From Mesostigma viride (lineage: Eukaryota > Streptophyta > Mesostigmatophyceae > Mesostigmatales > Mesostigmataceae): a stretch of DNA of 64,000 nt. Of this stretch, positions 1 to 64,000 are shown piece by piece (positions within the stretch are counted from its first letter, which is position 1; each line of letters begins with the position of its first letter). The stretch lies in contig RPFO01000629.1 in NCBI GenBank assembly GCA_009746045.1, positions 476,301 through 540,300 of the forward strand. Reading direction: 5' to 3'. Under the pieces are notes generated by a model. That model was not told the origin of the DNA. It ran no database searches and worked only from the letters and a program-made list of their open reading frames with translations. The position numbers were made by a program, and so were the translations under genes.

Positions 1-662
1 GCGGGGAAGGCGGTGGGCGGCCAGCTCGATCTCACCAGTAAGGCCCATGCGATCAAGGATTTCTCTCTCAAAAACACGCGCAAGCTTCTCGGAATTCTCA
101 CCTTCCTCCATCTTGAGATTCTTGACAATGACGTTGAGGCTGCGCTTGGCGAGCTCGGCCTCCTCGCGGAGGTCAAGCGTCTGCCGCTGGAGCTGGGCTG
201 CGACGGCGGAGGTGGTGGAGGTGGTATGTTGCTTAAGCATGTCCGCCCAGGTCGTGATGGGAGGAGCATCGCCGGCCAGGCCAGCCGAGGCGGGCTTGGC
301 GGCAATGTCCTTCACTGCCTGGGCGGTGAGGCCTGCTGTGTTCTGCAAGACCTCGATGGCGATTGCATTATCCTTGAGGCGCTGGTCGATGTCGCGGAGC
401 TGGGCGGTGATGGAGTCGGTGGAGGCGGAGGGGGGAGGGGGGGTGGAGGCGAGGAGGGTGGCGGTGGCGGTGGGGATGGTGGGAAGCTCAGCAGCCAGCG
501 TGCCGCCAAGTGCCGCCACATCTGCGGCAAGAGGGGTCACGTGCTGCTCGAAAGCTTCCTTGAGGAGGGTGCGGATGGTGGCTTCGGTGGGGAAGGTGGA
601 GGGGGGCGGGGGGGAAGCCCAGAGCGCGGATTCGGAGCGTCCAGCAAGGGAGCAGAGGGCAT
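1..662 (-). mobile_element. ORF1-only LINE derivative (HAL1-like), internal fragment
   Basis: The minus strand reads through most of a LINE ORF1-type protein. It has a proline/alanine-rich N-terminal part, a long heptad-like segment (AAELP..., QRLKDNAIAIEVLQNTAGLT) and then the start of the RRM-like C-terminal domain (LNVIVKNLKMEEGE, AAHRLPR). It aligns with the longest copy at 46637-48412. The C-terminus and 3' end lie beyond the window start. The 5' side stops abruptly at about 662, where a tandem-duplicated sequence begins. Plus-strand ORFs here are shadows of the GC-rich coding sequence. ORF1 proteins of LINEs bind element RNA. No RT is present in this fragment. Confidence 0.75.
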
Positions 663-1363
663 CATGCAATGATTAGAGCCAAACCTTGTTAGGACGCTAT
701 CACATATGATGAAGACTGGCCACTTGTCTGCATGGTTGGCAGGAGGAAACCAAATTCCTGCATGGTTGGCAGGAGAGTGTACTATGGAAGGGGTCTGGAC
801 TATCCCCGTGCGCAATCTGCTTTTGAGATCATGGTAACGCCATAGTTGGGTGACCACGCACTGCATGTGATTGCACGTGCCATAGAGCGAGCGCTGTTAT
901 AGTCATGGACGCCATCCTCGCTGAGGTGCGACGCCCTCCGCGTAACGACCATGACTTGGATGATGACACCCTCATTGAGAAAGTCTTACAAGACCGCAAT
1001 AACAAGGCGCGGCAGAAACGCCCTATTCGGGTGGACAGCGATAGCCTGGCAGTCTTATGAGTCTGAACTGGAGTATAAAAACCAGCACAGTTGAATGCAG
1101 GAATGCGTGCCATGGGATGATGTGATTTCATGAGGTCCATGTGAAACAAGATATGCATGTCTAGATATATAGTGTGTTTTGATGAGACGTACAGCTTCAG
1201 CATAAAAACTTTGCCTGGGTGACTTAAAATTTCTGTGTAAATATTTTTTAATAAAAAACCAAGTTTTTTGGCGGGAAATCCTGAAACGAGAAACGAGAAA
1301 AATGCACCTTGAGCCAATCGTAGAAAACAGTCCCAGGCGTTGCAGCCGTGTGCTGGTTCAACG
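661..1363 (+). repeat. Tandem duplication, unit 1 (703 bp)
   Basis: This unit is repeated head to tail from 1364, an offset of 703 bp. The two units are nearly identical for about 670 bp, with small indels near 1048 and 1205. Each holds an ATG-initiated conserved short reading frame and ends in an AT-rich stretch followed by about 30 bp of non-shared sequence. Class unknown; it could be a duplicated first exon with flanks or a repeat of unknown type. Confidence 0.8.
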
Positions 1364-2043
1364 ATCATGCAATGATTAGAGCCAAACCTTGTTAGGACGC
1401 TATCACATATGATGAAGACTGGCCACTTGTCTGCATGGTTGGCAGGAGGAAACCAAATTCCTGCATGGTTGGCAGGAGAGTGTACTATGGAAGGGGTCTG
1501 GACTATCCCCGTGCGCAATCTGCTTTTGAGATCATGGTAACGCCATAGTTGGGTGACCACGCACTGCATGTGATTGCACGTGCCATAGAGCGAGCGCTGT
1601 TATAGTCATGGACGCCATCCTCGCTGAGGTGCGACGCCCTCCGCGTAACGACCATGACTTGGATGATGACACCCTCATTGAGAAAGTCTTACAAGACCGC
1701 AATAACAAGGCGCGGCAGAAACGCCCTATTCGGGTGGACAGCGATAGCCAGTCTTACTGTATGAGTCTGAACTGGAGTAGAAAAACCAGCACATGTGAAT
1801 GCAGAAATGCGTGCCATGGGATGATGTGATTTCATGAGGTCCATGTGAAACCAGATATGCATGTTTGGATATAGTGTGTTTTTATGAGACGTACAGCTTC
1901 AGCATGAAAGCTTTCAGTTTACCTGGGTGACTTGAAATTTCTGTGTAAATATTTTTTAATAAAAAACCAAGTTTTTTGGCGGGAAATCCAGAAACGAGAA
2001 ACGAGAAAAATGAACCTCGAGCCAATCGTAGAAAACAGTAGTG
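1364..2043 (+). repeat. Tandem duplication, unit 2
   Basis: Second copy of the unit that starts at 661. Homology ends at about 2035-2043, after which the sequences diverge. Shared landmarks are ATCATGCAATGATTAG at the left and the run of A's near 1960. Confidence 0.8.
1608..1829 (+). CDS. Conserved short ORF in the tandem repeat
   Basis: ATG-started frame whose first 47 codons (MDAILAEVRRPPRND...RPIRVDSDS) are identical in the upstream unit at 906-1046. After that the two units differ by small indels and the frames end differently: 73 codons here, 51 upstream. The protein is charged (DLDDDTLIEKVLQDRNNKA, then RQKRP). I do not recognise it. The shared part could be a first exon duplicated with its flanks. 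The divergent ends argue against the full 73-residue product being real. Confidence 0.2.
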   Translation: MDAILAEVRRPPRNDHDLDDDTLIEKVLQDRNNKARQKRPIRVDSDSQSYCMSLNWSRKTSTCECRNACHGMM

Positions 2044-2143
2044 TTGTTTCAAGGGAAGCATTTTTCTTGACACGTCCTACTGTACACTACTGTACCTTAC
2101 AGTATGTATGTATGTGAGCCAACTGGCCAACGGCGCTACAGTA

Positions 2144-4053
2144 TTAAGGGGACTCGGCGCGGCGAATATTTTCCGCGCCAAAAAAATTCCGCGGTACCCT
2201 CCGTACCGTGAAAAGTGGGTGCACGGTGCGCGCACCCCTTGCGGAAGTGGCCATGGTGACTGCTTTTAGACGAAAAGTGACAAATCTGGCTCGCGGAAAG
2301 CAGAAAAAATGCTCGATTCTTGGAGAAAATTAGTTACTGATTCTAATTTATGGTGGGATAGTTGCGATCTATAATGTCGCGGGCTCTTTTTCTTTACCAT
2401 CGGCAGGGGGGGTCCGGCCTGAATTTATGTCGGGATGAATAAAGTATAATGGATGCCTGCAGGTGTGATTCTCGATTGTTGCCAGTTTTGATGGTCCTAA
2501 TGGAAGCTAGTTTAATGATGTTTCTAAAGCCGTAAAAATTCCCGCTGCTATCTTTACCTTTCCCGTCATTTTGCGGTAAGATAACATTAGGCCTGCGCGA
2601 TGCGCGCCCGACCTCTCCATGAAAGGGTGGCCTTTCTTGTGCGCCTGGGCACGAATAAATGCCCGTTATGGTACGTCCTAAGATAGCGTTTTCCTGCTTT
2701 CTTAGCTCGTTGAGCGTAAGCTTTTTGCCTTCTTTCCGGCCAGATGCAGCCATGAACTTGCGGGTCCTGGCGCTGCATCGCTAGATTCCTGGATGTTTTT
2801 TAGCAAGTTCGTCTGTGACGTGGCTGGCTTGCTGCAGCGCGTGGCCCACAACCTGTCGGGAAGGTGTAATGCTTTTATTTCCATGCTTCTCTGAAATTTC
2901 TTTTGCTTTATAGACAGTTGTGTTCGAGGAAATTCACGCGGTCTTCCTAAGCAGCGGCATCATTTTCCCCAGACACTGACGAGCTGGCACCCGTCTCCTA
3001 AAGAAAGTGGCTCGTGCTTGTCAGTTAGAAAGGAGGCAGTGTGCATTTTGCGGGACACAATGCTTTGGTGGCACATGCGTCAGGTAGGTTGTTCCAATGG
3101 TCTCTTCACCTTTCCCACTGAGTAAATGATAGCCTTTGTCATGCTAACCAGAGCAGCTAGCCACAGGTTGGCTGGATAAAAAGTCAGCTTATTTTCTCTT
3201 TATATACTGCGTGTGTGGTCCTCCACATGTCCGGCTTGTTGGGCATTTTGGAACAGGCCGGGTTTTTAATGTGTTGTTGGGTGGAACAACTTGGTTGTTG
3301 GCACAAAATCACACATTATTAGCCTGAGATAGGCATGACATATGCTGCTCAGGCGTGTCGTCCTACCAGCCTTGTTGTTAAGGGTAGACTCACAAGGCTG
3401 GCTGTGCCGATGGAGGGGTGGGGCGTATGACGCTCCGGACATCCTCCTCACACTCCGTGATCAAAGTGGGCATGTTTTTGGGTGTCTAGGGTAGCAAAAC
3501 AGATGTCATTTTGGCTCAGCACTAGCTCAATTCTCTTTTAGCGTCTACCCAGGTGGCATCACAGGAAAATCAATAACTTGAGCTACGCTTGTCAGAATGA
3601 GCTCAAACGTTGGGGTTGTGTTTCCCCCCACTCAGTGGAATATCGCATGTATGGATGACCCAATCTGATGTGTTAATGATTTGATTTCTTTTTGGCTAAA
3701 AAAAGTACCCATTTTGCGGGAAAATTAATAACTCAAACAAATGTGACCATTTTGGCCATGTAAATAGCCCAGCTTTTAAAAAAGTGGGGGAACTTTGCAG
3801 GTATGTATGGGCAGGTCATTTAGACAAGTGGTTTGTCTAGCGCAAAATATCTCATAAATAGCGTCTTTTTCTATTTTTAGCTCGCCACCGGCCGTGCGTG
3901 GTTGGGGGTAGTACCCCCAACAAGTGGTGGTATGAATGTCCAAACATCATATTTATGGTACCCAATCATCACTAGATGGTTCCCATGTGCATAGTGGAAC
4001 TGATCCTCACTAAAGTCTGTTTTTCAGGCTTTTGGACGTGCGAGTCCCCTTAA
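2144..4053. mobile_element. TTAA-flanked DNA transposon, 1.9 kb, non-autonomous
   Basis: The unit is bounded by TTAA on both sides (2144-2147 and 4050-4053). Its inverted termini read TTAAGGGGACTCG on both ends. A second, very similar copy sits at 40635-42552, inserted exactly at a TTAA inside a LINE, so the boundaries are those of a mobile element. TTAA duplications are typical of the piggyBac and Kolobok superfamilies; no transposase is visible to choose between them. Internal ORFs are short and not convincing. A palindromic GGGGGTAGTACCCCC motif lies near the right end (3905-3919). Confidence 0.8.
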
Positions 4054-6480
4054 GGGGACGTGGCGCGCCGAATATTTTCCGCGCGAAAAAATTCGCGGCA
4101 CCGGCCGTACCGTGAAAAGTGGGTGCTCCGTGCGCGCACCACTTGCGGAAGTGGCCATGGCGACTGCGTTTAGGCGAAACTAGCAATGTAGGGCTAGAGA
4201 AATGCAAAAAAAATGCTTGGATGTTGAAGACGATGATTTAATAATGTTGGATTGTGGCGGCAAGTGGCTGGTTTACAATATCGCTGCTTTCTTTTACTGC
4301 CATCGGCATGGGGGGTAATCTGCATTTTTTGGTCGCGCGGAATAAAATAGAATTCGTGATTGCGGCAGTAAATTCTCAGTTTTGGGGGTCTTCTTGTCCG
4401 TGAAGGATGCATTCATATCGGTAGCATCGAGTTCTAAACCGAACGGGTGCTTTTTGCTACATTTTCGGCCATTCTCGGTAAGTATTTTTTCAGGCCTGCG
4501 CAGTGCATGTCGGAACCTTCCTTGGAAGAACGGCCGTTGTTGCGCGCCTGGGCGAGGGATCTACGAGGTCAAGGTATAAATTTGTGGCGACTGTTATCTA
4601 CTATCAGTTCTTTCTTCGAAGAGCTCATCGTTCGAAGTTTTTTGCGTTCGTTTTGGTCAGTTTCCGCCAGTTAACTCTCCGTTGCTTGCTGTCGTGTTGA
4701 CGAATACCTGTCAGCTTTAGCTTGTTTTCGTTGATGTCTTGATCAAATCCGCTTCAGTCTCAGCCGATAGATCCTAGGGAAGGCGTAAGGGATTTCATAG
4801 CACGTGTTCTGGCAAGGATGTTGTGCGTATGGACGCTTCTTGTTGTGTGATAGTGACGCACCCTTTCCTCGCAGCGGCATCACAGCGGTCAGAAGCTGAA
4901 CGGCCGCCACTGGTTTCTTTGCATTTTATCGTGCAGGGAAGGAATTTTTTAAATCGACGATCATGTTGGAGATATTGCATTTGTGTGACTGCATGTAGAT
5001 AGCTGCCATCATTGGTTTATTTTAGCTTTCCTTGTTATGATGATGTGACAAGACAGCAATGTTACTGAGCCAACCATGGTTGACATGGTTGACTGCATAC
5101 AAGCTTTGTATGCCATGATCTCCTTGGTTCCTTGCCCTCCATAGTTCCAGTTTGTTGCCCATGTCGGGTAGTTCAGTTAAGGAGTTGTTGCTGTGTTGGT
5201 AAGCTTGGTTGGCATAACCCTTACAATCTAACCTGGGAGAAACATAGAAAATGCTGGTAATGCATGTTAGTGCCATAATCATTATTGCTATTCACGTACT
5301 TATAAGTCTGGCCATGCTCGAGGGACGGTGAAGGAGTATGAGGTGCGTGGCCACCCCTTTGTACTTCACATCATATTCAGCATGGATTTGATCCATGTTG
5401 ATGGCATGTAAAGTGTGATTGTGTTTACTTGCTTTCTGAGTGGTCCTTAGCGCCTTGTCAGGTAGTGAGTGGTCGTCTAGGAAACCCATCAGTGCGTGCC
5501 ACAGTGACCCCCAACCTTGAGCATGTGTCGTCATCAGTGTGCTAGAGTTAATTATATGTGCTTTTGATCATAGATTTGCTGAGTTCTTGGCATGAAGTTT
5601 ACAAGGTAACCTTGGGTAGAGTATAGTGTATGCTCTCTTGGCATGTATGCCTAGCGATCGTGTTGCTATGCTTGCACTGGCAAGGTTGGCCATGCCGAGG
5701 GCAGGTGAGGGAAGATGTGGTGCCTAGCCGTTTGCTTATGTTTTGTGATCGAGTGGGGCATGCTGTCTGGCTTTTTGGATGGAAAACAGCATGCCTAAGT
5801 GGCCATATACAAAGAACCCCCCCTTAAGCTTATGTTCAGGTTTTAGCACGCATAACCTTATTACTTGAGCAAGACTTGTCGGAATGACCTGTGTTAAGGG
5901 TGGCTGCCACGACGTGATGCAAAGGGAGGGGCAGGGGGACGATGGGGAAGGTAGTTGTGATGATGAGAATGATGTTGATAATATTCCTTGCCTTGCATGT
6001 GCTTCCCCGGATGAAATTGACGGTGTCCCTTTCCTGCTGTGCAGCACATTCGGGTGCAAGGGAGGACTGCATGGGTGCTGCGCTGACCCCCCGTTGACTA
6101 AGGAGCCCAAGGGGGATTGGTTTTGCCCTGCCTGCCTTGTGCAGGATGCTTACAAGGGCTGATATAGTGACATTTTCTGTTTTAGCGGGCATTTTTTTGA
6201 AAACACGTCTGACGCAATAACTTGAGCTAGACTTGTCGGAATGACCTGGGACTTGGAACACTGCTGTCCCCCTGTTAGCCGGAATTTTTGTTGATTTTGT
6301 GGCCTTATCGGAAGTGTTTATGATAGGTTTACTCCCAATGTCCGGTAAAAAATGACCTGTTTTGCGGGAAAATTAATAACTGTTCAAGGTTTTGCCATTT
6401 CCATGATGTAAATAGCTCAGCAAGCTACAAACTCAGGGAACTATATGACCTTGATTTTTGGTAGCCAACAAATAAGTGCA
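4050..6480 (+). mobile_element. Divergent relative of the TTAA element, carrying a PHD-finger exon
   Basis: It starts at the TTAA shared with the previous element and repeats its 5' layout: TTAAGGGGAC, GCGCGCC..AATATTTTCCGCGC, GTGCGCGCACC, GGAAGTGGCCATGGCGACTG. Similarity is clearly lower than between the two 1.9-kb copies. Blocks resembling 3560-3840 of the 1.9-kb element recur at about 5855-5890 and 6205-6440 (ataacttgag..., TTTTGCGGGAAAATTAATAA). The 3' terminus is not clear; a CCCCTTAA at 5818-5825 is one candidate and the start of the TTAATT tract at 6492 is the outer limit. Confidence 0.5.
5884..6162 (+). CDS. PHD-finger protein segment (probable last exon)
   Basis: A 92-codon ATG-started frame ends at TGA 6160-6162. 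Residues about 43-88 form a PHD finger. They show CLAC, then LLC-ST-FGC, then GLHGCC, then WFCPAC, matching the Cys4-His-Cys3 zinc pattern and the conserved Trp before the last Cys pair. An acidic stretch (DDGEGSCDDENDVDN) precedes it. PHD fingers read histone-tail methylation or act as structural zinc domains. The frame sits between two blocks homologous to the non-autonomous TTAA element, so it is probably the C-terminal exon of that element's gene or a captured host exon. The rest of the protein was not found. The ATG may only be an internal codon after an intron. Confidence 0.5.
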   Translation: MTCVKGGCHDVMQREGQGDDGEGSCDDENDVDNIPCLACASPDEIDGVPFLLCSTFGCKGGLHGCCADPPLTKEPKGDWFCPACLVQDAYKG

Positions 6481-6491
6481 TTGGCTGGGGC

Positions 6492-7466
6492 ATTAATTAA
6501 TTAATTAATTAATTAGGAACATAACTCCGTTGGGAGTATATGTAGCACATAGCCCTGAGAAGGGGCATATGAGCCTATAATACATTCTAAGCTACTTCCT
6601 GCAAGGGTGGGAATGTAAACAACACTTGCTCTAGGGGCACCAGGGCACCCGCACCCTCATGGTCTATCACGCTATGCCCGGGTAAGGGGGGAGCATGCCT
6701 GTGAGGGGGAAGATCATCATGGCTATACAAGAGCGATGGCATGGCTTCTCAGCAGAGAGTGACTCCCTGCATGGGCACAACATTACTAAATAAGGCTAGG
6801 CATCGTCTGGAGTGTGGCACATCATAGGCACACATGTACATGATTAAATAAAGCGCGGGGCTTAGCTGGGATAGTGCCTCTAGGAGGCGTACATGTACAT
6901 GGCCACGGTCTAGCTATTCTGCACTACTACTGCTGTATTCCCCTAAGCTGGGGCGTCTGGAGTCGCTGGGGCCGCGGGGGGGGGGGGTCGCCTGCCAGGG
7001 CTTGTGGCCGACGTAGATGGCCGCCCCCTTCCAGTACACCGGCTGCCCCGCCTTGGTCTGCCGGAGCTGGAGGTAGGCCGGCCATAGCTCCCGTCGCCGT
7101 TGTTGCTGCGCCAGGGTCAAGTCGTCATCAAGGGTGAAGAGAGTCTTCTCGAGCCGCTTGCGGCGTCTGAGAAAAGAAATCTTGTCCGCCGGGGTCTTAA
7201 AGGTGAGGAGGAGCGGGGGCGGCCCTGCCTTACCCCGCGCGCGGGGAAGGCGGTGGGCAGCCAGCTCGATCTCACCGTTAAGGCCCATGCGACCAAGGAT
7301 TTCTCTCTCAAACGCACGCAAAAGCTTCTCGGAATTCTCACCTTCCTCCATCTTGAAGTTCTTGACAATGACGTTGAGGCTGCGCTTGGCGAGCTCGGCC
7401 TCCTCGCGGAGGTCAAGCGTCTGCCGCTGAAGCTGGGCTGCGACGGCGGAGGTGGTGGAGGTGGTA
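6492..7466 (-). mobile_element. HAL1-like ORF1-only element, 3' half, interrupted by PLE
   Basis: Read on the minus strand: the ORF1 C-terminal domain runs from 7466 down to about 6950. It shows RLPRARGKAGPPPLLLTFKT, DDDLTLAQQQRRRELWP and QPVYWKGAAIYVGHKPWQA. A 3' UTR of about 400 bp follows, then a terminal stem-loop (6520-6542), then a (TTAA)n tail at 6492-6515. No RT ORF lies between ORF1 and the tail, so this is an ORF1-only (half-LINE) structure. The coding sequence is broken at 7466 by the Penelope-like element and resumes at 12940. Confidence 0.75.
6520..6542 (-). other. 3' terminal stem-loop of HAL1-like element
   Basis: On the element's sense strand: CATA, bulged T, ACTCC, loop CAAC, GGAGT, TATG, immediately followed by the TTAA tail. 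The same fold with compensating base changes recurs at ten other 3' ends in the window (see findings). Confidence 0.7.
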
Positions 7467-8387
7467 TCAAAGAGACAACCAGCGCAGGCCAGAAATCGGG
7501 AGAATCCGGACCATGGTAGCTCGAGCCTGCCGTTATCTTTTCCGCGTTTTCGAGTCGTTCAGGATGATGAAGATGAATGGTGATGGAAATGTGTATCCTT
7601 GTGCATTGAAATTATGGCTGGCTTACGTGTGGAGCGACTAGATGACCTAGACGGTGGGGCCGGAAACAGCATGCTTGATCAGGGCGTGTGTTTCTAGCCT
7701 AACTGGCCGGGAGTGTCTAGTGGTGAGCACCATTGCTGCGATCGCTCTCCCACCATTTACGAGGAAATACCCGCAAATGGAAAACCACTGAAAAGGTCTA
7801 GCTAGTCAGTCATCACGTTAGCCATGCCATGATTCCAAACGTCCAAGAACTGCACACGGTGCAAAGGCAAAAAGCCGGAGGACAGCACTTTCAAATGTGC
7901 GGCGGGAACCAAAAGCCCGCGGATGCCAGAAAACATCGTGTTGCGGCAGCGACGCGACGATGTGGACAACGAATCCAGTGCCAAGCTCGGAACGGCCGCA
8001 AAGGAGATCTGGCATCACAGGGTTCAGATGTGCGGAGATACTATGCGATCCAGCCGGTCCACGACCTGTTTGTAGAGCTTGTGCCAAGGGGCAGCACCGA
8101 ACAGATGTGGGTGACGTTGCAAAAAACATCGGACTTGACGGAGCATAATGGCTCGGTCATAGTCTTTGACCAATAAACGCTGCAAGAGTTCAACAAGAGT
8201 CGTGATGAAATCAACACGATAAGAACAAAGACGGGAAAAACGATGTAACTGAGAAAGAACAACACCATATTTTGCTGTGTGGGAAAGGAGACTGTGAATA
8301 TCGGGGTAACGAATAAAAGGAATTTGCTGGTATTTAGGATCCTTGCGCTTATCATAGATAGCCGTACGCCAGCCCTTCTTGTTATGG
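7467..8387 (-). repeat. PLE pseudo-LTR, 3' copy
   Basis: Direct repeat of 12019-12939 at an offset of 4552 bp. It holds the last 121 codons or so of the ORF plus the 3' UTR. The 3' terminus, on the sense strand, is TTGTCTCTTTGA. This same terminus recurs at truncated copies near 46636 and 45400. Confidence 0.85.
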
Positions 8388-11080
8388 GTAATGTTAAGAT
8401 CGAGGTAATTGCAATGAGTATCCTCCGACGTGAGCTTTAATGTGAGGGACGCTTGCGGGTAGATGCCAGGCAGACCAGCGGTGATATACAAATGGGTTGC
8501 GAAATCAGGGTTGTCGAAAGCGATGACATCATCAATGTATCGACATGTATGGATAAAACGCCTGATGAGAACATCATCGTTTGAGGCAATGAGATTCTCC
8601 ATGAATGCAAGCTCATAAGTGTATAGATAGAGGTTTGCAAGGAGCCCGGCACAGTTAGTGCCCATAGGGATGCCGATAGCTTGTTGGTATACATTGCCCG
8701 CAAAACAGATGAAGGTGTTATCAACAAGATAAGAGATCCAATGGACAAGGTCAGCCTTCGTGATAATATAATTATAACCATCCCGCACGATAGCACCTGC
8801 CGCGATCCCTGAGAGCCACGTTGCCGTGGGCTTGGTCTGAGAAACACGCACGTGCAGGTGGTTGCGCCCGTGAGGCCTACGTGCATACAGACGAGTAAGG
8901 AGGCTATCTAAACGAGCTTTCAAATCGTGCAAATCTAGTGTGGTATATAGAGTGGTGAAATCATAGGTGGCTATGGGCATAGGTATACGTTTCTCTGCTG
9001 CTGTCTTAGAACGGCTAAGGGCGGCAAGGCGTAGGCGTACTTGGGCTGAGTCTATGACGATCCAACTACCAGCGCATTCATACCCGGCATTCGACAGCAC
9101 CTCCACCCATAATGCATTGGCTTCGGGGAGAAGAGCATTCAAAGCATGGCAGATGAGTTTCGAGAGAGGCATCAGTGGGGCTGAATGCGACGCAGCAATG
9201 GTGCGCAAAGCAACAGGAGTTTTGTGCAGCTTAAGAGTGAGATACAGATATGGGAACGTAGTGGTGGTGGCGCGTCGCTGCCGCTTAAGGAATGCCCGAG
9301 CAAAAATGTTTTGGCTGTGCAGAAAAGCCCGATGAGCAGCGGTGATACTGGCGGTGGACTGTGCACGCTGAACATAGGTAGGGCTGGACGCCAACTCGTG
9401 TTGCAAAGTAGCAAGGTAGTGCTTCTTGCATATGAAAGCAAAGTTGTTGGCACTCTTGTCAACACACGTGATGATAAAGTCCTGCTTGAAGTGGTCAAGA
9501 AGTGCTTTATCTGTGGTGTTGAGCCAGGTGGTGCGGTGGACCTGCTGGAGACGGTAATCAAGCCTGGTGAGACGTGCATTGCATTCGTGAATGACGGCGC
9601 GAAACCACGGTTCCATGGCAAGGGGAGCAAGCTGTAGGTCCGTGCTCATGGCATTGCAAAATTTGCGCAGTGATGTGGAGAGCAGTGCATTCACCTCTTT
9701 GGCACACGTGCGCTGGACCCACGGCCGAAACTTGGTGCCTTTGGCAAAAAGGTCTACAAGCGTGTGGCTCGGCAGGATGCTGAGGTCAGCGGTCATGACG
9801 TGCTGTGAGGTGGGATCAAGGTACTTGAAATACCGTTGTTGTTGGCAGGGGCAGGGCCCTGCCAAGATGGTGGCCAGCTCGGTGGGCGTTGTATCGCGGC
9901 TGACCTTCCCGTTGCTGAAAACCATTTGTCCCAAGGTGGGAGAGTAATGCCAGGCAGCAATGGGAGTGCCGAAAGTGTTGCGCACCACGAGCGGCATCGC
10001 AGCCTGCACTTGCGGCAAATGCAGAATGTGTGGCAAACACAGCTCATCCATCGCAGCATGAATGAAAGGTGAGATCAGCAAACGGCGCGGACGCAGTGCA
10101 TCTGCATTCCCATTGACACGGTGCCGAATGATACGTGAGAGAAGGCCTCGCAGACTAGTGGCATGGGAGCGGGGGACTTGCAGATCAGCTGGGGAGCACG
10201 ACCCGACGGCAATGTGTAAGCTGGTAAGCTTCTTCAAGCTGCAGGCTTCGAGATAGGATGCATGAAAGTTGCCGCGTTGCATAAGCCGAGACATGTGACG
10301 TAAGCAGCGGAGACTGGTGGAGTAAAGGGAAGGATCGGTGGACACATGTGTGGAAGGTGGAGGGGCCGGGGTGACGCTGGGGGGATAGGGGCGATATGGG
10401 TGGAGATTGTGCTTCAGACGCCAGGCACGGATGAACATAAGAGGGCGGGGACGGAGGGGAGGCGGGCGGCGGCGAGACCGAGCTTTGAAACTCTTGCCTT
10501 CAATGCAAAAACCGTGGGGCAGAAATGCATGTAACATTCGTTTCCAAAACGTTTCCCGATGCCCTGCGGCTTTGCGAAAAGCGGCGCCGGTAAAGGTGCC
10601 GGGGACATGTTCCAAGGGGACGACTCGCCAATCCCACCACCCGTATTGGGCCATGGCGCCATGTAGGGGGGTGTCGTCGTTGGCGGCAGGGCGGCCAATA
10701 TGAAGGCGGCGTGCCGCTCGGACATGTTCCTGAAAACGCGTCCAGGCATCCCGTTGCGTCTGGCCAACGTAGATACGCTGAGGGTACCTGCGGTTGTAAA
10801 TGGCATAAATGACGCGATGGGTGCTTACGGGGTGTGGGCGAGTGGAGTTGGTAAGCGACAAATGCGTGCGCTGTAAGCGCCGGAGGCGACGTAGAGTATG
10901 GTCATCCTTGCAGTGATGGTTATGGCGCGTGTTGATGCGACAACGCTTCCGCCATGCCTGTGAGGAGATACGATAGGGGAACTGCCGAGAAATAGCAGTG
11001 TACTTCCGGTAATCAATGCCACTGGATTGCCGTATTCTGTGGAGGGTAAGAGCATGCCAGAAAGTCATAAGGTGTTTCAT
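8024..11080 (-). CDS. PLE polyprotein: N-terminal GIY-YIG endonuclease + reverse transcriptase
   Basis: 1018 residues starting at a true ATG (11078-11080). Residues about 88-190 form a GIY-YIG nuclease: IYAIYN (91-96), IYVGQTQ (103-109), Arg in TRFQEH (115-120), and a candidate catalytic Glu in HRETFWKRML. The RT occupies about 430-930. It shows a KGTKFRPW segment typical of PLEs, motif A DFTTLY with Asp at 707, motif B GIPMGTN at 803-809 and motif C YIDD at 848-851. Classical Penelope/Athena elements have GIY-YIG C-terminal; the N-terminal position matches the Naiad/Chlamys clade, and Chlamys is the algal branch. It copies its RNA at nicked genomic sites. All catalytic motifs appear present, so the protein could be active. 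Confidence 0.9.
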   Translation of the reverse strand: MKHLMTFWHALTLHRIRQSSGIDYRKYTAISRQFPYRISSQAWRKRCRINTRHNHHCKDDHTLRRLRRLQRTHLSLTNSTRPHPVSTHRVIYAIYNRRYPQRIYVGQTQRDAWTRFQEHVRAARRLHIGRPAANDDTPLHGAMAQYGWWDWRVVPLEHVPGTFTGAAFRKAAGHRETFWKRMLHAFLPHGFCIEGKSFKARSRRRPPPLRPRPLMFIRAWRLKHNLHPYRPYPPSVTPAPPPSTHVSTDPSLYSTSLRCLRHMSRLMQRGNFHASYLEACSLKKLTSLHIAVGSCSPADLQVPRSHATSLRGLLSRIIRHRVNGNADALRPRRLLISPFIHAAMDELCLPHILHLPQVQAAMPLVVRNTFGTPIAAWHYSPTLGQMVFSNGKVSRDTTPTELATILAGPCPCQQQRYFKYLDPTSQHVMTADLSILPSHTLVDLFAKGTKFRPWVQRTCAKEVNALLSTSLRKFCNAMSTDLQLAPLAMEPWFRAVIHECNARLTRLDYRLQQVHRTTWLNTTDKALLDHFKQDFIITCVDKSANNFAFICKKHYLATLQHELASSPTYVQRAQSTASITAAHRAFLHSQNIFARAFLKRQRRATTTTFPYLYLTLKLHKTPVALRTIAASHSAPLMPLSKLICHALNALLPEANALWVEVLSNAGYECAGSWIVIDSAQVRLRLAALSRSKTAAEKRIPMPIATYDFTTLYTTLDLHDLKARLDSLLTRLYARRPHGRNHLHVRVSQTKPTATWLSGIAAGAIVRDGYNYIITKADLVHWISYLVDNTFICFAGNVYQQAIGIPMGTNCAGLLANLYLYTYELAFMENLIASNDDVLIRRFIHTCRYIDDVIAFDNPDFATHLYITAGLPGIYPQASLTLKLTSEDTHCNYLDLNITHNKKGWRTAIYDKRKDPKYQQIPFIRYPDIHSLLSHTAKYGVVLSQLHRFSRLCSYRVDFITTLVELLQRLLVKDYDRAIMLRQVRCFLQRHPHLFGAAPWHKLYKQVVDRLDRIVSPHI

Positions 11081-12018
11081 GATGATTCAGATGCACTGAG
11101 AGCTAAGACATCAAACAGAACCAGAGCGGAGCATATTGAGGTAAGTCAATATTCACTGCGTAACACCCGTTACGCGATAGCGGTGGTCCATGATGCATCT
11201 CCCCGGGGCAGGATGTGGCTAACAACACAGCTGAATGGACTCGGAACATGTGGATTCCCAGTGGGGGGGCCTTCCAATTGTCATACTTGACACCTCTTTC
11301 CTGTAACGAAAAGATTTCCCTTCTTCATGTTCCAGATGAGTCACCGTGCTCCTGCCTTTGTGTTTTTTTGGCGTTTGTAAAGAGATATGGGAGGGTAAAC
11401 AAAAGCAAAGGCTGATATTGCCGTGTGGGGGGCCCGATCCTTGGTTAGTCTCTCAAGTGCCCACAGAAAAACACGAGAGTAGCACACACAGCGCGCAGCC
11501 CAGCCTAGCTCCCTCAGTAAAAGTAAAAGAAAAAGGACAAGAACAGCAAAACAAACGAGAACAAGAAAAAGAACAAAACACAGACACGTAGTGCAATGTG
11601 AGCGGAATGATGGAGGAAGGTGAGAGGGGGACATCGTATTGAATGTGTAGGCATTGAGGCAGCCGAAGCGTCCCATCCCCGGGTACATTCGTGGCTTTCA
11701 AAAAAGCCACAACCTGCGTGGAAGAGGAAAATGCAGGAACGATGAGTATGATCCTGAAAACGAGGTTGAGGAAACGCGGAGAGGAAATGCCGGCCGCTGA
11801 AACGATTCCGATGGAACTATGGGTTTCGCCGACATGAGGCGGTGCAGCTGACTATCTCTATGGTGTCGTGTGTGACCGGGAGTGCCGGTTCACGTGCGCA
11901 CTCGTCGGACTAGCCCGACGACATGTGTGCTTGGTTGCCCACGGCTGAAATCCTCTTGCCCGTCATGCAAAGGCCACGCCTCCTAGCCGAAAACGAACTA
12001 TATTCAACCAATCTAATA

Positions 12019-12939
12019 TCAAAGAGACAACCAGCGCAGGCCAGAAATCGGGAGAATCCGGACCATGGTAGCTCGAGCCTGCCGTTATCTTTTCCGCGTT
12101 TTCGAGTCGTTCAGGATGATGAAGATGAATGGTGATGGAAATGTGTATCCTTGTGCATTGAAATTATGGCTGGCTTACGTGTGGAGCGACTAGATGACCT
12201 AGACGGTGGGGCCGGAAACAGCATGCTTGATCAGGGCGTGTGTTTCTAGCCTAACTGGCCGGGAGTGTCTAGTGGTGAGCACCATTGCTGCGATCGCTCT
12301 CCCACCATTTACGAGGAAATACCCGCAAATGGAAAACCACTGAAAAGGTCTAGCTAGTCAGTCATCACGTTAGCCATGCCATGATTCCAAACGTCCAAGA
12401 ACTGCACACGGTGCAAAGGCAAAAAGCCGGAGGACAGCACTTTCAAATGTGCGGCGGGAACCAAAAGCCCGCGGATGCCAGAAAACATCGTGTTGCGGCA
12501 GCGACGCGACGATGTGGACAACGAATCCAGTGCCAAGCTCGGAACGGCCGCAAAGGAGATCTGGCATCACAGGGTTCAGATGTGCGGAGATACTATGCGA
12601 TCCAGCCGGTCCACGACCTGTTTGTAGAGCTTGTGCCAAGGGGCAGCACCGAACAGATGTGGGTGACGTTGCAAAAAACATCGGACTTGACGGAGCATAA
12701 TGGCTCGGTCATAGTCTTTGACCAATAAACGCTGCAAGAGTTCAACAAGAGTCGTGATGAAATCAACACGATAAGAACAAAGACGGGAAAAACGATGTAA
12801 CTGAGAAAGAACAACACCATATTTTGCTGTGTGGGAAAGGAGACTGTGAATATCGGGGTAACGAATAAAAGGAATTTGCTGGTATTTAGGATCCTTGCGC
12901 TTATCATAGATAGCCGTACGCCAGCCCTTCTTGTTATGG
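12019..12939 (-). repeat. PLE pseudo-LTR, 5' copy (truncated upstream unit)
   Basis: Apparently identical to 7467-8387, including the C-terminal RT codons. It ends at 12939, where GGTGGAGGTGG target sequence of the ORF1-only element follows. Confidence 0.85.
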
Positions 12940-12990
12940 TGGAGGTGGAGGTGGAGGTGGTATGTTGCTTAAGCATGTCCGCCCAGGTGG
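12940..12990 (-). mobile_element. HAL1-like element, continuation after PLE insertion
   Basis: GGAGGTGGTATGTTGCTTAA and the following GCATGTCCGCCCAGG are the ORF1 sequence that would directly follow 7466. It is cut after about 50 bp by a TTAA-family remnant. Confidence 0.7.
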
Positions 12991-13198
12991 TGCATACTCA
13001 GCCCTAATTAGCGTCTTTTGCTATTTATAGCGCGTTATTGGCGTATATATGGGGGTAGTACCCCCAACAAGTGCATGGACAACTCACTAGAGATGTTATT
13101 TAGTGCCCCCAATCATAATTCAGCATTGTGCAAATGAATTTCAAGTGATATTAGCATATGTCAGTTTTTTTGGGTTTTGGGGTGCCACCTCCCCTTAA
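12991..13198 (+). mobile_element. 3' end remnant of a TTAA-family element
   Basis: It shares with the right end of the 1.9-kb element the block GCGTCTTTT-CTATTT-TAG, the palindrome GGGGGTAGTACCCCCAACAA and the terminal CCCCTTAA (13191-13198). Divergent and 5' truncated. Confidence 0.55.
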
Positions 13199-13831
13199 GT
13201 ATTATCGGCCGTACCACCTCTGGGAACCTGTTTACGCCTTCTTGGTCCCTGGACTCCTAGGTGCCTTGCACGATTTCATAATGGTAAACTTTCTGGTGTA
13301 CCTCAGGGCTCGACCGCAAGGATGCAGGAGTTTCATCCTTCCAAAATATCGGTCCCGTTGCCGGCAGGCGCTCGATGCTCGGCTGAGCCCACGGCCCCAC
13401 TACAGTATGAGGAATTTTATTTTTACAGTACACGTGTCCACCAATGTTGCGCCCACGAGAATATCCCGCCAAGCCAACCGAATGTGAATCTTGCAAGTCC
13501 TGAAGTGGTCGCAGTTGACCGCGTGGATTCGCACGTGGATATGTAGTGCCGTGACCGTGACATGTGCAAGCTTCTGACTTCGTCGCATTGGATTCGTCCT
13601 TCTTCGAAGATCCTTGTGCCGATCTCCCAAAGCAGTATATTTGGGAGTATATAACGTTGTGCGTTATATAACGAATAACGAATATTTAACGTTGTGCGTT
13701 TAGTTGACATGCTCCCGCGTGACATATGTATGGTAAATGGTGCGTAAACAACCGAACCGCAGGAAAATAGCCGGCCGGAGTGTTCGATAGGGGAGTTGAA
13801 GATACGAACACAGGCGCTTTTCGGCATAGGA
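13199..13831. other. Upstream region of the METTL26 gene
   Basis: No convincing ORF. Repeated AACGTTGTGCGTT blocks with TATATAAC flank 13640-13705, about 130-190 bp upstream of the ATG, and are candidates for a promoter or a small palindromic repeat. No polypurine start signal or canonical TATA position can be asserted. Confidence 0.3.
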
Positions 13832-16800
13832 ATGTCGAACACCGAAGTTATATCTCCCTGGGATGAGCTTCTCCAGAGCTGTTCTGGTGACAAGAAGACG
13901 GGAGCACATTGCGAGAGAAACCAAGGCCCAATTCTTGAAGCCCTGCACAAGGTCCTGCAGGCCGCGCCACATGCTGCCGGAACCGGCCCATTCCGATGCT
14001 TGGAGTTTGGATGCGGTACAGGGCAGGTGCGTGAGCTATCATCGCCACGAATGTTGTTTTCGATGCACATGAATAGCTGAGTGTTTATCCTGGCATGTTT
14101 TGTCGGCTGTGCGCCTTGGTAGCCGACTACTGCCGGCTGATTGGCCGCGGTTTACGTAGCAGTGCAGAAAAGGTTCTGATAGTTGAATACCCCTTATAAT
14201 GGCACCAATTCCGACTGCTGATGGAGGGGATTTGCGAGCTCTGGTAGCCAAAAACCTAACTAACGGCCACCAGTTTGCTAGGAATGTCTGCTGCACTCTA
14301 GATCTACAAATTCATGTGATCAGTACGTACGTACTGCTGCCTTCATTTCAGGCTAGCAGACAGGATGCATGACCACGTCTAGCGTATTGGGCGCACAGCC
14401 CGAGGCAAACATTTAGCTAATCATGTGGTGCGATGTGTCATCCTCATGCAAAGGGGATGGCTGCTTTCATTACCAAAGCCAGCCAGCCGCTGGCTATCCG
14501 CTATTTGCTTTTCATTAGCTGAACACTTGCGTGCACGGCCTCAGCTTGCATCACTCACTTGACTTCTTGAAATTACTTAATCTGGAGCTGTCAGCCATCA
14601 CAGCTGACTTCAGCACGGCCAAGTAACCATATTCATGGTGTATTTAGCTATTGACAGCTCACACGTACGTAGTAGTGATCTGTGACGCGGGGGGAGGGGG
14701 GGAAGGGGGAGGAGAGGGGGGGGGGGGGGGGGGGGGGGCAATTCGGGGAATGACGTCGGTGTCAGGGACTGTGTGTGACAATTGTTTTCTAATGATTTTT
14801 GTAGTATTTAAATAACTATTTTTTCCATTCCCCAAGTCCCCCCCTCCCTGAGACCGCCCCCCCCCCCCCTCCTCCTTCCTTTCCTGGCATTGCGCTTCGA
14901 TTCCCCCTCTCCTCCCCCTACCTCTTCCTTATGCACACCACTTTTTTCATAAGTGACACAGATTGCACGAGATGTATAATTTGGTTCCTTTCATTTCATG
15001 GCAATTTTGTTTAATTTTTTCTCGCCAAAATCTATGGGCTCCATAGTGCAGCCTGTGTTTGCTGCATTTCAAATAATAGCCCACTCGATAATCTGCAATC
15101 CGGATAATTGTGTCCACAATACGAGCCCTACTTAACTAAATTGTTCCGGTTTGTAAGGACTTGGGACATGCCATGGCCAGGTCAAATCTCATGCAGGATA
15201 GTAGTGGATATGGAACTATGCATGCTGCATGTGTTACACCTCGCCAGCTGGTACATGATCAAGTAAGAGGCCTGTGGTAACTTAGGTCGACAGCGCGTCA
15301 CATCTACATATATGGGGTTCCGGCGCTTGAGAAATATAGCAAGCCAGATGAAATGTTACCCCCCGCAGCTGTCTGTTGTATGCCCCTACGTGTTTGGGGG
15401 GGACGAATGAGGGGGCGGGGGGATATCAAAGCAGACATTGACCTACCCGAAAGGTACCTCAACGTTTTAGTAGCTACCTCAGTGATTACTGCCCGCAATG
15501 AGCGCGTAGCTGCCTGATGAGTCAAGGACTCAAGGGGCATGTCCATACACGTACTCTTGTCATCATTATGATGATTATGATGACACACAATTATGAATTT
15601 TACCTTCAATATTAACATCACTGATGCCGTAAGTAACAGAAGAGTGGTGTAGCCCATTACAAGACTACAGAAATTTGCAGAGCTTTTTTAAGATTCAAAG
15701 AAATTGAAAAAGAGCCTGGGTAGATGTGAAAGCATTTGAAAAGGAAGCATACATTCAAGAAGCCTGAAATGTTGAATGGCAGATTGCGCTGATGAGTGTG
15801 GGGACGGGAAACTACACGCAAAAAAATTTACCTTTTGTTGATAAAGGAATATTTGCGAATGTTGACTGTCTGTGAGCTATAAGCGCTACTTATATCCTTA
15901 GTGAGTTTTGGCTTAAATCCTTGGCTATAAAAAAGACAAAAATGTCTGTGGACCAACTTCTTTGAAAGCCTGGCTGCCACGGAAACTGCTCACCAATCGA
16001 CCTTTTAGCTCCCCTCTCATAAGCTATTGAGTTCCAGGGAGAAAACCTACCTGTTGAATTTTTGCCAGCTATCAATTTGCCTAAGTAATTGTTTGCATGG
16101 CTATTCCGTATCCTCAGGTCGAATTTTCTTGAATTAGAGTTTTCAAGCTAAATTAGCAACAAGCTGTGGCGATAAAGCTAAGACATCTTTTCTATGCGGC
16201 GATGTTAGAATATCCTAGTACATCCTAGTACATCCTAGTACATCCTAGTACATCCTAGTACATCCTAGTGCATTCTAGCACGTCTTGGTTCAGCGTTGTA
16301 ATGGTCACTTAATTTTTAAAACAACACGTATAACATGGGGAAGTGGAACATATCTTGTCATGTATGTGAAGTTAAGTGGTGTGCATATAGTAAAAAGATG
16401 CGCAGAAGTGTGCAGTGCGTTGCCCACTATCCTGATGGATGGGCGGGTTACATATGCGTGGATTAGAGATCTCCTCATCGATGCTTGGTATGAATGCGCG
16501 CTCAGTATTCTGGTTAGTAAGGCGTACGGCATGGCCGATGGACGACATGATTTTTATTGCGGTCGATCTTTTCGTTATAGTAGTATACCAGGTAGCGAAG
16601 GTCTGGTATGTAATCCAGAAGCCTGAGGGTTTGTGACTGATGCTGCATAGGCTACCCGCTTGCCCCTTCGTTGGTTGGATGGCTGTTCTAGTCGGGGGTC
16701 TTTATTGAAATGTTTTGGTATGTTCGGTACATATCTATCCAGTTTTGTGATGTGGCACCTGCCTGGAAGCTGGCATATGTTCCAGGTGTTCAATGATGTG

Positions 16801-19800
16801 TGCCGGTGCAGGATGGGACAGATATTGCTTGGCAGTATCCTTGTAACAGTCGGCAAGGGTCTTCCGTATGTTCATACCTGGCTTCCTGAGAGACAGCGAC
16901 TAGGAAAAAATTGTCAAAATGCTCCTCCCATAAACCAAAGGCATAATGAATATGTCTTGCTGCAGTGCACAAATGTGATTATCACACTGGTCTATTTGTC
17001 GGACTGCTTGGTTTTGACCGGGGTGGCCCTTGTACCCTTTCTAGAAAAGACTTACAAAGTGAACTCACGGAGTGAAACCAGTACAGGGGCATCAATACGT
17101 TGATTTCTCGCCTTCCTGCTCTGGTCGATGGCACCGTGTTCCCCAACCTAATAAAGATGATGAAGATAGCACTAGATCAGATGTCCCAGGTTTGGTCCAT
17201 CAGCCGCCCATGTTGCCAGTTTGTGGCACTTTGTATATTCCATGTGTGTATATTCCGATGTGCATATTCATCCACACCGTCCGGAAATCTTTCCGTCCCG
17301 TTTGACGACCATCCATGGGGAGCGACCATCCACCGATCCTCCTTCCATCCATCCGTGAGGTCCAGGCGTCAGTCTGTCTGCTGGCTAATGTGTGCGTGGA
17401 AATGACTGTGGTCCTCTGGACCGCTTTGCTGGGCTGATGCTGGCGCACGCAGCATGCGGCATTCCTCTCTCAACGGCTGACTGTGCCCGGGCGGCGCATC
17501 CAATGGCATCCCACCGACGCTGACCCCGTGTGCCTGAAGAGCACCGCGCTGTGGATAGAGGTACGGCCATTATTCATGTAGCGGTCGCTTTGAACCTGTT
17601 TTCTGGGAGAAGCTAGCTCGCTGTTTCTGCATTACCCCAGCCTACACTCTCTTCTGTCAAGCCTTTTTTCCATTACGAATCTTCTCGTTATTCACAGCAA
17701 GCTTCAGTGAACCTTTTTTTAAAAAATATAGCATCCAATCGTCTCAGTGGTACTTGTCATAGCACATATATCAGCTGCTTTGAAGTATTTGCTTTTCAGA
17801 CACTGTTCTTATTTGTATTTACCTCCGTGATGGGTGCTCTGCCGGTTCCAAAAGTCCTTTCTCCTTTATTTTTATGTCCACTCTCCTCAACGTGTGCCAT
17901 GCACAAATATACATTATGAAATTCCCCAGCTGTATTGTCCCATTGTGAATGCCTGCACGCTGTGCAATCCCTTTTTCCCACCCACCCCACCTCATGTACC
18001 AACACCCTCATGCAGCATATACGCAGTCCATGACAGCTCCCTTTGGATACTTCTACATGGTCCAATCATGCATTGTATTGTATGCGCAGCATTGGCTCAC
18101 GAAGTGGTGGTTTCTTCACGTACATGTTACAAACTTACCACGCATGTAGTTCTTTCCATATGTAGTATATATTCTCTCTGCCCATTTGAACCCTCCTCTT
18201 TCCTGTCCCCCCCCTTCTCGCCCTGCCCCGTTTCCCTTCTTTTCCCTCCTCCCTCCTCCCTCCTCCCCTGTCCACCACTCCCTTGCTGCCCTGGCCCCTT
18301 CCCCTTTTCCCCTTCCAGCATATCCCGAGGCCTCCAACTCTATTCTCCCCCAGTTCCCCCGCCTCGCCCACTTCGCCGCATGCATGGGGGACAGTAAATA
18401 CTAGCATAGCAACTATTCGGTGTTATGAATACTAACTTATCGGTGAACATGTGTACTAATGCGTAATTATTAGCGACACATGCTCGCTTGTGTCTTGCAT
18501 CTGCACTTGCTTCCTACTGTGCGCGAACAATACTTGGGCATCTCTTTTTATGGTGTGGGGGGGAATGGGGCAGGGCCTGGAAATTCCTGTGGCGGAGCCT
18601 TTGCTGGTGGATGTCATGAAGGACATCAGCGAGTGGCCGGCCACGCTGGAACCCGGTTCCTTTGACCGTGAGTGGGGGAGAACCGAAGTCATAGTTGATA
18701 TGAATGTATAATGTTAATGTTTTATATGTCTCTTCTTAAATCAACAAGGACATAGGGGCACTCCTTGATAGGGGCACTGGGACAGGTAACAGGTTTGATA
18801 TGGTCCATTTGAGTGTTTCAAGTTTCTACATGTTGCTGGGAGACCGTTGACGATGTGGTCCATGTGAAAAATTTTATCGTGGTTCTGAATAAATCGTGTT
18901 AGGTATTGTGTTAGGTAATCCTGTCGGTTACATCTAGTAACTTAGCTATTGATTTCTTTTCTTGGGTGTCATCAAACAAGAATACAACCATGCCAGGCTA
19001 ACCAGCCTTACTGCGTTGTGGTCATCAAAACATAATGTTACCAATGCCCTCAGGAGTGTGTCCAGAGGTGTACGATCGGCTGTTTCAATTAGCAGTTCAC
19101 CTGTGTCGGGAATGGACGAATAGCACTCCAGCACACTCCCTTTGCCCTGCGATGTCATGCAAGCATGGAGGAGTAGGTGCGGTTTGATAGGTCACATATC
19201 AGCATCGGGCCAGGCCTCTTTCTTTTATCCTCTTGGGACCTACCCTGCGCCAAGTGGCAGAGTACTGAAGGCATTGATGAGAAACTGCAGCCTTTGTCTC
19301 GGCAAGTAAGGCAAAACTTGCCTCGCTTTTTCGTCAGACCGGATCGCTAGTGCCACTGCTGCATCGAGGGGCGAGGACAGCAGATAAAATTTTTTTCTTG
19401 TTATACACCTGTTGAAAGAGTGTTCTCCTGGGTGTGGTCCCCTGCACTGCCCGGTTCCTGGGCGATCGGCTAGCCTGGTATATGTATAGCTGTGCTTTGC
19501 ATGGGAGATGCTATACATTTGATCTGTGCTTTGCATGGGAGATGCTATACATTTGCATGCTATTGAGCTGTGCTTTGCATGGGAGATGCTATACATTTGC
19601 ATGCTATGCATTTGCTATACGTTTGCATGGGCCCATTTCATGTCAGATGTTATACATTGGAACACAGTGCCAATTCAATGCACAGCATTCTTTCCTGTAT
19701 CAGTTAACTGAATGCGCTTTCAAATGGCGCTAGCTTTTTCCTGATCCTCATCCCATTCTCACTTCTTCCAAGGTCATAAGTCACAAGTGGTATCCCCTGG

Positions 19801-22276
19801 CGGTGCCCTTCGTGGATAACTTGGAATAATGCCGCCTTGTCGCGCCCCTCGTGATTGTGGCTTACTCACTCACTTCTCTGGCAACTGACCAGGCGCTCGC
19901 TCCTGTTATCTTCTTCGCCGCCCACACCTGCTCCCACACCTGCCCCCGCGCTCGCTGCTCCCGTATCGCATTTGTTGCCAACGATGTCACCACCGCAGTG
20001 GTCTATAATGCCAACATCATCCACATCGCGCCCGCAACCGTTTTACCAGGCCTGCTGGCAAGCGCCGCGCGCATGTGCAAGCCGGGCGGACTATTTGTGA
20101 TGTACGGGCCGTACAAGGTAAGCCGGCGCGGAAGCTACGGCCACGAATGCAGCCTGGCACTAATTTGACCCATGTTTTGTTAACTGGGCTGCTCTGATAC
20201 AGCCACTGTGCCCCTGGAAAATACCAAAATGCATTCCATATGCTAAATTGGATATGTAATGACCTATGTAATGATAGTCCCGTGGGACCATGGACCGCTG
20301 AATCACGTGCAGCAAAGGGGGCTCGCCACATAAGATAAAGGCGGGCGCTGTTAATGGAATCTGAGTCCATTAAGTAGAGAATTAGGTTGTCCTAACTGGA
20401 ATAGCTTTCACTCATATTCGAATCTGCCTACTTCGATTGGTGGCCCGCAGTATTAACATGGTCCGGATTTGATGCCTGCTGCGGCGCTGTTTGCCTTATT
20501 AATAATTATTCGGCTGGTGTTTGGCAATGATTATAATTAGCTAGACACATGACAATGGACAGCTAGCTGGACAAGGGATTATGACAATCTAGCCAGCCAC
20601 TTGCATAGGTTGAACATGTTATTGTATGTTAGCTGGCCACGGGGGATTTGTATCGCTGGTCACGGAATATTGTGTCGGGCTCACAGGGTATTGTAATACA
20701 TGGGATAATGGCTAGGCATGAGCCCTATGATCATTCAGATCTGGTTACGAGACAAAAGTCAGGTGGGAAGGTAGGCACCCTGTGGTAAAGAGCTTGGCAG
20801 AAGTTAATGGATAGGTGAGCGGGGACATGGTACCCATATACGCAGAAGTAGACGAGCCATTACTCACACGTCGATAGCTCAATTTGCAAGCTTAATTAAT
20901 TAAGCATGCGGTGCTTGGGTTCCTTGCATGTCCGAGCCTTTTCCGGTTGTTCCTTATTTTTTCATGGACGATGTTGGGGGGGCTTCATGTGTAGGTTATT
21001 TTGTTGCTATATTTAAAGTTCGCCTGCACCTGCCGGTCGAGAGAGCACCCGCCTTGTGTGGAAGTGGCCGCGTTGAGATGCAGCTCTGAGTACTTGTTTG
21101 GATCAATGGATATATCTCTTGCTAACCTCATTTGTTTGGTGTGCTTTTCTTATGAGCGTTTCCATGCGCTGCGTCTTTCGCGTTATGTTGTGTGTGTTTC
21201 CGGGATCTACTAGCTTATCTGCTGTTAGCTCTGCTGCAAGGAGGTTGACCATACCACCCGCTTTGAGCTATGCGTGCTGCTTGCTTATTCCATTGCCCTG
21301 TGCCGCTGATTCCATGGCGTATGTTCCGTTGCCGCGACTGCTGGGTGGGGTGGCGCAGGAGAATGGCACCGCGGCGCCATCCAATCTGGCATTTGATCAA
21401 AGGCTGAAGGTACATACCGTGTTTACTCAGTTCCCGGCGCAAGCATAAAAACGTTTACCAGATGTCTGGCCTGCCCTGGTTGTCTCATTGATGACAACAG
21501 AATCATCTAATTTATTTGAACATTCTTCTCTATCGACAGGGGTGCTGTTGGATACTCTGGAATGGCACACGACGGTATGAATTTCTTCCTTCTCTTTATT
21601 GTACTACCTGGATTGGTATTGGGTATACCTGGATGGGTCATCGATCCCTAAATGTGGGGTCTTGATGTGACAGGTGTCACGTGTACCTGCTCGGCTCAGG
21701 TCTAATGACGATGGTGCTACCCTCTTTTAAATAGGTGCGCTTTGGAGTTGAGCGCACTCGATGGAAACCCAGATGACCGTGGTGGTGCGCATAGATGCGA
21801 TGCGATTACTGCGATCGGGTTTTCCTACCTGCCGTATGCTTGCTAGCACGCCTTCCAGCATGCCCTCCAGTATGCCTGCTTTTGTTTTTGGAGACAACCA
21901 CATGGTCGGGATTGTTGCTGTGTCTGGTAGCCTTCCAAACCACAGGCGCCCCCCTCCGATGCCTGCATGGGTCGCTGTCACCCGATTGCTGTGTCTTTAC
22001 TCCTTCGTGCCTGAACCGAATACTTGTAAAAGTTGAAGTGGTTATAGACCGTTAATGAGGACCTCTGCATCCCTACCGGTGTTGCATGGAATGTCGCATG
22101 CACGGCGACCTGGCTCGTCGGCGGCACGCGTGCGTGCGCAGGCGGCAAACCCCGACTTTGGCCTGCGGAACTTTGAGGACGTCAGCGCCGCAGTGGAGCG
22201 CGCGGGCTTTGCGCTGCGCGAGAAGGTGGCGATGCCGACGAACAACCTGCTGATTGCGTGGGAGCGGAAGATCTAG
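13832..22276 (+). CDS. METTL26: METTL26/DUF938 family SAM-dependent methyltransferase, six exons
   Basis: Exons 13832-14026, 17453-17560, 18574-18667, 19999-20117, 21359-21409 and 22142-22276 join in phase to 233 codons plus TAG. Every intron is GT...AG (3426, 1013, 1331, 1241 and 732 bp). Family marks appear in order: ERNQGPILEAL (29-38), SAM motif I LEFGCGTGQHAAF (58-69), WHPTDAD, PVAEPLLVDV, NANIIHIAP (136-144), GGLFVMYGPYK (162-172), SNLAFDQRL, NPDFGLRNFEDV and the family-typical end MPTNNLLIAWERK. Exon 3 ends after one base of a codon that exon 4 completes as Leu, which supports the model. Length is close to the vertebrate homologue (about 200 residues). The substrate of this family is not established. 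The start is the first in-frame ATG. A longer frame upstream uses only TTG. Confidence 0.88.
14688..14739 (+). repeat. Poly-G tract in METTL26 intron 1
   Basis: Nearly pure guanine with short A interruptions, ending in a run of over 20 G. A C-rich counterpart lies 100-150 bp downstream (14834-14870 and 14903-14922). The pair could form a G-quadruplex on one strand or a long imperfect hairpin. Confidence 0.75.
16214..16268 (+). repeat. 10-bp minisatellite in intron 1
   Basis: Five perfect CATCCTAGTA units followed by degenerate units (CATCCTAGTG, CATTCTAGCA). Confidence 0.9.
19492..19635 (+). repeat. Short tandem repeats in METTL26 intron 3
   Basis: Three copies of GTGCTTTGCATGGGAGATGC followed by TATACATTTG, with unequal spacers, plus degenerate GCTATACGTTTGCATGGG copies. 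Confidence 0.85.
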
Positions 22277-22550
22277 GCGCGGGAGCAGAAGGTCTCAGCG
22301 TGAAGGGGTATCCATGCGAGAGAGGAAGGTCTCAGCGACGCAGAGGAAGGGTCTGAGTGTGGGAGAGGAAGGTCTAAGCGCGGTAGAGGAAGAATCTGAG
22401 CGTGGGAGAGGAAGGTCTAAGCGCGGTAGAGGAAGAGTCTGAGCGTGGGAGAGGAAGGTCTAAGCGCGGTAGAGGAAGAGTCTGAGCGTGGGAGAGGAAG
22501 GTCTAAGCGCGGTAGAGAAAGAGTCTGAGCGTGGGAGAGGGAGGTCTATC
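22277..22550 (+). repeat. 43-bp minisatellite directly after the METTL26 stop codon
   Basis: Units of about 43 bp (TCTGAGCGTGGGAGAGGAAG, then GTCTAAGCGCGGTAGAGGAA) repeat about five times with degenerate units at the left edge. It begins within 10-20 bp of the TAG and so lies in the 3' UTR. The purine-rich strand is the transcribed sense strand. Confidence 0.85.
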
Positions 22551-23780
22551 CCAGGTGCTCAAAGGCGGTTGGATCGACATCACGCTTCGGATGGGTGTCC
22601 AAATCGCTCAGACTCTCTAAGATGCTCGTTCGTGCTGGCGCCAGTCACGAGACACAGTGGCGGATGGCTTTTACTGAATGAAACCCGCGATGGCATGCAG
22701 GCCTGTCAACGCGGAGAAAAGCAGATGGCCCGACACGGGTCATCGGCGTGACTGAGACTGCATCAAAAGCAGCCTCTTGATGCTGTGACAAAAATGGTGT
22801 GCAGGACTACTTGGCTTTTTTTTTAGGGGGGGGGAGGGCGAAGGAGGAACTGGCGCCATTTTTTAACAGGCTCGTTCTTGAGTGGAGCCAGCGGGCCATA
22901 CTGGCTTGCTCATTGAAAATTTGCACGAGTGCGGCTATCGCACCCTGCAATCGTTGGTCAACCATATTGTTGGGCTGGAGTTAGGATTTCTGGGTTGGTT
23001 GGGAGCCTGGCCAGATGTACTTGTTTGGAAATGAGCGACTGGGGGAATGGCATGCTCCGTACAGACGTCGAAGCAAATACTGCCTCCATTTCTGACATCA
23101 CCTGGCAGGTTTGGACCCAGGGAGGGTCATTGGTTATAGCGTCAGTGGGGCCGGCATGATACACACCAAGCCCGATAGGCTCTGCCCATCTGGGTCTCAG
23201 TGGCTGGGGCGTCTCTCTTAGGGTCTTGAGGCCTTGATGCCGACATATATAGGATTTTTGCGCTGCAGCATCCCTAGAGGGCACTTCCCCCCTTGGCCCA
23301 GGATGGATCCCATCAGCGTATATTGAGTTGGCTCCCTTCCCCTTGCCCATGAACAGGGCTTTCAGGGGTGCAGGTGAGGAAAAAAAAATAAAAAAGGGCA
23401 TGCACCAAAGGCATGGCACATGGTATTTCCCCCTGATATGAGGCCGGGTCTCCGCCTCTTTTTCAGGGCAGGAGGAAAGCACCGGCAGGCATTGCGTGAG
23501 GCAGTTAGTATTTGTTTTGTACAGCTAGCATGATTGATCATGATTGCATTTCCCTAATTTTCTTATGACGAGGTTGACTAGCTAGGCCCATGAGCGTGCA
23601 GTACACATAGAGTTCAAAGTTATGATAAAGATATACCGGTGCTCATCCCTCATCGGGAGCGCACTCTAATTGTATAGCTTCTATTCTTTCCACGTTTGAA
23701 ATTGCATCGCAACCCCCTCAATTGATTAATAAATTACATGTCCTTACATTAATAGTTGTCTCACTTAAATTTAATTGATT
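22551..23780. other. No gene recognised
   Basis: A frame of 174 codons on the minus strand (22958-23482) lacks an ATG start and any family resemblance. A poly-T/poly-G stretch lies near 22815-22836. AT-rich sequence with TTAATT motifs marks the right edge. Confidence 0.5.
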
Positions 23781-24020
23781 AATTTTTTAATTAAATAAAC
23801 ACGTGCTCCCGTTGGGGAGTCACGGAGCACCGAGGTGCTTTTAATCCCTGTGTGTGCACAACAGGAGAAAGGGCAGAGACCCCCAGTCTCCTTCATGCCA
23901 AAGGCATGCCACAGCTGCATTCGGGCGCGCTAGCTAAAAGGACATGCTACCGATCCGGCAAACTGTGGGTGCAATAAGACCCATGTGAGCGTGGCATAAC
24001 AAGTAGCGTGGGCAAGGAAT
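23781..24020 (-). mobile_element. LINE 3' UTR fragment (family C) with stem-loop 23802-23824
   Basis: The 3' end faces left with an AATT-rich tail (23760-23798) and the CGTG/CACG stem-loop. The body is repeated at 61768-62000 (GGTGCTTTTAATCCCTGTG, CAGAGACCCCCAGTCTCC, GGCAAACTGTGGGTGCAATA). No coding sequence. Confidence 0.6.
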
Positions 24021-24110
24021 TAAATTTAATTGTAATAATTAATTTATAAACTCGTGCTCCCGTTGGGGAGTCACGGAGTATTAACCCCGATGGATGGATT
24101 AATTCGCATT
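24021..24110 (-). mobile_element. LINE-A type 3' terminus with stem-loop 24053-24075
   Basis: AATT-rich tail, then the minus-strand 3' end shared with 51061 and 59071 (CTCGTGCTCCCGTTGGGGAG, then GTCACGGAG, TTAACCCCGATGGATGG). Very short truncated copy. Confidence 0.65.
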
Positions 24111-24157
24111 ACGGACGAGATCGATTAGGCAGCGTAGGATAGCATTCGTAGGACATC

Positions 24158-24910
24158 TTGCTCCCGCTCTTCGCTACTCGCCGACTTGTGGAGGAACTGC
24201 AATGCCTTCAGCCTGGTGAGTCCCCTTTGCACCTTGTGCTGGTGGACTTCATCAAAGCCTTCAATTCGGTTTTCTGGCCTGCGCTATGGGACATCCTCGA
24301 GCTGTTCCGGATCCCCCGCCCCCTTATTGCTGTCATCCGCAACCTGTATGAGGGGTCCACCACTTCGGTGCGCACTTCTTATGGGACCACGCCACCATGC
24401 CCTTTACAGAAGGGTGTGTGGCAGGGCTGCGTGCTGTCGCCCTACCTGTTCATTATTGTGGTCGAATACGTAATGATTCAGGCGCGCAAGCGATTTGCCC
24501 GCATCGTGGGTAGGGAACCAGGGGTGCAGGTTGCCAAGCACTTCTGGCATGGCGGAGCGGAAACGGAGATTCGGCTGGCGGACATCATCTATGCAGACGA
24601 CACCACCCTCCTCGAGGACACTGGGCACGTGCAGACATGGCTTGACTGCCTGGCTATCGAGGCCCGTGCAGTGGGGCTTGAGGTCAGCAAGAAGACAGAG
24701 GCCCTGGCGATTGGGCTCACCCACACACCGCCACCCCTCTATCTCCTTTACGGCTCTCGAGTCCTGTATCGGGACCGCGTCAAGCTGCTGGGCAGCCTGC
24801 TTCCCAGCTGCGAGGCTGATGTGGACCACCGCATCTCCCTCGCCTGCATGGCACGCTTTACGCCATTACCGGGCCCTATGGCGCAAGCGTGGACTTTTCG
24901 TGATATCTAG
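24158..24910 (+). pseudogene. Non-LTR reverse transcriptase fragment (LINE-A)
   Basis: The frame shows RT motif A as VDFIKAFNSVF (Asn where the usual sequence is FDSV), motif B KGVWQGCVLSPYLF and motif C IIYADDTTLL. A conserved thumb follows (HVQTWLDCLAIEARAVGLEVSKKTEALAIG). The typical product is an APE-type LINE ORF2. The N-terminal endonuclease is missing, and from 24889 the frame runs into inserted SINE-like sequence and stops. First codon is not an ATG. Dead fragment. Confidence 0.85.
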
Positions 24911-25224
24911 ACTCGGCATGGACATGTGCTACACTAGACGTGACGGGCTCACCCCCGGGCAGCCTCCTGGTTTGTCTGTAATATGGAGGCAGATGGTGCG
25001 CAAGGATAGATGGCAAGTAGTGATGAAGGAGACCACCCCCAAGCCTGTGGGGGCTCCGCGTGTGACCAAGTATGGCATTCATAGCGATTCGGGCCGCAGT
25101 GCCCACACCCCTGTAACTAGGACCTAGATAGCTTATACCATCCATTCCATCCCATGTTCCCCTCCCACTGAGGACTTATGCTCACGTGACGCAGTCACGT
25201 GTCTATTAATTAATTAATTAATTA
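24889..25224 (+). mobile_element. SINE-like retroposon, 336 bp, with 11-bp target duplication
   Basis: Flanked by ATGGCGCAAGC at 24878-24888 and 25225-25235, both parts of the LINE-A RT coding sequence. The 3' end carries the 8-bp stem CACGTGAC/GTCACGTG (loop GCA, 25183-25201) and a (TTAA)n tail. A second copy at 40312-40557 (inverted) starts at the same 5' base (GTGGACTTTTCGTGATA), which suggests a defined 5' end rather than random truncation. No tRNA-type A/B boxes were recognised. Confidence 0.75.
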
Positions 25225-25402
25225 ATGGCGCAAGCCCCTTGGCAAGATATCGAGAAACAGGACCTGTTCAAGGTCCTCGACCTTCCTGTTCTCACATATG
25301 GGGCCGAGACGTGGCGGCCCTCACCGCCGACCTGGCCCGCGAGCTGGACGGCGCGGTTACCAACATGCTGCGATCCATTTTCAGAGTAGGATATGCTGCT
25401 CA

Positions 25403-25488
25403 TTAATTAAATGAATTAATTAATAGACACGTGACTGTGTCACGTGAGCATAAGTCCTCAGTGGGAGGGGAACATGGCATGGAATGGA
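25403..25488 (-). mobile_element. Inverted 3' end of the SINE-like element
   Basis: Reverse complement of 25136-25224. TTAATT tail at 25403-25421, then stem CACGTGAC/GTCACGTG with a TGT loop, then GAGCATAAGTCCTCAGTGGG and the conserved GGAATGGA. Confidence 0.7.
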
Positions 25489-26657
25489 TTAATTAATTAA
25501 TTAATTAATTAATTAGGAACATAACTCCGTTGGGAGTATATGTAGCACATAGCCCAGAGAAGGGGCATATGGCCTATAATACATTCTAAGCTACTTCCTG
25601 CAAGGGTGGGAATATGTAGACAACACTCGCTCTAGGTGCACAGGGCACCTGCACCCTCATGGTCTATCACGCGCTATGCCCAGCTAAGGGGGAGCATGCC
25701 ATGTGGGGGAAGATCATCATGGCTATACAAGAGCTAGGCCGGGCATGGCTTCTCAGCAGAGAGTGACTCCCTGCATGGGCACTGCATAATTAAATAAAGC
25801 TAGGCATCATCTGGGGTGTGGCACATCATAGGCACACATGTACATATGAAGTAAAAAGGCTAGGCCTAAGCTGGTATAGTGCCTCAGTGTAGTAGGCGGG
25901 CATATAGGCCACTGTCTAACTATTCTACACTACTGCTGCTGTATTCCCCTAGGCTGGGGCTTCTGGAGTCGCTGGGGCCGCGGTGGTCGAGGGGGTCGCT
26001 TGCCAGGGCTTGTGGCCGACGTAGATGGCCGCCCCCTTCCAGTACACCGGCTGGCCCGCCTTGGTCTGCCGGAGCTGGAGGTAGGTCGGCCATAGCTCCT
26101 GTCGCCGTTTTTGCTGCGCCAGGGTCAAGTCGTCGTCCACGGTGAAGGGAGTGTTCTCGAGCCGCTTGCGGCGTCTGAGAAACGAAATCTTGTCCGCTCC
26201 AGGGGCTCTCAAAGATGAGAAGAAGCGGAGGCGCCCCGGCCTTACCCCGCGCGCGGGGGAGGCGGTGGGCGGTCAGCTTAACCACCTCTCACCAAGGAGG
26301 CCCATGCGTGCAAGGATTTTGCTCTCAAACGCACGTGCAAGCTTCTCGGAATTCTCACCTTCCTCACATGTCGAAGTTCTTGACGATGACGTTGAGGCTG
26401 CGCTTGGCGAGCTCGGCCTCCTCGCGGAGGTCAAGCGTCTGCCGTTGGAGCTGGGCTGCGGCGGCGGAGGTGGTGGAGGTGGTATGTTGCTTAAGCATGT
26501 CCGCCCAGGTCGTGATGGGAGGAGCATCGCCGGCCAGGCCAGCAGGGGCTGGCTTGGCGGCAATGTCCTTCACTGCCTGGGCGGTGAGGCCGGCGGTGTT
26601 CTGCAGGACCTCGATAGCGATAATATATATTTGCATTATCCTTGAGGCGCTGGTCGA
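25489..26657 (-). mobile_element. HAL1-like ORF1-only element, split by the 13.5-kb hAT-type insertion
   Basis: Minus strand: (TTAA)n tail 25489-25515, stem-loop 25520-25542, 3' UTR with the same blocks as 6540-6950, then the ORF1 C-terminus (PVYWKGAAIYVGHKPWQA, RRQELWPTYLQLRQ, LPRARGKAG) and part of the coiled coil. At 26657 it is interrupted; the reading resumes at 40161. Small indels break the frame near 26275 and 26365, and an AT insertion lies at 26618-26632. Confidence 0.75.
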
Positions 26658-28015
26658 CAGAGTGCAATCGTACGTTATACGCGTTATACGGTCACGGTGG
26701 AGTATAATGTATTATACGGTAGAATACGGTATAATACGGTATTATACGTTTTCGTACGGACACACTCAGAATACTCTGATTTTACACATTTTAAGACACC
26801 CACCATCAATCCACATGTTTTTAACACTGTTTTGGACATAATCCAAGGTTGCCCTACCCTCGGCTATACTCTATACGGTGGATATTGTGGACACGATCGA
26901 TATATTGCATGTCATACTGAGAATGTAAACGTGCGCATGCATAATTGTGTGTATGTGTATAACTGTATATATGTGGCTTTATATTGGTTATGTTTACTTG
27001 GGTGCCTTCACTTTGATGCAAGTAATTATATATGGTAAAAAGGCCAGCAATAACTAGGGGACCGTGCAGTGGGCCAGCAAGGGGCCAACATGTTAAACAT
27101 GGCTAAACAGGTGGGGATGTGATAATAAGTAACTCACATATTCTCACCTTCCATACAACAACCTTGTTTTCCAGCAGGCTGAAGAGCATGACAGGCGTCT
27201 ATGAGCTCGCCAGCTCCTTGCAACGGTGATGCCGCTCCCAGGCAGCTAGGGTCCTTGACTACGCAATATAGAATGTCTACCGTGTGAAAACCTCCATACA
27301 GGAAGCGTAGCAAAGCCAGATAACTGCCCGATCAATTCTGGGTAGCTTTAGGAAGCATGGCATACGCAGCGTAAGGAAAACCATTGAAAGCTGCGGAAAA
27401 TCTGATAGCACAACTGCAACAAGTGGAGAACAAAATAGCAAGAAAAACCCAGAAACGGCGCAAAAAGTTTCATGCCAGGTTCATTAAGAGCGCAAACAGA
27501 CTGGGCGGTGACATGCGGCAAATCAACGTACCACGGCCGGCATTATTTCCTACCCAGGCGCGCAAGAAAAGCCAGCCAGCCATGGATGGATTAACCGCGG
27601 ATCGCGCAGGCCTGAACGAAATCATTTTAGAAATGACAGGAAATGGCCGCAGATCGAAGATGCTTAGGTTATTTTCATGGTGTCCGTTACTAAACGGCTC
27701 TTACTGCATCAAAATAACCCACGAATATCGAGTTCTACCGTCGCAGGCACACATGCTAGATTATTCATCGCGGCCAAATTGTTGGATGAGACCCCCGTGC
27801 AAATCTGTACCAACAAAGGCAGCGAATTTGCAAATAGTGCAGATCTTGCTATGAAACATCATAATAGAACATCACTTTTAACCATCGGCTTAATTTTTTC
27901 GCCTGTCGCCCGCCGGATTAGCCATATTTTAACGGCACGCACGTCGCCATGGCCACCTCCGCACGGTGCGCGCACAATTTCAAAATAAGATCGCGTCGAA
28001 TTGTGAAAGTTCAGA
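26658..28015. other. Left arm of the 13.5-kb element
   Basis: Subterminal CGTATAATACG-type repeats occupy 26680-26760. A 156-codon plus-strand frame at 27384-27854 (basic, KTQKRRKKFHARF) has no recognisable domain and no certain start. 27900-27980 resembles, in inverted orientation, the GTGCGCGCACC...GGCCATGGCGAC block of the TTAA family. Nothing else identified. Confidence 0.4.
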
Positions 28016-28226
28016 CGGAAGCGCATAATTTGGCTCTGATGACACAAACTCTAGTGCGGGGGTGAGTGCGGGGTTCCGGGACACCACCGCACTAAGTCCG
28101 ACGCGCCTGCCCAGGCCACGCCGCGCCGGACCGGCACACGAGTTACGCGGGAAAAAAGGGCCTGCCGCGCCAATTACTGTAGGACTTGGCTAATTTCTTT
28201 GTTGACTACAAGCGCAGTCAAGGATG
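28016..28226 (+). repeat. 211-bp inverted repeat, left arm
   Basis: Identical by eye to the reverse complement of 34865-35075 over 211 bp. The outer end is CGGAAGCGCATAATTTGG. Confidence 0.9.
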
Positions 28227-29949
28227 ATAAAACGTAGCAATGGCGGACATGTTAGGGTGATGCTCGGCTTAGGGACAGTGGACATGTTTGAGTGATTGCT
28301 CGCCAGACTCGAGCTCGCTGGCATACACGTCCGTGGCACCCTCGGCATTTAGCTGGGTTGACGCAAATCCTTGTACTGTTTACTGGTGTGTGCGATAATA
28401 AAGGAATGGTTATGCACGACATCTAAATGCGAATATCACACAAAAACTGGTTCCTGGAATTCTCGCGAGCTGCGCGGTGTATGACTGGCGCTTTCCGTTT
28501 TTAATTTGCTTCTCGCCTTTTGTGCTCCAAACAGGGGGGTCGTTTACATCCACTGCAACAAAGTGCTCGTGACCTCCAGCTTTCATGGCCCGGCCCTGCC
28601 TTTGCTGCTTGACCAGCACCAGACAGGGTGTGCTGGTGGCCATCCTCGCAATTTTTCTAGCGGTCAGCGGCATCGTGTGGGTCTGTGCCTTAGGTAAGGC
28701 GTTAAGCCCTTATTCCAGTTTCTGTCCAAATGGCACATCATATTAACTGTACTTGCTTCGTCTTGCGCATGCGGACCCCCCCCTTGTTAATGATGCGTTG
28801 TCCTGACATTAGCTTCGCATGTGCATTAATGGGACGTGTTCCCGATGTGCATATTTCGGCCCATTATTACTTCAACATACAATTTCATGGCGATATTAAC
28901 TATATGAATTAAATGCATTTCCTCTTTCCTTAATCCTTCTAGTTATACCCTTTTTTCATGTTTGGTTGGTGGTTATCCATGTAGGGCATGTGGCGGTGCA
29001 AGAGCGCGCGCGGGTGCCTGCGAAGTTTTCAGTTGTCGCGCCTATCAACCCAGGTAAGCAAGGAGTAGAGGGAAAGACTAAGAATATATTTTCTGAATTT
29101 CTAGGTCATAGTTGTCCTTTTGCACGAGATGGAAGCGTTATGCCATGGGGCTTTATGGTTGGGTAATAGCCCTCCTGAGAACGGCTTGCTCTGCAACTTT
29201 GTTGGTATGTTCATACCTTGTCACGCGGCAATGTGGTGCAGATCTTCATGCATCCACATGGTGGATCACCTTGGCGTTATTGGCACTACATGTTGGTCTG
29301 AGGTAAGGAATCCATGCTACCCTAAAACGACTAATGCACTGAATGCTCCTCTTTCAGTTTCCAGCGGAATACACAATGATGAGTTGTTTCAGATACTTCT
29401 TGGCGCCACGCGGTGGGCCTAGCCTATTGGGATCTAGCGGAAGCTATTCTTAAGTTAGGGTTTATTTTTGGAGTTATATTGGCAGCCCCATGCAGCTATG
29501 CCTAGACTTGCTTGGCCATTTTGAGGTGCGATCGAGGTAGTTCATAACTTCTTTCTTCGCTGCCCTTTTTCCTTTTGCGCGTTGCTGAGCAGGGATATGC
29601 CGAGGTGCTCTCCTTATGTCCATGTCTGCATTTGGCACAAGGCACAATGCATCGCTCCAAAACGGCAGTCAGTTCGGCGACCCAGGCATCGCGGTATTGT
29701 TCGCCGCCTTCTCGCTCGGCGTAAAGCGGTGCGGCAACGCAAGCATCCTTCCTCACAGCGCGGGGAAAGCATCCCTCCCCCTCCCCCGCCACCTTCCCCG
29801 CAAAGGGAAATAGTGTGGCATATGATACGTTTCGTACGCAGACTATACATCATACGCAGCTTTGCCGTACGGATGTTAAACGTATGCCTACGGATACGCG
29901 TACTCTTGCGTATTACGTACTCTCACGTATTATCTTTCTCTGCTTCCCC

Positions 29950-30046
29950 GCCACCCCCACCGCCACCGCCACCGCCACCGCCACCGCCACCGCCACCGCC
30001 ACCGCCACCTTCTCCGCCACCTTCTCCGCCACTTTCTCCGCCACCT
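29950..30046 (+). repeat. (CCACCG)n tract
   Basis: Hexamer repeats of CCACCG followed by CCGCCACTTTCTCCGCCACC-type units. They encode poly-Pro/Thr-Ala in different frames and are not evidence for a gene. The preceding 29815-29945 is rich in CGTACG/CGTATTACG motifs like those near the hAT-type ends. Confidence 0.7.
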
Positions 30047-30389
30047 TCCCATGTTGGAGCACCTCCACCTGCGGCAGCGCCGGCACCGATTGGTCAGCAC
30101 GGCGGACAACCGTTTTCCAACGTACGTTGCCCTTCCATGTCGTTATCTCATTTTCCCGTTCGAACTCGCTCATGCTTGGTAGCGACATGGTCTGGAATGT
30201 TCTTGTTGTAAGCATCTTTCCATGATAATGGAGTTATTTGCATATAAGGCAGTTAGTGAGCTTCATAATGGCAACTTATGTTTATGGCGTCCCCAGCTAA
30301 TTGCACCCACCAAATCCATGACTATGTTGTAACTTGTAATTAGTTTCTGAACATCGTGTTTAATTTCTTATGTTGCTGACCCAAAACAG

Positions 30390-30625
30390 GGAAGTTCAAG
30401 ACAAAATCCAACACCAGTGCCCAGTTGTGAAGGCACAAACAAGGCAACCAGGAAAAGGAAGGCCTCCTACAAGTGTGCTCGCAGAGGTATTTCTGGGAGG
30501 CGCTGCTGTGACAACACGGGCACCCATCCGGACAATCCACTTGTGGCCGGCCGTGAACCACTTCAATTCGTTGGCTCTCATTTATACTGCACGGGGTGCG
30601 CGGATGCTGTACGCTCCAAGAAAAG
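30390..30625 (+). other. Cysteine-rich exon candidate
   Basis: Open for 78 codons between CAAAACAG and GTACGC. It has a basic stretch (TRKRKASYK), then C..9..CC, and later HLYCTGC, spacing compatible with zinc binding. Not assigned to a family. Confidence 0.35.
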
Positions 30626-31177
30626 GTACGCCTGGGTATGCGCGTGTTGTTTTTACTCTACATGTCATCAATACATTGAACAACCTTTTTCTGATTTGCG
30701 TCGTTTATCAAGCACACTCTCTTAGTTGCCTTAGCTTTCATGGTGTTCACCAAGGCCATATCAAATATTGTAGTAGTGCATAATGTAACTCTTTTGGCTG
30801 AATGTTCTTTGGGTTTTGTTGATTGGCCTGTGATTGGTCTTTATGGCCTGCTAGTTTTGGTTTACGGTATGGTTTTGCTTGGAAATAGATTTTTATTCTA
30901 CAGAAGCCTTATTGCAGCGTTTATGGTAGATGAGCCCGTTTGGCAGCCCTATGCCGGGCGTAATCTTATCTTAACCTCGTGGCTTGTCCTTTCCTACTAG
31001 CACATTACTGACAAGCCACACACAACATGGGGTCGCAAGAAAACCTTAGCATAGCGCTCCATGGGGTGTTCATGGCAAGCCCAATGCGTGGTGGCTAAAT
31101 GTTTAACCTTTACTCGGGGGTCGGCGTGCCATGCTTCCAAGTTCGTTGTCTCTTTTCATTAATATAACTCTCCCCAT

Positions 31178-32491
31178 TTGTTACCCATTTGTCCCGCATT
31201 GTCTTACATGAATGCTTTGTACTTTGCTGTATTCCGTGTTTGTGGCGTTTCAATATCGAGCAGCACCTTGAGCACTACGGAGATTAACCAATTTATTGAC
31301 GCCCTGAAGCCTTACCCCAATGTTGACTGCGGTCAAATATATGAGACCCCCAAGCTCGCTAATCAGGCGCTCGACAAAGCCAACAAGCAAGAGCTCAAGA
31401 ATGGGCCCCTAAATTTTCACGACCTCAACTGGGTGTTGGTGTTTTGCGATAAAGGTCCAAAGCAAAGGGTCCTTTTGCGATCTAGCTTACCAACCAACAG
31501 AACCGCTGACTATTTGAGCGGCGAGGGCGAAAGGGCAAACTGCAAGCCTCGTTGTAGACGAAACGAGAGCAATGCACAAAAGACATCAAAAGCTTGCGCC
31601 CCGCCTTCGGACGCCCCACTGGATGCCGCCCCGGCTGCCGTGCCCTCTGCCCCGGCTGCGGTGCCCTCCGCCCCGGCTGCCGTGCCCTGCGCCCCGGCTG
31701 CCGTGCCCTGCGCCCCGGCTGCCGTGCCCTCCGCCCCGGCTGCCGTGCCATGCGCCCCGGCTGCGGTGCCCTCCGCCCCGGCTGCGGTGCCCTCCGCCCC
31801 GGCTGCTGTGCCCTCCGCCCCGGCTGCGGTGCCCTCCGCCCCGGCTGCGGCGCCCTCCGCCCCGGCTGCCGTGCCCTCCGCCCCGGCTGCGGTGCCCTGC
31901 GCCCCGGCTGCTGTGCCCTCCGCCCCGGCTGCGGTGCCCTGCGCCCCGGCTGCTGTGCCCTCCGCCCCGGCTGCGGTGCCCGACTGCCCGACTGCCCGAC
32001 TGCCCGACTGCCCGACTGCCCGACTGCCCGACTGCCCGACTGCCCGACTGCCCGACTGTCGGACTGCCCGACTGCCCGACTGCCCGACTTCCCGACTGCC
32101 CGACTTCCCGACTGCCCGACTGCCCGACTGCCCGACTGCCCGACTGCCCGACTGCCCCACTGCCCGACTGCCCGACTGCCGGACTTCCCGACTGTCCGAC
32201 TGCCCGACTGCCCGACTGCCCGACTGCCCGACTGCCCGACTGCCCGACTGCCCGACTGCCCGACTGCCCGACTGCCCGACTGCCCGACTGCCCGACTGCC
32301 CGACTGCCCGACTGCCCGACTGCCCGACTGCCCGACTGCCCGACTGCCCGACTGCCAACCTAACGAACTCCCTCTCACTGCGTCTCTCTCTGCTGGGCTT
32401 CCTTTTCCCTTTTTCTCCCCCGTTATTGTATTGTGGTTGTGCATGTGCATGTAATGCCCATATGTACGCAATTAGAAAAAGAGATTCCTGA
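31178..32491 (+). CDS. ORF with PAAVPSA and DCPTARLP repeats
   Basis: A 437-codon frame without an ATG start. The non-repeated N-terminal part (residues about 25-140) looks coding: [37 protein letters not shown]. It is followed by about 17 heptads PAAVPSA/CA (31636-31980) and then the octapeptide DCPTARLP (31981-32354). All other long frames here on both strands are shadows of the same repeats. Probably an exon of the gene in the 7-kb unit whose end has been overrun by minisatellites; the repeated part may not be translated. Function unknown. Confidence 0.3.
31623..31980 (+). repeat. 21-bp minisatellite
   Basis: About 17 units of GCCCCGGCTGCGGTGCCCTC plus one base, with G/C and T/C variants that alternate between units. 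Confidence 0.95.
31981..32354 (+). repeat. 8-bp minisatellite (CCCGACTG)n
   Basis: About 47 units with single-base variants (CCGACTGT, CCCGACTT, CCCCACTG). Because 8 is not a multiple of 3, three units encode one octapeptide and every frame stays open. Confidence 0.95.
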
Positions 32492-32759
32492 AGTTTTTCA
32501 TCCATAGCTTGTCACGAATCATTGTTTGTGTGTGGTTGAGTCCAGGGTTCTAAACTCAGTGCTTGTCTATTTGCTCTTAATGCAGGAGGTGGTGACCGAG
32601 CTTTCGGCATGAAGATTCCAAGACTACCCTCATATTGGAGCATTATCAGCTGGCAGCTGCAAATGCCCAAGGGCTGCAATGGATGGAGCTCTCGAGTTGA
32701 AGGGCCCATTATCATAAAGGCCTGCCTTCACGTTGGCCATGTTACACAGTCATGAATGA

Positions 32760-34864
32760 ATAAATTAATAAACACGTAGACAACGTCAGCATATTTCCTG
32801 ATGGAATGGGGAAGGGGGGATGGGGACAGTCATAAGCTAGCCGCAGTGGTGCAGTATCATGTGTCTTATATGCATACTGCTATAAAACTGGTTGTCTCTT
32901 TGATAAAACTGGGCACCTTGAAAATTTTCCTCGTGGGCTAGCTAGGATCCATGCGACAACTGGATGATTGTGAGGTTCTTCAACATCTACCTGGTCAGTA
33001 ATTTTGCAGGTGGCCGGCCAACACAAGGTATGCGTTGCTAACATTCAACACATGCATGCGTCTGCTGATTTAATAATGCATACCGATGCTGGTTGACCTT
33101 GATAGCTAATTTATTGGCGGATCCACACGTCACGTTGCCGTAAGTAATAATCATAAGATGTCATGATTGACTGCGTCAACGAGCATACATCCCCATTGGA
33201 ATGGTTGAGCAATGAGCCCCGACCAAATTATCAGTCAAACCTTAATTTGGGTTGAAAGAGCGTCAAACACATTCTTGATTGTCCAAATTCTTACTATATG
33301 ATCTGACGTGCATCCATCCTCACAATGCCAATGGCCGCTATCTCATGGATGACAGGAACATGTTTCCTGCTCTAAAATTAAATTAAATAAATTATAGCAT
33401 GCCTCGGTGGGGTGGGCATGTAGCACCTAGAGTGCTTTCCAATCCCTGTAAGTTGCACAGTGGGAAAGGGGCAAAGACACCTGCGTCCTCACTCATGCCC
33501 GAAGGCAGGCCACAGCTGCGTTCAACGCTCGTTGGACTGCAAACTGTGGGTGTGCTAAAGCTGAAATATGCGCGAGTATGCTGGTATGTTGGCTGCTCTA
33601 AGGACCGAGCCACTGATGGCCAGTGGTGGAATCATCTTGCACGTAGTCTAGCTAGCCAACCCCAACACTGTCCCAAGGTACCTAGCCACAAAGACCCCAC
33701 TAGCTGCAGGCATGGGTGCCAACAAAGTGTGATTCGGCTAGGATCGGCTCCCAAACATGCGAGCCATACATGTGTGCTTTACATTTACGCACACACTGAC
33801 AACCTCAGCCCAGGTCGATCCACGTTGGTTGACATTAGACAACGTATTGACGCTGTAATTACCAAATAAGCAAAAAAGCTCACCATGGGCTCAACAATTT
33901 TCAGGCACGGCATGTGCACGGCAGTTGCCTGCACCTATTTTACAATGCACGTCAGTGGTAAAAAGCTTGGTACTGTATTTCATTGATATTTGTAATGCCA
34001 TCCTTGCCTGCATGTCCCAAGGGCTACTCTAAAAAAAGAAGAAGCAGTATCAACGACAAGCTTTCTACTTTAGGACACAAGGATCCCTATACAAACACTC
34101 ATACAAGAACAAACCCAGCATTCAACAAACCCATCACCAAATGATACAGTGGTCAGTCACACTCTGCAACACTAAACTTGAAGGATACATCAACACTAGC
34201 AACCTACGCAAAATAAGCAAGATACTGTAACAGATACATGTGGTCCAGTTCCCAGATACGGGCTGACAGTTCCGCGAGGGCCGACAAGGTGTGCTACCAA
34301 GCTTTACGCAGAAAATCAGAAGAGAAAGGCGCGCACGATGACCGCGTCCAGACGCATTTCCCGGTATATCTCTTCAAGGTCTACTTGGAAACTTGGTAGC
34401 GAGGTATGGAGAGGCAATGCATAAAAAGCTCGGAAGCTAACGAGAGAAGGCAGGGTGGGGGGAAGAAGACAGGACGGGACGTTGGAGGAACGCATGAGAC
34501 GGAGGGAGGGAGCGAGCAAGGGAGGGAGGGAGGGAGAAAAAAACGAGAGAGGGAAAGATTGCCAGACAAAAGATCGATTCGAAGAGGAAACTAAGTGTGC
34601 CGACATTACTGCGAGTAGAGAAAGCAGAATTTTTATTGCTATGGATCCCAGGGACGTCAAAGACTGTTTGTCTCCTACTTTAGACAAATTAGGGTCCGAT
34701 GATTATACTTTAGAACAACCATGGCATTCTCGTCGCCCAACTTCCCGGCTGCGCAATTGCCAGGCAATAGTCATCACTACTGCATCACAAAGAAACCAGA
34801 TTTTTGCCACCTTCAAGCGTAAATTGCCAGCACCTTGGCAAAAATTATGCAATGATGCCAATTG
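32760..34864. other. Right part of the 7-kb unit, apart from family D
   Basis: No recognised gene. A purine-rich GGAGGGAGGGAGG stretch lies at 34450-34560. ORFs there are low-complexity shadows. Confidence 0.4.
33365..33870 (-). mobile_element. Diverged LINE/SINE 3' end (family D)
   Basis: It resembles family C (23781) in AATCCCTGT, GGGCAAAGACACC, CATGCCCGAAGGCAGGCCACA and GCAAACTGTGGGTG. The 3' side has a different hairpin, CATGCC...GGGCATG (33399-33420), after an AAATTAAATAAATTA tail. No coding region. Confidence 0.5.
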
Positions 34865-35075
34865 CATCCTTGACTGCGCTTGTAGTCAACAAAGAAATTA
34901 GCCAAGTCCTACAGTAATTGGCGCGGCAGGCCCTTTTTTCCCGCGTAACTCGTGTGCCGGTCCGGCGCGGCGTGGCCTGGGCAGGCGCGTCGGACTTAGT
35001 GCGGTGGTGTCCCGGAACCCCGCACTCACCCCCGCACTAGAGTTTGTGTCATCAGAGCCAAATTATGCGCTTCCG
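34865..35075 (-). repeat. 211-bp inverted repeat, right arm
   Basis: Reverse complement of 28016-28226 without visible mismatch. Confidence 0.9.
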
Positions 35076-36486
35076 GTCAGTACTTAGTAGAGATACGAAA
35101 TCTGTTGCTTCAAATCGTTGCCCTGTCGTTCTGGCATCCTAGCCGCGCAAAACGTAAAAAAAACGCGGAAAACACAGGGGGGGTGGAAAAAACAAAAATA
35201 TCAGACACCATGCTGAAATTTTCCAAAAGTTGGCCCTTGGACCCTACCTACCTAGCACCTAGGCGCTATACCTAGCAAAACCCTGAGGTCCCAAGGGTTA
35301 TCATGATAGGGGTCGACCTAGGGTGCAAAATGATCAGCTCCGCGAGCTCTACCGTTTGAGCATATTGGTGTATGGGAAAATTCCGGTTTTCTTAACCCGT
35401 GTTTATTTACAACGCGATACATCGCGTCAGTTGTAGGGTTAGAACGCAATGTATCGCGTTGTAATCTGACACGTGGCAAACCTATTAAACATGCGATTTT
35501 TGGTCTGAAACTTTCAACATAGGTCAGAAACATCTCATAGAATTCAAGAAAAAATCCTGGTATTTTTGGTATTTTTTTTGTGACAGCTGCAAACAAATAT
35601 GTACCACTGAAATCAGGCATTTTCGCGGGACGAAGGTGAAGACGACGGCGATGGCGGCAGGTAGATCTCGCCAGTTTTCGCGCGAATTTCAGTGGCTGTT
35701 GGGTGGCACGACCATGATGATGCGTTCAAAGGTTGATAATTAGGTTTCTACGAGTTTGTTGAGGTACTGGGGCAAAGGAAACGTAGTTTTTTCCAGTTTC
35801 TCACCCAACTTTCATGCGGAAACCCTGGAAACCGGCATACATATTATTACGTCAAGACTCGGGTCTGCTGCGGCACCATGCTTGGTATTTCCATGGTGTT
35901 TCGACTTCTTAACACATGTTTATTCATTCCGAACGCCCGGACTCTCGGCTAAACCGAGATTTGTGCAGACTTTTATTGGGTAGCTCCGGGCATGATGGTG
36001 CCTGCAAATAGCGTAAGGCGTGACCGTGGCTATAATTTGCTACGGTATGCTGTATTTTCCTGGAAATGGCCTCTGCCACCGGCTCAATAGTGCTTGCAGG
36101 CGTAAGTATATCGTGTTTCTACCTAGTTTCTGCCAGTTTTCCACTTATTTCTGCCGACCTCTGCCCAGCCTCTCTAAGACCGCCATCCTACTCGACGTTG
36201 CTTGCATGTCAGCCATAGCAGGTTGCAGTTGTGCAGTATTTAGGTGCTGTATACGTCGTCAAGCCGTGCATATATCGCGGAGGATTGTCCAATGTTGATG
36301 GTTTATACTGCGTTGATTGTGCAAGAAGATCAGCTAGGTGCCCATAATCATGGTGTATAATCATGTGTTGTTAGCATCTTGCCACCATTTGCTAGCATGC
36401 ATTCCAGCGTCATCTTTGCCTGCATGTAAGCTCATGGATCACTCAACCTATCCAAGCCTTGCATTACACGTGCCTCTTTCTTTCAG

Positions 36487-36588
36487 TATTGCACGCGTTA
36501 TGGAATGACAACCCAGCACCTCCGTTCCCACGAGGCATGTGCTCAACACGTTGTGAGAGTGGATGATGCTTTGGCTATGGCTGCCTGA
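36487..36588 (+). other. Candidate last exon with half of a C2H2-type zinc finger
   Basis: It follows a good acceptor (CTCTTTCTTTCAG) and is open for 33 codons to TGA. YCTRYGMTTQHLRSHEAC reads like the second half of a C2H2/C2HC finger whose first Cys would be in the preceding exon. In the inverted copy near 62850 the same frame has a CAG-to-TAG stop, so that copy is broken. Upstream exons were not resolved; a frame MAAGRSRQFSREFQWLLGG at 35652 is a possible first exon. Confidence 0.35.
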
Positions 36589-37122
36589 TTCAGTCATATT
36601 AGGTCATCCAGTCATGATGTTTGATGCATGTTTGATGCTGTATAACTTATACAACACCTATTTTCAATGTTTTGACCGTCCAAGCTCACTATGGCCCCGT
36701 TTATGGGGCTCGTGTCGTTGCGTCATGTTGTGAAGGGCTCTCATTTTACCCACTGCGTTGTACTGCGTTGTAATTGTGATGCTAATGAAAAATAGCTCCA
36801 GTGGCCCAATGGGCCTGAGTTTTGTTTCACAGAGCCTGCATATGTTGCCCATAGCTCGTGCAATTAGAAGCCAGATTTTTTTCATGAACCATTTGTGAAT
36901 AAGCACATGACTTGTGACCTAGGGTCAAGAAATCGCGGTCATGGTCAGACCCCCCTGTATTCAAACCAGCCGTGTATCTCTCTAATGAATTAGCATTTTG
37001 TAGGTCTGAGTAGCTCCAAAAATCCTTTGATTTATGGGCTTTCAGGAAAGTATATACATGACCATGAAAAAAAATTTTCCTTAGGTGCTATACGCGTTCT
37101 AAAAAAAGCTTACAACGCGATA

Positions 37123-37812
37123 CCGTAGTGGCTCAAATCACATTGCGAATTAATATTTTCGAATGACCCCCCGAAAAGTGCTAAAATAATGCTCCAATTT
37201 ACCCCGTAAAGTATGAAAAACGGGCAGCGCCGCTACACCTGTTTCTGGCTGCAGGCCGCGGCGCAGCTAGATGAAGGGGAGCGCCGCGCTTGCCGCGCCG
37301 CGCCGCGCCGCGTCGCGCCAGATTGAGAACGCATTCAATTTTGAATTCTAGAATTAATTAATGGCGGGTATAAAATCTTAGCGTTAGAGTCGCTTCCGAT
37401 GGTTGTTGACTGTCCGCAGCAGTCCGCCATTGATTGGACTGTCTTTCCCTCCCTCCGCTTCGTCGTCCAATACGCTAAAAAGCGAAGAAATAGCACTGAT
37501 TAGGGCCCTATTAGCACTCATTAGGGGCCCTATTAGCACTGATTAGGGGCCCTATTAATTAATTAAGATTAGGGCCTTATGTCATACTGGTACTCATTTA
37601 ATTGTCAGATAGGAACTGCGCTTGGTGGGTAATTAAATGTACTTGGTAGGTTGGAATCCAAGTCAGACACTGAACTAGGTGCCCTAATATAAACAAGCTC
37701 CCGGGCTCGAAGTTTACCTAACACGTGCTGAACTTTCCCCGCAAAGTGTCAAAACCATGCAGAAAAACCCTCGAAAAAATATTAATTCGCAATGTGATTT
37801 GAGCCACTACGG
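37123..37812. mobile_element. 690-bp TA-flanked MITE-like insertion
   Basis: Ends CCGTAGTGGCTCAAATCAC / GTGATTTGAGCCACTACGG form near-perfect inverted repeats of about 35 bp, extending imperfectly further. TA flanks both sides (37121-37122 and 37813-37814). The copy at 62222-63968 has the unoccupied site AACGCGATATATCGCGTT, so a single TA was duplicated on insertion, as for Tc1/mariner-type elements. No transposase. It contains a CGCGCCG-rich stretch at 37290-37318 and three copies of a TTAGCACTGATTAGGGGCCC unit at 37480-37560. Confidence 0.85.
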
Positions 37813-37846
37813 TATATCGCGTTCTAATTAAAAAAACACGGGTTAA

Positions 37847-40160
37847 ATGGGTCGTTGGCCGGCGCGACGCGATACTGGCACGGCACGGCGCTGGATAGCC
37901 GAAGGCTTGTAGTGGTGGCAGACGGCAGCATACTTCCGTGCCTAGGGGCAGCACCATCTTGCGGGCAACCCCCCCCCCTCTAGCCCTTAATTTGTACTGA
38001 GTCCGTTTTCGTGGCGCCAGTTAAACTCGCGCCACTCTAACGGACTGAGTTTGTGGCAGAACCAGGCGCCGCGCCAAAAATAATTCAACGGTCAAACCTG
38101 GGGGGATCGAAAGATCTAGACGTAAGCTATGCCTGGCACTATTCAGACCGTACTTTGGACAACTGGCCAGGGAGATATACTCAATCAAAGTTAGGGGGGT
38201 ACCATGGTCAAACGGGACCGACGTGAATGAAAATAATTCACGTCCGCGGCTATGGCGGTGCAGGCAAATGACTGGTACGAGAGCATGGCTTGGAATTTTG
38301 AACTCAAATTTTGTAGTAATTATCCTTGAGTGTTATAAAGGTTATATCTCTGGCCGTGAAGCGTCTGGATGTGCGCAAGTATGTCTCTAGGTTCTAATCG
38401 GTGCAGCAGATCCTGTCAGCGGCCAGGCGGTGACAGTGCGTATGCTACCTGTTGTTCGGCAGCAAACGTCCATATATTTGCGCGTGGACAGACTTGTTAC
38501 GTTATTCTTGACATGTTTTATTAGCGATGACGGCCAGGAAAGGTTCGAGGCTATGTCCGTGAGGTGGGAGTGATGGCTCCCGCACAGCAGGTAATCTGCG
38601 GTTTCGACCTGGTACGTATTAACATGTTAGCGTGTATACATTACAGTACCAAGTCGTCCTATCGTTTATAAACTAGTTGTAGACATGTAATCGATGGTTT
38701 TTACTTGTCGTTTTGTTGCTTTAGTGCTTGTACGCGTTCGCTTGTGATGGTTGGGGAATACCACTATGTCACGCAGATTTTGGACCAGATTTGATTGCTA
38801 TTAGCTAAGGCTTCAACGAAACCAGTGAAGTAGCGTTTGGTATTGTCTCTTAACATGGTGGGCTTGATAACGGGATGCTTTTCCCTGCACAGACATAGCG
38901 AGACAATTGGTTTTCTGGCCAGCTCTAGGCATTGCTTCTTGGTTTGCTGGCCCAAGTTATCCTTCTGCTTGTGCGTCCATAGTGCATGCAAGAAACATGA
39001 ATGGCCAGGACCTGCTTGCATGGAAGCACAACCAGGTGAGTTCTTTTGTTTTCTCTATCATTGCCAATCATTGGAATTGCTTTATAGTGTGTTGGATGCA
39101 TTGATAATGTAGCTCCTTGTGAACCCGTTATACGCTTGGTTTTGGGCCTTGGCACAAGCTTTATACTTGTTGTATAGCATGCTGTTGTGATTTTTAAGCT
39201 GGAAATGTGTCTGGGAATCCATGTGTGGCCATCTATGATGTTTTGTGCCATGTTGGAATTGAATGCCTATACGGTAGTGCTACCAAAACACCCCAAAATA
39301 ACTGCATCCGTTATAACGGTCTGAGCTATTTTGGGCTGTATGCTTGCTAGCCTGTGCAGTTCTATGGCATGTCATGTTGTGAATGCATCTATGGCATGCT
39401 TGTGATTATCTTAAACTCCCCTCAAAGGGCCAGGGTCAGCAGATTTTGAGAAATGGTCCATATTGCATTATATATCTCTTGAACCCCATCTGCACCGTAC
39501 CCCCTTGGGGGGGGTGCTATTTATAGCAGCTGTGGGGCATAGATATGTGACCAATGACATGACCCCAAAGTTATTTGATATAAAAGCATCCTTGGTTCCA
39601 AGGGTGGGCCAGAAAATGTTATTTGGCTAGATACTCTCATACTTACTAAGATGCCCATACTCAGTCCGTTCTGGCGGTTCCAGTTGACACAATTGAAGGG
39701 CTAGGGTACCTGCCAAAATTTTGACTGCAGATTTGGGTTCAGCTCGCCAAGTGCTATCAGTTTGTCCGTCAAACCGTTTCAAAATTCCGACCATTCAGGG
39801 AGCTAGCAGAAAATCCAAGTGTTTTGTTGTAAAAAACCCATACCGGCCCGGCACCCTACCTACCTACCCTTTAAGTTAACGGTTTTTGAGGCTCTGTAAC
39901 TTCTAACCTAGAGACCCCCTGGGGTTGCGACCAGTGGCAAACATGCTTGTTTTCGCGAGATCTACTCGAATCCAGCATGATGTAAATTTTCTTGTTTTTT
40001 TCCACCCCCCCTGGAAAACACGGCATTATACGGTATAATACGGTATAATACGTCATTATGCGCTAAAACGTATTACGTATGAAAAATCATACGCTCAAAG
40101 CCAGCGTATTACGTATTATACCGTATTATACCGTATTATACGGCGTATGATTGCACTCTG
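37847..40160. other. Right arm of the 13.5-kb element
   Basis: No recognised gene. An exon-like stretch runs from about 38895 to 39035 (acceptor CCCTGCACAG, donor GTGAG) with two open frames, neither recognised. Subterminal CGTATTATACCG repeats fill 40020-40145. Block 39990-40020 resembles 35165-35195 in inverted orientation. Confidence 0.4.
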
Positions 40161-40311
40161 CTGGTCGATGTCGCGGAGCTGGGCGGTGATGGCGTCGGAG
40201 GTGGAGGTGGTGGCGGTGGAGGAGGCGACGAGGGTGGAGGTGGCGGTGGAGAGGAGGGGAAGCTCGGCAGCCAGCGTGCTGCCCACGGCCGCCACATCTG
40301 CAGCAATGGAA
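40161..40311 (-). mobile_element. HAL1-like element, continuation after the 13.5-kb insertion
   Basis: The first 8 bp are the second CTGGTCGA. The rest continues the ORF1 coiled-coil and N-terminal coding sequence exactly where 26657 stopped. It is cut at about 40311 by an inverted SINE-like copy. Confidence 0.75.
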
Positions 40312-40557
40312 TGGATGGTATAAGCTATCTAGGTCCTAGTTACAGGGGTGTGGGCACCGCGGCCCGAATCGCTATGAATGCCATACTTGGTCATGCACAC
40401 GTGGAGCCCCCACAGGCTTGGGGGTGGTCTCCTTCATCACTACTTGCCATCTATGCTTGCGCACCATCTGCCTCCATATTACAGACAAACCAGGAGGCTG
40501 CCCGGGGGTGAGCCCGTCACGTCTAGTGTAGCATGTGCATGTCCATGCCGAGTCTAT
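40312..40557 (-). mobile_element. SINE-like element, inverted copy without its 3' end
   Basis: Reverse complement of 24889-25145 with a few changes. It shares the exact 5' end (GTGGACTTTTCGTGATA) and lacks the last 80 bp or so and the tail. The 5' side abuts LINE-A RT sequence. Confidence 0.75.
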
Positions 40558-43085
40558 CACGAAAAGTCCACTGCTGCTCATGTCCGGCCGCAACGAGGAC
40601 CTTTACCTTGGCATGCCATATATCACCAGCACCATTAAGGGGACTCGGCGCGGCGAATATTTTCCGCGCCAAAAAAATTCCGCGGTACCCTCCGTACCAT
40701 GAAAAGTGGGTGCACGGTGCGCGCACCCCTTGCGGAAGTGGCCATATGGCGACTGCTTTTAGACGAAACGTGACAAATCTGGCGCGCGGAAAGCAGAAAA
40801 AATGCTCGATTGTTGGAGAAAATAATTAGTTAATGATTCTACTCTATGGTGGGATGGTTGCGATCTATAATGTCGCGGGCTTTTTTTCTTTACCATCGGC
40901 AGGGGGGGTCCGGCCTGAATTTATGTCGGGATGAATAAAGTATAATGGATGCCTGCCGGTGTGATTGTCCATTGTTGCCAGTTTTGATGGTCGTAAGAAA
41001 AGCTAGTTTAATGATGTTTCTAAAGCCGTAAAAATTCCCGCTGCTATCTTTACCTTTCCCGTCATTTTGCGGTAAGATAACATTAGGCCTGCGCGATGCG
41101 CGCCCGACCTCTCCATGAAAGGGTGGCCTTTCTTGTGCGCCTGGGCACGAATAAATGCCCGCTATGGTACGTTCTTGTATTAAACGTCTTAAGCTAGCGT
41201 TTTCCTGCTTTCTTAGCTCGTTGAGCGTAAGCTTTTTGCCTTCTTTCCGGCCAGATGCTGCCAGGAAGTTGCGGGTCCTGGCGCTGCATCGCTGGATTCA
41301 TGGATGGCTTTTAGCAAGTTCGTCTGTGATGTGGCTGGCTTGCTGAAGCGCGTGGCCCACAACCTGGCGGGAAGGTGTAATGCTTTTATTTCCATGCTTC
41401 TCTGAAATTTCTTTTGCTTTATAGACAGTTGTGTTCGAGGAAATTCACGCGGTCTTCCTAAGCAGCGGCATCATTTTCCCCAGACAGTGACGAGCTGGCA
41501 CCTGTCTCCTAAAGAAAGTGGCTCGTGCTTGTTAGAAAGGAGGCAGTGTGCATTTTGCGGGACACAATGCTTTGGTGGCACATGCGTCAGGTAGGTTGTT
41601 CCAATGGTCTCTTCACCTTTCCCACTGAGTAAATGATAGCCTTTGTCATGCTAACCAGAGCAGCTAGCCACAGGTTGGCTGGATAAAAAGTCAGCTTATT
41701 TTCTCTTTATATACTGCGTGTGTGGTCCTCCACATGTCCGGCTTGTTGGGCATTTTGGAACAGGCCGGGTTTTTAATGTGTTGTTGGGTGGAACAACTTG
41801 GTTGTTGGCACAAAATCACACATTATTAGCCTGAGATAGGCATGACATATGCTGCTCAGGCGTGTCGTCCTACCAGCCTTGTTGTTAAGGGTAGACTCAC
41901 AAGGCTGGCTGTGCCGATGGAGGGGTGGGGTGTATGACGCTCCGGACATCCTCCTCACACTCCGTGATCAAAGTGGGCATGTTTTGGGTGTCTAGGGTAG
42001 CAAAACAGATGTCATTTTGGCTCAGCACTAGCTCAATTCTCTTTTAGCGTCTACCCAGGTGGCATCACAGGAAAATCAATAACTTGAGCTACGCTTGTCA
42101 GAATGAGCTCAAACTTTGGGGTTGTGTTTCCCCCCACTCAGTGGAATTTCGCATGTATGGATGACCCCATTCGATGTGTTGATGATTTGATTTTTTTCTA
42201 TTGGCTCAAAAAAGTACCCATTTTGCGGGGAAATTAATAACTCAAACAAATGTGATTATTTTGACCATGTGAGTAGCCCAGATTTATTAGAAGTGGGGGA
42301 ACTTTGCAGGAATGTATGGGCAGGTCATTTGGATAAGTGGTTTGTCTTGGGCAAAATATCTCATAAATAGCGTCTTTTTCTATTTTTAGCTCGCCACCGG
42401 TGCGTGGTTGGGGGTAGTACCCCCAACAAGTGGTGGCATGAATGTCCAAACATCATATTTATGGTACTCAATCATCACTAGATGGTTCCCAAGTGCATTG
42501 GAACTGATATTCATTAAAGTTAGTTTTTCAGGCTTTTCGGGACGTGCGAGTCACAGCAGCGCTCGGCGCCTGCAGCTCGTAGGGCATCGACCTAGCTCGC
42601 ACCAACCAGGTAGACACCTCACGTGGCCCCCCCGCGGGACTGCGACCAGCTCAGCCTGGCCGGCACCTCCTGACGTGCGCCGGGCCCCGTGACTATGTCA
42701 GTTAGACGCCGCAAGGCCCGCGCGCACCTTCAAAGAACAGCTAGTAGAGGACATGGGGGGCCTAGGCCTCTCCGTGATTTGGAATAAGATGATGGACAAG
42801 GCCAAGTGGGCCCAGGTCATAGAGCACAACGAGCCCCCCCCCGTGGGGAAGCGCCCGGCACGTGTGCGGCAAACCGACCCGCGGGAGGCATGCCAGACAG
42901 CGGCTCCCGGCCTAGGGTAGCGTGATGTTGTTTAGATAGATGTTGTAGTTAGTGATGTGGTTTAGATAGATGTTGTAGGTAGCTGATGTAGATAGATTAG
43001 ACCGGTAGGACTGTTTGCACCCATCCATCCATCCATCGGGGTTAATGCTCCGTGACTCCCCGACGGGAGCACGAGTCTAATTAAC
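40558..43085 (+). mobile_element. LINE-A 3' part, interrupted by the 1.9-kb TTAA element
   Basis: 40558-40638 encodes the RT C-terminal segment LYLGMPYITSTI. After the insertion, 42553-42920 encodes the conserved tail (TFKEQLVEDMGGLGLSVIWN, KMMDKAKWAQVIEHNEPPPV) with frame breaks. Then come a 3' UTR, stem-loop 43051-43073 (loop CGAC) and TAATTAA. Non-functional. Confidence 0.75.
40635..42552. mobile_element. 1.9-kb TTAA element, second copy
   Basis: Highly similar to 2144-4053 throughout. Its left TTAA (40635-40638) is the TTAA of the LINE-A sequence ACCATTAAGCAGCG. At the right end the element stops at GACGTGCGAGTC and a few bases of TIR and duplicated TTAA are lost. Confidence 0.85.
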
Positions 43086-43095
43086 CGGTGGCTCG

Positions 43096-43400
43096 AGGGT
43101 GACTCGTGACTCCCCTAAGGGTGAGGGTCCGGGCGCGAATTTTTTGGCGCCGAAAAAATTCGCGGTACCCGTCCGTACCGTGAAAAAGTGGTGCACGGTG
43201 CGCGCACCCCTACAGTATGGAGCTGGTGGTGTAGGACGGTATCACGGCCACCTTTGGGAAGGGCAGGATCCTTGGGCTGACACCTTGCGATCTGCTGTAT
43301 CTACCTACATTAAAGATCATCGTGAAAAGTGTTTCGGTTACGATTCGGGCTGGTAATGCAGTAGCGTTAGCAAAGTGCCCATGGTGGCGACTGCAGTAAT
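43096..43400. mobile_element. Diverged TTAA-family 5' end with internal insertion
   Basis: GACTCCCCTAAGGGTGAGGG, AATTCGCGGTACC, CCGTACCGTGAAAA and GTGCACGGTGCGCGCACCCC match the element start. The following GGCCATGG..GACTGC block is displaced about 165 bp to 43376, implying an insertion at about 43210-43375. Confidence 0.5.
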
Positions 43401-44084
43401 TGCGGGAGCATCCGAGCCTGCAAGTGTCAACATTGCCCACGTGCCCAAGGCTGCGCCCAATGCATGGCGTTCGGTGGGCACACGCATCAGGACGGTGGTG
43501 TCAGCATTTTACCCAAGTAACTTTGTAGGAGAATTCCAATATGTAGTATCCGTCCAAAGGAACCTCATAAATTCTCTGAACTAATTAAGGTGCTTTACCA
43601 GGAGTCCGATGTGGATGCTCTGACAAGCTGACATCCACGCTTACTAGTCCAGAATATCTTCTAGCTACGAAGTTGCTTGGTCCACCCAAATAATCATTAA
43701 AGGATGCATGCGTGTGGCGTCATGTCAAGTAATTCCGCTGATTGTGTGCCAGATTCCTGGCGGCAGTTCACGGGGTCTCCGCCCTCCAGGCTCCAAGCCG
43801 CCCCCCCGTTATGCAAACTTCAGCCGCTGTCGGTTATTCTGACTCAGAATAATCTGATCAAAATGTGTCCATGGCATTACACGTATTTCCGTGACAACAC
43901 TATGCCTCCATAAAACGGTGGTCGCCTAGTGTCTGCCAGCGACCATAAAACCAACACGAATTTCAGGAGGCATCATGCTGCACGTCAGGCGCCGCGATAG
44001 CTGAACACAAGCCGCCTCTTGGTTTCTCTGCGAAGTAAATGATGGCAATCGCCCGCGCTCGCAGTCTGTAGGCGCTGTTTCTCG
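43401..44084. other. Region upstream of the FHA gene
   Basis: No gene recognised. It may hold the 5' UTR and promoter of the FHA gene; no clear TATA box or splice structure can be named. Confidence 0.35.
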
Positions 44085-45140
44085 ATGGAGCTTTTGGGAC
44101 TCTTCAACGATGGGACCAAGTTTGTGGTACCGCGAGGGGCAACACGCGTTATAGGACGGAATGCTTCGTCCCAGCTATTTGATCTGAGCATTAGCCGCAA
44201 CCAGTTAGTTGTGGCTGCGTCACCTGCCGACAAGAAACCTTCGCTGCAGGTGAAGAATATCGGCACAAACACCATGTGCATGATTAAGGCCGCGGACCCA
44301 GCCAATTTGATATTCATCGAGCCGTCAAGCTCCGTGCGTTTGCACGTAGGAGACAAGCTGTCATTGTCCATTGCGGACCCGGTGTTCCTAACCGTCTCTT
44401 GGGATGGAAGACGAGATCGGAAGAAGAAGATCGCGGAGACCGTTAGCAGGGCCGGCGGGCTTTTGCACGTGCCAGAGAACATTCACGCCTACAATTACCT
44501 CCCTCCCCCCAAGGGATTTGGAGAGGTCCAGTCGCTGGAATCTCACCTGCTCGCTATGGTGGAGCGTCTGTCCTCTGGGGACGCCGCGTATGACGTGAAC
44601 AACGAAGCAGGTAAGTGCGACGCGCTCTGTGTGCCTACGCTTGCCGCCCTGCCTTTGCACCGCGTTTCCAACGTCCGGTGAAAGCTATGAGCTGACTCCT
44701 CTTCCTGTTTTCTGATTGGACGGCTCCTCCCTGCTGCAGACATGGGCATTCTGGAGGAAGGCGGTGAGTTTGCGCGGTTCGGGGAGCGGGGCTTTGGGTC
44801 GCTCATGAGCCAGCTGCCGGCCAGTCATTCGTCGGGGGAGGAGCGGGGCAGTGGTCCTGGCGCTGGCGCTGGCAGTGGGACCCGGCACGGCACGGATGCC
44901 AGTGGCAATGGCGCGGCGCGGGAGGAGGATACCAGGGGCCCATCACAAGAGGCGGTACCAGGCTGTCGTGCTGAGATGGACACCGGCCTGCCAGCTGGCG
45001 AGGATGCGGACCGTGCCAAGCGGAAACGCAAGCACGACCGTCTATTTTCGGAGCAGACCAAGAGCGAGGACTCCCAATCCTCGCGCCGAGTGTTTGCACC
45101 TGGCACGCAGCCGGCCAGGGAGGCCGTGGCCCTGTTATGA
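44085..45140 (+). CDS. FHA-domain protein, two exons
   Basis: Exon 1 is 44085-44610 and exon 2 is 44740-45140. The 129-bp intron is GTAAGT...CTGCAG, and the join gives 308 codons plus TGA. Residues about 1-110 form an FHA domain of the aprataxin/PNKP/APLF style. It has VIGR (22-25), SISRNQLVV (35-43, the conserved Ser-Arg that contacts phosphothreonine peptides) and VKNIGTN (56-62). The C-terminal half is low-complexity (Gly/Ser/Glu) and ends in a basic nuclear-type signal KRKRKHDR (269-276). FHA domains bind phosphothreonine on DNA-repair and signalling partners; I cannot name the orthologue. No catalytic domain follows. Confidence 0.75.
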
Positions 45141-45396
45141 TGGATCCATGGCAGCAAGGCTCGACCGGAAGGAGGTGACAGCTTCCCGTGGAGTGGGCAC
45201 TTGTACAGTTGTAGCTGAGGTGGAGAGTGCAGTGGTCACCACAGCTTGTCTGTTATAGTAACCTTTTCAAGGCATATAGTGGCCTTCTTTTTCTCTAAAT
45301 CCCCTTATTCTTTCTTTTTTAAAAGCGGAAGGTCCCTTAGTGTAGTCAAAAGTTCCCTGTCAGCGATCGTCCTCCACGGCCCACTTTTTGAGTTGG

Positions 45397-45437
45397 TATC
45401 AATTAGACAACCAGCGCAGGCCAGAAATTGGGAGAAT
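45397..45437 (-). mobile_element. PLE 3' end, short fragment
   Basis: Resembles the first 40 bp of the PLE 3' terminus (GACAACCAGCGCAGGCCAGA), preceded by TATCAATTA. Confidence 0.5.
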
Positions 45438-45533
45438 TCATTATTGCCGGATTGGTATATCCATTATTGCCGGAGGTGTACCACCCTGCCTGTGCGTACT
45501 AGGCATATACTGAGTTTTGATATATATATGTAG

Positions 45534-45602
45534 ATAGCTAGCTAGCTAGCTAGCTAGCTAGCTAGCTAGCTAGCTAGCTAGCTAGCTAGCTAGCTAGCTA
45601 TG
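45534..45602 (+). repeat. (TAGC)n microsatellite
   Basis: About 17 perfect tetranucleotide units. Confidence 0.95.
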
Positions 45603-46176
45603 GTTTTGATACATTTAGATATGGTCAGCTTGACTAGAGAGTGTTTCCACACAGATGGGGGGTGCCTCTTCTTAATTTTACTTGGTAGTTTGCAGGATCC
45701 TGCGTTGGTCCTTTTTTGGGTCCCAAAAATTTTCCCTCTCTTTGGTACCCTAGCAATGCGTCCCTCTCATGGGGTCATCGCGTCATTCGGTTGGCGGAAG
45801 GCTTTTCCTTCAACCATTATTTAAGTGAGAAAACTATTCCTGGAAGATTTGTAGTTGTCTCGCTTCAATATTTGGGAGACCAGCATAGGCCTGATGACCT
45901 GACACCCCCTGTATATATTAAAAATATAATGACTAACAGCAGAGTGAAATCACTCAAACCAAAGCAAACGCCCAGCTATAAACCTATATACAGAGCCATG
46001 TCAAAGCTCTATACTACGATAAGACCAATGGAAACGCCTAACGGGAGGAACCTAATAGCCCTGCTGCACCGCAAAAGCAGCCCGCGTACGGCGGAGCATG
46101 ATGTCAGCCTATATGGCGAATAAACGCGCCTCGACGCAACGCAGCCTGGCGGCTGCGCTCGGCAATGAAAATACGT
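45603..46176. other. No gene recognised
   Basis: ORFs at 45600-46123 have no recognised domain and mostly lack support. Nothing else seen. Confidence 0.4.
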
Positions 46177-46636
46177 GCCGCGGGCTTTTGGTTCCCGCCG
46201 CACATTTGAAAGTGCTGTCCTCCGGCTTTTTGCCTTTGCACCGTGTGCAGTTCTTGGACGTTTGGAATCATGGCATGGCTAACGTGATGACTGACTAGCT
46301 AGACCTTTTCAGTGGTTTTCCATTTGCGGGTATTTCCTCGTAAATGGTGGGAGAGCGATCGCAGCAATGGTGCTCACCACTAGACACTCCCGGCCAGTTA
46401 GGCTAGAAACACACGCCCTGATCAAGCATGCTGTTTCCGGCCCCACCGTCTAGGTCATCTAGTCGCTCCACACGTAAGCCAGCCATAATTTCAATGCACA
46501 AGGATACACATTTCCATCACCATTCATCTTCATCATCCTGAACGACTCGAAAACGCGGAAAAGATAACGGCAGGCTCGAGCTACCATGGTCCGGATTCTC
46601 CCGATTTCTGGCCTGCGCTGGTTGTCTCTTTGATAC
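46177..46636 (+). mobile_element. 5'-truncated PLE copy (3' UTR only)
   Basis: Reverse complement of about 7467-7923, nearly identical. It ends at 46636 with the 3' terminus CTGGTTGTCTCTTTGATA, directly followed by ORF1-only coding sequence. Confidence 0.85.
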
Positions 46637-46703
46637 GTCTGCAGCTCAGGCTGCAGCTCCGCCATCAGGTCCGGCAGGCAGCGGTGACACTAGTCGTGCA
46701 CTG

Positions 46704-47927
46704 GTGGTCGTCCAGCAACCTCCCGGGCTTAACGCCTCGCCATCTGCATCGCCTGACCCCAAGCGCACCCGCTCAGCCGACAAAACAGGAGGGTCCTCCC
46801 GCCCCTCAGAACCGAGCTTTCGGCAACTGCCTTTCATGGCCACTGATTACGACTGGACCAACCCGTCTCCGACCGATGCTATGAGATGCATCTTCTTCGG
46901 GGACTACGCTTCGCTTTACGACCTGTGCCTCCATCTCCACGAGAACAATCGCCTCATCCTCCCGGACGGCCGCCTCTGGCGACACCTCACCCTGCTGCCC
47001 GGGTGCAAGCGCCCCGAACTCCAGCACGCCATCCTCAACTCCCTTCTCAAGCGCTCCGACGGCGAGATCTGGGCTCCTTCCATCTCCGCCCCCACACTCC
47101 GTTCCATCCTGACGGAAGCCTTCCAGCAGCACGTGACCCCCCTTGCTGCCGACATTTCAGCAATCGGCGGCACGCTGACTGCTGAACTTCCTCACATTTC
47201 CACCGCCGCCGCCTCCACCTCCACCGCTGTTTCCGCCTTCACTGCCGACATCAAAGCCCAGCTCCTCGACCTCGACCAACGCCTTCAAGCCACCGCCACC
47301 GCCCTTGAGAGCTTGCATGACACCGCCGGCCTCACCGCCCAAGCGGTGCAGGAAATCGCTGCCCAGCCGGCACCTGCTGGCCCGGCCAGTGATGTTCCCT
47401 CCACCTGGGCGGACTTGCTTAAGCATCACACCACCTCCACCACCTCCACCATCGCGGCACAACTCAAGCAACAAGCCCTCGACCTTCGCGAGGCGGCCGA
47501 GCTCGACAAGCGCAGCCACAATGTCATCGTCAAGCACTTCGACCAGCCGGCAGGTGAGACCTCCACGAGTCTCCTTGAGGCAGTTAAGCGCGCCATTCTT
47601 GCCCCCATGTTACTCACTGGTGAGCTGGACATGTCGGTTGTCCGCCTCCCCCGCGCGCGGGGGAAGGCTGGCCCGGCACCCGTGCTCCTCACCTTTAAGT
47701 ACATGACGGACAAGCTGGCGTTCCTTAAATGCCGCAAGAAGCTCTCGGAGACTCGCTTCACGCTGGACGACGACTTGACCTTGGCCCAGCAACAGCGGCG
47801 ACGCGAGCTATGGCCGACCTACCTTCAGCTCCGGCAGCGTGCAGGGGGGAAGCCGGTATACTGGAGGGGGGCGGTCATCCACGTTGACCACAAGCCCTGG
47901 CAGGCCCCTCCTGCCACTCCAGGCTAG
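46704..47927 (+). CDS. LINE ORF1-type RNA-binding protein
   Basis: 407 codons from a GTG; the frame is open further left to 46637 without ATG, so the true N-terminus is probably lost to the PLE fragment. Order: low-complexity Pro/Ser region (1-45), a conserved N-terminal block (MATDYDWTNPSPTDAMRC..., 45-135), a long heptad-rich coiled coil (about 140-280, AAELP, LDQRLQATATALESL, EAAELDKRSHN), then an RRM/CTD-like domain. That last domain shows HNVIVKHFDQP, SLLEAVKRAIL, RARGKAGPAPVLLTFK and DDDLTLAQQQRRRELWP. ORF1 proteins of LINEs coat element RNA and chaperone target-primed reverse transcription. No RT is encoded downstream. Confidence 0.75.
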   Translation: MVVQQPPGLNASPSASPDPKRTRSADKTGGSSRPSEPSFRQLPFMATDYDWTNPSPTDAMRCIFFGDYASLYDLCLHLHENNRLILPDGRLWRHLTLLPGCKRPELQHAILNSLLKRSDGEIWAPSISAPTLRSILTEAFQQHVTPLAADISAIGGTLTAELPHISTAAASTSTAVSAFTADIKAQLLDLDQRLQATATALESLHDTAGLTAQAVQEIAAQPAPAGPASDVPSTWADLLKHHTTSTTSTIAAQLKQQALDLREAAELDKRSHNVIVKHFDQPAGETSTSLLEAVKRAILAPMLLTGELDMSVVRLPRARGKAGPAPVLLTFKYMTDKLAFLKCRKKLSETRFTLDDDLTLAQQQRRRELWPTYLQLRQRAGGKPVYWRGAVIHVDHKPWQAPPATPG

Positions 47928-48368
47928 GGAATATACCAGTAGTGTAGATTAGATAGGCTTAGCCTTGCAAGTGGCCCACGCGCATGTGCGCCCATAATGG
48001 CCCCCATGGATGATGCTTTCAGTATCTAGCCGCGCCCAGCCTACAATGGGACCTCCCATGGATGATGCATTAAGAATTTAGCCATGCTCTGCCTATGCAG
48101 GGAGTTACTCTCTGCTGAGATGCCATGTGTACACCAGCTATAGCCTAGCCACATACCCTCCACCCCATATGTCATGCAGGCCTTCTAGGCCCTCTCCTCA
48201 AGCCCCCCCTGGATGCCTGTGCTTGTTAAGGAGGCATGAACCATCATGGCGGTGCAGGTGCACCTTGTGCACCCAGAGCAGGTGACAGTTGTACATCCTC
48301 CACCTGCAGGTTGTAGCCCTGATTGTATTACAAACCCATAGATGCCCCTTTCTCAGGGCTATGTGTTA

Positions 48369-48391
48369 CATATGCTCCCAACGGAGCTATG
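48369..48391 (+). other. 3' terminal stem-loop of HAL1-like element
   Basis: CATA, bulged T, GCTCC, loop CAAC, GGAGC, TATG. Relative to the 6520 copy the first upper pair is G-C rather than A-U, a compensating change. Confidence 0.7.
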
Positions 48392-48402
48392 ATTTTAATT
48401 AA

Positions 48403-50245
48403 TTAATTAATGATGTCAGCCATGGCCCGAGTCAGCGCCACCGACAAGCGCTGACGCCAATATGACGTCCAGGTCCGCGCCGACCATGGGGCCCGCTGGC
48501 CCTCCAGGTCCAGCCGGTCCTCCCGGAGCCGGCAACACTCCTTGAAGAAGGCGGAGGTCAGGGGCCCCATGGCCCCAAACTCCTCCAGGACAAAGGGCAC
48601 CACACGATGGTGCCCGACGGCACCGTAGGCCAGGAGCTTGGCCCGCTCCGCCCGGTCCGCCGTGTAACCTGCCGTGAGGGAGGCCCCAGCCACGTGGCTA
48701 AGAGCCATGCAAGGGCCGCGCCACCGAAACGTCAATAAGCAGATGCCGGCCACCCCCCTCAAAGTCCAGCACCACGATGTCAGGCCGGTGGTTGGGGGAA
48801 TAGAAGGCAGCGCCATCCGCATCCTCGGACCGGATGTTCGCGTGGGGGAAAACCGACCGAATCATGGCGAGCACCACCGTCAGGAGGACAGTGTGCAAAT
48901 ACAAATACCAATTCTGATTCTGTTGGCCCCCCATGCAGGCAAGGTAGTGAGTCCCCGTGGGATCCAGCGGCTGCCCACAGCTACCACAAGGCCGCCCGGC
49001 CGGAACAAGAGGCTGCGGGGCAAATAGCTGGTGCCGGAGCGCCACCGAGTAGTGGCTGGGAGCCAAGGCGAATGGGGGGCCATGGGAAGAGCACGAAGGT
49101 ACGCCGAGCCCACACTCCGCAAGGAAAGCGAGAACAGCCACGCACGTCCCTGGGCGTTGAGGTCCGCAAAAAGAGCAATCCAATCAGCCGTGTGCAGAAT
49201 ACCCGCGTAGGTTTTCTGGTGTTTATCGATGACGCGAGCAGGGAATGCGGCGGGAGATTGAACGGAGGCGACCGAGGGAGTGCCGCGAGGGAGGTGGCGC
49301 TGTACCGCCTGAGCGGCACGGACGGGAGAACAGGCCTGCTGGATCTCAGCATAGGCCTCCTGGATGGCGGTGACGAAGGGCAAAGGGCTGCTGGGGTCCA
49401 GGAGGTCAGGCGCTGCCGTTGCCAAAAGGGGCAGGAGCCGGCAGCTTTCCGCCCACGACTGAGCGACGGAGCCCAAAAATGCTGCTGGGGCCAGCCGGGC
49501 GGCACGAGTCAGACCGCAGCCACCCATCCGTGCAGGCAGGGAGGCAATGCGAATAGCATGTGGCGGGAGGTCGGGGCCCGGGACCAGCTGCGCCAAGGCC
49601 GACTGGATGCGTTCGTCGTGGCCCTCGGCGGCCAGCCGGACCTGAGCCGGAAGAGCGCCCCGGAGCCAGTGAACGACGCGAGGGTGAGCGCAAAACCACA
49701 GAAGCAGACCCGTGGTCTGCGAATCATGAAGGCGCGCAATCAAGGGCAGTACCTCAGTGCGTGCCTCGAGGGCGGCCCGCAGAGCATCGATGACAAACGC
49801 GGGGTCGCCAACCGGAACGCCGAGGACATCCAACCCATGGAGGCGCTCGTCCCGGCCCAAGAGCTGGGGCGGAAAGCCGGAGCAATCACCTGGGGGCGAG
49901 TACACCGCGCACTTGGCCAGGGTCAACTGGAGGTGGATGTCGGCCACCGCGGTCTGCAGTGCCAGCAGAGCCGCGGTGGTGTCCGGCACAGGGCCCAGAA
50001 GGTAGATATCATCCAAGTAGGCCTGAATAGCGACCGCCGGGTGGGCAGCATGGACCGCTTGGAGGCAACCCTGGAGGGGGGCGGCAAAGTACAGGGGTCC
50101 CAGGGGGTCCCCTTGCTGGGTGCCCGACCGCGACAGCAGGCCGCCGCGAGTGCCGTCCTCCATGATGTGAACCAGTTGGCCGGGCTGGCCGTAGCACACG
50201 GCTGTCCAAGCGTACAAGTCCTCGAAGGACTCCATGACGGCCCCC
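48403..50245 (-). pseudogene. RLE-type non-LTR retrotransposon ORF, 5' truncated and frameshifted
   Basis: Minus strand: RT motif B SGTQQGDPLGPLYFA, motif C AYLDDIYLLG, a thumb and linker, then a zinc knuckle CGSCGQPLDPTGTHYLAC (Cx2Cx9Hx3C). A restriction-like endonuclease follows (RPDIVVLDFEGG...LLIDVSVARPL) and a conserved tail (AKLLAYG, VPFVLEEFGAMG). This layout fits the RLE LINE groups (R2/CRE/Utopia-like); the exact clade is not certain. The frame shifts once at about 49000-49060 and again near 48720, so no single product exists. It ends MADIIN-stop inside the TTAA tract shared with the neighbouring ORF1-only element. Confidence 0.8.
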
Positions 50246-50394
50246 TGTATATATATGCAGCACTTCATATGCAGCAGTGCTGCATGAACGTCGATCGCGT
50301 GTGTTGAAGTGTAAAAATTTGGGTAATTTAAAGAACTCATTGTCTACGTATGGATTGTCTACCTGTTGAGCATGACATAACTCACATATGATTT

Positions 50395-50520
50395 TCTTTT
50401 TCCCTTTGTAATATATACTCCTTGTACTTTTAGCCCCTTCGTGTATGTGTGTATATGCGTTTCCTCTTTTCCTTCTTAGTTTTGGTTGTTTGTGTTGGTC
50501 GTGGTGGTGGTGGTGGTGGT

Positions 50521-50578
<58 letters not shown>

Positions 50579-50750
50579 TTTTCCCTATAAACCTTTCTTG
50601 TTACCCTCTGTCTCCCTCCATGCAGGTCTACCTAGAGATAGCCACGCGGCTCTCGCGGCCTTCGCATCTTTCCTCTCAGACAACTACCCTAGTCCTTCCA
50701 CGGCGTTGGATCGCCATGCGTCCAGGCATAGTTGTCTCACTTCATATGAG
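50395..50750 (+). repeat. Dispersed module, copy 1, with (GGT)n(GT)n
   Basis: TTTAGCCCCTTCGTGTATGT, TTTTGGTTGTTTGTGTTGGT, a (GGT)n and (GT)n tract (50500-50579), then CTCCCTCCATGCAG and an exon-like stretch (TACCTAGAGATAGCCACGCG, TCTCAGACAACTACCCTAGT). Also found at 53722-54095 and 61507-61710. Confidence 0.8.
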
Positions 50751-51025
50751 ATTGGTTGATATTCTGGTTATGAGGTGCCCATGCATTCTAGAGGTAGAAG
50801 ATCTAGATATGCAGTGTTGGGGTTCAGCCGTGGTCAACCAAGGTCACCTTTTTCAGTGCAAGCTGAGTGACCAGTGGGTAACACTCTTACCTCACGTCCT
50901 TCCCTGTGGGTAGGCGACCATTCCAGGTATGAGGTGCTCATGCTCCGACCACGTCAGGCCAGCACTAGCATAGTTTGTTCTCGAACGGCGCACGTCAACC
51001 GCGGCAGTTTCCGCTCTGGCTGTCT
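50751..51025. other. No gene recognised
   Basis: Only the TTAATT tract at its right edge is notable. Confidence 0.4.
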
Positions 51026-51360
51026 CAATTAATTAATTAATTAATTAATTTTAATTAATTAGACTCGTGCTCCCGTTGGGGAGTCACGGAGCATTAACCC
51101 CGATGGATGGATGGATGGGTGCAAACAGTCCTACCGGTCTAATCTATCTACAACAGCTACCTACTACGTCTATCTAGAGCTATCAACATCAACTCTACCG
51201 GCCTAGGGGAGCTGTCTGGCGTGCCTCCCGCGGGTTTGCACACGCGGGCGCTTCCCCACGGGGGGGGGGGCTCGTTGTCCTCTATGACCTGGGCCCACTT
51301 GGCCTTGTCCATAATCTTTTTCCAAATCACGCTATCTCAATAGATCTGCTCATCAGGCCA
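51026..51360 (-). mobile_element. LINE-A 3' end
   Basis: Tail 51026-51060, stem-loop 51066-51088, 3' UTR, then C-terminal ORF2 codons (GKR, EDNEPPP, MDKAKWAQV) interrupted after AKW...IWK. 5' truncated at about 51340-51360. Confidence 0.75.
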
Positions 51361-51394
51361 TTCCTGCCAAGGTACAGGGTAGTAGCGATTTTGA

Positions 51395-51850
51395 TACTAC
51401 GGACGCGCCGGGGGACGGGACGTTTCGACTGCCTCAGTGCCTATGCGTTTTTACATAGTCCCCATTTCGTTTTCAATGTTCCTTTTTCTTTTCATTCCTT
51501 TTTCCTCTCTTATGTTATCTATTTCTCTTCTATTTTCCCTCTGCTTTCTGTTCATGTTGCTTTTAGTTTTCTTTTTTTTTTTTATCATTCCTTCCTAGAT
51601 AGTTGGCAATACGGCTGGTCTATGAGTTGCCCGTGCTAGCTGTCCCCCCCTCCCAGGGATCCCTAGACTAACCAAGGATAGGGCACCCCGGGCGGCGAAA
51701 TTAGGCTTTGCTGGTGTTTGCCTTCACTTTTCCCACAACTCAGAAAGGCGTGAAACATAGTGGCACTTGGCGAAATGAAGAAGGGAAGCTTCTCCAGCGC
51801 GGGAAGTGGTGCCCGCAGCGGCAACTGGCAACTAAAGTAAGTAAGTACTT
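51395..51850 (+). mobile_element. Divergent copy of the PLE 5' region
   Basis: It resembles the reverse complement of 11330-11700: CCGGGGGACGGGACGTTTCG, CTGCCTCAGTGCCTA, a T-rich middle, AGACTAACCAAGGATAGGGC and ATGAAGAAGGGAA. No RT. Confidence 0.5.
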
Positions 51851-51968
51851 GCGTGTCATGCGCAAAGGCATGCCACGGAGTACTACATATGCTAATCTCA
51901 TTAGAAAAATAATTACACAAATTAAGTTTAAACAAATATCGTCTGCATCATCCCCCAACCGTTAAGCA

Positions 51969-52412
51969 CTAGATGGGGATGTAATCCTCATCCGAGCTGT
52001 CCTCTACTGTAATGGCAGACGAGGCGGTAGTGTAGCGGCTATCCTCAGGACCAATAACCTCCACCTGCGGACTTCTACCCTGGCTAGCAACGGGCCGCGG
52101 GGCCCGTGGGGAGAAAACAGGAGCATACCCCTCAGGAAGGTGCTTATCGCAGATGGCAGCCCATTTCTCCTTGTCAATCATGCGGGCGCGGAGTACGGAT
52201 AGTCCCAGAAGCCCTGCATCTTCAAGCAGTTGTGTCACATAGGTCCGGGTCGCGCCGCGCCGGTGCCCGGCGCGCGCAAGTTTGCCAGGCAACTGGCAGG
52301 CCCCCCCAGACAGGGAGTACCCATTTCTGTGCCCATCTATGCTGTGTTGGTTAGTCACATCACGCCCTTGGGACAACGGGCATAGTGTACCATGTCTTTG
52401 CCGGGGTGTCAT
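51969..52412 (-). pseudogene. LINE ORF2 C-terminal fragment (divergent family)
   Basis: The minus-strand frame holds TYVTQLLEDAGLLGLSVLRA and then RMIDKEKWAAICDKHLPEGY. These align with the LINE-A C-terminal TFKEQLVEDMGGLGLS...MDKAKWAQVIEH. It ends DSSDEDYIPI. No RT motifs are left. Confidence 0.55.
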
Positions 52413-52439
52413 TGGACATGGTTTTCTTCCACCCCACTA

Positions 52440-52563
52440 TACCCGTGATTTGCGCCCAGCTCAGCCTGGCCGGCAACCTCCTTACGTGGGCCGGGCCCAG
52501 CAATGCTCGCCGCCGCAAGGCCCGCACCTTCAAAGAACAGCTAGTCGCAGACATGGGGCGGTA
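52440..52563 (+). mobile_element. LINE-A C-terminal coding fragment
   Basis: CCCAGCTCAGCCTGGCCGGC and CAAAGAACAGCTAGTCGCAG match 42640-42755. It is cut by the (TTG)n array. Confidence 0.7.
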
Positions 52564-52564
52564 A

Positions 52565-53109
<545 letters not shown>

Positions 53110-53720
53110 CAAGGGGTTTCCATGCACACCTCATTTTCATTTTCTTTTTCTTTTTTTCCTTTTTTACTTTATACTTGTTCTTCTTGTCTTTCCTATGTAT
53201 GCCCATTCAACAGTTTTTTTTCATATGTCATACTTAGCTTGTTCTTCTTCTCATTTCATTGTTATCATTATATTTTATCACTTTATCCTCTATTTTAAAT
53301 TTTTTAACTTCTTTCTTGCTTTCCTTTTTTTTCCTCTCCTTTACAACTTTTCTCTCTTTGTGCCTTTTAACTCCTCTTTATTCCTCTTACTGTATGTTTG
53401 TTCATCCTGTCTATTTTTTCACTGCCTACACATTTTCACCTTACACTTTTTTATTTGGAGTGAGCTGGGCAATGAGGCTTTCGACCCTGTTGGATATAGG
53501 AGACCCCTGGCCGGGCACCATGGGCGCTGAAAAATCGAACTCCTGACCCATATGTTCTCCAACATCGCCTGTGCCTCATCACATCCCAGCAATGACCTTC
53601 CGGCTTTATTCCATTTTTGTTATTGTTATTATTATTACTCTTTACTTTGTTTTTATTTGTATTTGTTCGTATTATTACCTTTTACATTTTCTTTTCTTTT
53701 TTCTTTTTTTTTTCTCTTTT
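53110..53720 (+). repeat. T-rich low-complexity DNA
   Basis: Pyrimidine-rich sequence after the (TTG) array, similar in style to 51470-51600. No gene seen. Confidence 0.6.
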
Positions 53721-53721
53721 T

Positions 53722-53836
53722 TCTTTTTCCCTTTCTTTGTAATGTATATACTCCTTACTTATACTTTTAGCCCCTTCGTGTATGTGTGTATGCGTTCCCT
53801 CTTGTCCTTATTAGTTTTGGTTGTTTGTGTTGGTCG

Positions 53837-53901
<65 letters not shown>

Positions 53902-54095
53902 TGTGTGTATGTGTGTTTTCCCTATCAACCTTTCTTGTCTCCCTCCATATGCAGGTCTACCTACTAGAGATAGCCACGCGGCTCCGGCCCGCGGCCTTTG
54001 CGTCTTTCCTCTCAGACAACTACCCTAGTCCTTCCACGGCGTTGGATCGCCATGGTCCAGGCACAGTAGTTGTCTCACTTCATATAAACTATTTG
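53722..54095 (+). repeat. Dispersed module, copy 2, with (GT)n
   Basis: Same order of blocks as 50395-50750; (GT)n at 53836-53896. Confidence 0.8.
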
Positions 54096-54235
54096 CTATC
54101 CGATCACCATCTCGTTTTCACGGCCACGATCCGCGTATCACACAGAAAAGTATCTCATCGAGTCAGTACTCCGTGGCATGCCTTCAGTGCATGTTCACTC
54201 ACGTACTAACGGTGTTTCCATCCACCTGTATGAGT

Positions 54236-54362
54236 TCGTATGCGGATAGCATTTCCACCTCCATTCATGCGTTCCCGCCATCATCTTCAGTGAACGACTT
54301 GACAAGCGGTTGAAGCCACCATGGTCCGGACTCTCCAGACTTCCGGCCTGCGCTAGTTGTCT
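54236..54362 (+). mobile_element. Divergent PLE 3' end
   Basis: ATTTCCACCTCCATTCATGC, CACCATGGTCCGGACTCTCC and GGCCTGCGCTAGTTGTCT align with 46515-46630. Confidence 0.55.
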
Positions 54363-54369
54363 TAATTTT

Positions 54370-55153
54370 AGTTGTCTAATGGATGGTCCGCGGCCGACGC
54401 CGACACCCCTGCCACTGATGCAGCGCAGCCGACCCCGCTGGGCTGCTGCGTGGCACGCAGCAGGCCCTCACCTCTGTTGTGCAAGGTGCTCAAGCTCAAG
54501 TCCATGCAATGATGGCTGCCGCAGCTGTGCTGCAACCCAAGCCACCTTGCTGTCCAGAATTAAAGGCGGCCATGGCCACCTCCCCCCCCAAGCGGGTCAC
54601 GTTCGCGGACGTGGCGCGGCCGCGCGGGTAACAATTTGGATGCCCTTGCAGTTGTGTCACAAAATGTGGCTCAGCTCAGACAACGCAAGATCATCCTCAA
54701 GAACTTTGAGGTGGGAAGGCATGACACCGCACAAGCGCTTACCGAGGCCTTGTGGGGGCCCACGTTCCTGGGGGTGCTGCAGCTGCGCGCCATGCACCAC
54801 GTGACCATTGACAGGGCCATTCGCCTGCCAGGCCCAGCTGGCCTGGTTCTGGTCACCATGGCCACGGTGAACGACCAGAAACGGCCGTCATTGGAGCCCG
54901 TCGCCTGCTCAAGGACACCCCCATCAGCATGGGCGAGGACTACACCCCGGCACAGCTGGCGGCGAGGAGCAAGTCACTGCTGGAATCACGAGCAGGTGGT
55001 GGTGGCACGAGCCGGGTACGTACCGGGTACGTACCGGGGGGAAAGCGTGTGCAGCTGCGACTGTCGCCGGATGGTCGTTTTGGTGCTTACCTGGGTGGTG
55101 TCCGTGTAGACACCGACAACGCGGAGACAGAGTCTCGTGACAAGCAGCTCTAA
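54370..55153 (+). pseudogene. LINE-B ORF1
   Basis: Frames carry KIILKNFEVGRHDTAQALTE, then RLPGPAGLVLVTMATVNDQK and, after a shift near 54895, SMGEDYTPAQLAARSKSLLE and GKRVQLRLSPDGRFGAYLGG. The order of the RRM-like core and a DYTPAQ/R-rich end parallels DDDLTLAQQQRR in the ORF1-only family. The N-terminal part is scrambled by frameshifts. It would bind LINE RNA if intact. Confidence 0.55.
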
Positions 55154-55589
55154 GGTAGAGTCTCGTCACAAGCGTGCTGCCTCTGGTGGCGGTGCCATGC
55201 AGTAGGTAGACAACTCTACTCGTCGGCTCCGAGCGCGACGCGGCTATTACAGGCTTAATTCGGGGCCGGACAGCCTCTAATTAAATTAATAGTTCCCCGT
55301 TCCACTACCATTCATCGACCTAGTCGACTGTCAGAGACACATTGTGGTGCCGGTATCTCGGGCTCGAACGACAGCTCTCAGCAGTAAGATAAGCAACACA
55401 CCGGCAACGCATGCTAGATTTTCTACTACGCCTCTGCGTTGCACAATCATCCCCGAATACCCAGAGCAGGCGGCAGTCCTTCGCCTGCAGGACAAGCTCC
55501 ATGCGTGAAAAGCCACTATTCCCCCATTTCCCTCCCCTCCGTTCCATCCCCACCCCCACCTTCCGCTGCATCCACCCCCATGATCAGTT

Positions 55590-58500
55590 CCCCCATCGTC
55601 CTTCTCCCCTGTTGGGCCAGCAGGCATCGATCCTTGGCCCTCGCGACTTTCAACGTACGTACAATGCTAGCAGATGGCGATCATATAATACTGCTACCGG
55701 GCGGAGGAGCTCGTTGCCTTTTGCATTTCACATCGTGTGTCTATTCTAGGCCGGTGCAGGAGCATCGTCGCACGGTGCCATCTCAGTCTGGCACGGTGCG
55801 CACTGATCGCCTGGCCGGCGGTTGGCGTTTTTACTTCAGGCAGTGGGACGCCAGGCCAAGGTGGTGTTGGCCTTTTGTGTTCGCCGCTGGCAGCTGCCAG
55901 CCTCAGCGCGCTTAAGTTTCTTACCCCACGCCTTTTGGTGGCACATTTCACCTCATGCAGTTGAGGGGCGGTCTAAGCACCACCTCACGGTGGGGGTGGG
56001 TTACGCACCCCATACTGTAGTGGTCTAACCCAATGATGCAGTTGGAATGCCAGAAGTTCTTCGAGGACTTGCATAACCTTGAGCGGGGCCACCCCGGCCC
56101 GCCACTTCTTGCATGGTTATTATGCTGCTCGACGCCAATGCCACGCTCCCCGTGGGCACTGCTGGCAGTTGCTTTGCGCCTGCCGGCACGGCTGCTAACG
56201 ACAACACCTCCTTGTTTTCTGCCTTTTTGTGGGATTATTAGCGGGATGGTTGCTGTCAACTGCCACTTAATCCAACGTCCCTCACAGGACTTGGTCACTT
56301 TTCGGGGCCGGCTAACGACCGTCAGGCCTGTCTGGACTATGTGGTCGTACGGCAGCCCAGGTGCCACTTCGGTCCTGGATACTCGAGTGTTCGACCCATG
56401 CACCTATACAGTGTGCTCTGACCACCAGTTGGTGCGTGCCGACCATTCGGCTCCGCTTCCACGCCCCCAAGCGCGCCGCGCCCCATGCAGTGGCACGTCC
56501 TGACTGGTCTCGGCGCTACTGACGCCCGGTCCGAGGGGATCCTGCATGAGGACTGGACGGAGGCCGAGCACGAGCGGAACCGGTGCCGCCGGGCCGTACC
56601 TGGAGGCCCTGGACGCCCAGGCGGACGTCGCCGCGCTGGCCCAGCCGGGGTCAGTGCTCCCAATTAACGCTGCCATTTTTGCGGGCTTTGCGGCCCGCGC
56701 CCCGTTGCTGGCGGCCCGGCACCTGCCGTTCATGCCCCGCCGCCGCCCCGGCCCGCTCTACCGCCAGGACCCCAAGTTAGGTTAAATAGTGCCGGAACCT
56801 TTTGCCCACTGAGGCAAATCGGTCCGAACCTAACTCCCCAAGGTCTTGGGCGCCCGGCACCGCCTCAAGTGTAGTATAGCCGGGACCCGCTGCTGAAACC
56901 GGTGCTCACGGCCGCCCGCTAATTGTGGAGGCCTACGCACATGCTCAGGACGCAGAGGCGGCCCAGTGCATCGCAGATGCCAAGGCCTGCCAAGCTCGCA
57001 ACCAGGGCAAGGACATGTGGTACCACCTCGACCGGCTCGGCGGCCGGCGGCAGCGCACCCCGCGGTGGAGCACACGGGGGACGGCACGGCGCCGGTCAGC
57101 CTTTACCGCTGGTTGGCCAGCCCACAATGCCGGTTTCCTTGACACTGAGGTGGGGCTCGCGCCGGCCCCTCCGCCGGCCCACCGCTTCAGTCACCCCGAG
57201 ACGGCCGCCCGTCTCGGTGTTGGCCGGACCCCCCCCGCCGCCTGCGCCCCCCTCCTCAACCGCGGACTACCAAGTCCCCGCCTTGCAGGAGGGCTGCCTT
57301 GCCACCAGGCGGCGTCGTCCACCCCTTCACTTTGAGGGAATTGAACGGCACCCTTGCTCGCCTGCTGCGGTACGACGCGGCGGTCGGGGCCAACCACCTT
57401 TCGGCTGCATGAGCTGCTGAAGACCCCTGGCCCGGCGGTGAGGGAGCTTCTGCTGGCGTTCTGCAACCGTGTCCCGCTCTCTGATGAGCCTCCGCCTGCT
57501 GAGTGGCAGACGGCCATCCGGCCGCCGGAGTCATGCTGTACAAGAAGGGTTCTGCTGCGCTGACCCCGGTAACTATCGGGGTGTCTGCCTCCATGCAGAG
57601 CGCCGCGCTGAAGGTCTTCATGCGCATGATGCATGCTGCACAGGCTCCGCGCCGCACTGGGCCCACACCTGGGTGAGTATATATCAAGGCCTTTGACACG
57701 GTCCTATATAGTGGGAGGCTCTTTGGGCCATCCTAGCTCTGGATTGGGTATACCACCAGCGTTTATTGCTGCGCCGGCTTTCTAGCCATTCGTCGACTGT
57801 ATGAGGGCTCACAGGCAGTATAGTGCGTACTGCGGAAGGCACCACCCCATGCACCATTCCCCCTTCGATCACCACGGGGTGTGCAGTCCTGTCCCCATAT
57901 ATCTGTTCATTATTGTCGTGGATCACATCATGCGTCGGGCACGTGCGCGCTTTACCGCTCTTATGTATATAAGGGGTTCAAGCCCGGCTTGGACATCCTT
58001 AACGAGCCGCGAACACGGCGGCGTTGTCCCCGGCTACCGCCTGTCCGACCTGATTTATGCGGATGACACCACCGGCCTGATCGCGCGCCCCGAGCACATT
58101 CAGACCTGGCTGGACTGTCTGGGCTTGGAGGCGAGGGCGGTGGGGTTGGAGATTAGTGTCAAAACTGAGGCGATGGTGATTGGGGCTTCCAGTCGCCCCG
58201 CGCCTCTGCTGCGGCTGCTAGACGGGACGGAGATCCCATTCCGTCATCGCTTCAAACTGCTGGGGAGTATGCTCCCCGAACCGCCGACGATGTGGACACC
58301 CGCATCGGCCTGGCCTGGGCTAGGCATCGTTCGCTCAAAACCTACTGGCATTCGAAGGCCCTCGGCGAGCACCGCGCAAGCGCATGCTCCTCAAGGTCCT
58401 GGTCCTCACGGTGCTCACCTACATATGGAGCCGAGGCATGGACGCTCACGGACACGCTGACCGCCAAACTAGACGGCACGGTAACCAGGATGCTCCGTCA

Positions 58501-58980
58501 CGGGCCCTGAATGTAGGGTTTTCCACGCATAGATCTTTAGATACTTTGTATACCAGGGTGCCCATGCCTCGCATTTCGGACGAGATTAGACAGCGTAGGA
58601 TAGCATTCGTAGTATGTATCTTGCTCGCACCAGCCAGGTAGACACCGACCTCGGTCTGGCCGGCCCCCAGCGGCTTGGCCAACCAGGGCGGCATATCTTG
58701 ACCTGGCCTGGCCCCAAGGACATACCTAAGAAGGTAGGCAAACATGTCATGACCTAACCACAGCAGTTGCTGGCCGACCTACTAGTGGTCCCAGCCCCGT
58801 TTGAACATCGCATTCACTCCCTCTCTCTTGCTTGGACTGGCAGCTATGCAGAATTACAAGAAGAGGTGGAAGACGATTGTCCAGGCTCATACGCCAGCCC
58901 CTGTGGGCAAGCGCCCCCCACCCAAGAGGAAGGGGCGCTTCAAATGCTGAGAAGAATAGTTAGGCTGTTAGGGTGTTCTA
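55590..58980 (+). pseudogene. LINE-B ORF2: APE endonuclease + reverse transcriptase, frameshifted
   Basis: Endonuclease marks: ATFNVRTMLADG (55644), an E-containing QEHRRTVPSQSG (55768) and a C-terminal DHQLVRAD (56420). The linker is KACQARNQGKDMWYHLDRLG. RT marks: WQTA...RR then DPGNYRGVCL (57560-57590), motif A degraded near 57690, YLFIIVVDHIMRRAR, motif C LIYADDTTGLI (58050) and IQTWLDCLGLEARAVGLEIS. At least six frame changes and a block loss near motif A make it a dead copy. It is close to LINE-A in the thumb region. Confidence 0.8.
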
Positions 58981-59046
58981 GATTAGAGTAGCTTAGAGTT
59001 AGTTCGGTTTCGCGGCTTTGCCCACGTACCTCCATCCATCCAGCAA

Positions 59047-60900
59047 GGGAATTAATTAATTAATTAATTAGACTCGTGCTCCCGTTGGGGAGTCACGGAG
59101 CATTGACCCCGATGGATGGATGGGTGGGTGCAAACAATCCTACCGGTCTAAGCTATCTACATCTACCTACGGCATCTATCTAACAGCATTACTACCTATA
59201 CAACATCTATCTATATAGCACTGGCGTGCCTCCCACGGGTTTGCACACGCGGGCGCTTCCCCACAGGCGGGGGCTCGTTGTCCTCTATGACTCTGGGCCC
59301 ACTTGGCCTTAATTGTCCATCATCTTCTTCCAAATCACGGAGAGGCCTATAGGCCCCCCATGTCCTCTACTAGCTGTTCTTTGAAGGTGCGGGCCTTGCG
59401 GCGTCTAACATCACTGGGCCCGGCCCACGTCAGGAGGTGCCGGCCAGGCTGAGCTGGTCTCAGTCCTGCGGGGGGGGCCACGTGAGGTGTCTACCTGGTT
59501 GGTGCGAGCGAGGTGCCCTACTAGTAGCTGCAGGCGTCGCTGCTTAATGGTGCTGGTGATGTATGGCATGCCCTGGTACAGGTCCTCATTGCGGACATGA
59601 GCAGCATATCCTACTCTGAAAATGGAACGCAGCATGTTGGTGACCGCGCCGTCCAGCTTGCGGGCCAGCTCGGCGGTGAGGGTCCACGTCTCGGCCCCAT
59701 ACCGCGTGAGAACAGGAAGGACGAGGACCTTGAACAGGTCCTGTTTCTCGATCCTGCCGGCAGGGGCTTGCGCCACAGGGCCCGGTCCTGGCGTAAAGCG
59801 TGCCAGGCGAGGGAGATGCGATAGTCCACTATCAACCTCGCAGCTGGGGAGCAGGCTGCCCAGCAGCTTGACGCGGTCCCGATACAGGACTCGAGAGCCG
59901 TCGAGGAGATAGAGGGGTGGCGGTGAGTGGGTGAGCCCAACCGCCAGGGCCTCTGTCTTAATTCTTGCTGACCTCAAGCCCCACAGTCTGCACGGGCCTC
60001 GATATAGCCAGGCAGTCAAGCCATGTCTGCACGTGCCCAGTGTCCTCGAAGAGGGTGGTGTCGTCTGCGTAGATGATGTCTGCCAGCCGAATCTCCGTGT
60101 CCGCTCCGCCATGCCAGAATTTGTTAGCAACCTGCACCCCTGGTTCCCTACCCACGATGCGGGCAAATCGCTTGCGCGCCTGAATCATTACGTATTCGAC
60201 CACAATAACTGTGAACATGCAGGTAGGGCGACAGCACGCAGCCCTGCCACACACCCTTCTGTAAAGGGCATGGTGGCGTGGTCCCGTAAGAAGTGCGCAC
60301 CGAAGTGGTGGACCCTTCATACAGGTTGCGGATGACAGCAATCAGGGGGCGGGGGATCCGGAACAGCTCGAGGATGTCCCAAAGCGCATGCAGGCCAGAA
60401 AACCGAATCGAAGGCTTTGATGAAGTCGATCCACCAGCACAAGGTGCAAAGGGGACTCACCAGGCTGAAGGCGTTGCAGTTCCTCCATGCACCAGTCGGC
60501 GAGTAGCGAAGAGCGCCTGTACTGTGTTGCGACCTGAACGGAAGCCGTGCTGAGTCTCGCTGAGATGACCGTCCAGGCCGGGCCGTGCGCAGGCGGTTCA
60601 GGATGAGCCGCATAAGAAGCTTGAGGGGGGCACTTTGAATGCACACCCCTCTGTAGTTGCCGGGGTCAGCAGGCTACCCCTTGTTCTTGTACAGCATCGT
60701 GCGAAAACTGTGTTGCCAGGCCGCTGGAGGTGGTTGCGACGACAGCAGAAGGCGGTTGCAGATGTCCCGGAAGAGCAGCATAACACCTGTGTCCTCGAAT
60801 TCGGCTGCAAGTTTTACAACTGCGGCAGGAATCTCGTCATGCAGAGCCGGTGGCTGCGTCATAACGCAGGCGCTGGACCGCCTTCGTGACCTCGCGAGAG
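59047..60900 (-). mobile_element. LINE-A, 5'-truncated copy with RT
   Basis: Minus strand: RT from about 60890 (AAWQHSFRTMLYKNKG, DPGNYRGVCIQSAPLKLLMR), a broken motif A near 60420, QKGVWQGCVLSP region frameshifted near 60240, and motif C IIYADDTTLFEDTGHVQTW (60060). Then come the C-terminal GYAAHVRNEDLYQGMPYITS, the 3' UTR, stem-loop 59075-59097 and tail 59047-59070. No endonuclease. Several frameshifts, so inactive. Confidence 0.8.
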
Positions 60901-61047
60901 CAAGGGAATATATGTGCCACATGATCAAAATTGACATGCTATGGCGGACGTTACCGACGATAACTACCACGTTTGGTCACCGAGTTAGGTCGGATTTGTC
61001 ATGCACGATCGAATCGCCATTCCACGACGACGCAGGCGACCGAGCTA

Positions 61048-61290
61048 CATGATCTCCCAACGGAGTCATGTTATAATTTAATTCAATTGAACTGATGGTC
61101 CAAGAGGATCAAAGCCCTGGGCGCTTTGCTGAGTAGAGTAGCTACTGAGGATTTTTGTAGCTTAGATTATTAGCTAGCTTAGAGTTAGCTTAGTTGGTTT
61201 TCGCGGCTTCGCTGTACCCCCACCCATCAATGGAATACGTGCTACATGATCTCCCAACGGAGTCATGTCATAATTTTATTTTTTTTAGTT
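61048..61290 (+). mobile_element. Two LINE 3' ends with stem-loops
   Basis: Stem-loops CATGA-T-CTCC-CAAC-GGAG-TCATG at 61048-61070 and 61245-61267, each followed by AT-rich sequence (TTATAATTTAATTC, TCATAATTTTATTT). 61095-61235 resembles the LINE-B 3' UTR (58940-59040). Confidence 0.65.
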
Positions 61291-61318
61291 GATGGTACTT
61301 ATTACGAGACCGCCGCCC

Positions 61319-61368
61319 CAGCAACCCCAGCAACCCCAGCAACCCCAGCAACCCCAGCAACCCCAGCA
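61319..61368 (+). repeat. 10-bp repeat CCCCAGCAAC
   Basis: Five units, followed by GGGGACTACAGCAGTAGTGT, which resembles the ORF1-only 3' UTR start at 47930. Confidence 0.85.
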
Positions 61369-61506
61369 TAGGGGACTACAGCAGTAGTGTAGAATAGTGA
61401 GGCTTAGCTGGCGTGGCCATGCGTCCAGGAATAGTTGTTAATGTACATGTATTCTCCTCGACGCAACGTCACAAAGATGCTGCGCAAGGCCCTATCCCCT
61501 TTGGTT

Positions 61507-61710
61507 TGCACGTTAGTGTATGTGTGTGTGTTTTCCCTATCAACCTTTCTTGTCGGCCTTCTGTCTCCCTCCATGCAGGTCTTCCTAGAGATAGCCACGC
61601 GGCTCCCGCAGCCTTCGCGTCTTTCCTCTCAGACAACTACCCTAGTCCTTCCACGGCGTCGGATCACCATGCGTCCAGGCATAGTTGTCTCACTTCGTAC
61701 AAATCCTCAT
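61507..61710 (+). repeat. Dispersed module, copy 3
   Basis: GTGTTTTCCCTATCAACCTT to CATAGTTGTCTCACTTCGTA, as in the two other copies, with a much shorter GT tract. Confidence 0.8.
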
Positions 61711-61752
61711 TACTAATGTGCAAACCAAAGGGGATGTTAACCCGTATTTTTC

Positions 61753-62221
61753 TAATTAATTAATTAAACTCGTGCTCCCGTTGGGGAGTCACGGAGCACC
61801 GAAGTGCTTTTAATCCCTGTGTGTGCACTACAGGAGAAAGGGCAGAGACCCCCAGTCTCCTTCATGCCAAAGGCATGCCACAGCTGCAATCGGGCGCGGC
61901 TAGCTAAAAGGACAGGCTAACGATCCGGCAAACTGTGGGTGCAATAAGACCCATGTGAGCATATCATAGCAAGGAGCGTGGGCAAGTAATCTGAACATAG
62001 CCAGGGCGTAGCATGGCTGTACTAGGACTAGGCTAAGGCTATGGCTGGTTGTGTACCGTGCGTTGGCGGCACGTGACTAGGTGTGTTGGCACAGACAGCT
62101 AGGCAACAGTCTAGGCATGGCTGCCTTAGCGGCAGTGACGCCAATGGTTACAAGCTAGGGCTATTATTCTAGCCCGCTGGGGGCGTCCACATCTTGTGGT
62201 TGATCATCAGGTCCCCGCCCC
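61753..62221 (-). mobile_element. LINE 3' end (family C), second copy
   Basis: TTAATT tail, stem-loop 61771-61793, then the family C body seen at 23820-24020. 62000-62221 is not otherwise identified. Confidence 0.6.
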
Positions 62222-63968
62222 TTTTTTAATTAGAACGCGATATATCGCGTTGTAAGCTTTTTTTAGAACGCGTATAGCACCTAAGGAATTTTTTTTTTCA
62301 TGGTCATGTATATACTTTCCTGAAAGCCCATAAATCAAAGGATTTTTTGAGCTACTCAGACCTACCAAATTCCTATTCCATAGAGAGATACAGTGCTATG
62401 AATACAGGCCCCGGGTCTGACCATGACCGCGATTTCTTGACCCTATAGGTCACAAGTCATGTGCTTATTCACAAATGGTTCATGAAAAAAATCTGGCTTC
62501 TTGCACGAGCTATGGGCAACATATGCAGGCTCTGTGAAACAAAACTCAGGCCCATTGGGGCACTGGAGCTATTTTTCATTAGCATCACAATTACAACGCA
62601 GTACAACGCAGTGGGAAACATGAGAGCCCTTCACAACAATACGCAACGACAGGAGCCCCATAAACGGGGCCATAGTGAGCTTGGAGGGTCAAAACGTTGA
62701 AAATAGGCGTTGTATAAGTGATACAGCATCATACATGCATCAAACATCATGACTGGATGACCTAATATGACTGAATCAGGCAGCCATAGCCAAAGCATCA
62801 TCCACTCTCACAACGTGTTGAGCACATGCCTCGTGGGAACGGAGGTGCTAGGTTTTCATTCCATAACGCCTGCAATACTGAAAGAAAGAGGCACGTGTAA
62901 TGCAAGGCTTGGATAGGTTGAGTGATCCATGAGCTTACATGCAGGCAAAGATGACGCTGGAATGCATGCTAGCAAATGGTGGCAAGATGCTAACAACACA
63001 TGATTATACACCATGATTGTGGGCACCTAGCTGATCTTCTTGCACAATCAATGCAGTATAAACCATCAACATCCAATCCTCACGATATATTCACGGCTTG
63101 ACGACGTATACAGCACCTAAATACTGCACAACTGCAACCTGCTATGGCTGACATGCAAGCAACGTCGAGTAGGATGGCGGTCTTAGAGAGGCTGGGCAGA
63201 CGTCGGTAAAAATAAGTGGAAAACTGGCAGAAACTAGGCAGAAAAACGATATACTTACGCCTGCAAGCACTATTGAGCCGGTGGCAGAGGCCATTTCCAG
63301 GAAAATACAGCATACCGTAGCAATAGCCACGGTCACGCCTTACGCTATTTGCAGGCACCATCATGCCCGGAGCTACCCAATAAAAGTCTGCACAAATCTC
63401 GGTTTAGCCGAGAGTCCGGGCGTTCGGAATGAATAAACATGTGTTAAGAAGTCGAAACACCATGGAAATACCAAGCATGGTGCCGCAGCAGACCCGAGTC
63501 TTGACGTAATAATATGTATGCCGGTTTCCAGGGTTTCCGCATGAAAGTTGGGTGAGAAACTGGAAAAAACTACGTTTTCTTTGCCCCAGTACCTCAACAA
63601 ACTCGTAGAAACCTAATTATCAACCTTTGAACGCATCATCATGGTCGTGCTACCCAACAGCCACTGAAATTCGCGCGAAAACTGGCGAGATCTACCTGCC
63701 GCCATCGCCGTCGTCTTCACCTTCGTCCCGCAAAAATGCCTGATTTCAGTGGTACATATTTGTTTGCAGCTGTCACAAAAAAAATACCAAAAATACCAGG
63801 ATTTTTTCTTGAATTCTATGAGATGTTTCTGACCTATTTTGAAAGTTTCAGACCAAAAATCGCATGTTTAATAGGTTTGCCACGTGTCAGATAACAACGC
63901 GATATGTACATACATCGCGTTCTAACCCTACAACGCGATGTATCGCGTTGTAAAAAAACACGGGTTAA
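62222..63968 (-). mobile_element. TTAA/CCCGTG transposon, inverted copy
   Basis: Reverse complement of 35392-37846 with few differences. It retains the TTAACCCGTGTTT end (63956-63968) but lost the outermost bases at the other end (62213-62227). It lacks the 690-bp TA insertion. The zinc-finger-like exon has an internal stop. Confidence 0.85.
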
Positions 63969-64000
63969 GGGCCTTGCGCAGCATCTTGGTGACATTGCCG

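What the first reader, a model, noticed from the sequence alone, without database searches (positions are those of the whole stretch)
6492..61793. A shared 3' stem-loop with covariation ends LINEs and RT-less half-LINEs alike
Eleven retroelement 3' ends carry the same fold on the sense strand. It has a lower stem, a single unpaired base on the 5' side, an upper stem built on CTCC/GGAG, a CAAC loop (once CGAC), then usually a (TTAA)n tail. Positions: 6520-6542, 23802-23824, 24053-24075, 25520-25542, 43051-43073, 48369-48391, 51066-51088, 59075-59097, 61048-61070, 61245-61267 and 61771-61793. Pairs change together: lower stem CATA/TATG, CATGA/TCATG or CGTG/CACG; upper stem ACTCC/GGAGT, GCTCC/GGAGC or CTCCC/GGGAG. 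The bulge (T or A) keeps its position. Surrounding UTRs are largely unrelated. In eel UnaL2 and related LINEs the RT recognises a 3' hairpin followed by short tail repeats; here the same hairpin also ends ORF1-only copies, implying trans-mobilisation.
Basis: partly seen in the sequence, partly recalled or inferred. Interest (0 to 1): 0.88.

Follow-up and report, generated by a model that had tools for sequence, protein, structure and literature searches.

The report
Shared tail hairpin of split LINEs
In this genome jumping genes that make a copying enzyme and jumping genes that make only an RNA-coating protein look almost unrelated except for the same small RNA hairpin at their tail, which is probably the tag by which a copying enzyme recognises them both.

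Summary
In detail: all 11 hairpins are in place with 9 of 9 pairs. They are three sequence types on four 3'UTR families, not 11 independent cases. Genome-wide the core CTCCCAACGGAG occurs 13,688 times against 21 for the reversed control. Stems covary while the loop persists: pair 4:20 is standard, in five types, in 96 of 100 copies; 38 variants score 0.434 against 0.186 for shuffles. Between families the UTRs are unrelated beyond about 12 nt. Upstream lies ORF1 for hairpins A and B2, an endonuclease-RT LINE for B1, either for C. ORF1 matches human LINE-1 ORF1p by fold (weak model). Half-LINE A and LINE B1 share only their last ~34 nt; duplications flank copies of both. Best reading: a stringent-type 3' tail recognised by ORF2p, ORF1-only elements being mobilised in trans, as for TRE5-A.2, HeT-A and HAL1; binding is inferred. 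Boldest reading: a reciprocally split LINE.

The parts
6520..6542 (-). 3' hairpin, type A (CATA/TATG), ORF1-only element; tail runs down from 6519
6983..7465 (-). ORF1 fragment (67% aa identity to the 46704 ORF1) of the A element whose 3' end is at 6520-6542; cut by the Penelope-like element at 7465
23802..23824 (-). 3' hairpin, type B, 3'UTR family B2
24053..24075 (-). 3' hairpin, type B, B1-like UTR (partial); no coding match upstream
24158..24910 (+). fragment of LINE B1 reverse transcriptase (RVT_1, E 5.8e-15), used as genome query
25520..25542 (-). 3' hairpin, type A; ORF1 remnants at 25988-26636 (-)
43051..43073 (+). 3' hairpin, type B with CGAC loop, UTR family B1; LINE ORF2 C-terminal remnant upstream
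46098..46109 (.). 5' copy of 12-nt target-site duplication ATGATGTCAGCC
46110..48409 (+). half-LINE A: ORF1-only element bounded by duplications, interrupting a minus-strand RT gene; holds a nested Penelope-like fragment at 46178-46636
46704..47927 (+). ORF1, 407 aa, predicted coiled coil - RRM - CTD; best fold matches are human LINE-1 ORF1p (low-confidence model)
48369..48391 (+). 3' hairpin, type A (CATATGCTCC CAAC GGAGCTATG), then (TTAA)n
48410..48421 (.). 3' copy of the 12-nt target-site duplication
48880..50340 (-). RT of a different element; its C-terminal coding part continues below 46098, beyond the half-LINE (read by eye; an unbroken copy in L014 reads the same way); no CTCC/GGAG hairpin at its 3' end
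51066..51088 (-). 3' hairpin, type B, UTR family B1; ORF2 C-terminal remnant upstream
54310..59052 (+). decayed LINE C: ORF1-like remnant (about 54310-55150, inconclusive), endonuclease-like remnant read by eye (about 55439-56500), RT remnant (57801-58460: 52% over 126 aa to RT24158 by tblastn, no Pfam match of its own), 3'UTR
59053..60898 (-). 5'-truncated LINE B1 (RT) inserted in LINE C just before C's hairpin; 11-nt duplications AGCAAGGGAAT at 59042-59052 and 60899-60909
59075..59097 (-). 3' hairpin, type B, of that LINE B1 copy
61048..61070 (+). 3' hairpin, type C: 3' end of LINE C (a first piece of it is left at 60910-60926, split off by a ~120-nt insertion)
61245..61267 (+). 3' hairpin, type C, second copy (truncated element)
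61771..61793 (-). 3' hairpin, type B, UTR family B2; no coding match upstream within the window

Best explanation
The hairpin is a cis-acting 3' tail signal in the RNA of a group of L1-like non-LTR retrotransposons. The endonuclease-RT protein (ORF2p) of LINE B1 and its relatives (LINE C) recognises the hairpin, probably by its fixed CAAC loop, closing C-G pairs and one 5' bulge, begins target-primed reverse transcription on the adjacent (TTAA)n repeats, and leaves 9-16 bp duplications. ORF1-only elements (families A and B2, A coding an L1-type ORF1p) carry the same tail and are copied in trans by that ORF2p. Shown here: anatomy, covariation against shuffles, copy numbers, element classes, some duplications, intact frames. 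Inferred: binding by ORF2p, the features it reads, slippage on TTAA, trans mobilisation.
For: 13,688 exact cores against 21 control; 11,374 against 3. Stems vary together with the loop fixed: 96 of 100 copies keep a standard pair at 4:20, in five types, and 2 of 100 have a double change at 3:21 (CAGA/TCTG). On 38 distinct variants 92.7% of cells pair, against 79.4% in shuffles and 33.6-48.5% in slid controls; covariation score 0.434 against 0.186 sd 0.019, 0 of 500 shuffles. Between-family UTRs: 42 of 45 pairs have z below 4; within families A, B1, B2 all 7 pairs have z above 21. Class association with fixed distances: A to ORF1 440-476 nt in 11 of 13, B1 to the ORF2 end 109-155 nt in 13 of 15, B2 to ORF1 378-487 nt in 4 of 4. 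LINE B1 copy with a 1181-codon frame, Exo_endo_phos and RVT_1, then the hairpin. ORF1: 102 matches scored of 21,537 candidates, 100 without a stop inside; RT: 150 scored of 12,773, most without. ORF1 fold: the 9 best PDB matches are human LINE-1 ORF1p. Duplications at element ends for A (window 12 nt, L030 16, L032 11, L034 9) and B1 (window 11, L042 11). Six of six fetched top ORF1 copies end in hairpin A and tail. The only nucleotide match of half-LINE A to LINE B1 with E<0.01 is the terminal 34 columns.
Against: No binding or retrotransposition test. The shuffle control does not remove relatedness, and two of its five measures are not exceptional (pairs with both-side change 6 against 4.9, 41 of 500; further pair types 15 against 13.8, 141 of 500). 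13 of 100 copies are a C variant with T.T at 6:19 unless the bulge moves. L040 breaks the class association twice and one C hairpin follows ORF1. Only 18 of 68 hairpins gave a duplication candidate of 10 nt or more, several of them in simple or other repeats; 50 gave none. Another LINE (in L019) ends in (CTTA)n with a different hairpin and the RT element at 48880 has none, so several RTs exist and B1 is not proven to be the partner of A. The ORF1 model is poor (mean pLDDT 46) and its matches have low TM-scores (0.17-0.19 by query for the nine). Two of three within-C UTR pairs show no similarity.
Confidence: 0.8

Rival explanations
1. The hairpin is a 3'-end processing or transcription-termination signal shared by these elements, not an RT recognition site.
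For: It lies at the 3' end in every family; a stem-loop can act so. A terminator scan made for bacterial sites scores it as terminator-like at 48374.
Against: It is copied into the genome together with a (TTAA)n repeat that follows it, which fits a tail used at reverse transcription. It is held by bodies that are otherwise unrelated. A fixed loop with free stems is the pattern of stringent LINE tails (PMC4176376, passages).
Confidence: 0.12
2. Plain shared ancestry: one ancestral tail kept by descent, covariation no more than family history.
For: Few family-level events; the core is nearly invariant; ~12 nt upstream and the tail are also shared; mutual information is also high at 5:20 and 6:20.
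Against: Between-family UTRs are otherwise unrelated, so the hairpin is kept while the rest turns over; both-side changes with kept pairing at six of nine pairs.
Confidence: 0.06
3. The palindrome acts as DNA, for instance as an insertion target or transposon end.
For: In the window a B1 copy and a ~120-nt insertion sit in or beside the LINE C hairpin.
Against: In the bounded copies (six ORF1 copies, the window B1 copy, L042) the hairpin is at one end only, on the coding strand, and duplications lie outside the tail.
Confidence: 0.02

Closest known systems
Stringent-type LINE/SINE 3' tails: eel UnaL2, zebrafish ZfL2-1 and ZfL2-2
   Same: 3' stem-loop followed by short repeats; loop recognised specifically, stem generally; a single bulged base matters in UnaL2 (PMC4176376, passages; tail repeat of UnaL2: PMC3747384, passages)
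   Different: ZfL2 elements are L2-clade LINEs and UnaL2 has SINE partners; here loop CAAC, tail TTAA and coding ORF1-only partners. B1 was not placed on a tree; its PDB matches (RT part) are a 'Reverse transcriptase-like protein' (8gh6, R2 as recalled), LINE-1 ORF2p and R2 proteins
Plant L1-clade LINE/SINE tail (LINE1-1_ZM with ZmSINE2 and ZmSINE3)
   Same: L1-clade element, ~50-nt common tail with putative hairpin, compensatory stem changes, conserved loop (PMC3747384, passages)
   Different: Partners there are SINEs; loop UCU
Dictyostelium TRE5-A.1 / TRE5-A.2
   Same: Variant lacking ORF2 is mobilised in trans by ORF2p of the full element (PMC5633606, passages)
   Different: TRE5-A.2 is a variant of TRE5-A.1 and inserts by tRNA genes; here A and B1 bodies are unrelated apart from the tail
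Drosophila HeT-A with TART/TAHRE
   Same: Abundant element that lacks the enzymes and has Gag; [quoted passage not shown]
   Different: Telomere-specific; TART has its own gag; no such hairpin in the passages read
Mammalian HAL1 (half-L1)
   Same: Encodes only ORF1p, arose several times (PMC5753468, passages)
   Different: A derivative of L1; poly(A) tail with relaxed recognition (recalled for HAL1; stated for L1 in PMC3747384); here no common sequence with LINE B1 but the tail

Membership tests
Stringent-type LINE 3' tail | 3'-terminal hairpin directly before short tandem repeats | tested here: met
Stringent-type LINE 3' tail | Structure conserved by compensatory change, loop conserved | tested here: met
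   against shuffles and slid pairings; no tree-aware test
Stringent-type LINE 3' tail | Tail shared by RT-bearing LINE and non-autonomous partner | tested here: met
Stringent-type LINE 3' tail | Retrotransposition or RT binding requires the hairpin | not testable with these tools
   needs a cell or in vitro assay
UnaL2 / L2 clade | RT belongs to the L2 clade | not tested
   no RT tree built; PDB matches are of R2 and LINE-1 type
ORF1-only (half) LINE | Intact L1-type ORF1, no RT in the element | tested here: met
   6 of 6 fetched copies L029-L034, their 5' ends vary; fold match from a weak model
ORF1-only (half) LINE | Marks of target-primed reverse transcription (duplications, 3' tail) | tested here: met
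   4 of the 6 copies have a duplication at the element ends, 1 sits in a TAAG array, 1 gave none
ORF1-only (half) LINE | Derived by deletion from its partner LINE | tested here: not met
   against LINE B1 only the last ~34 nt match; not tested against an intact LINE C
SINE | Short, non-coding, RNA-gene-derived head | tested here: not met
   the elements code for ORF1 or RT; ARAGORN found no tRNA in the window
Reciprocally split LINE (ORF2-only partner) | Full-length LINE B1 lacks ORF1 | tested here: inconclusive
   the L042 copy starts at 2139 beside an 11-nt duplication, 112 nt before the first in-frame ATG, with no ORF1 match upstream; 39 of 39 other scored copies match from that base (40 scored of 444), but that start is set by the query copy itself

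The most novel reading that the evidence does not exclude
A reciprocally split LINE: an ancestral two-gene element has come apart into ORF2-only elements (B1, ~3.8 kb, endonuclease and RT; 12,773 first-look candidates for its RT, mostly unscored) and ORF1-only elements (A, 1.84 kb without its nested Penelope-like piece, and B2; 21,537 first-look candidates for ORF1), which keep each other mobile through one common RNA tail. ORF1p would then be a shared good supplied in trans, a two-segment retrotransposon.
Probability: 0.4. Interest if true: 0.8.

Novelty: new variant of a known kind. Interest (0 to 1): 0.62.

Why it matters
How an RT picks its template, and whether ORF1p works in cis or in trans, are open questions for L1-type elements. 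Here one genome offers over ten thousand natural copies of one 23-nt signal on unrelated bodies, with RT and ORF1-only carriers, so loop, bulge and stem rules can be read off and tested with few constructs. If ORF1 and ORF2 really sit on separate elements, it is a natural test of trans supply of ORF1p.

Tried and rejected
Rejected: the adjacent RT (48880-50340) as partner of half-LINE A; one family with UTR homology; half-LINE A as a deleted LINE B1; the L019 'ORF1 then RT' order as proof of a two-ORF LINE B1 (it is LINE X inserted in an A-type ORF1); SINE; Rfam family (0 matches at gathering score). Led nowhere: ORF1 against PDB by sequence and Pfam (nothing above cut-off); LINE C ORF1 remnant against ORF1 (28% over 130 columns, E 0.47); L043 partly masked (N), no hairpin found in it; organism not identified. 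ORF1 dN/dS against diverged copies, 28 stretches: 0.23 to 0.87, 20 of them 0.41-0.61; decayed copies bias it.

Full report
Observation. The 11 hairpins exist as written, and the core search of the window found no twelfth. Read on the sense strand they are three types: A CATA-t-RCTCC-CAAC-GGAGY-TATG (3), B CGTG-a-CTCCC-CAAC-GGGAG-CACG (6, one with CGAC) and C CATGA-t-CTCC-CAAC-GGAG-TCATG (2). By their 3'UTRs they form four families, A, B1, B2 and C.

Abundance. The window lies in a 440-Mb genome of 2,243 contigs. The 12-mer CTCCCAACGGAG occurs 13,688 times, 21 times read backwards; with the core and the outer C and G fixed and nine positions free, 11,374 against 3. One search lists its first 100 places, all on contig C1, so the sample is of one contig and of types A and C only.

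Covariation. In those 100 (26 distinct), pair 4:20 is A-T 39, G-C 38, C-G 7, T.G 7, G.T 5, other 4; pair 3:21 is T-A 95, G-C 2, other 3; pair 2:22 is A-T 98, G.T 1, other 1; pair 6:19 is a standard pair in 82, with T.T 15 the main exception. Mutual information is highest at 4:20, 1.09 bits; 5:20 (0.79) and 6:20 (0.70) are also high, a sign of family structure. On 38 distinct variants (26, 12 from fetched loci picked by likeness to the types) 92.7% of cells pair, against 79.4% in shuffles and 33.6-48.5% when slid; 56 cells change on both sides against 18.8; covariation score 0.434 against 0.186 (0 of 500). The number of pairs with both-side change (6 against 4.9; 41 of 500) and of further pair types (15 against 13.8; 141 of 500) are not exceptional, and the A/B upper-stem difference may be one indel. 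The shuffle control ignores relatedness, so I call the structure well supported, not proven by a tree-aware test.

Not one UTR. Eleven representatives were compared over -250 to -13. Of 45 between-family pairs, 42 have z below 4 and the highest is 5.1; the 7 pairs within A, B1 and B2 have z from 21.8 to 183; of three C pairs one has z 20 and two near 0 or below. What families have in common is ~12 nt (TGTGCTA, or ATGCTC/GTGCTC), hairpin, spacer and TTAA tail.

What carries it. For 68 hairpins in deduplicated loci (L003, L029, L037 dropped as overlaps) the nearest upstream same-strand coding match within 1.5 kb was scored; opposite-strand matches were not scored. A, 24: ORF1 13, RT 2, beyond another hairpin 4, none 5. 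One of the two RT calls (window 25542) is an artefact: that query begins with non-RT sequence, and ORF1 remnants lie further up; the other is L040. B1, 18: ORF2 15, none 2, beyond another hairpin 1. B2, 11: ORF1 4, RT 1 (L040), none 5, beyond 1. C, 14: RT 2, ORF1 1, none 8, beyond 3. One B unassigned: RT. The sample is biased: L001-L008 came from an A/C core search, L030-L034 from an ORF1 search, and L035, L036 and L038-L044 were chosen for RT. In loci not chosen for ORF1, A has 8 ORF1 calls; in loci not chosen for RT, B1 has 9 ORF2 calls.

ORF1-only elements. The window ORF1 (46704-47927) has 102 scored matches of 21,537 candidates; 100 of the 102 have no stop inside. All six fetched top copies (one is the window copy) run ORF1, ~450 nt, hairpin A, (TTAA)n, other DNA. 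Duplications at the element ends: window 12 nt, L030 16, L034 9, L032 11; L031 sits in a TAAG array; L033 none found. Over all 68 hairpins a mechanical search gave 18 candidates of 10 nt or more, of which I take five as placed at both element ends (window 48369, window 59097, L030, L032, L042); others lie in repeats or were not followed up, and 50 hairpins gave none. The model of ORF1, from three window sequences, is weak (mean pLDDT 46; 55-70 over most of the C-terminal part) but shows long helices, then an RRM-like and a CTD-like order of elements; the nine best PDB matches are human LINE-1 ORF1p, best E 2.1e-5, with low TM-scores.

RT elements. LINE B1 RT: 150 scored matches of 12,773 candidates, most without stops. 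L042 holds a 1181-codon frame with Exo_endo_phos (E 1.7e-6) and RVT_1 (E 1.4e-25), then a B1 hairpin at 5898. The insertion is bounded by ATATGTGCAGA at 2128-2138 and 6547-6557, the latter after a second B1 hairpin (6502), so its 3' end holds a duplicated UTR with A-type sequence between. It starts at 2139, 112 nt before the first in-frame ATG. The sequence upstream (L042:1700-2115) is another repeat: the 39 other places scored (40 of 1,538 candidates) match it only to 2115 and do not go on into B1. So this copy has no ORF1. In the window, LINE B1 (59053-60898, minus, 11-nt duplication) sits in the 3' end of LINE C, whose hairpin is 61048; LINE C is decayed and its ORF1-like remnant is inconclusive.

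Same tail, unrelated bodies. Half-LINE A (1,841 nt without the nested Penelope-like piece) against LINE B1 (3,802 nt): the only match with E<0.01 is the last 34 columns (85%, E 0.002), hairpin and tail.

Mechanism. Shown: anatomy, covariation against shuffles, class association, duplications. From published work (PMC4176376, passages): ORF2p of stringent LINEs binds the 3' stem-loop, loop specifically and stem generally, and a bulge matters in UnaL2. Inferred: ORF2p of B1 (or C) binds this hairpin and copies A and B2 RNA in trans. Against a single universal tail: LINE X in L019 ends in (CTTA)n with a different possible hairpin, and the RT element cut by the half-LINE has no such hairpin.

Known and new. 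Elements without ORF2 or RT moved in trans are known (TRE5-A.2, HeT-A, HAL1, passages), as is an L1-clade tail with a covarying hairpin shared with SINEs (passages). I found no report of ORF1-only and RT elements joined by such a hairpin in the listings of eight paper searches of an open-access library; most subscription papers are missing there.

Noticed in passing
window 7465-12939 (-): Penelope-like element by eye (1018-aa frame 8024-11080; GIY-YIG-like N-terminus and RT motifs are recalled, no Pfam match) with a 923-bp perfect direct repeat (7465-8387 = 12017-12939), inserted into a half-LINE A copy; its 3' piece also sits at 46178-46636 in the other half-LINE.
   Followed up: partly
L019:600-3110: LINE X: RT 49% identical to RT24158, ends in (CTTA)n after a different possible hairpin (CTTGCG/CGCAAG, by eye); inserted in an A-type ORF1.
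   Followed up: partly
window 60927-61046: About 120-nt insertion that splits the LINE C hairpin, with an 8-nt duplication (aCATGATC), by eye.
   Followed up: no
L016:9224-9354 (-): Only the first ~130 nt of LINE B1 joined directly to a TTTAATTAATTA tail: perhaps an internally deleted copy without hairpin.
   Followed up: no
L042:5898-6546: LINE B1 3'UTR, hairpin and tail present twice with an A-type fragment between, inside one pair of duplications.
   Followed up: partly
window 6500-6570 (-), 23785-23850 (-): A and B2 tails have a second predicted hairpin just upstream (GCCC..GGGC; AGCAC..GUGCU).
   Followed up: no
window 31480-32500 and 52300-53200: Long simple arrays: 21-nt and 8-nt repeats, and a long TTG/CAA triplet tract seen as poly-Leu on + and poly-Gln, -Asn, -Thr frames on -.
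   Followed up: no
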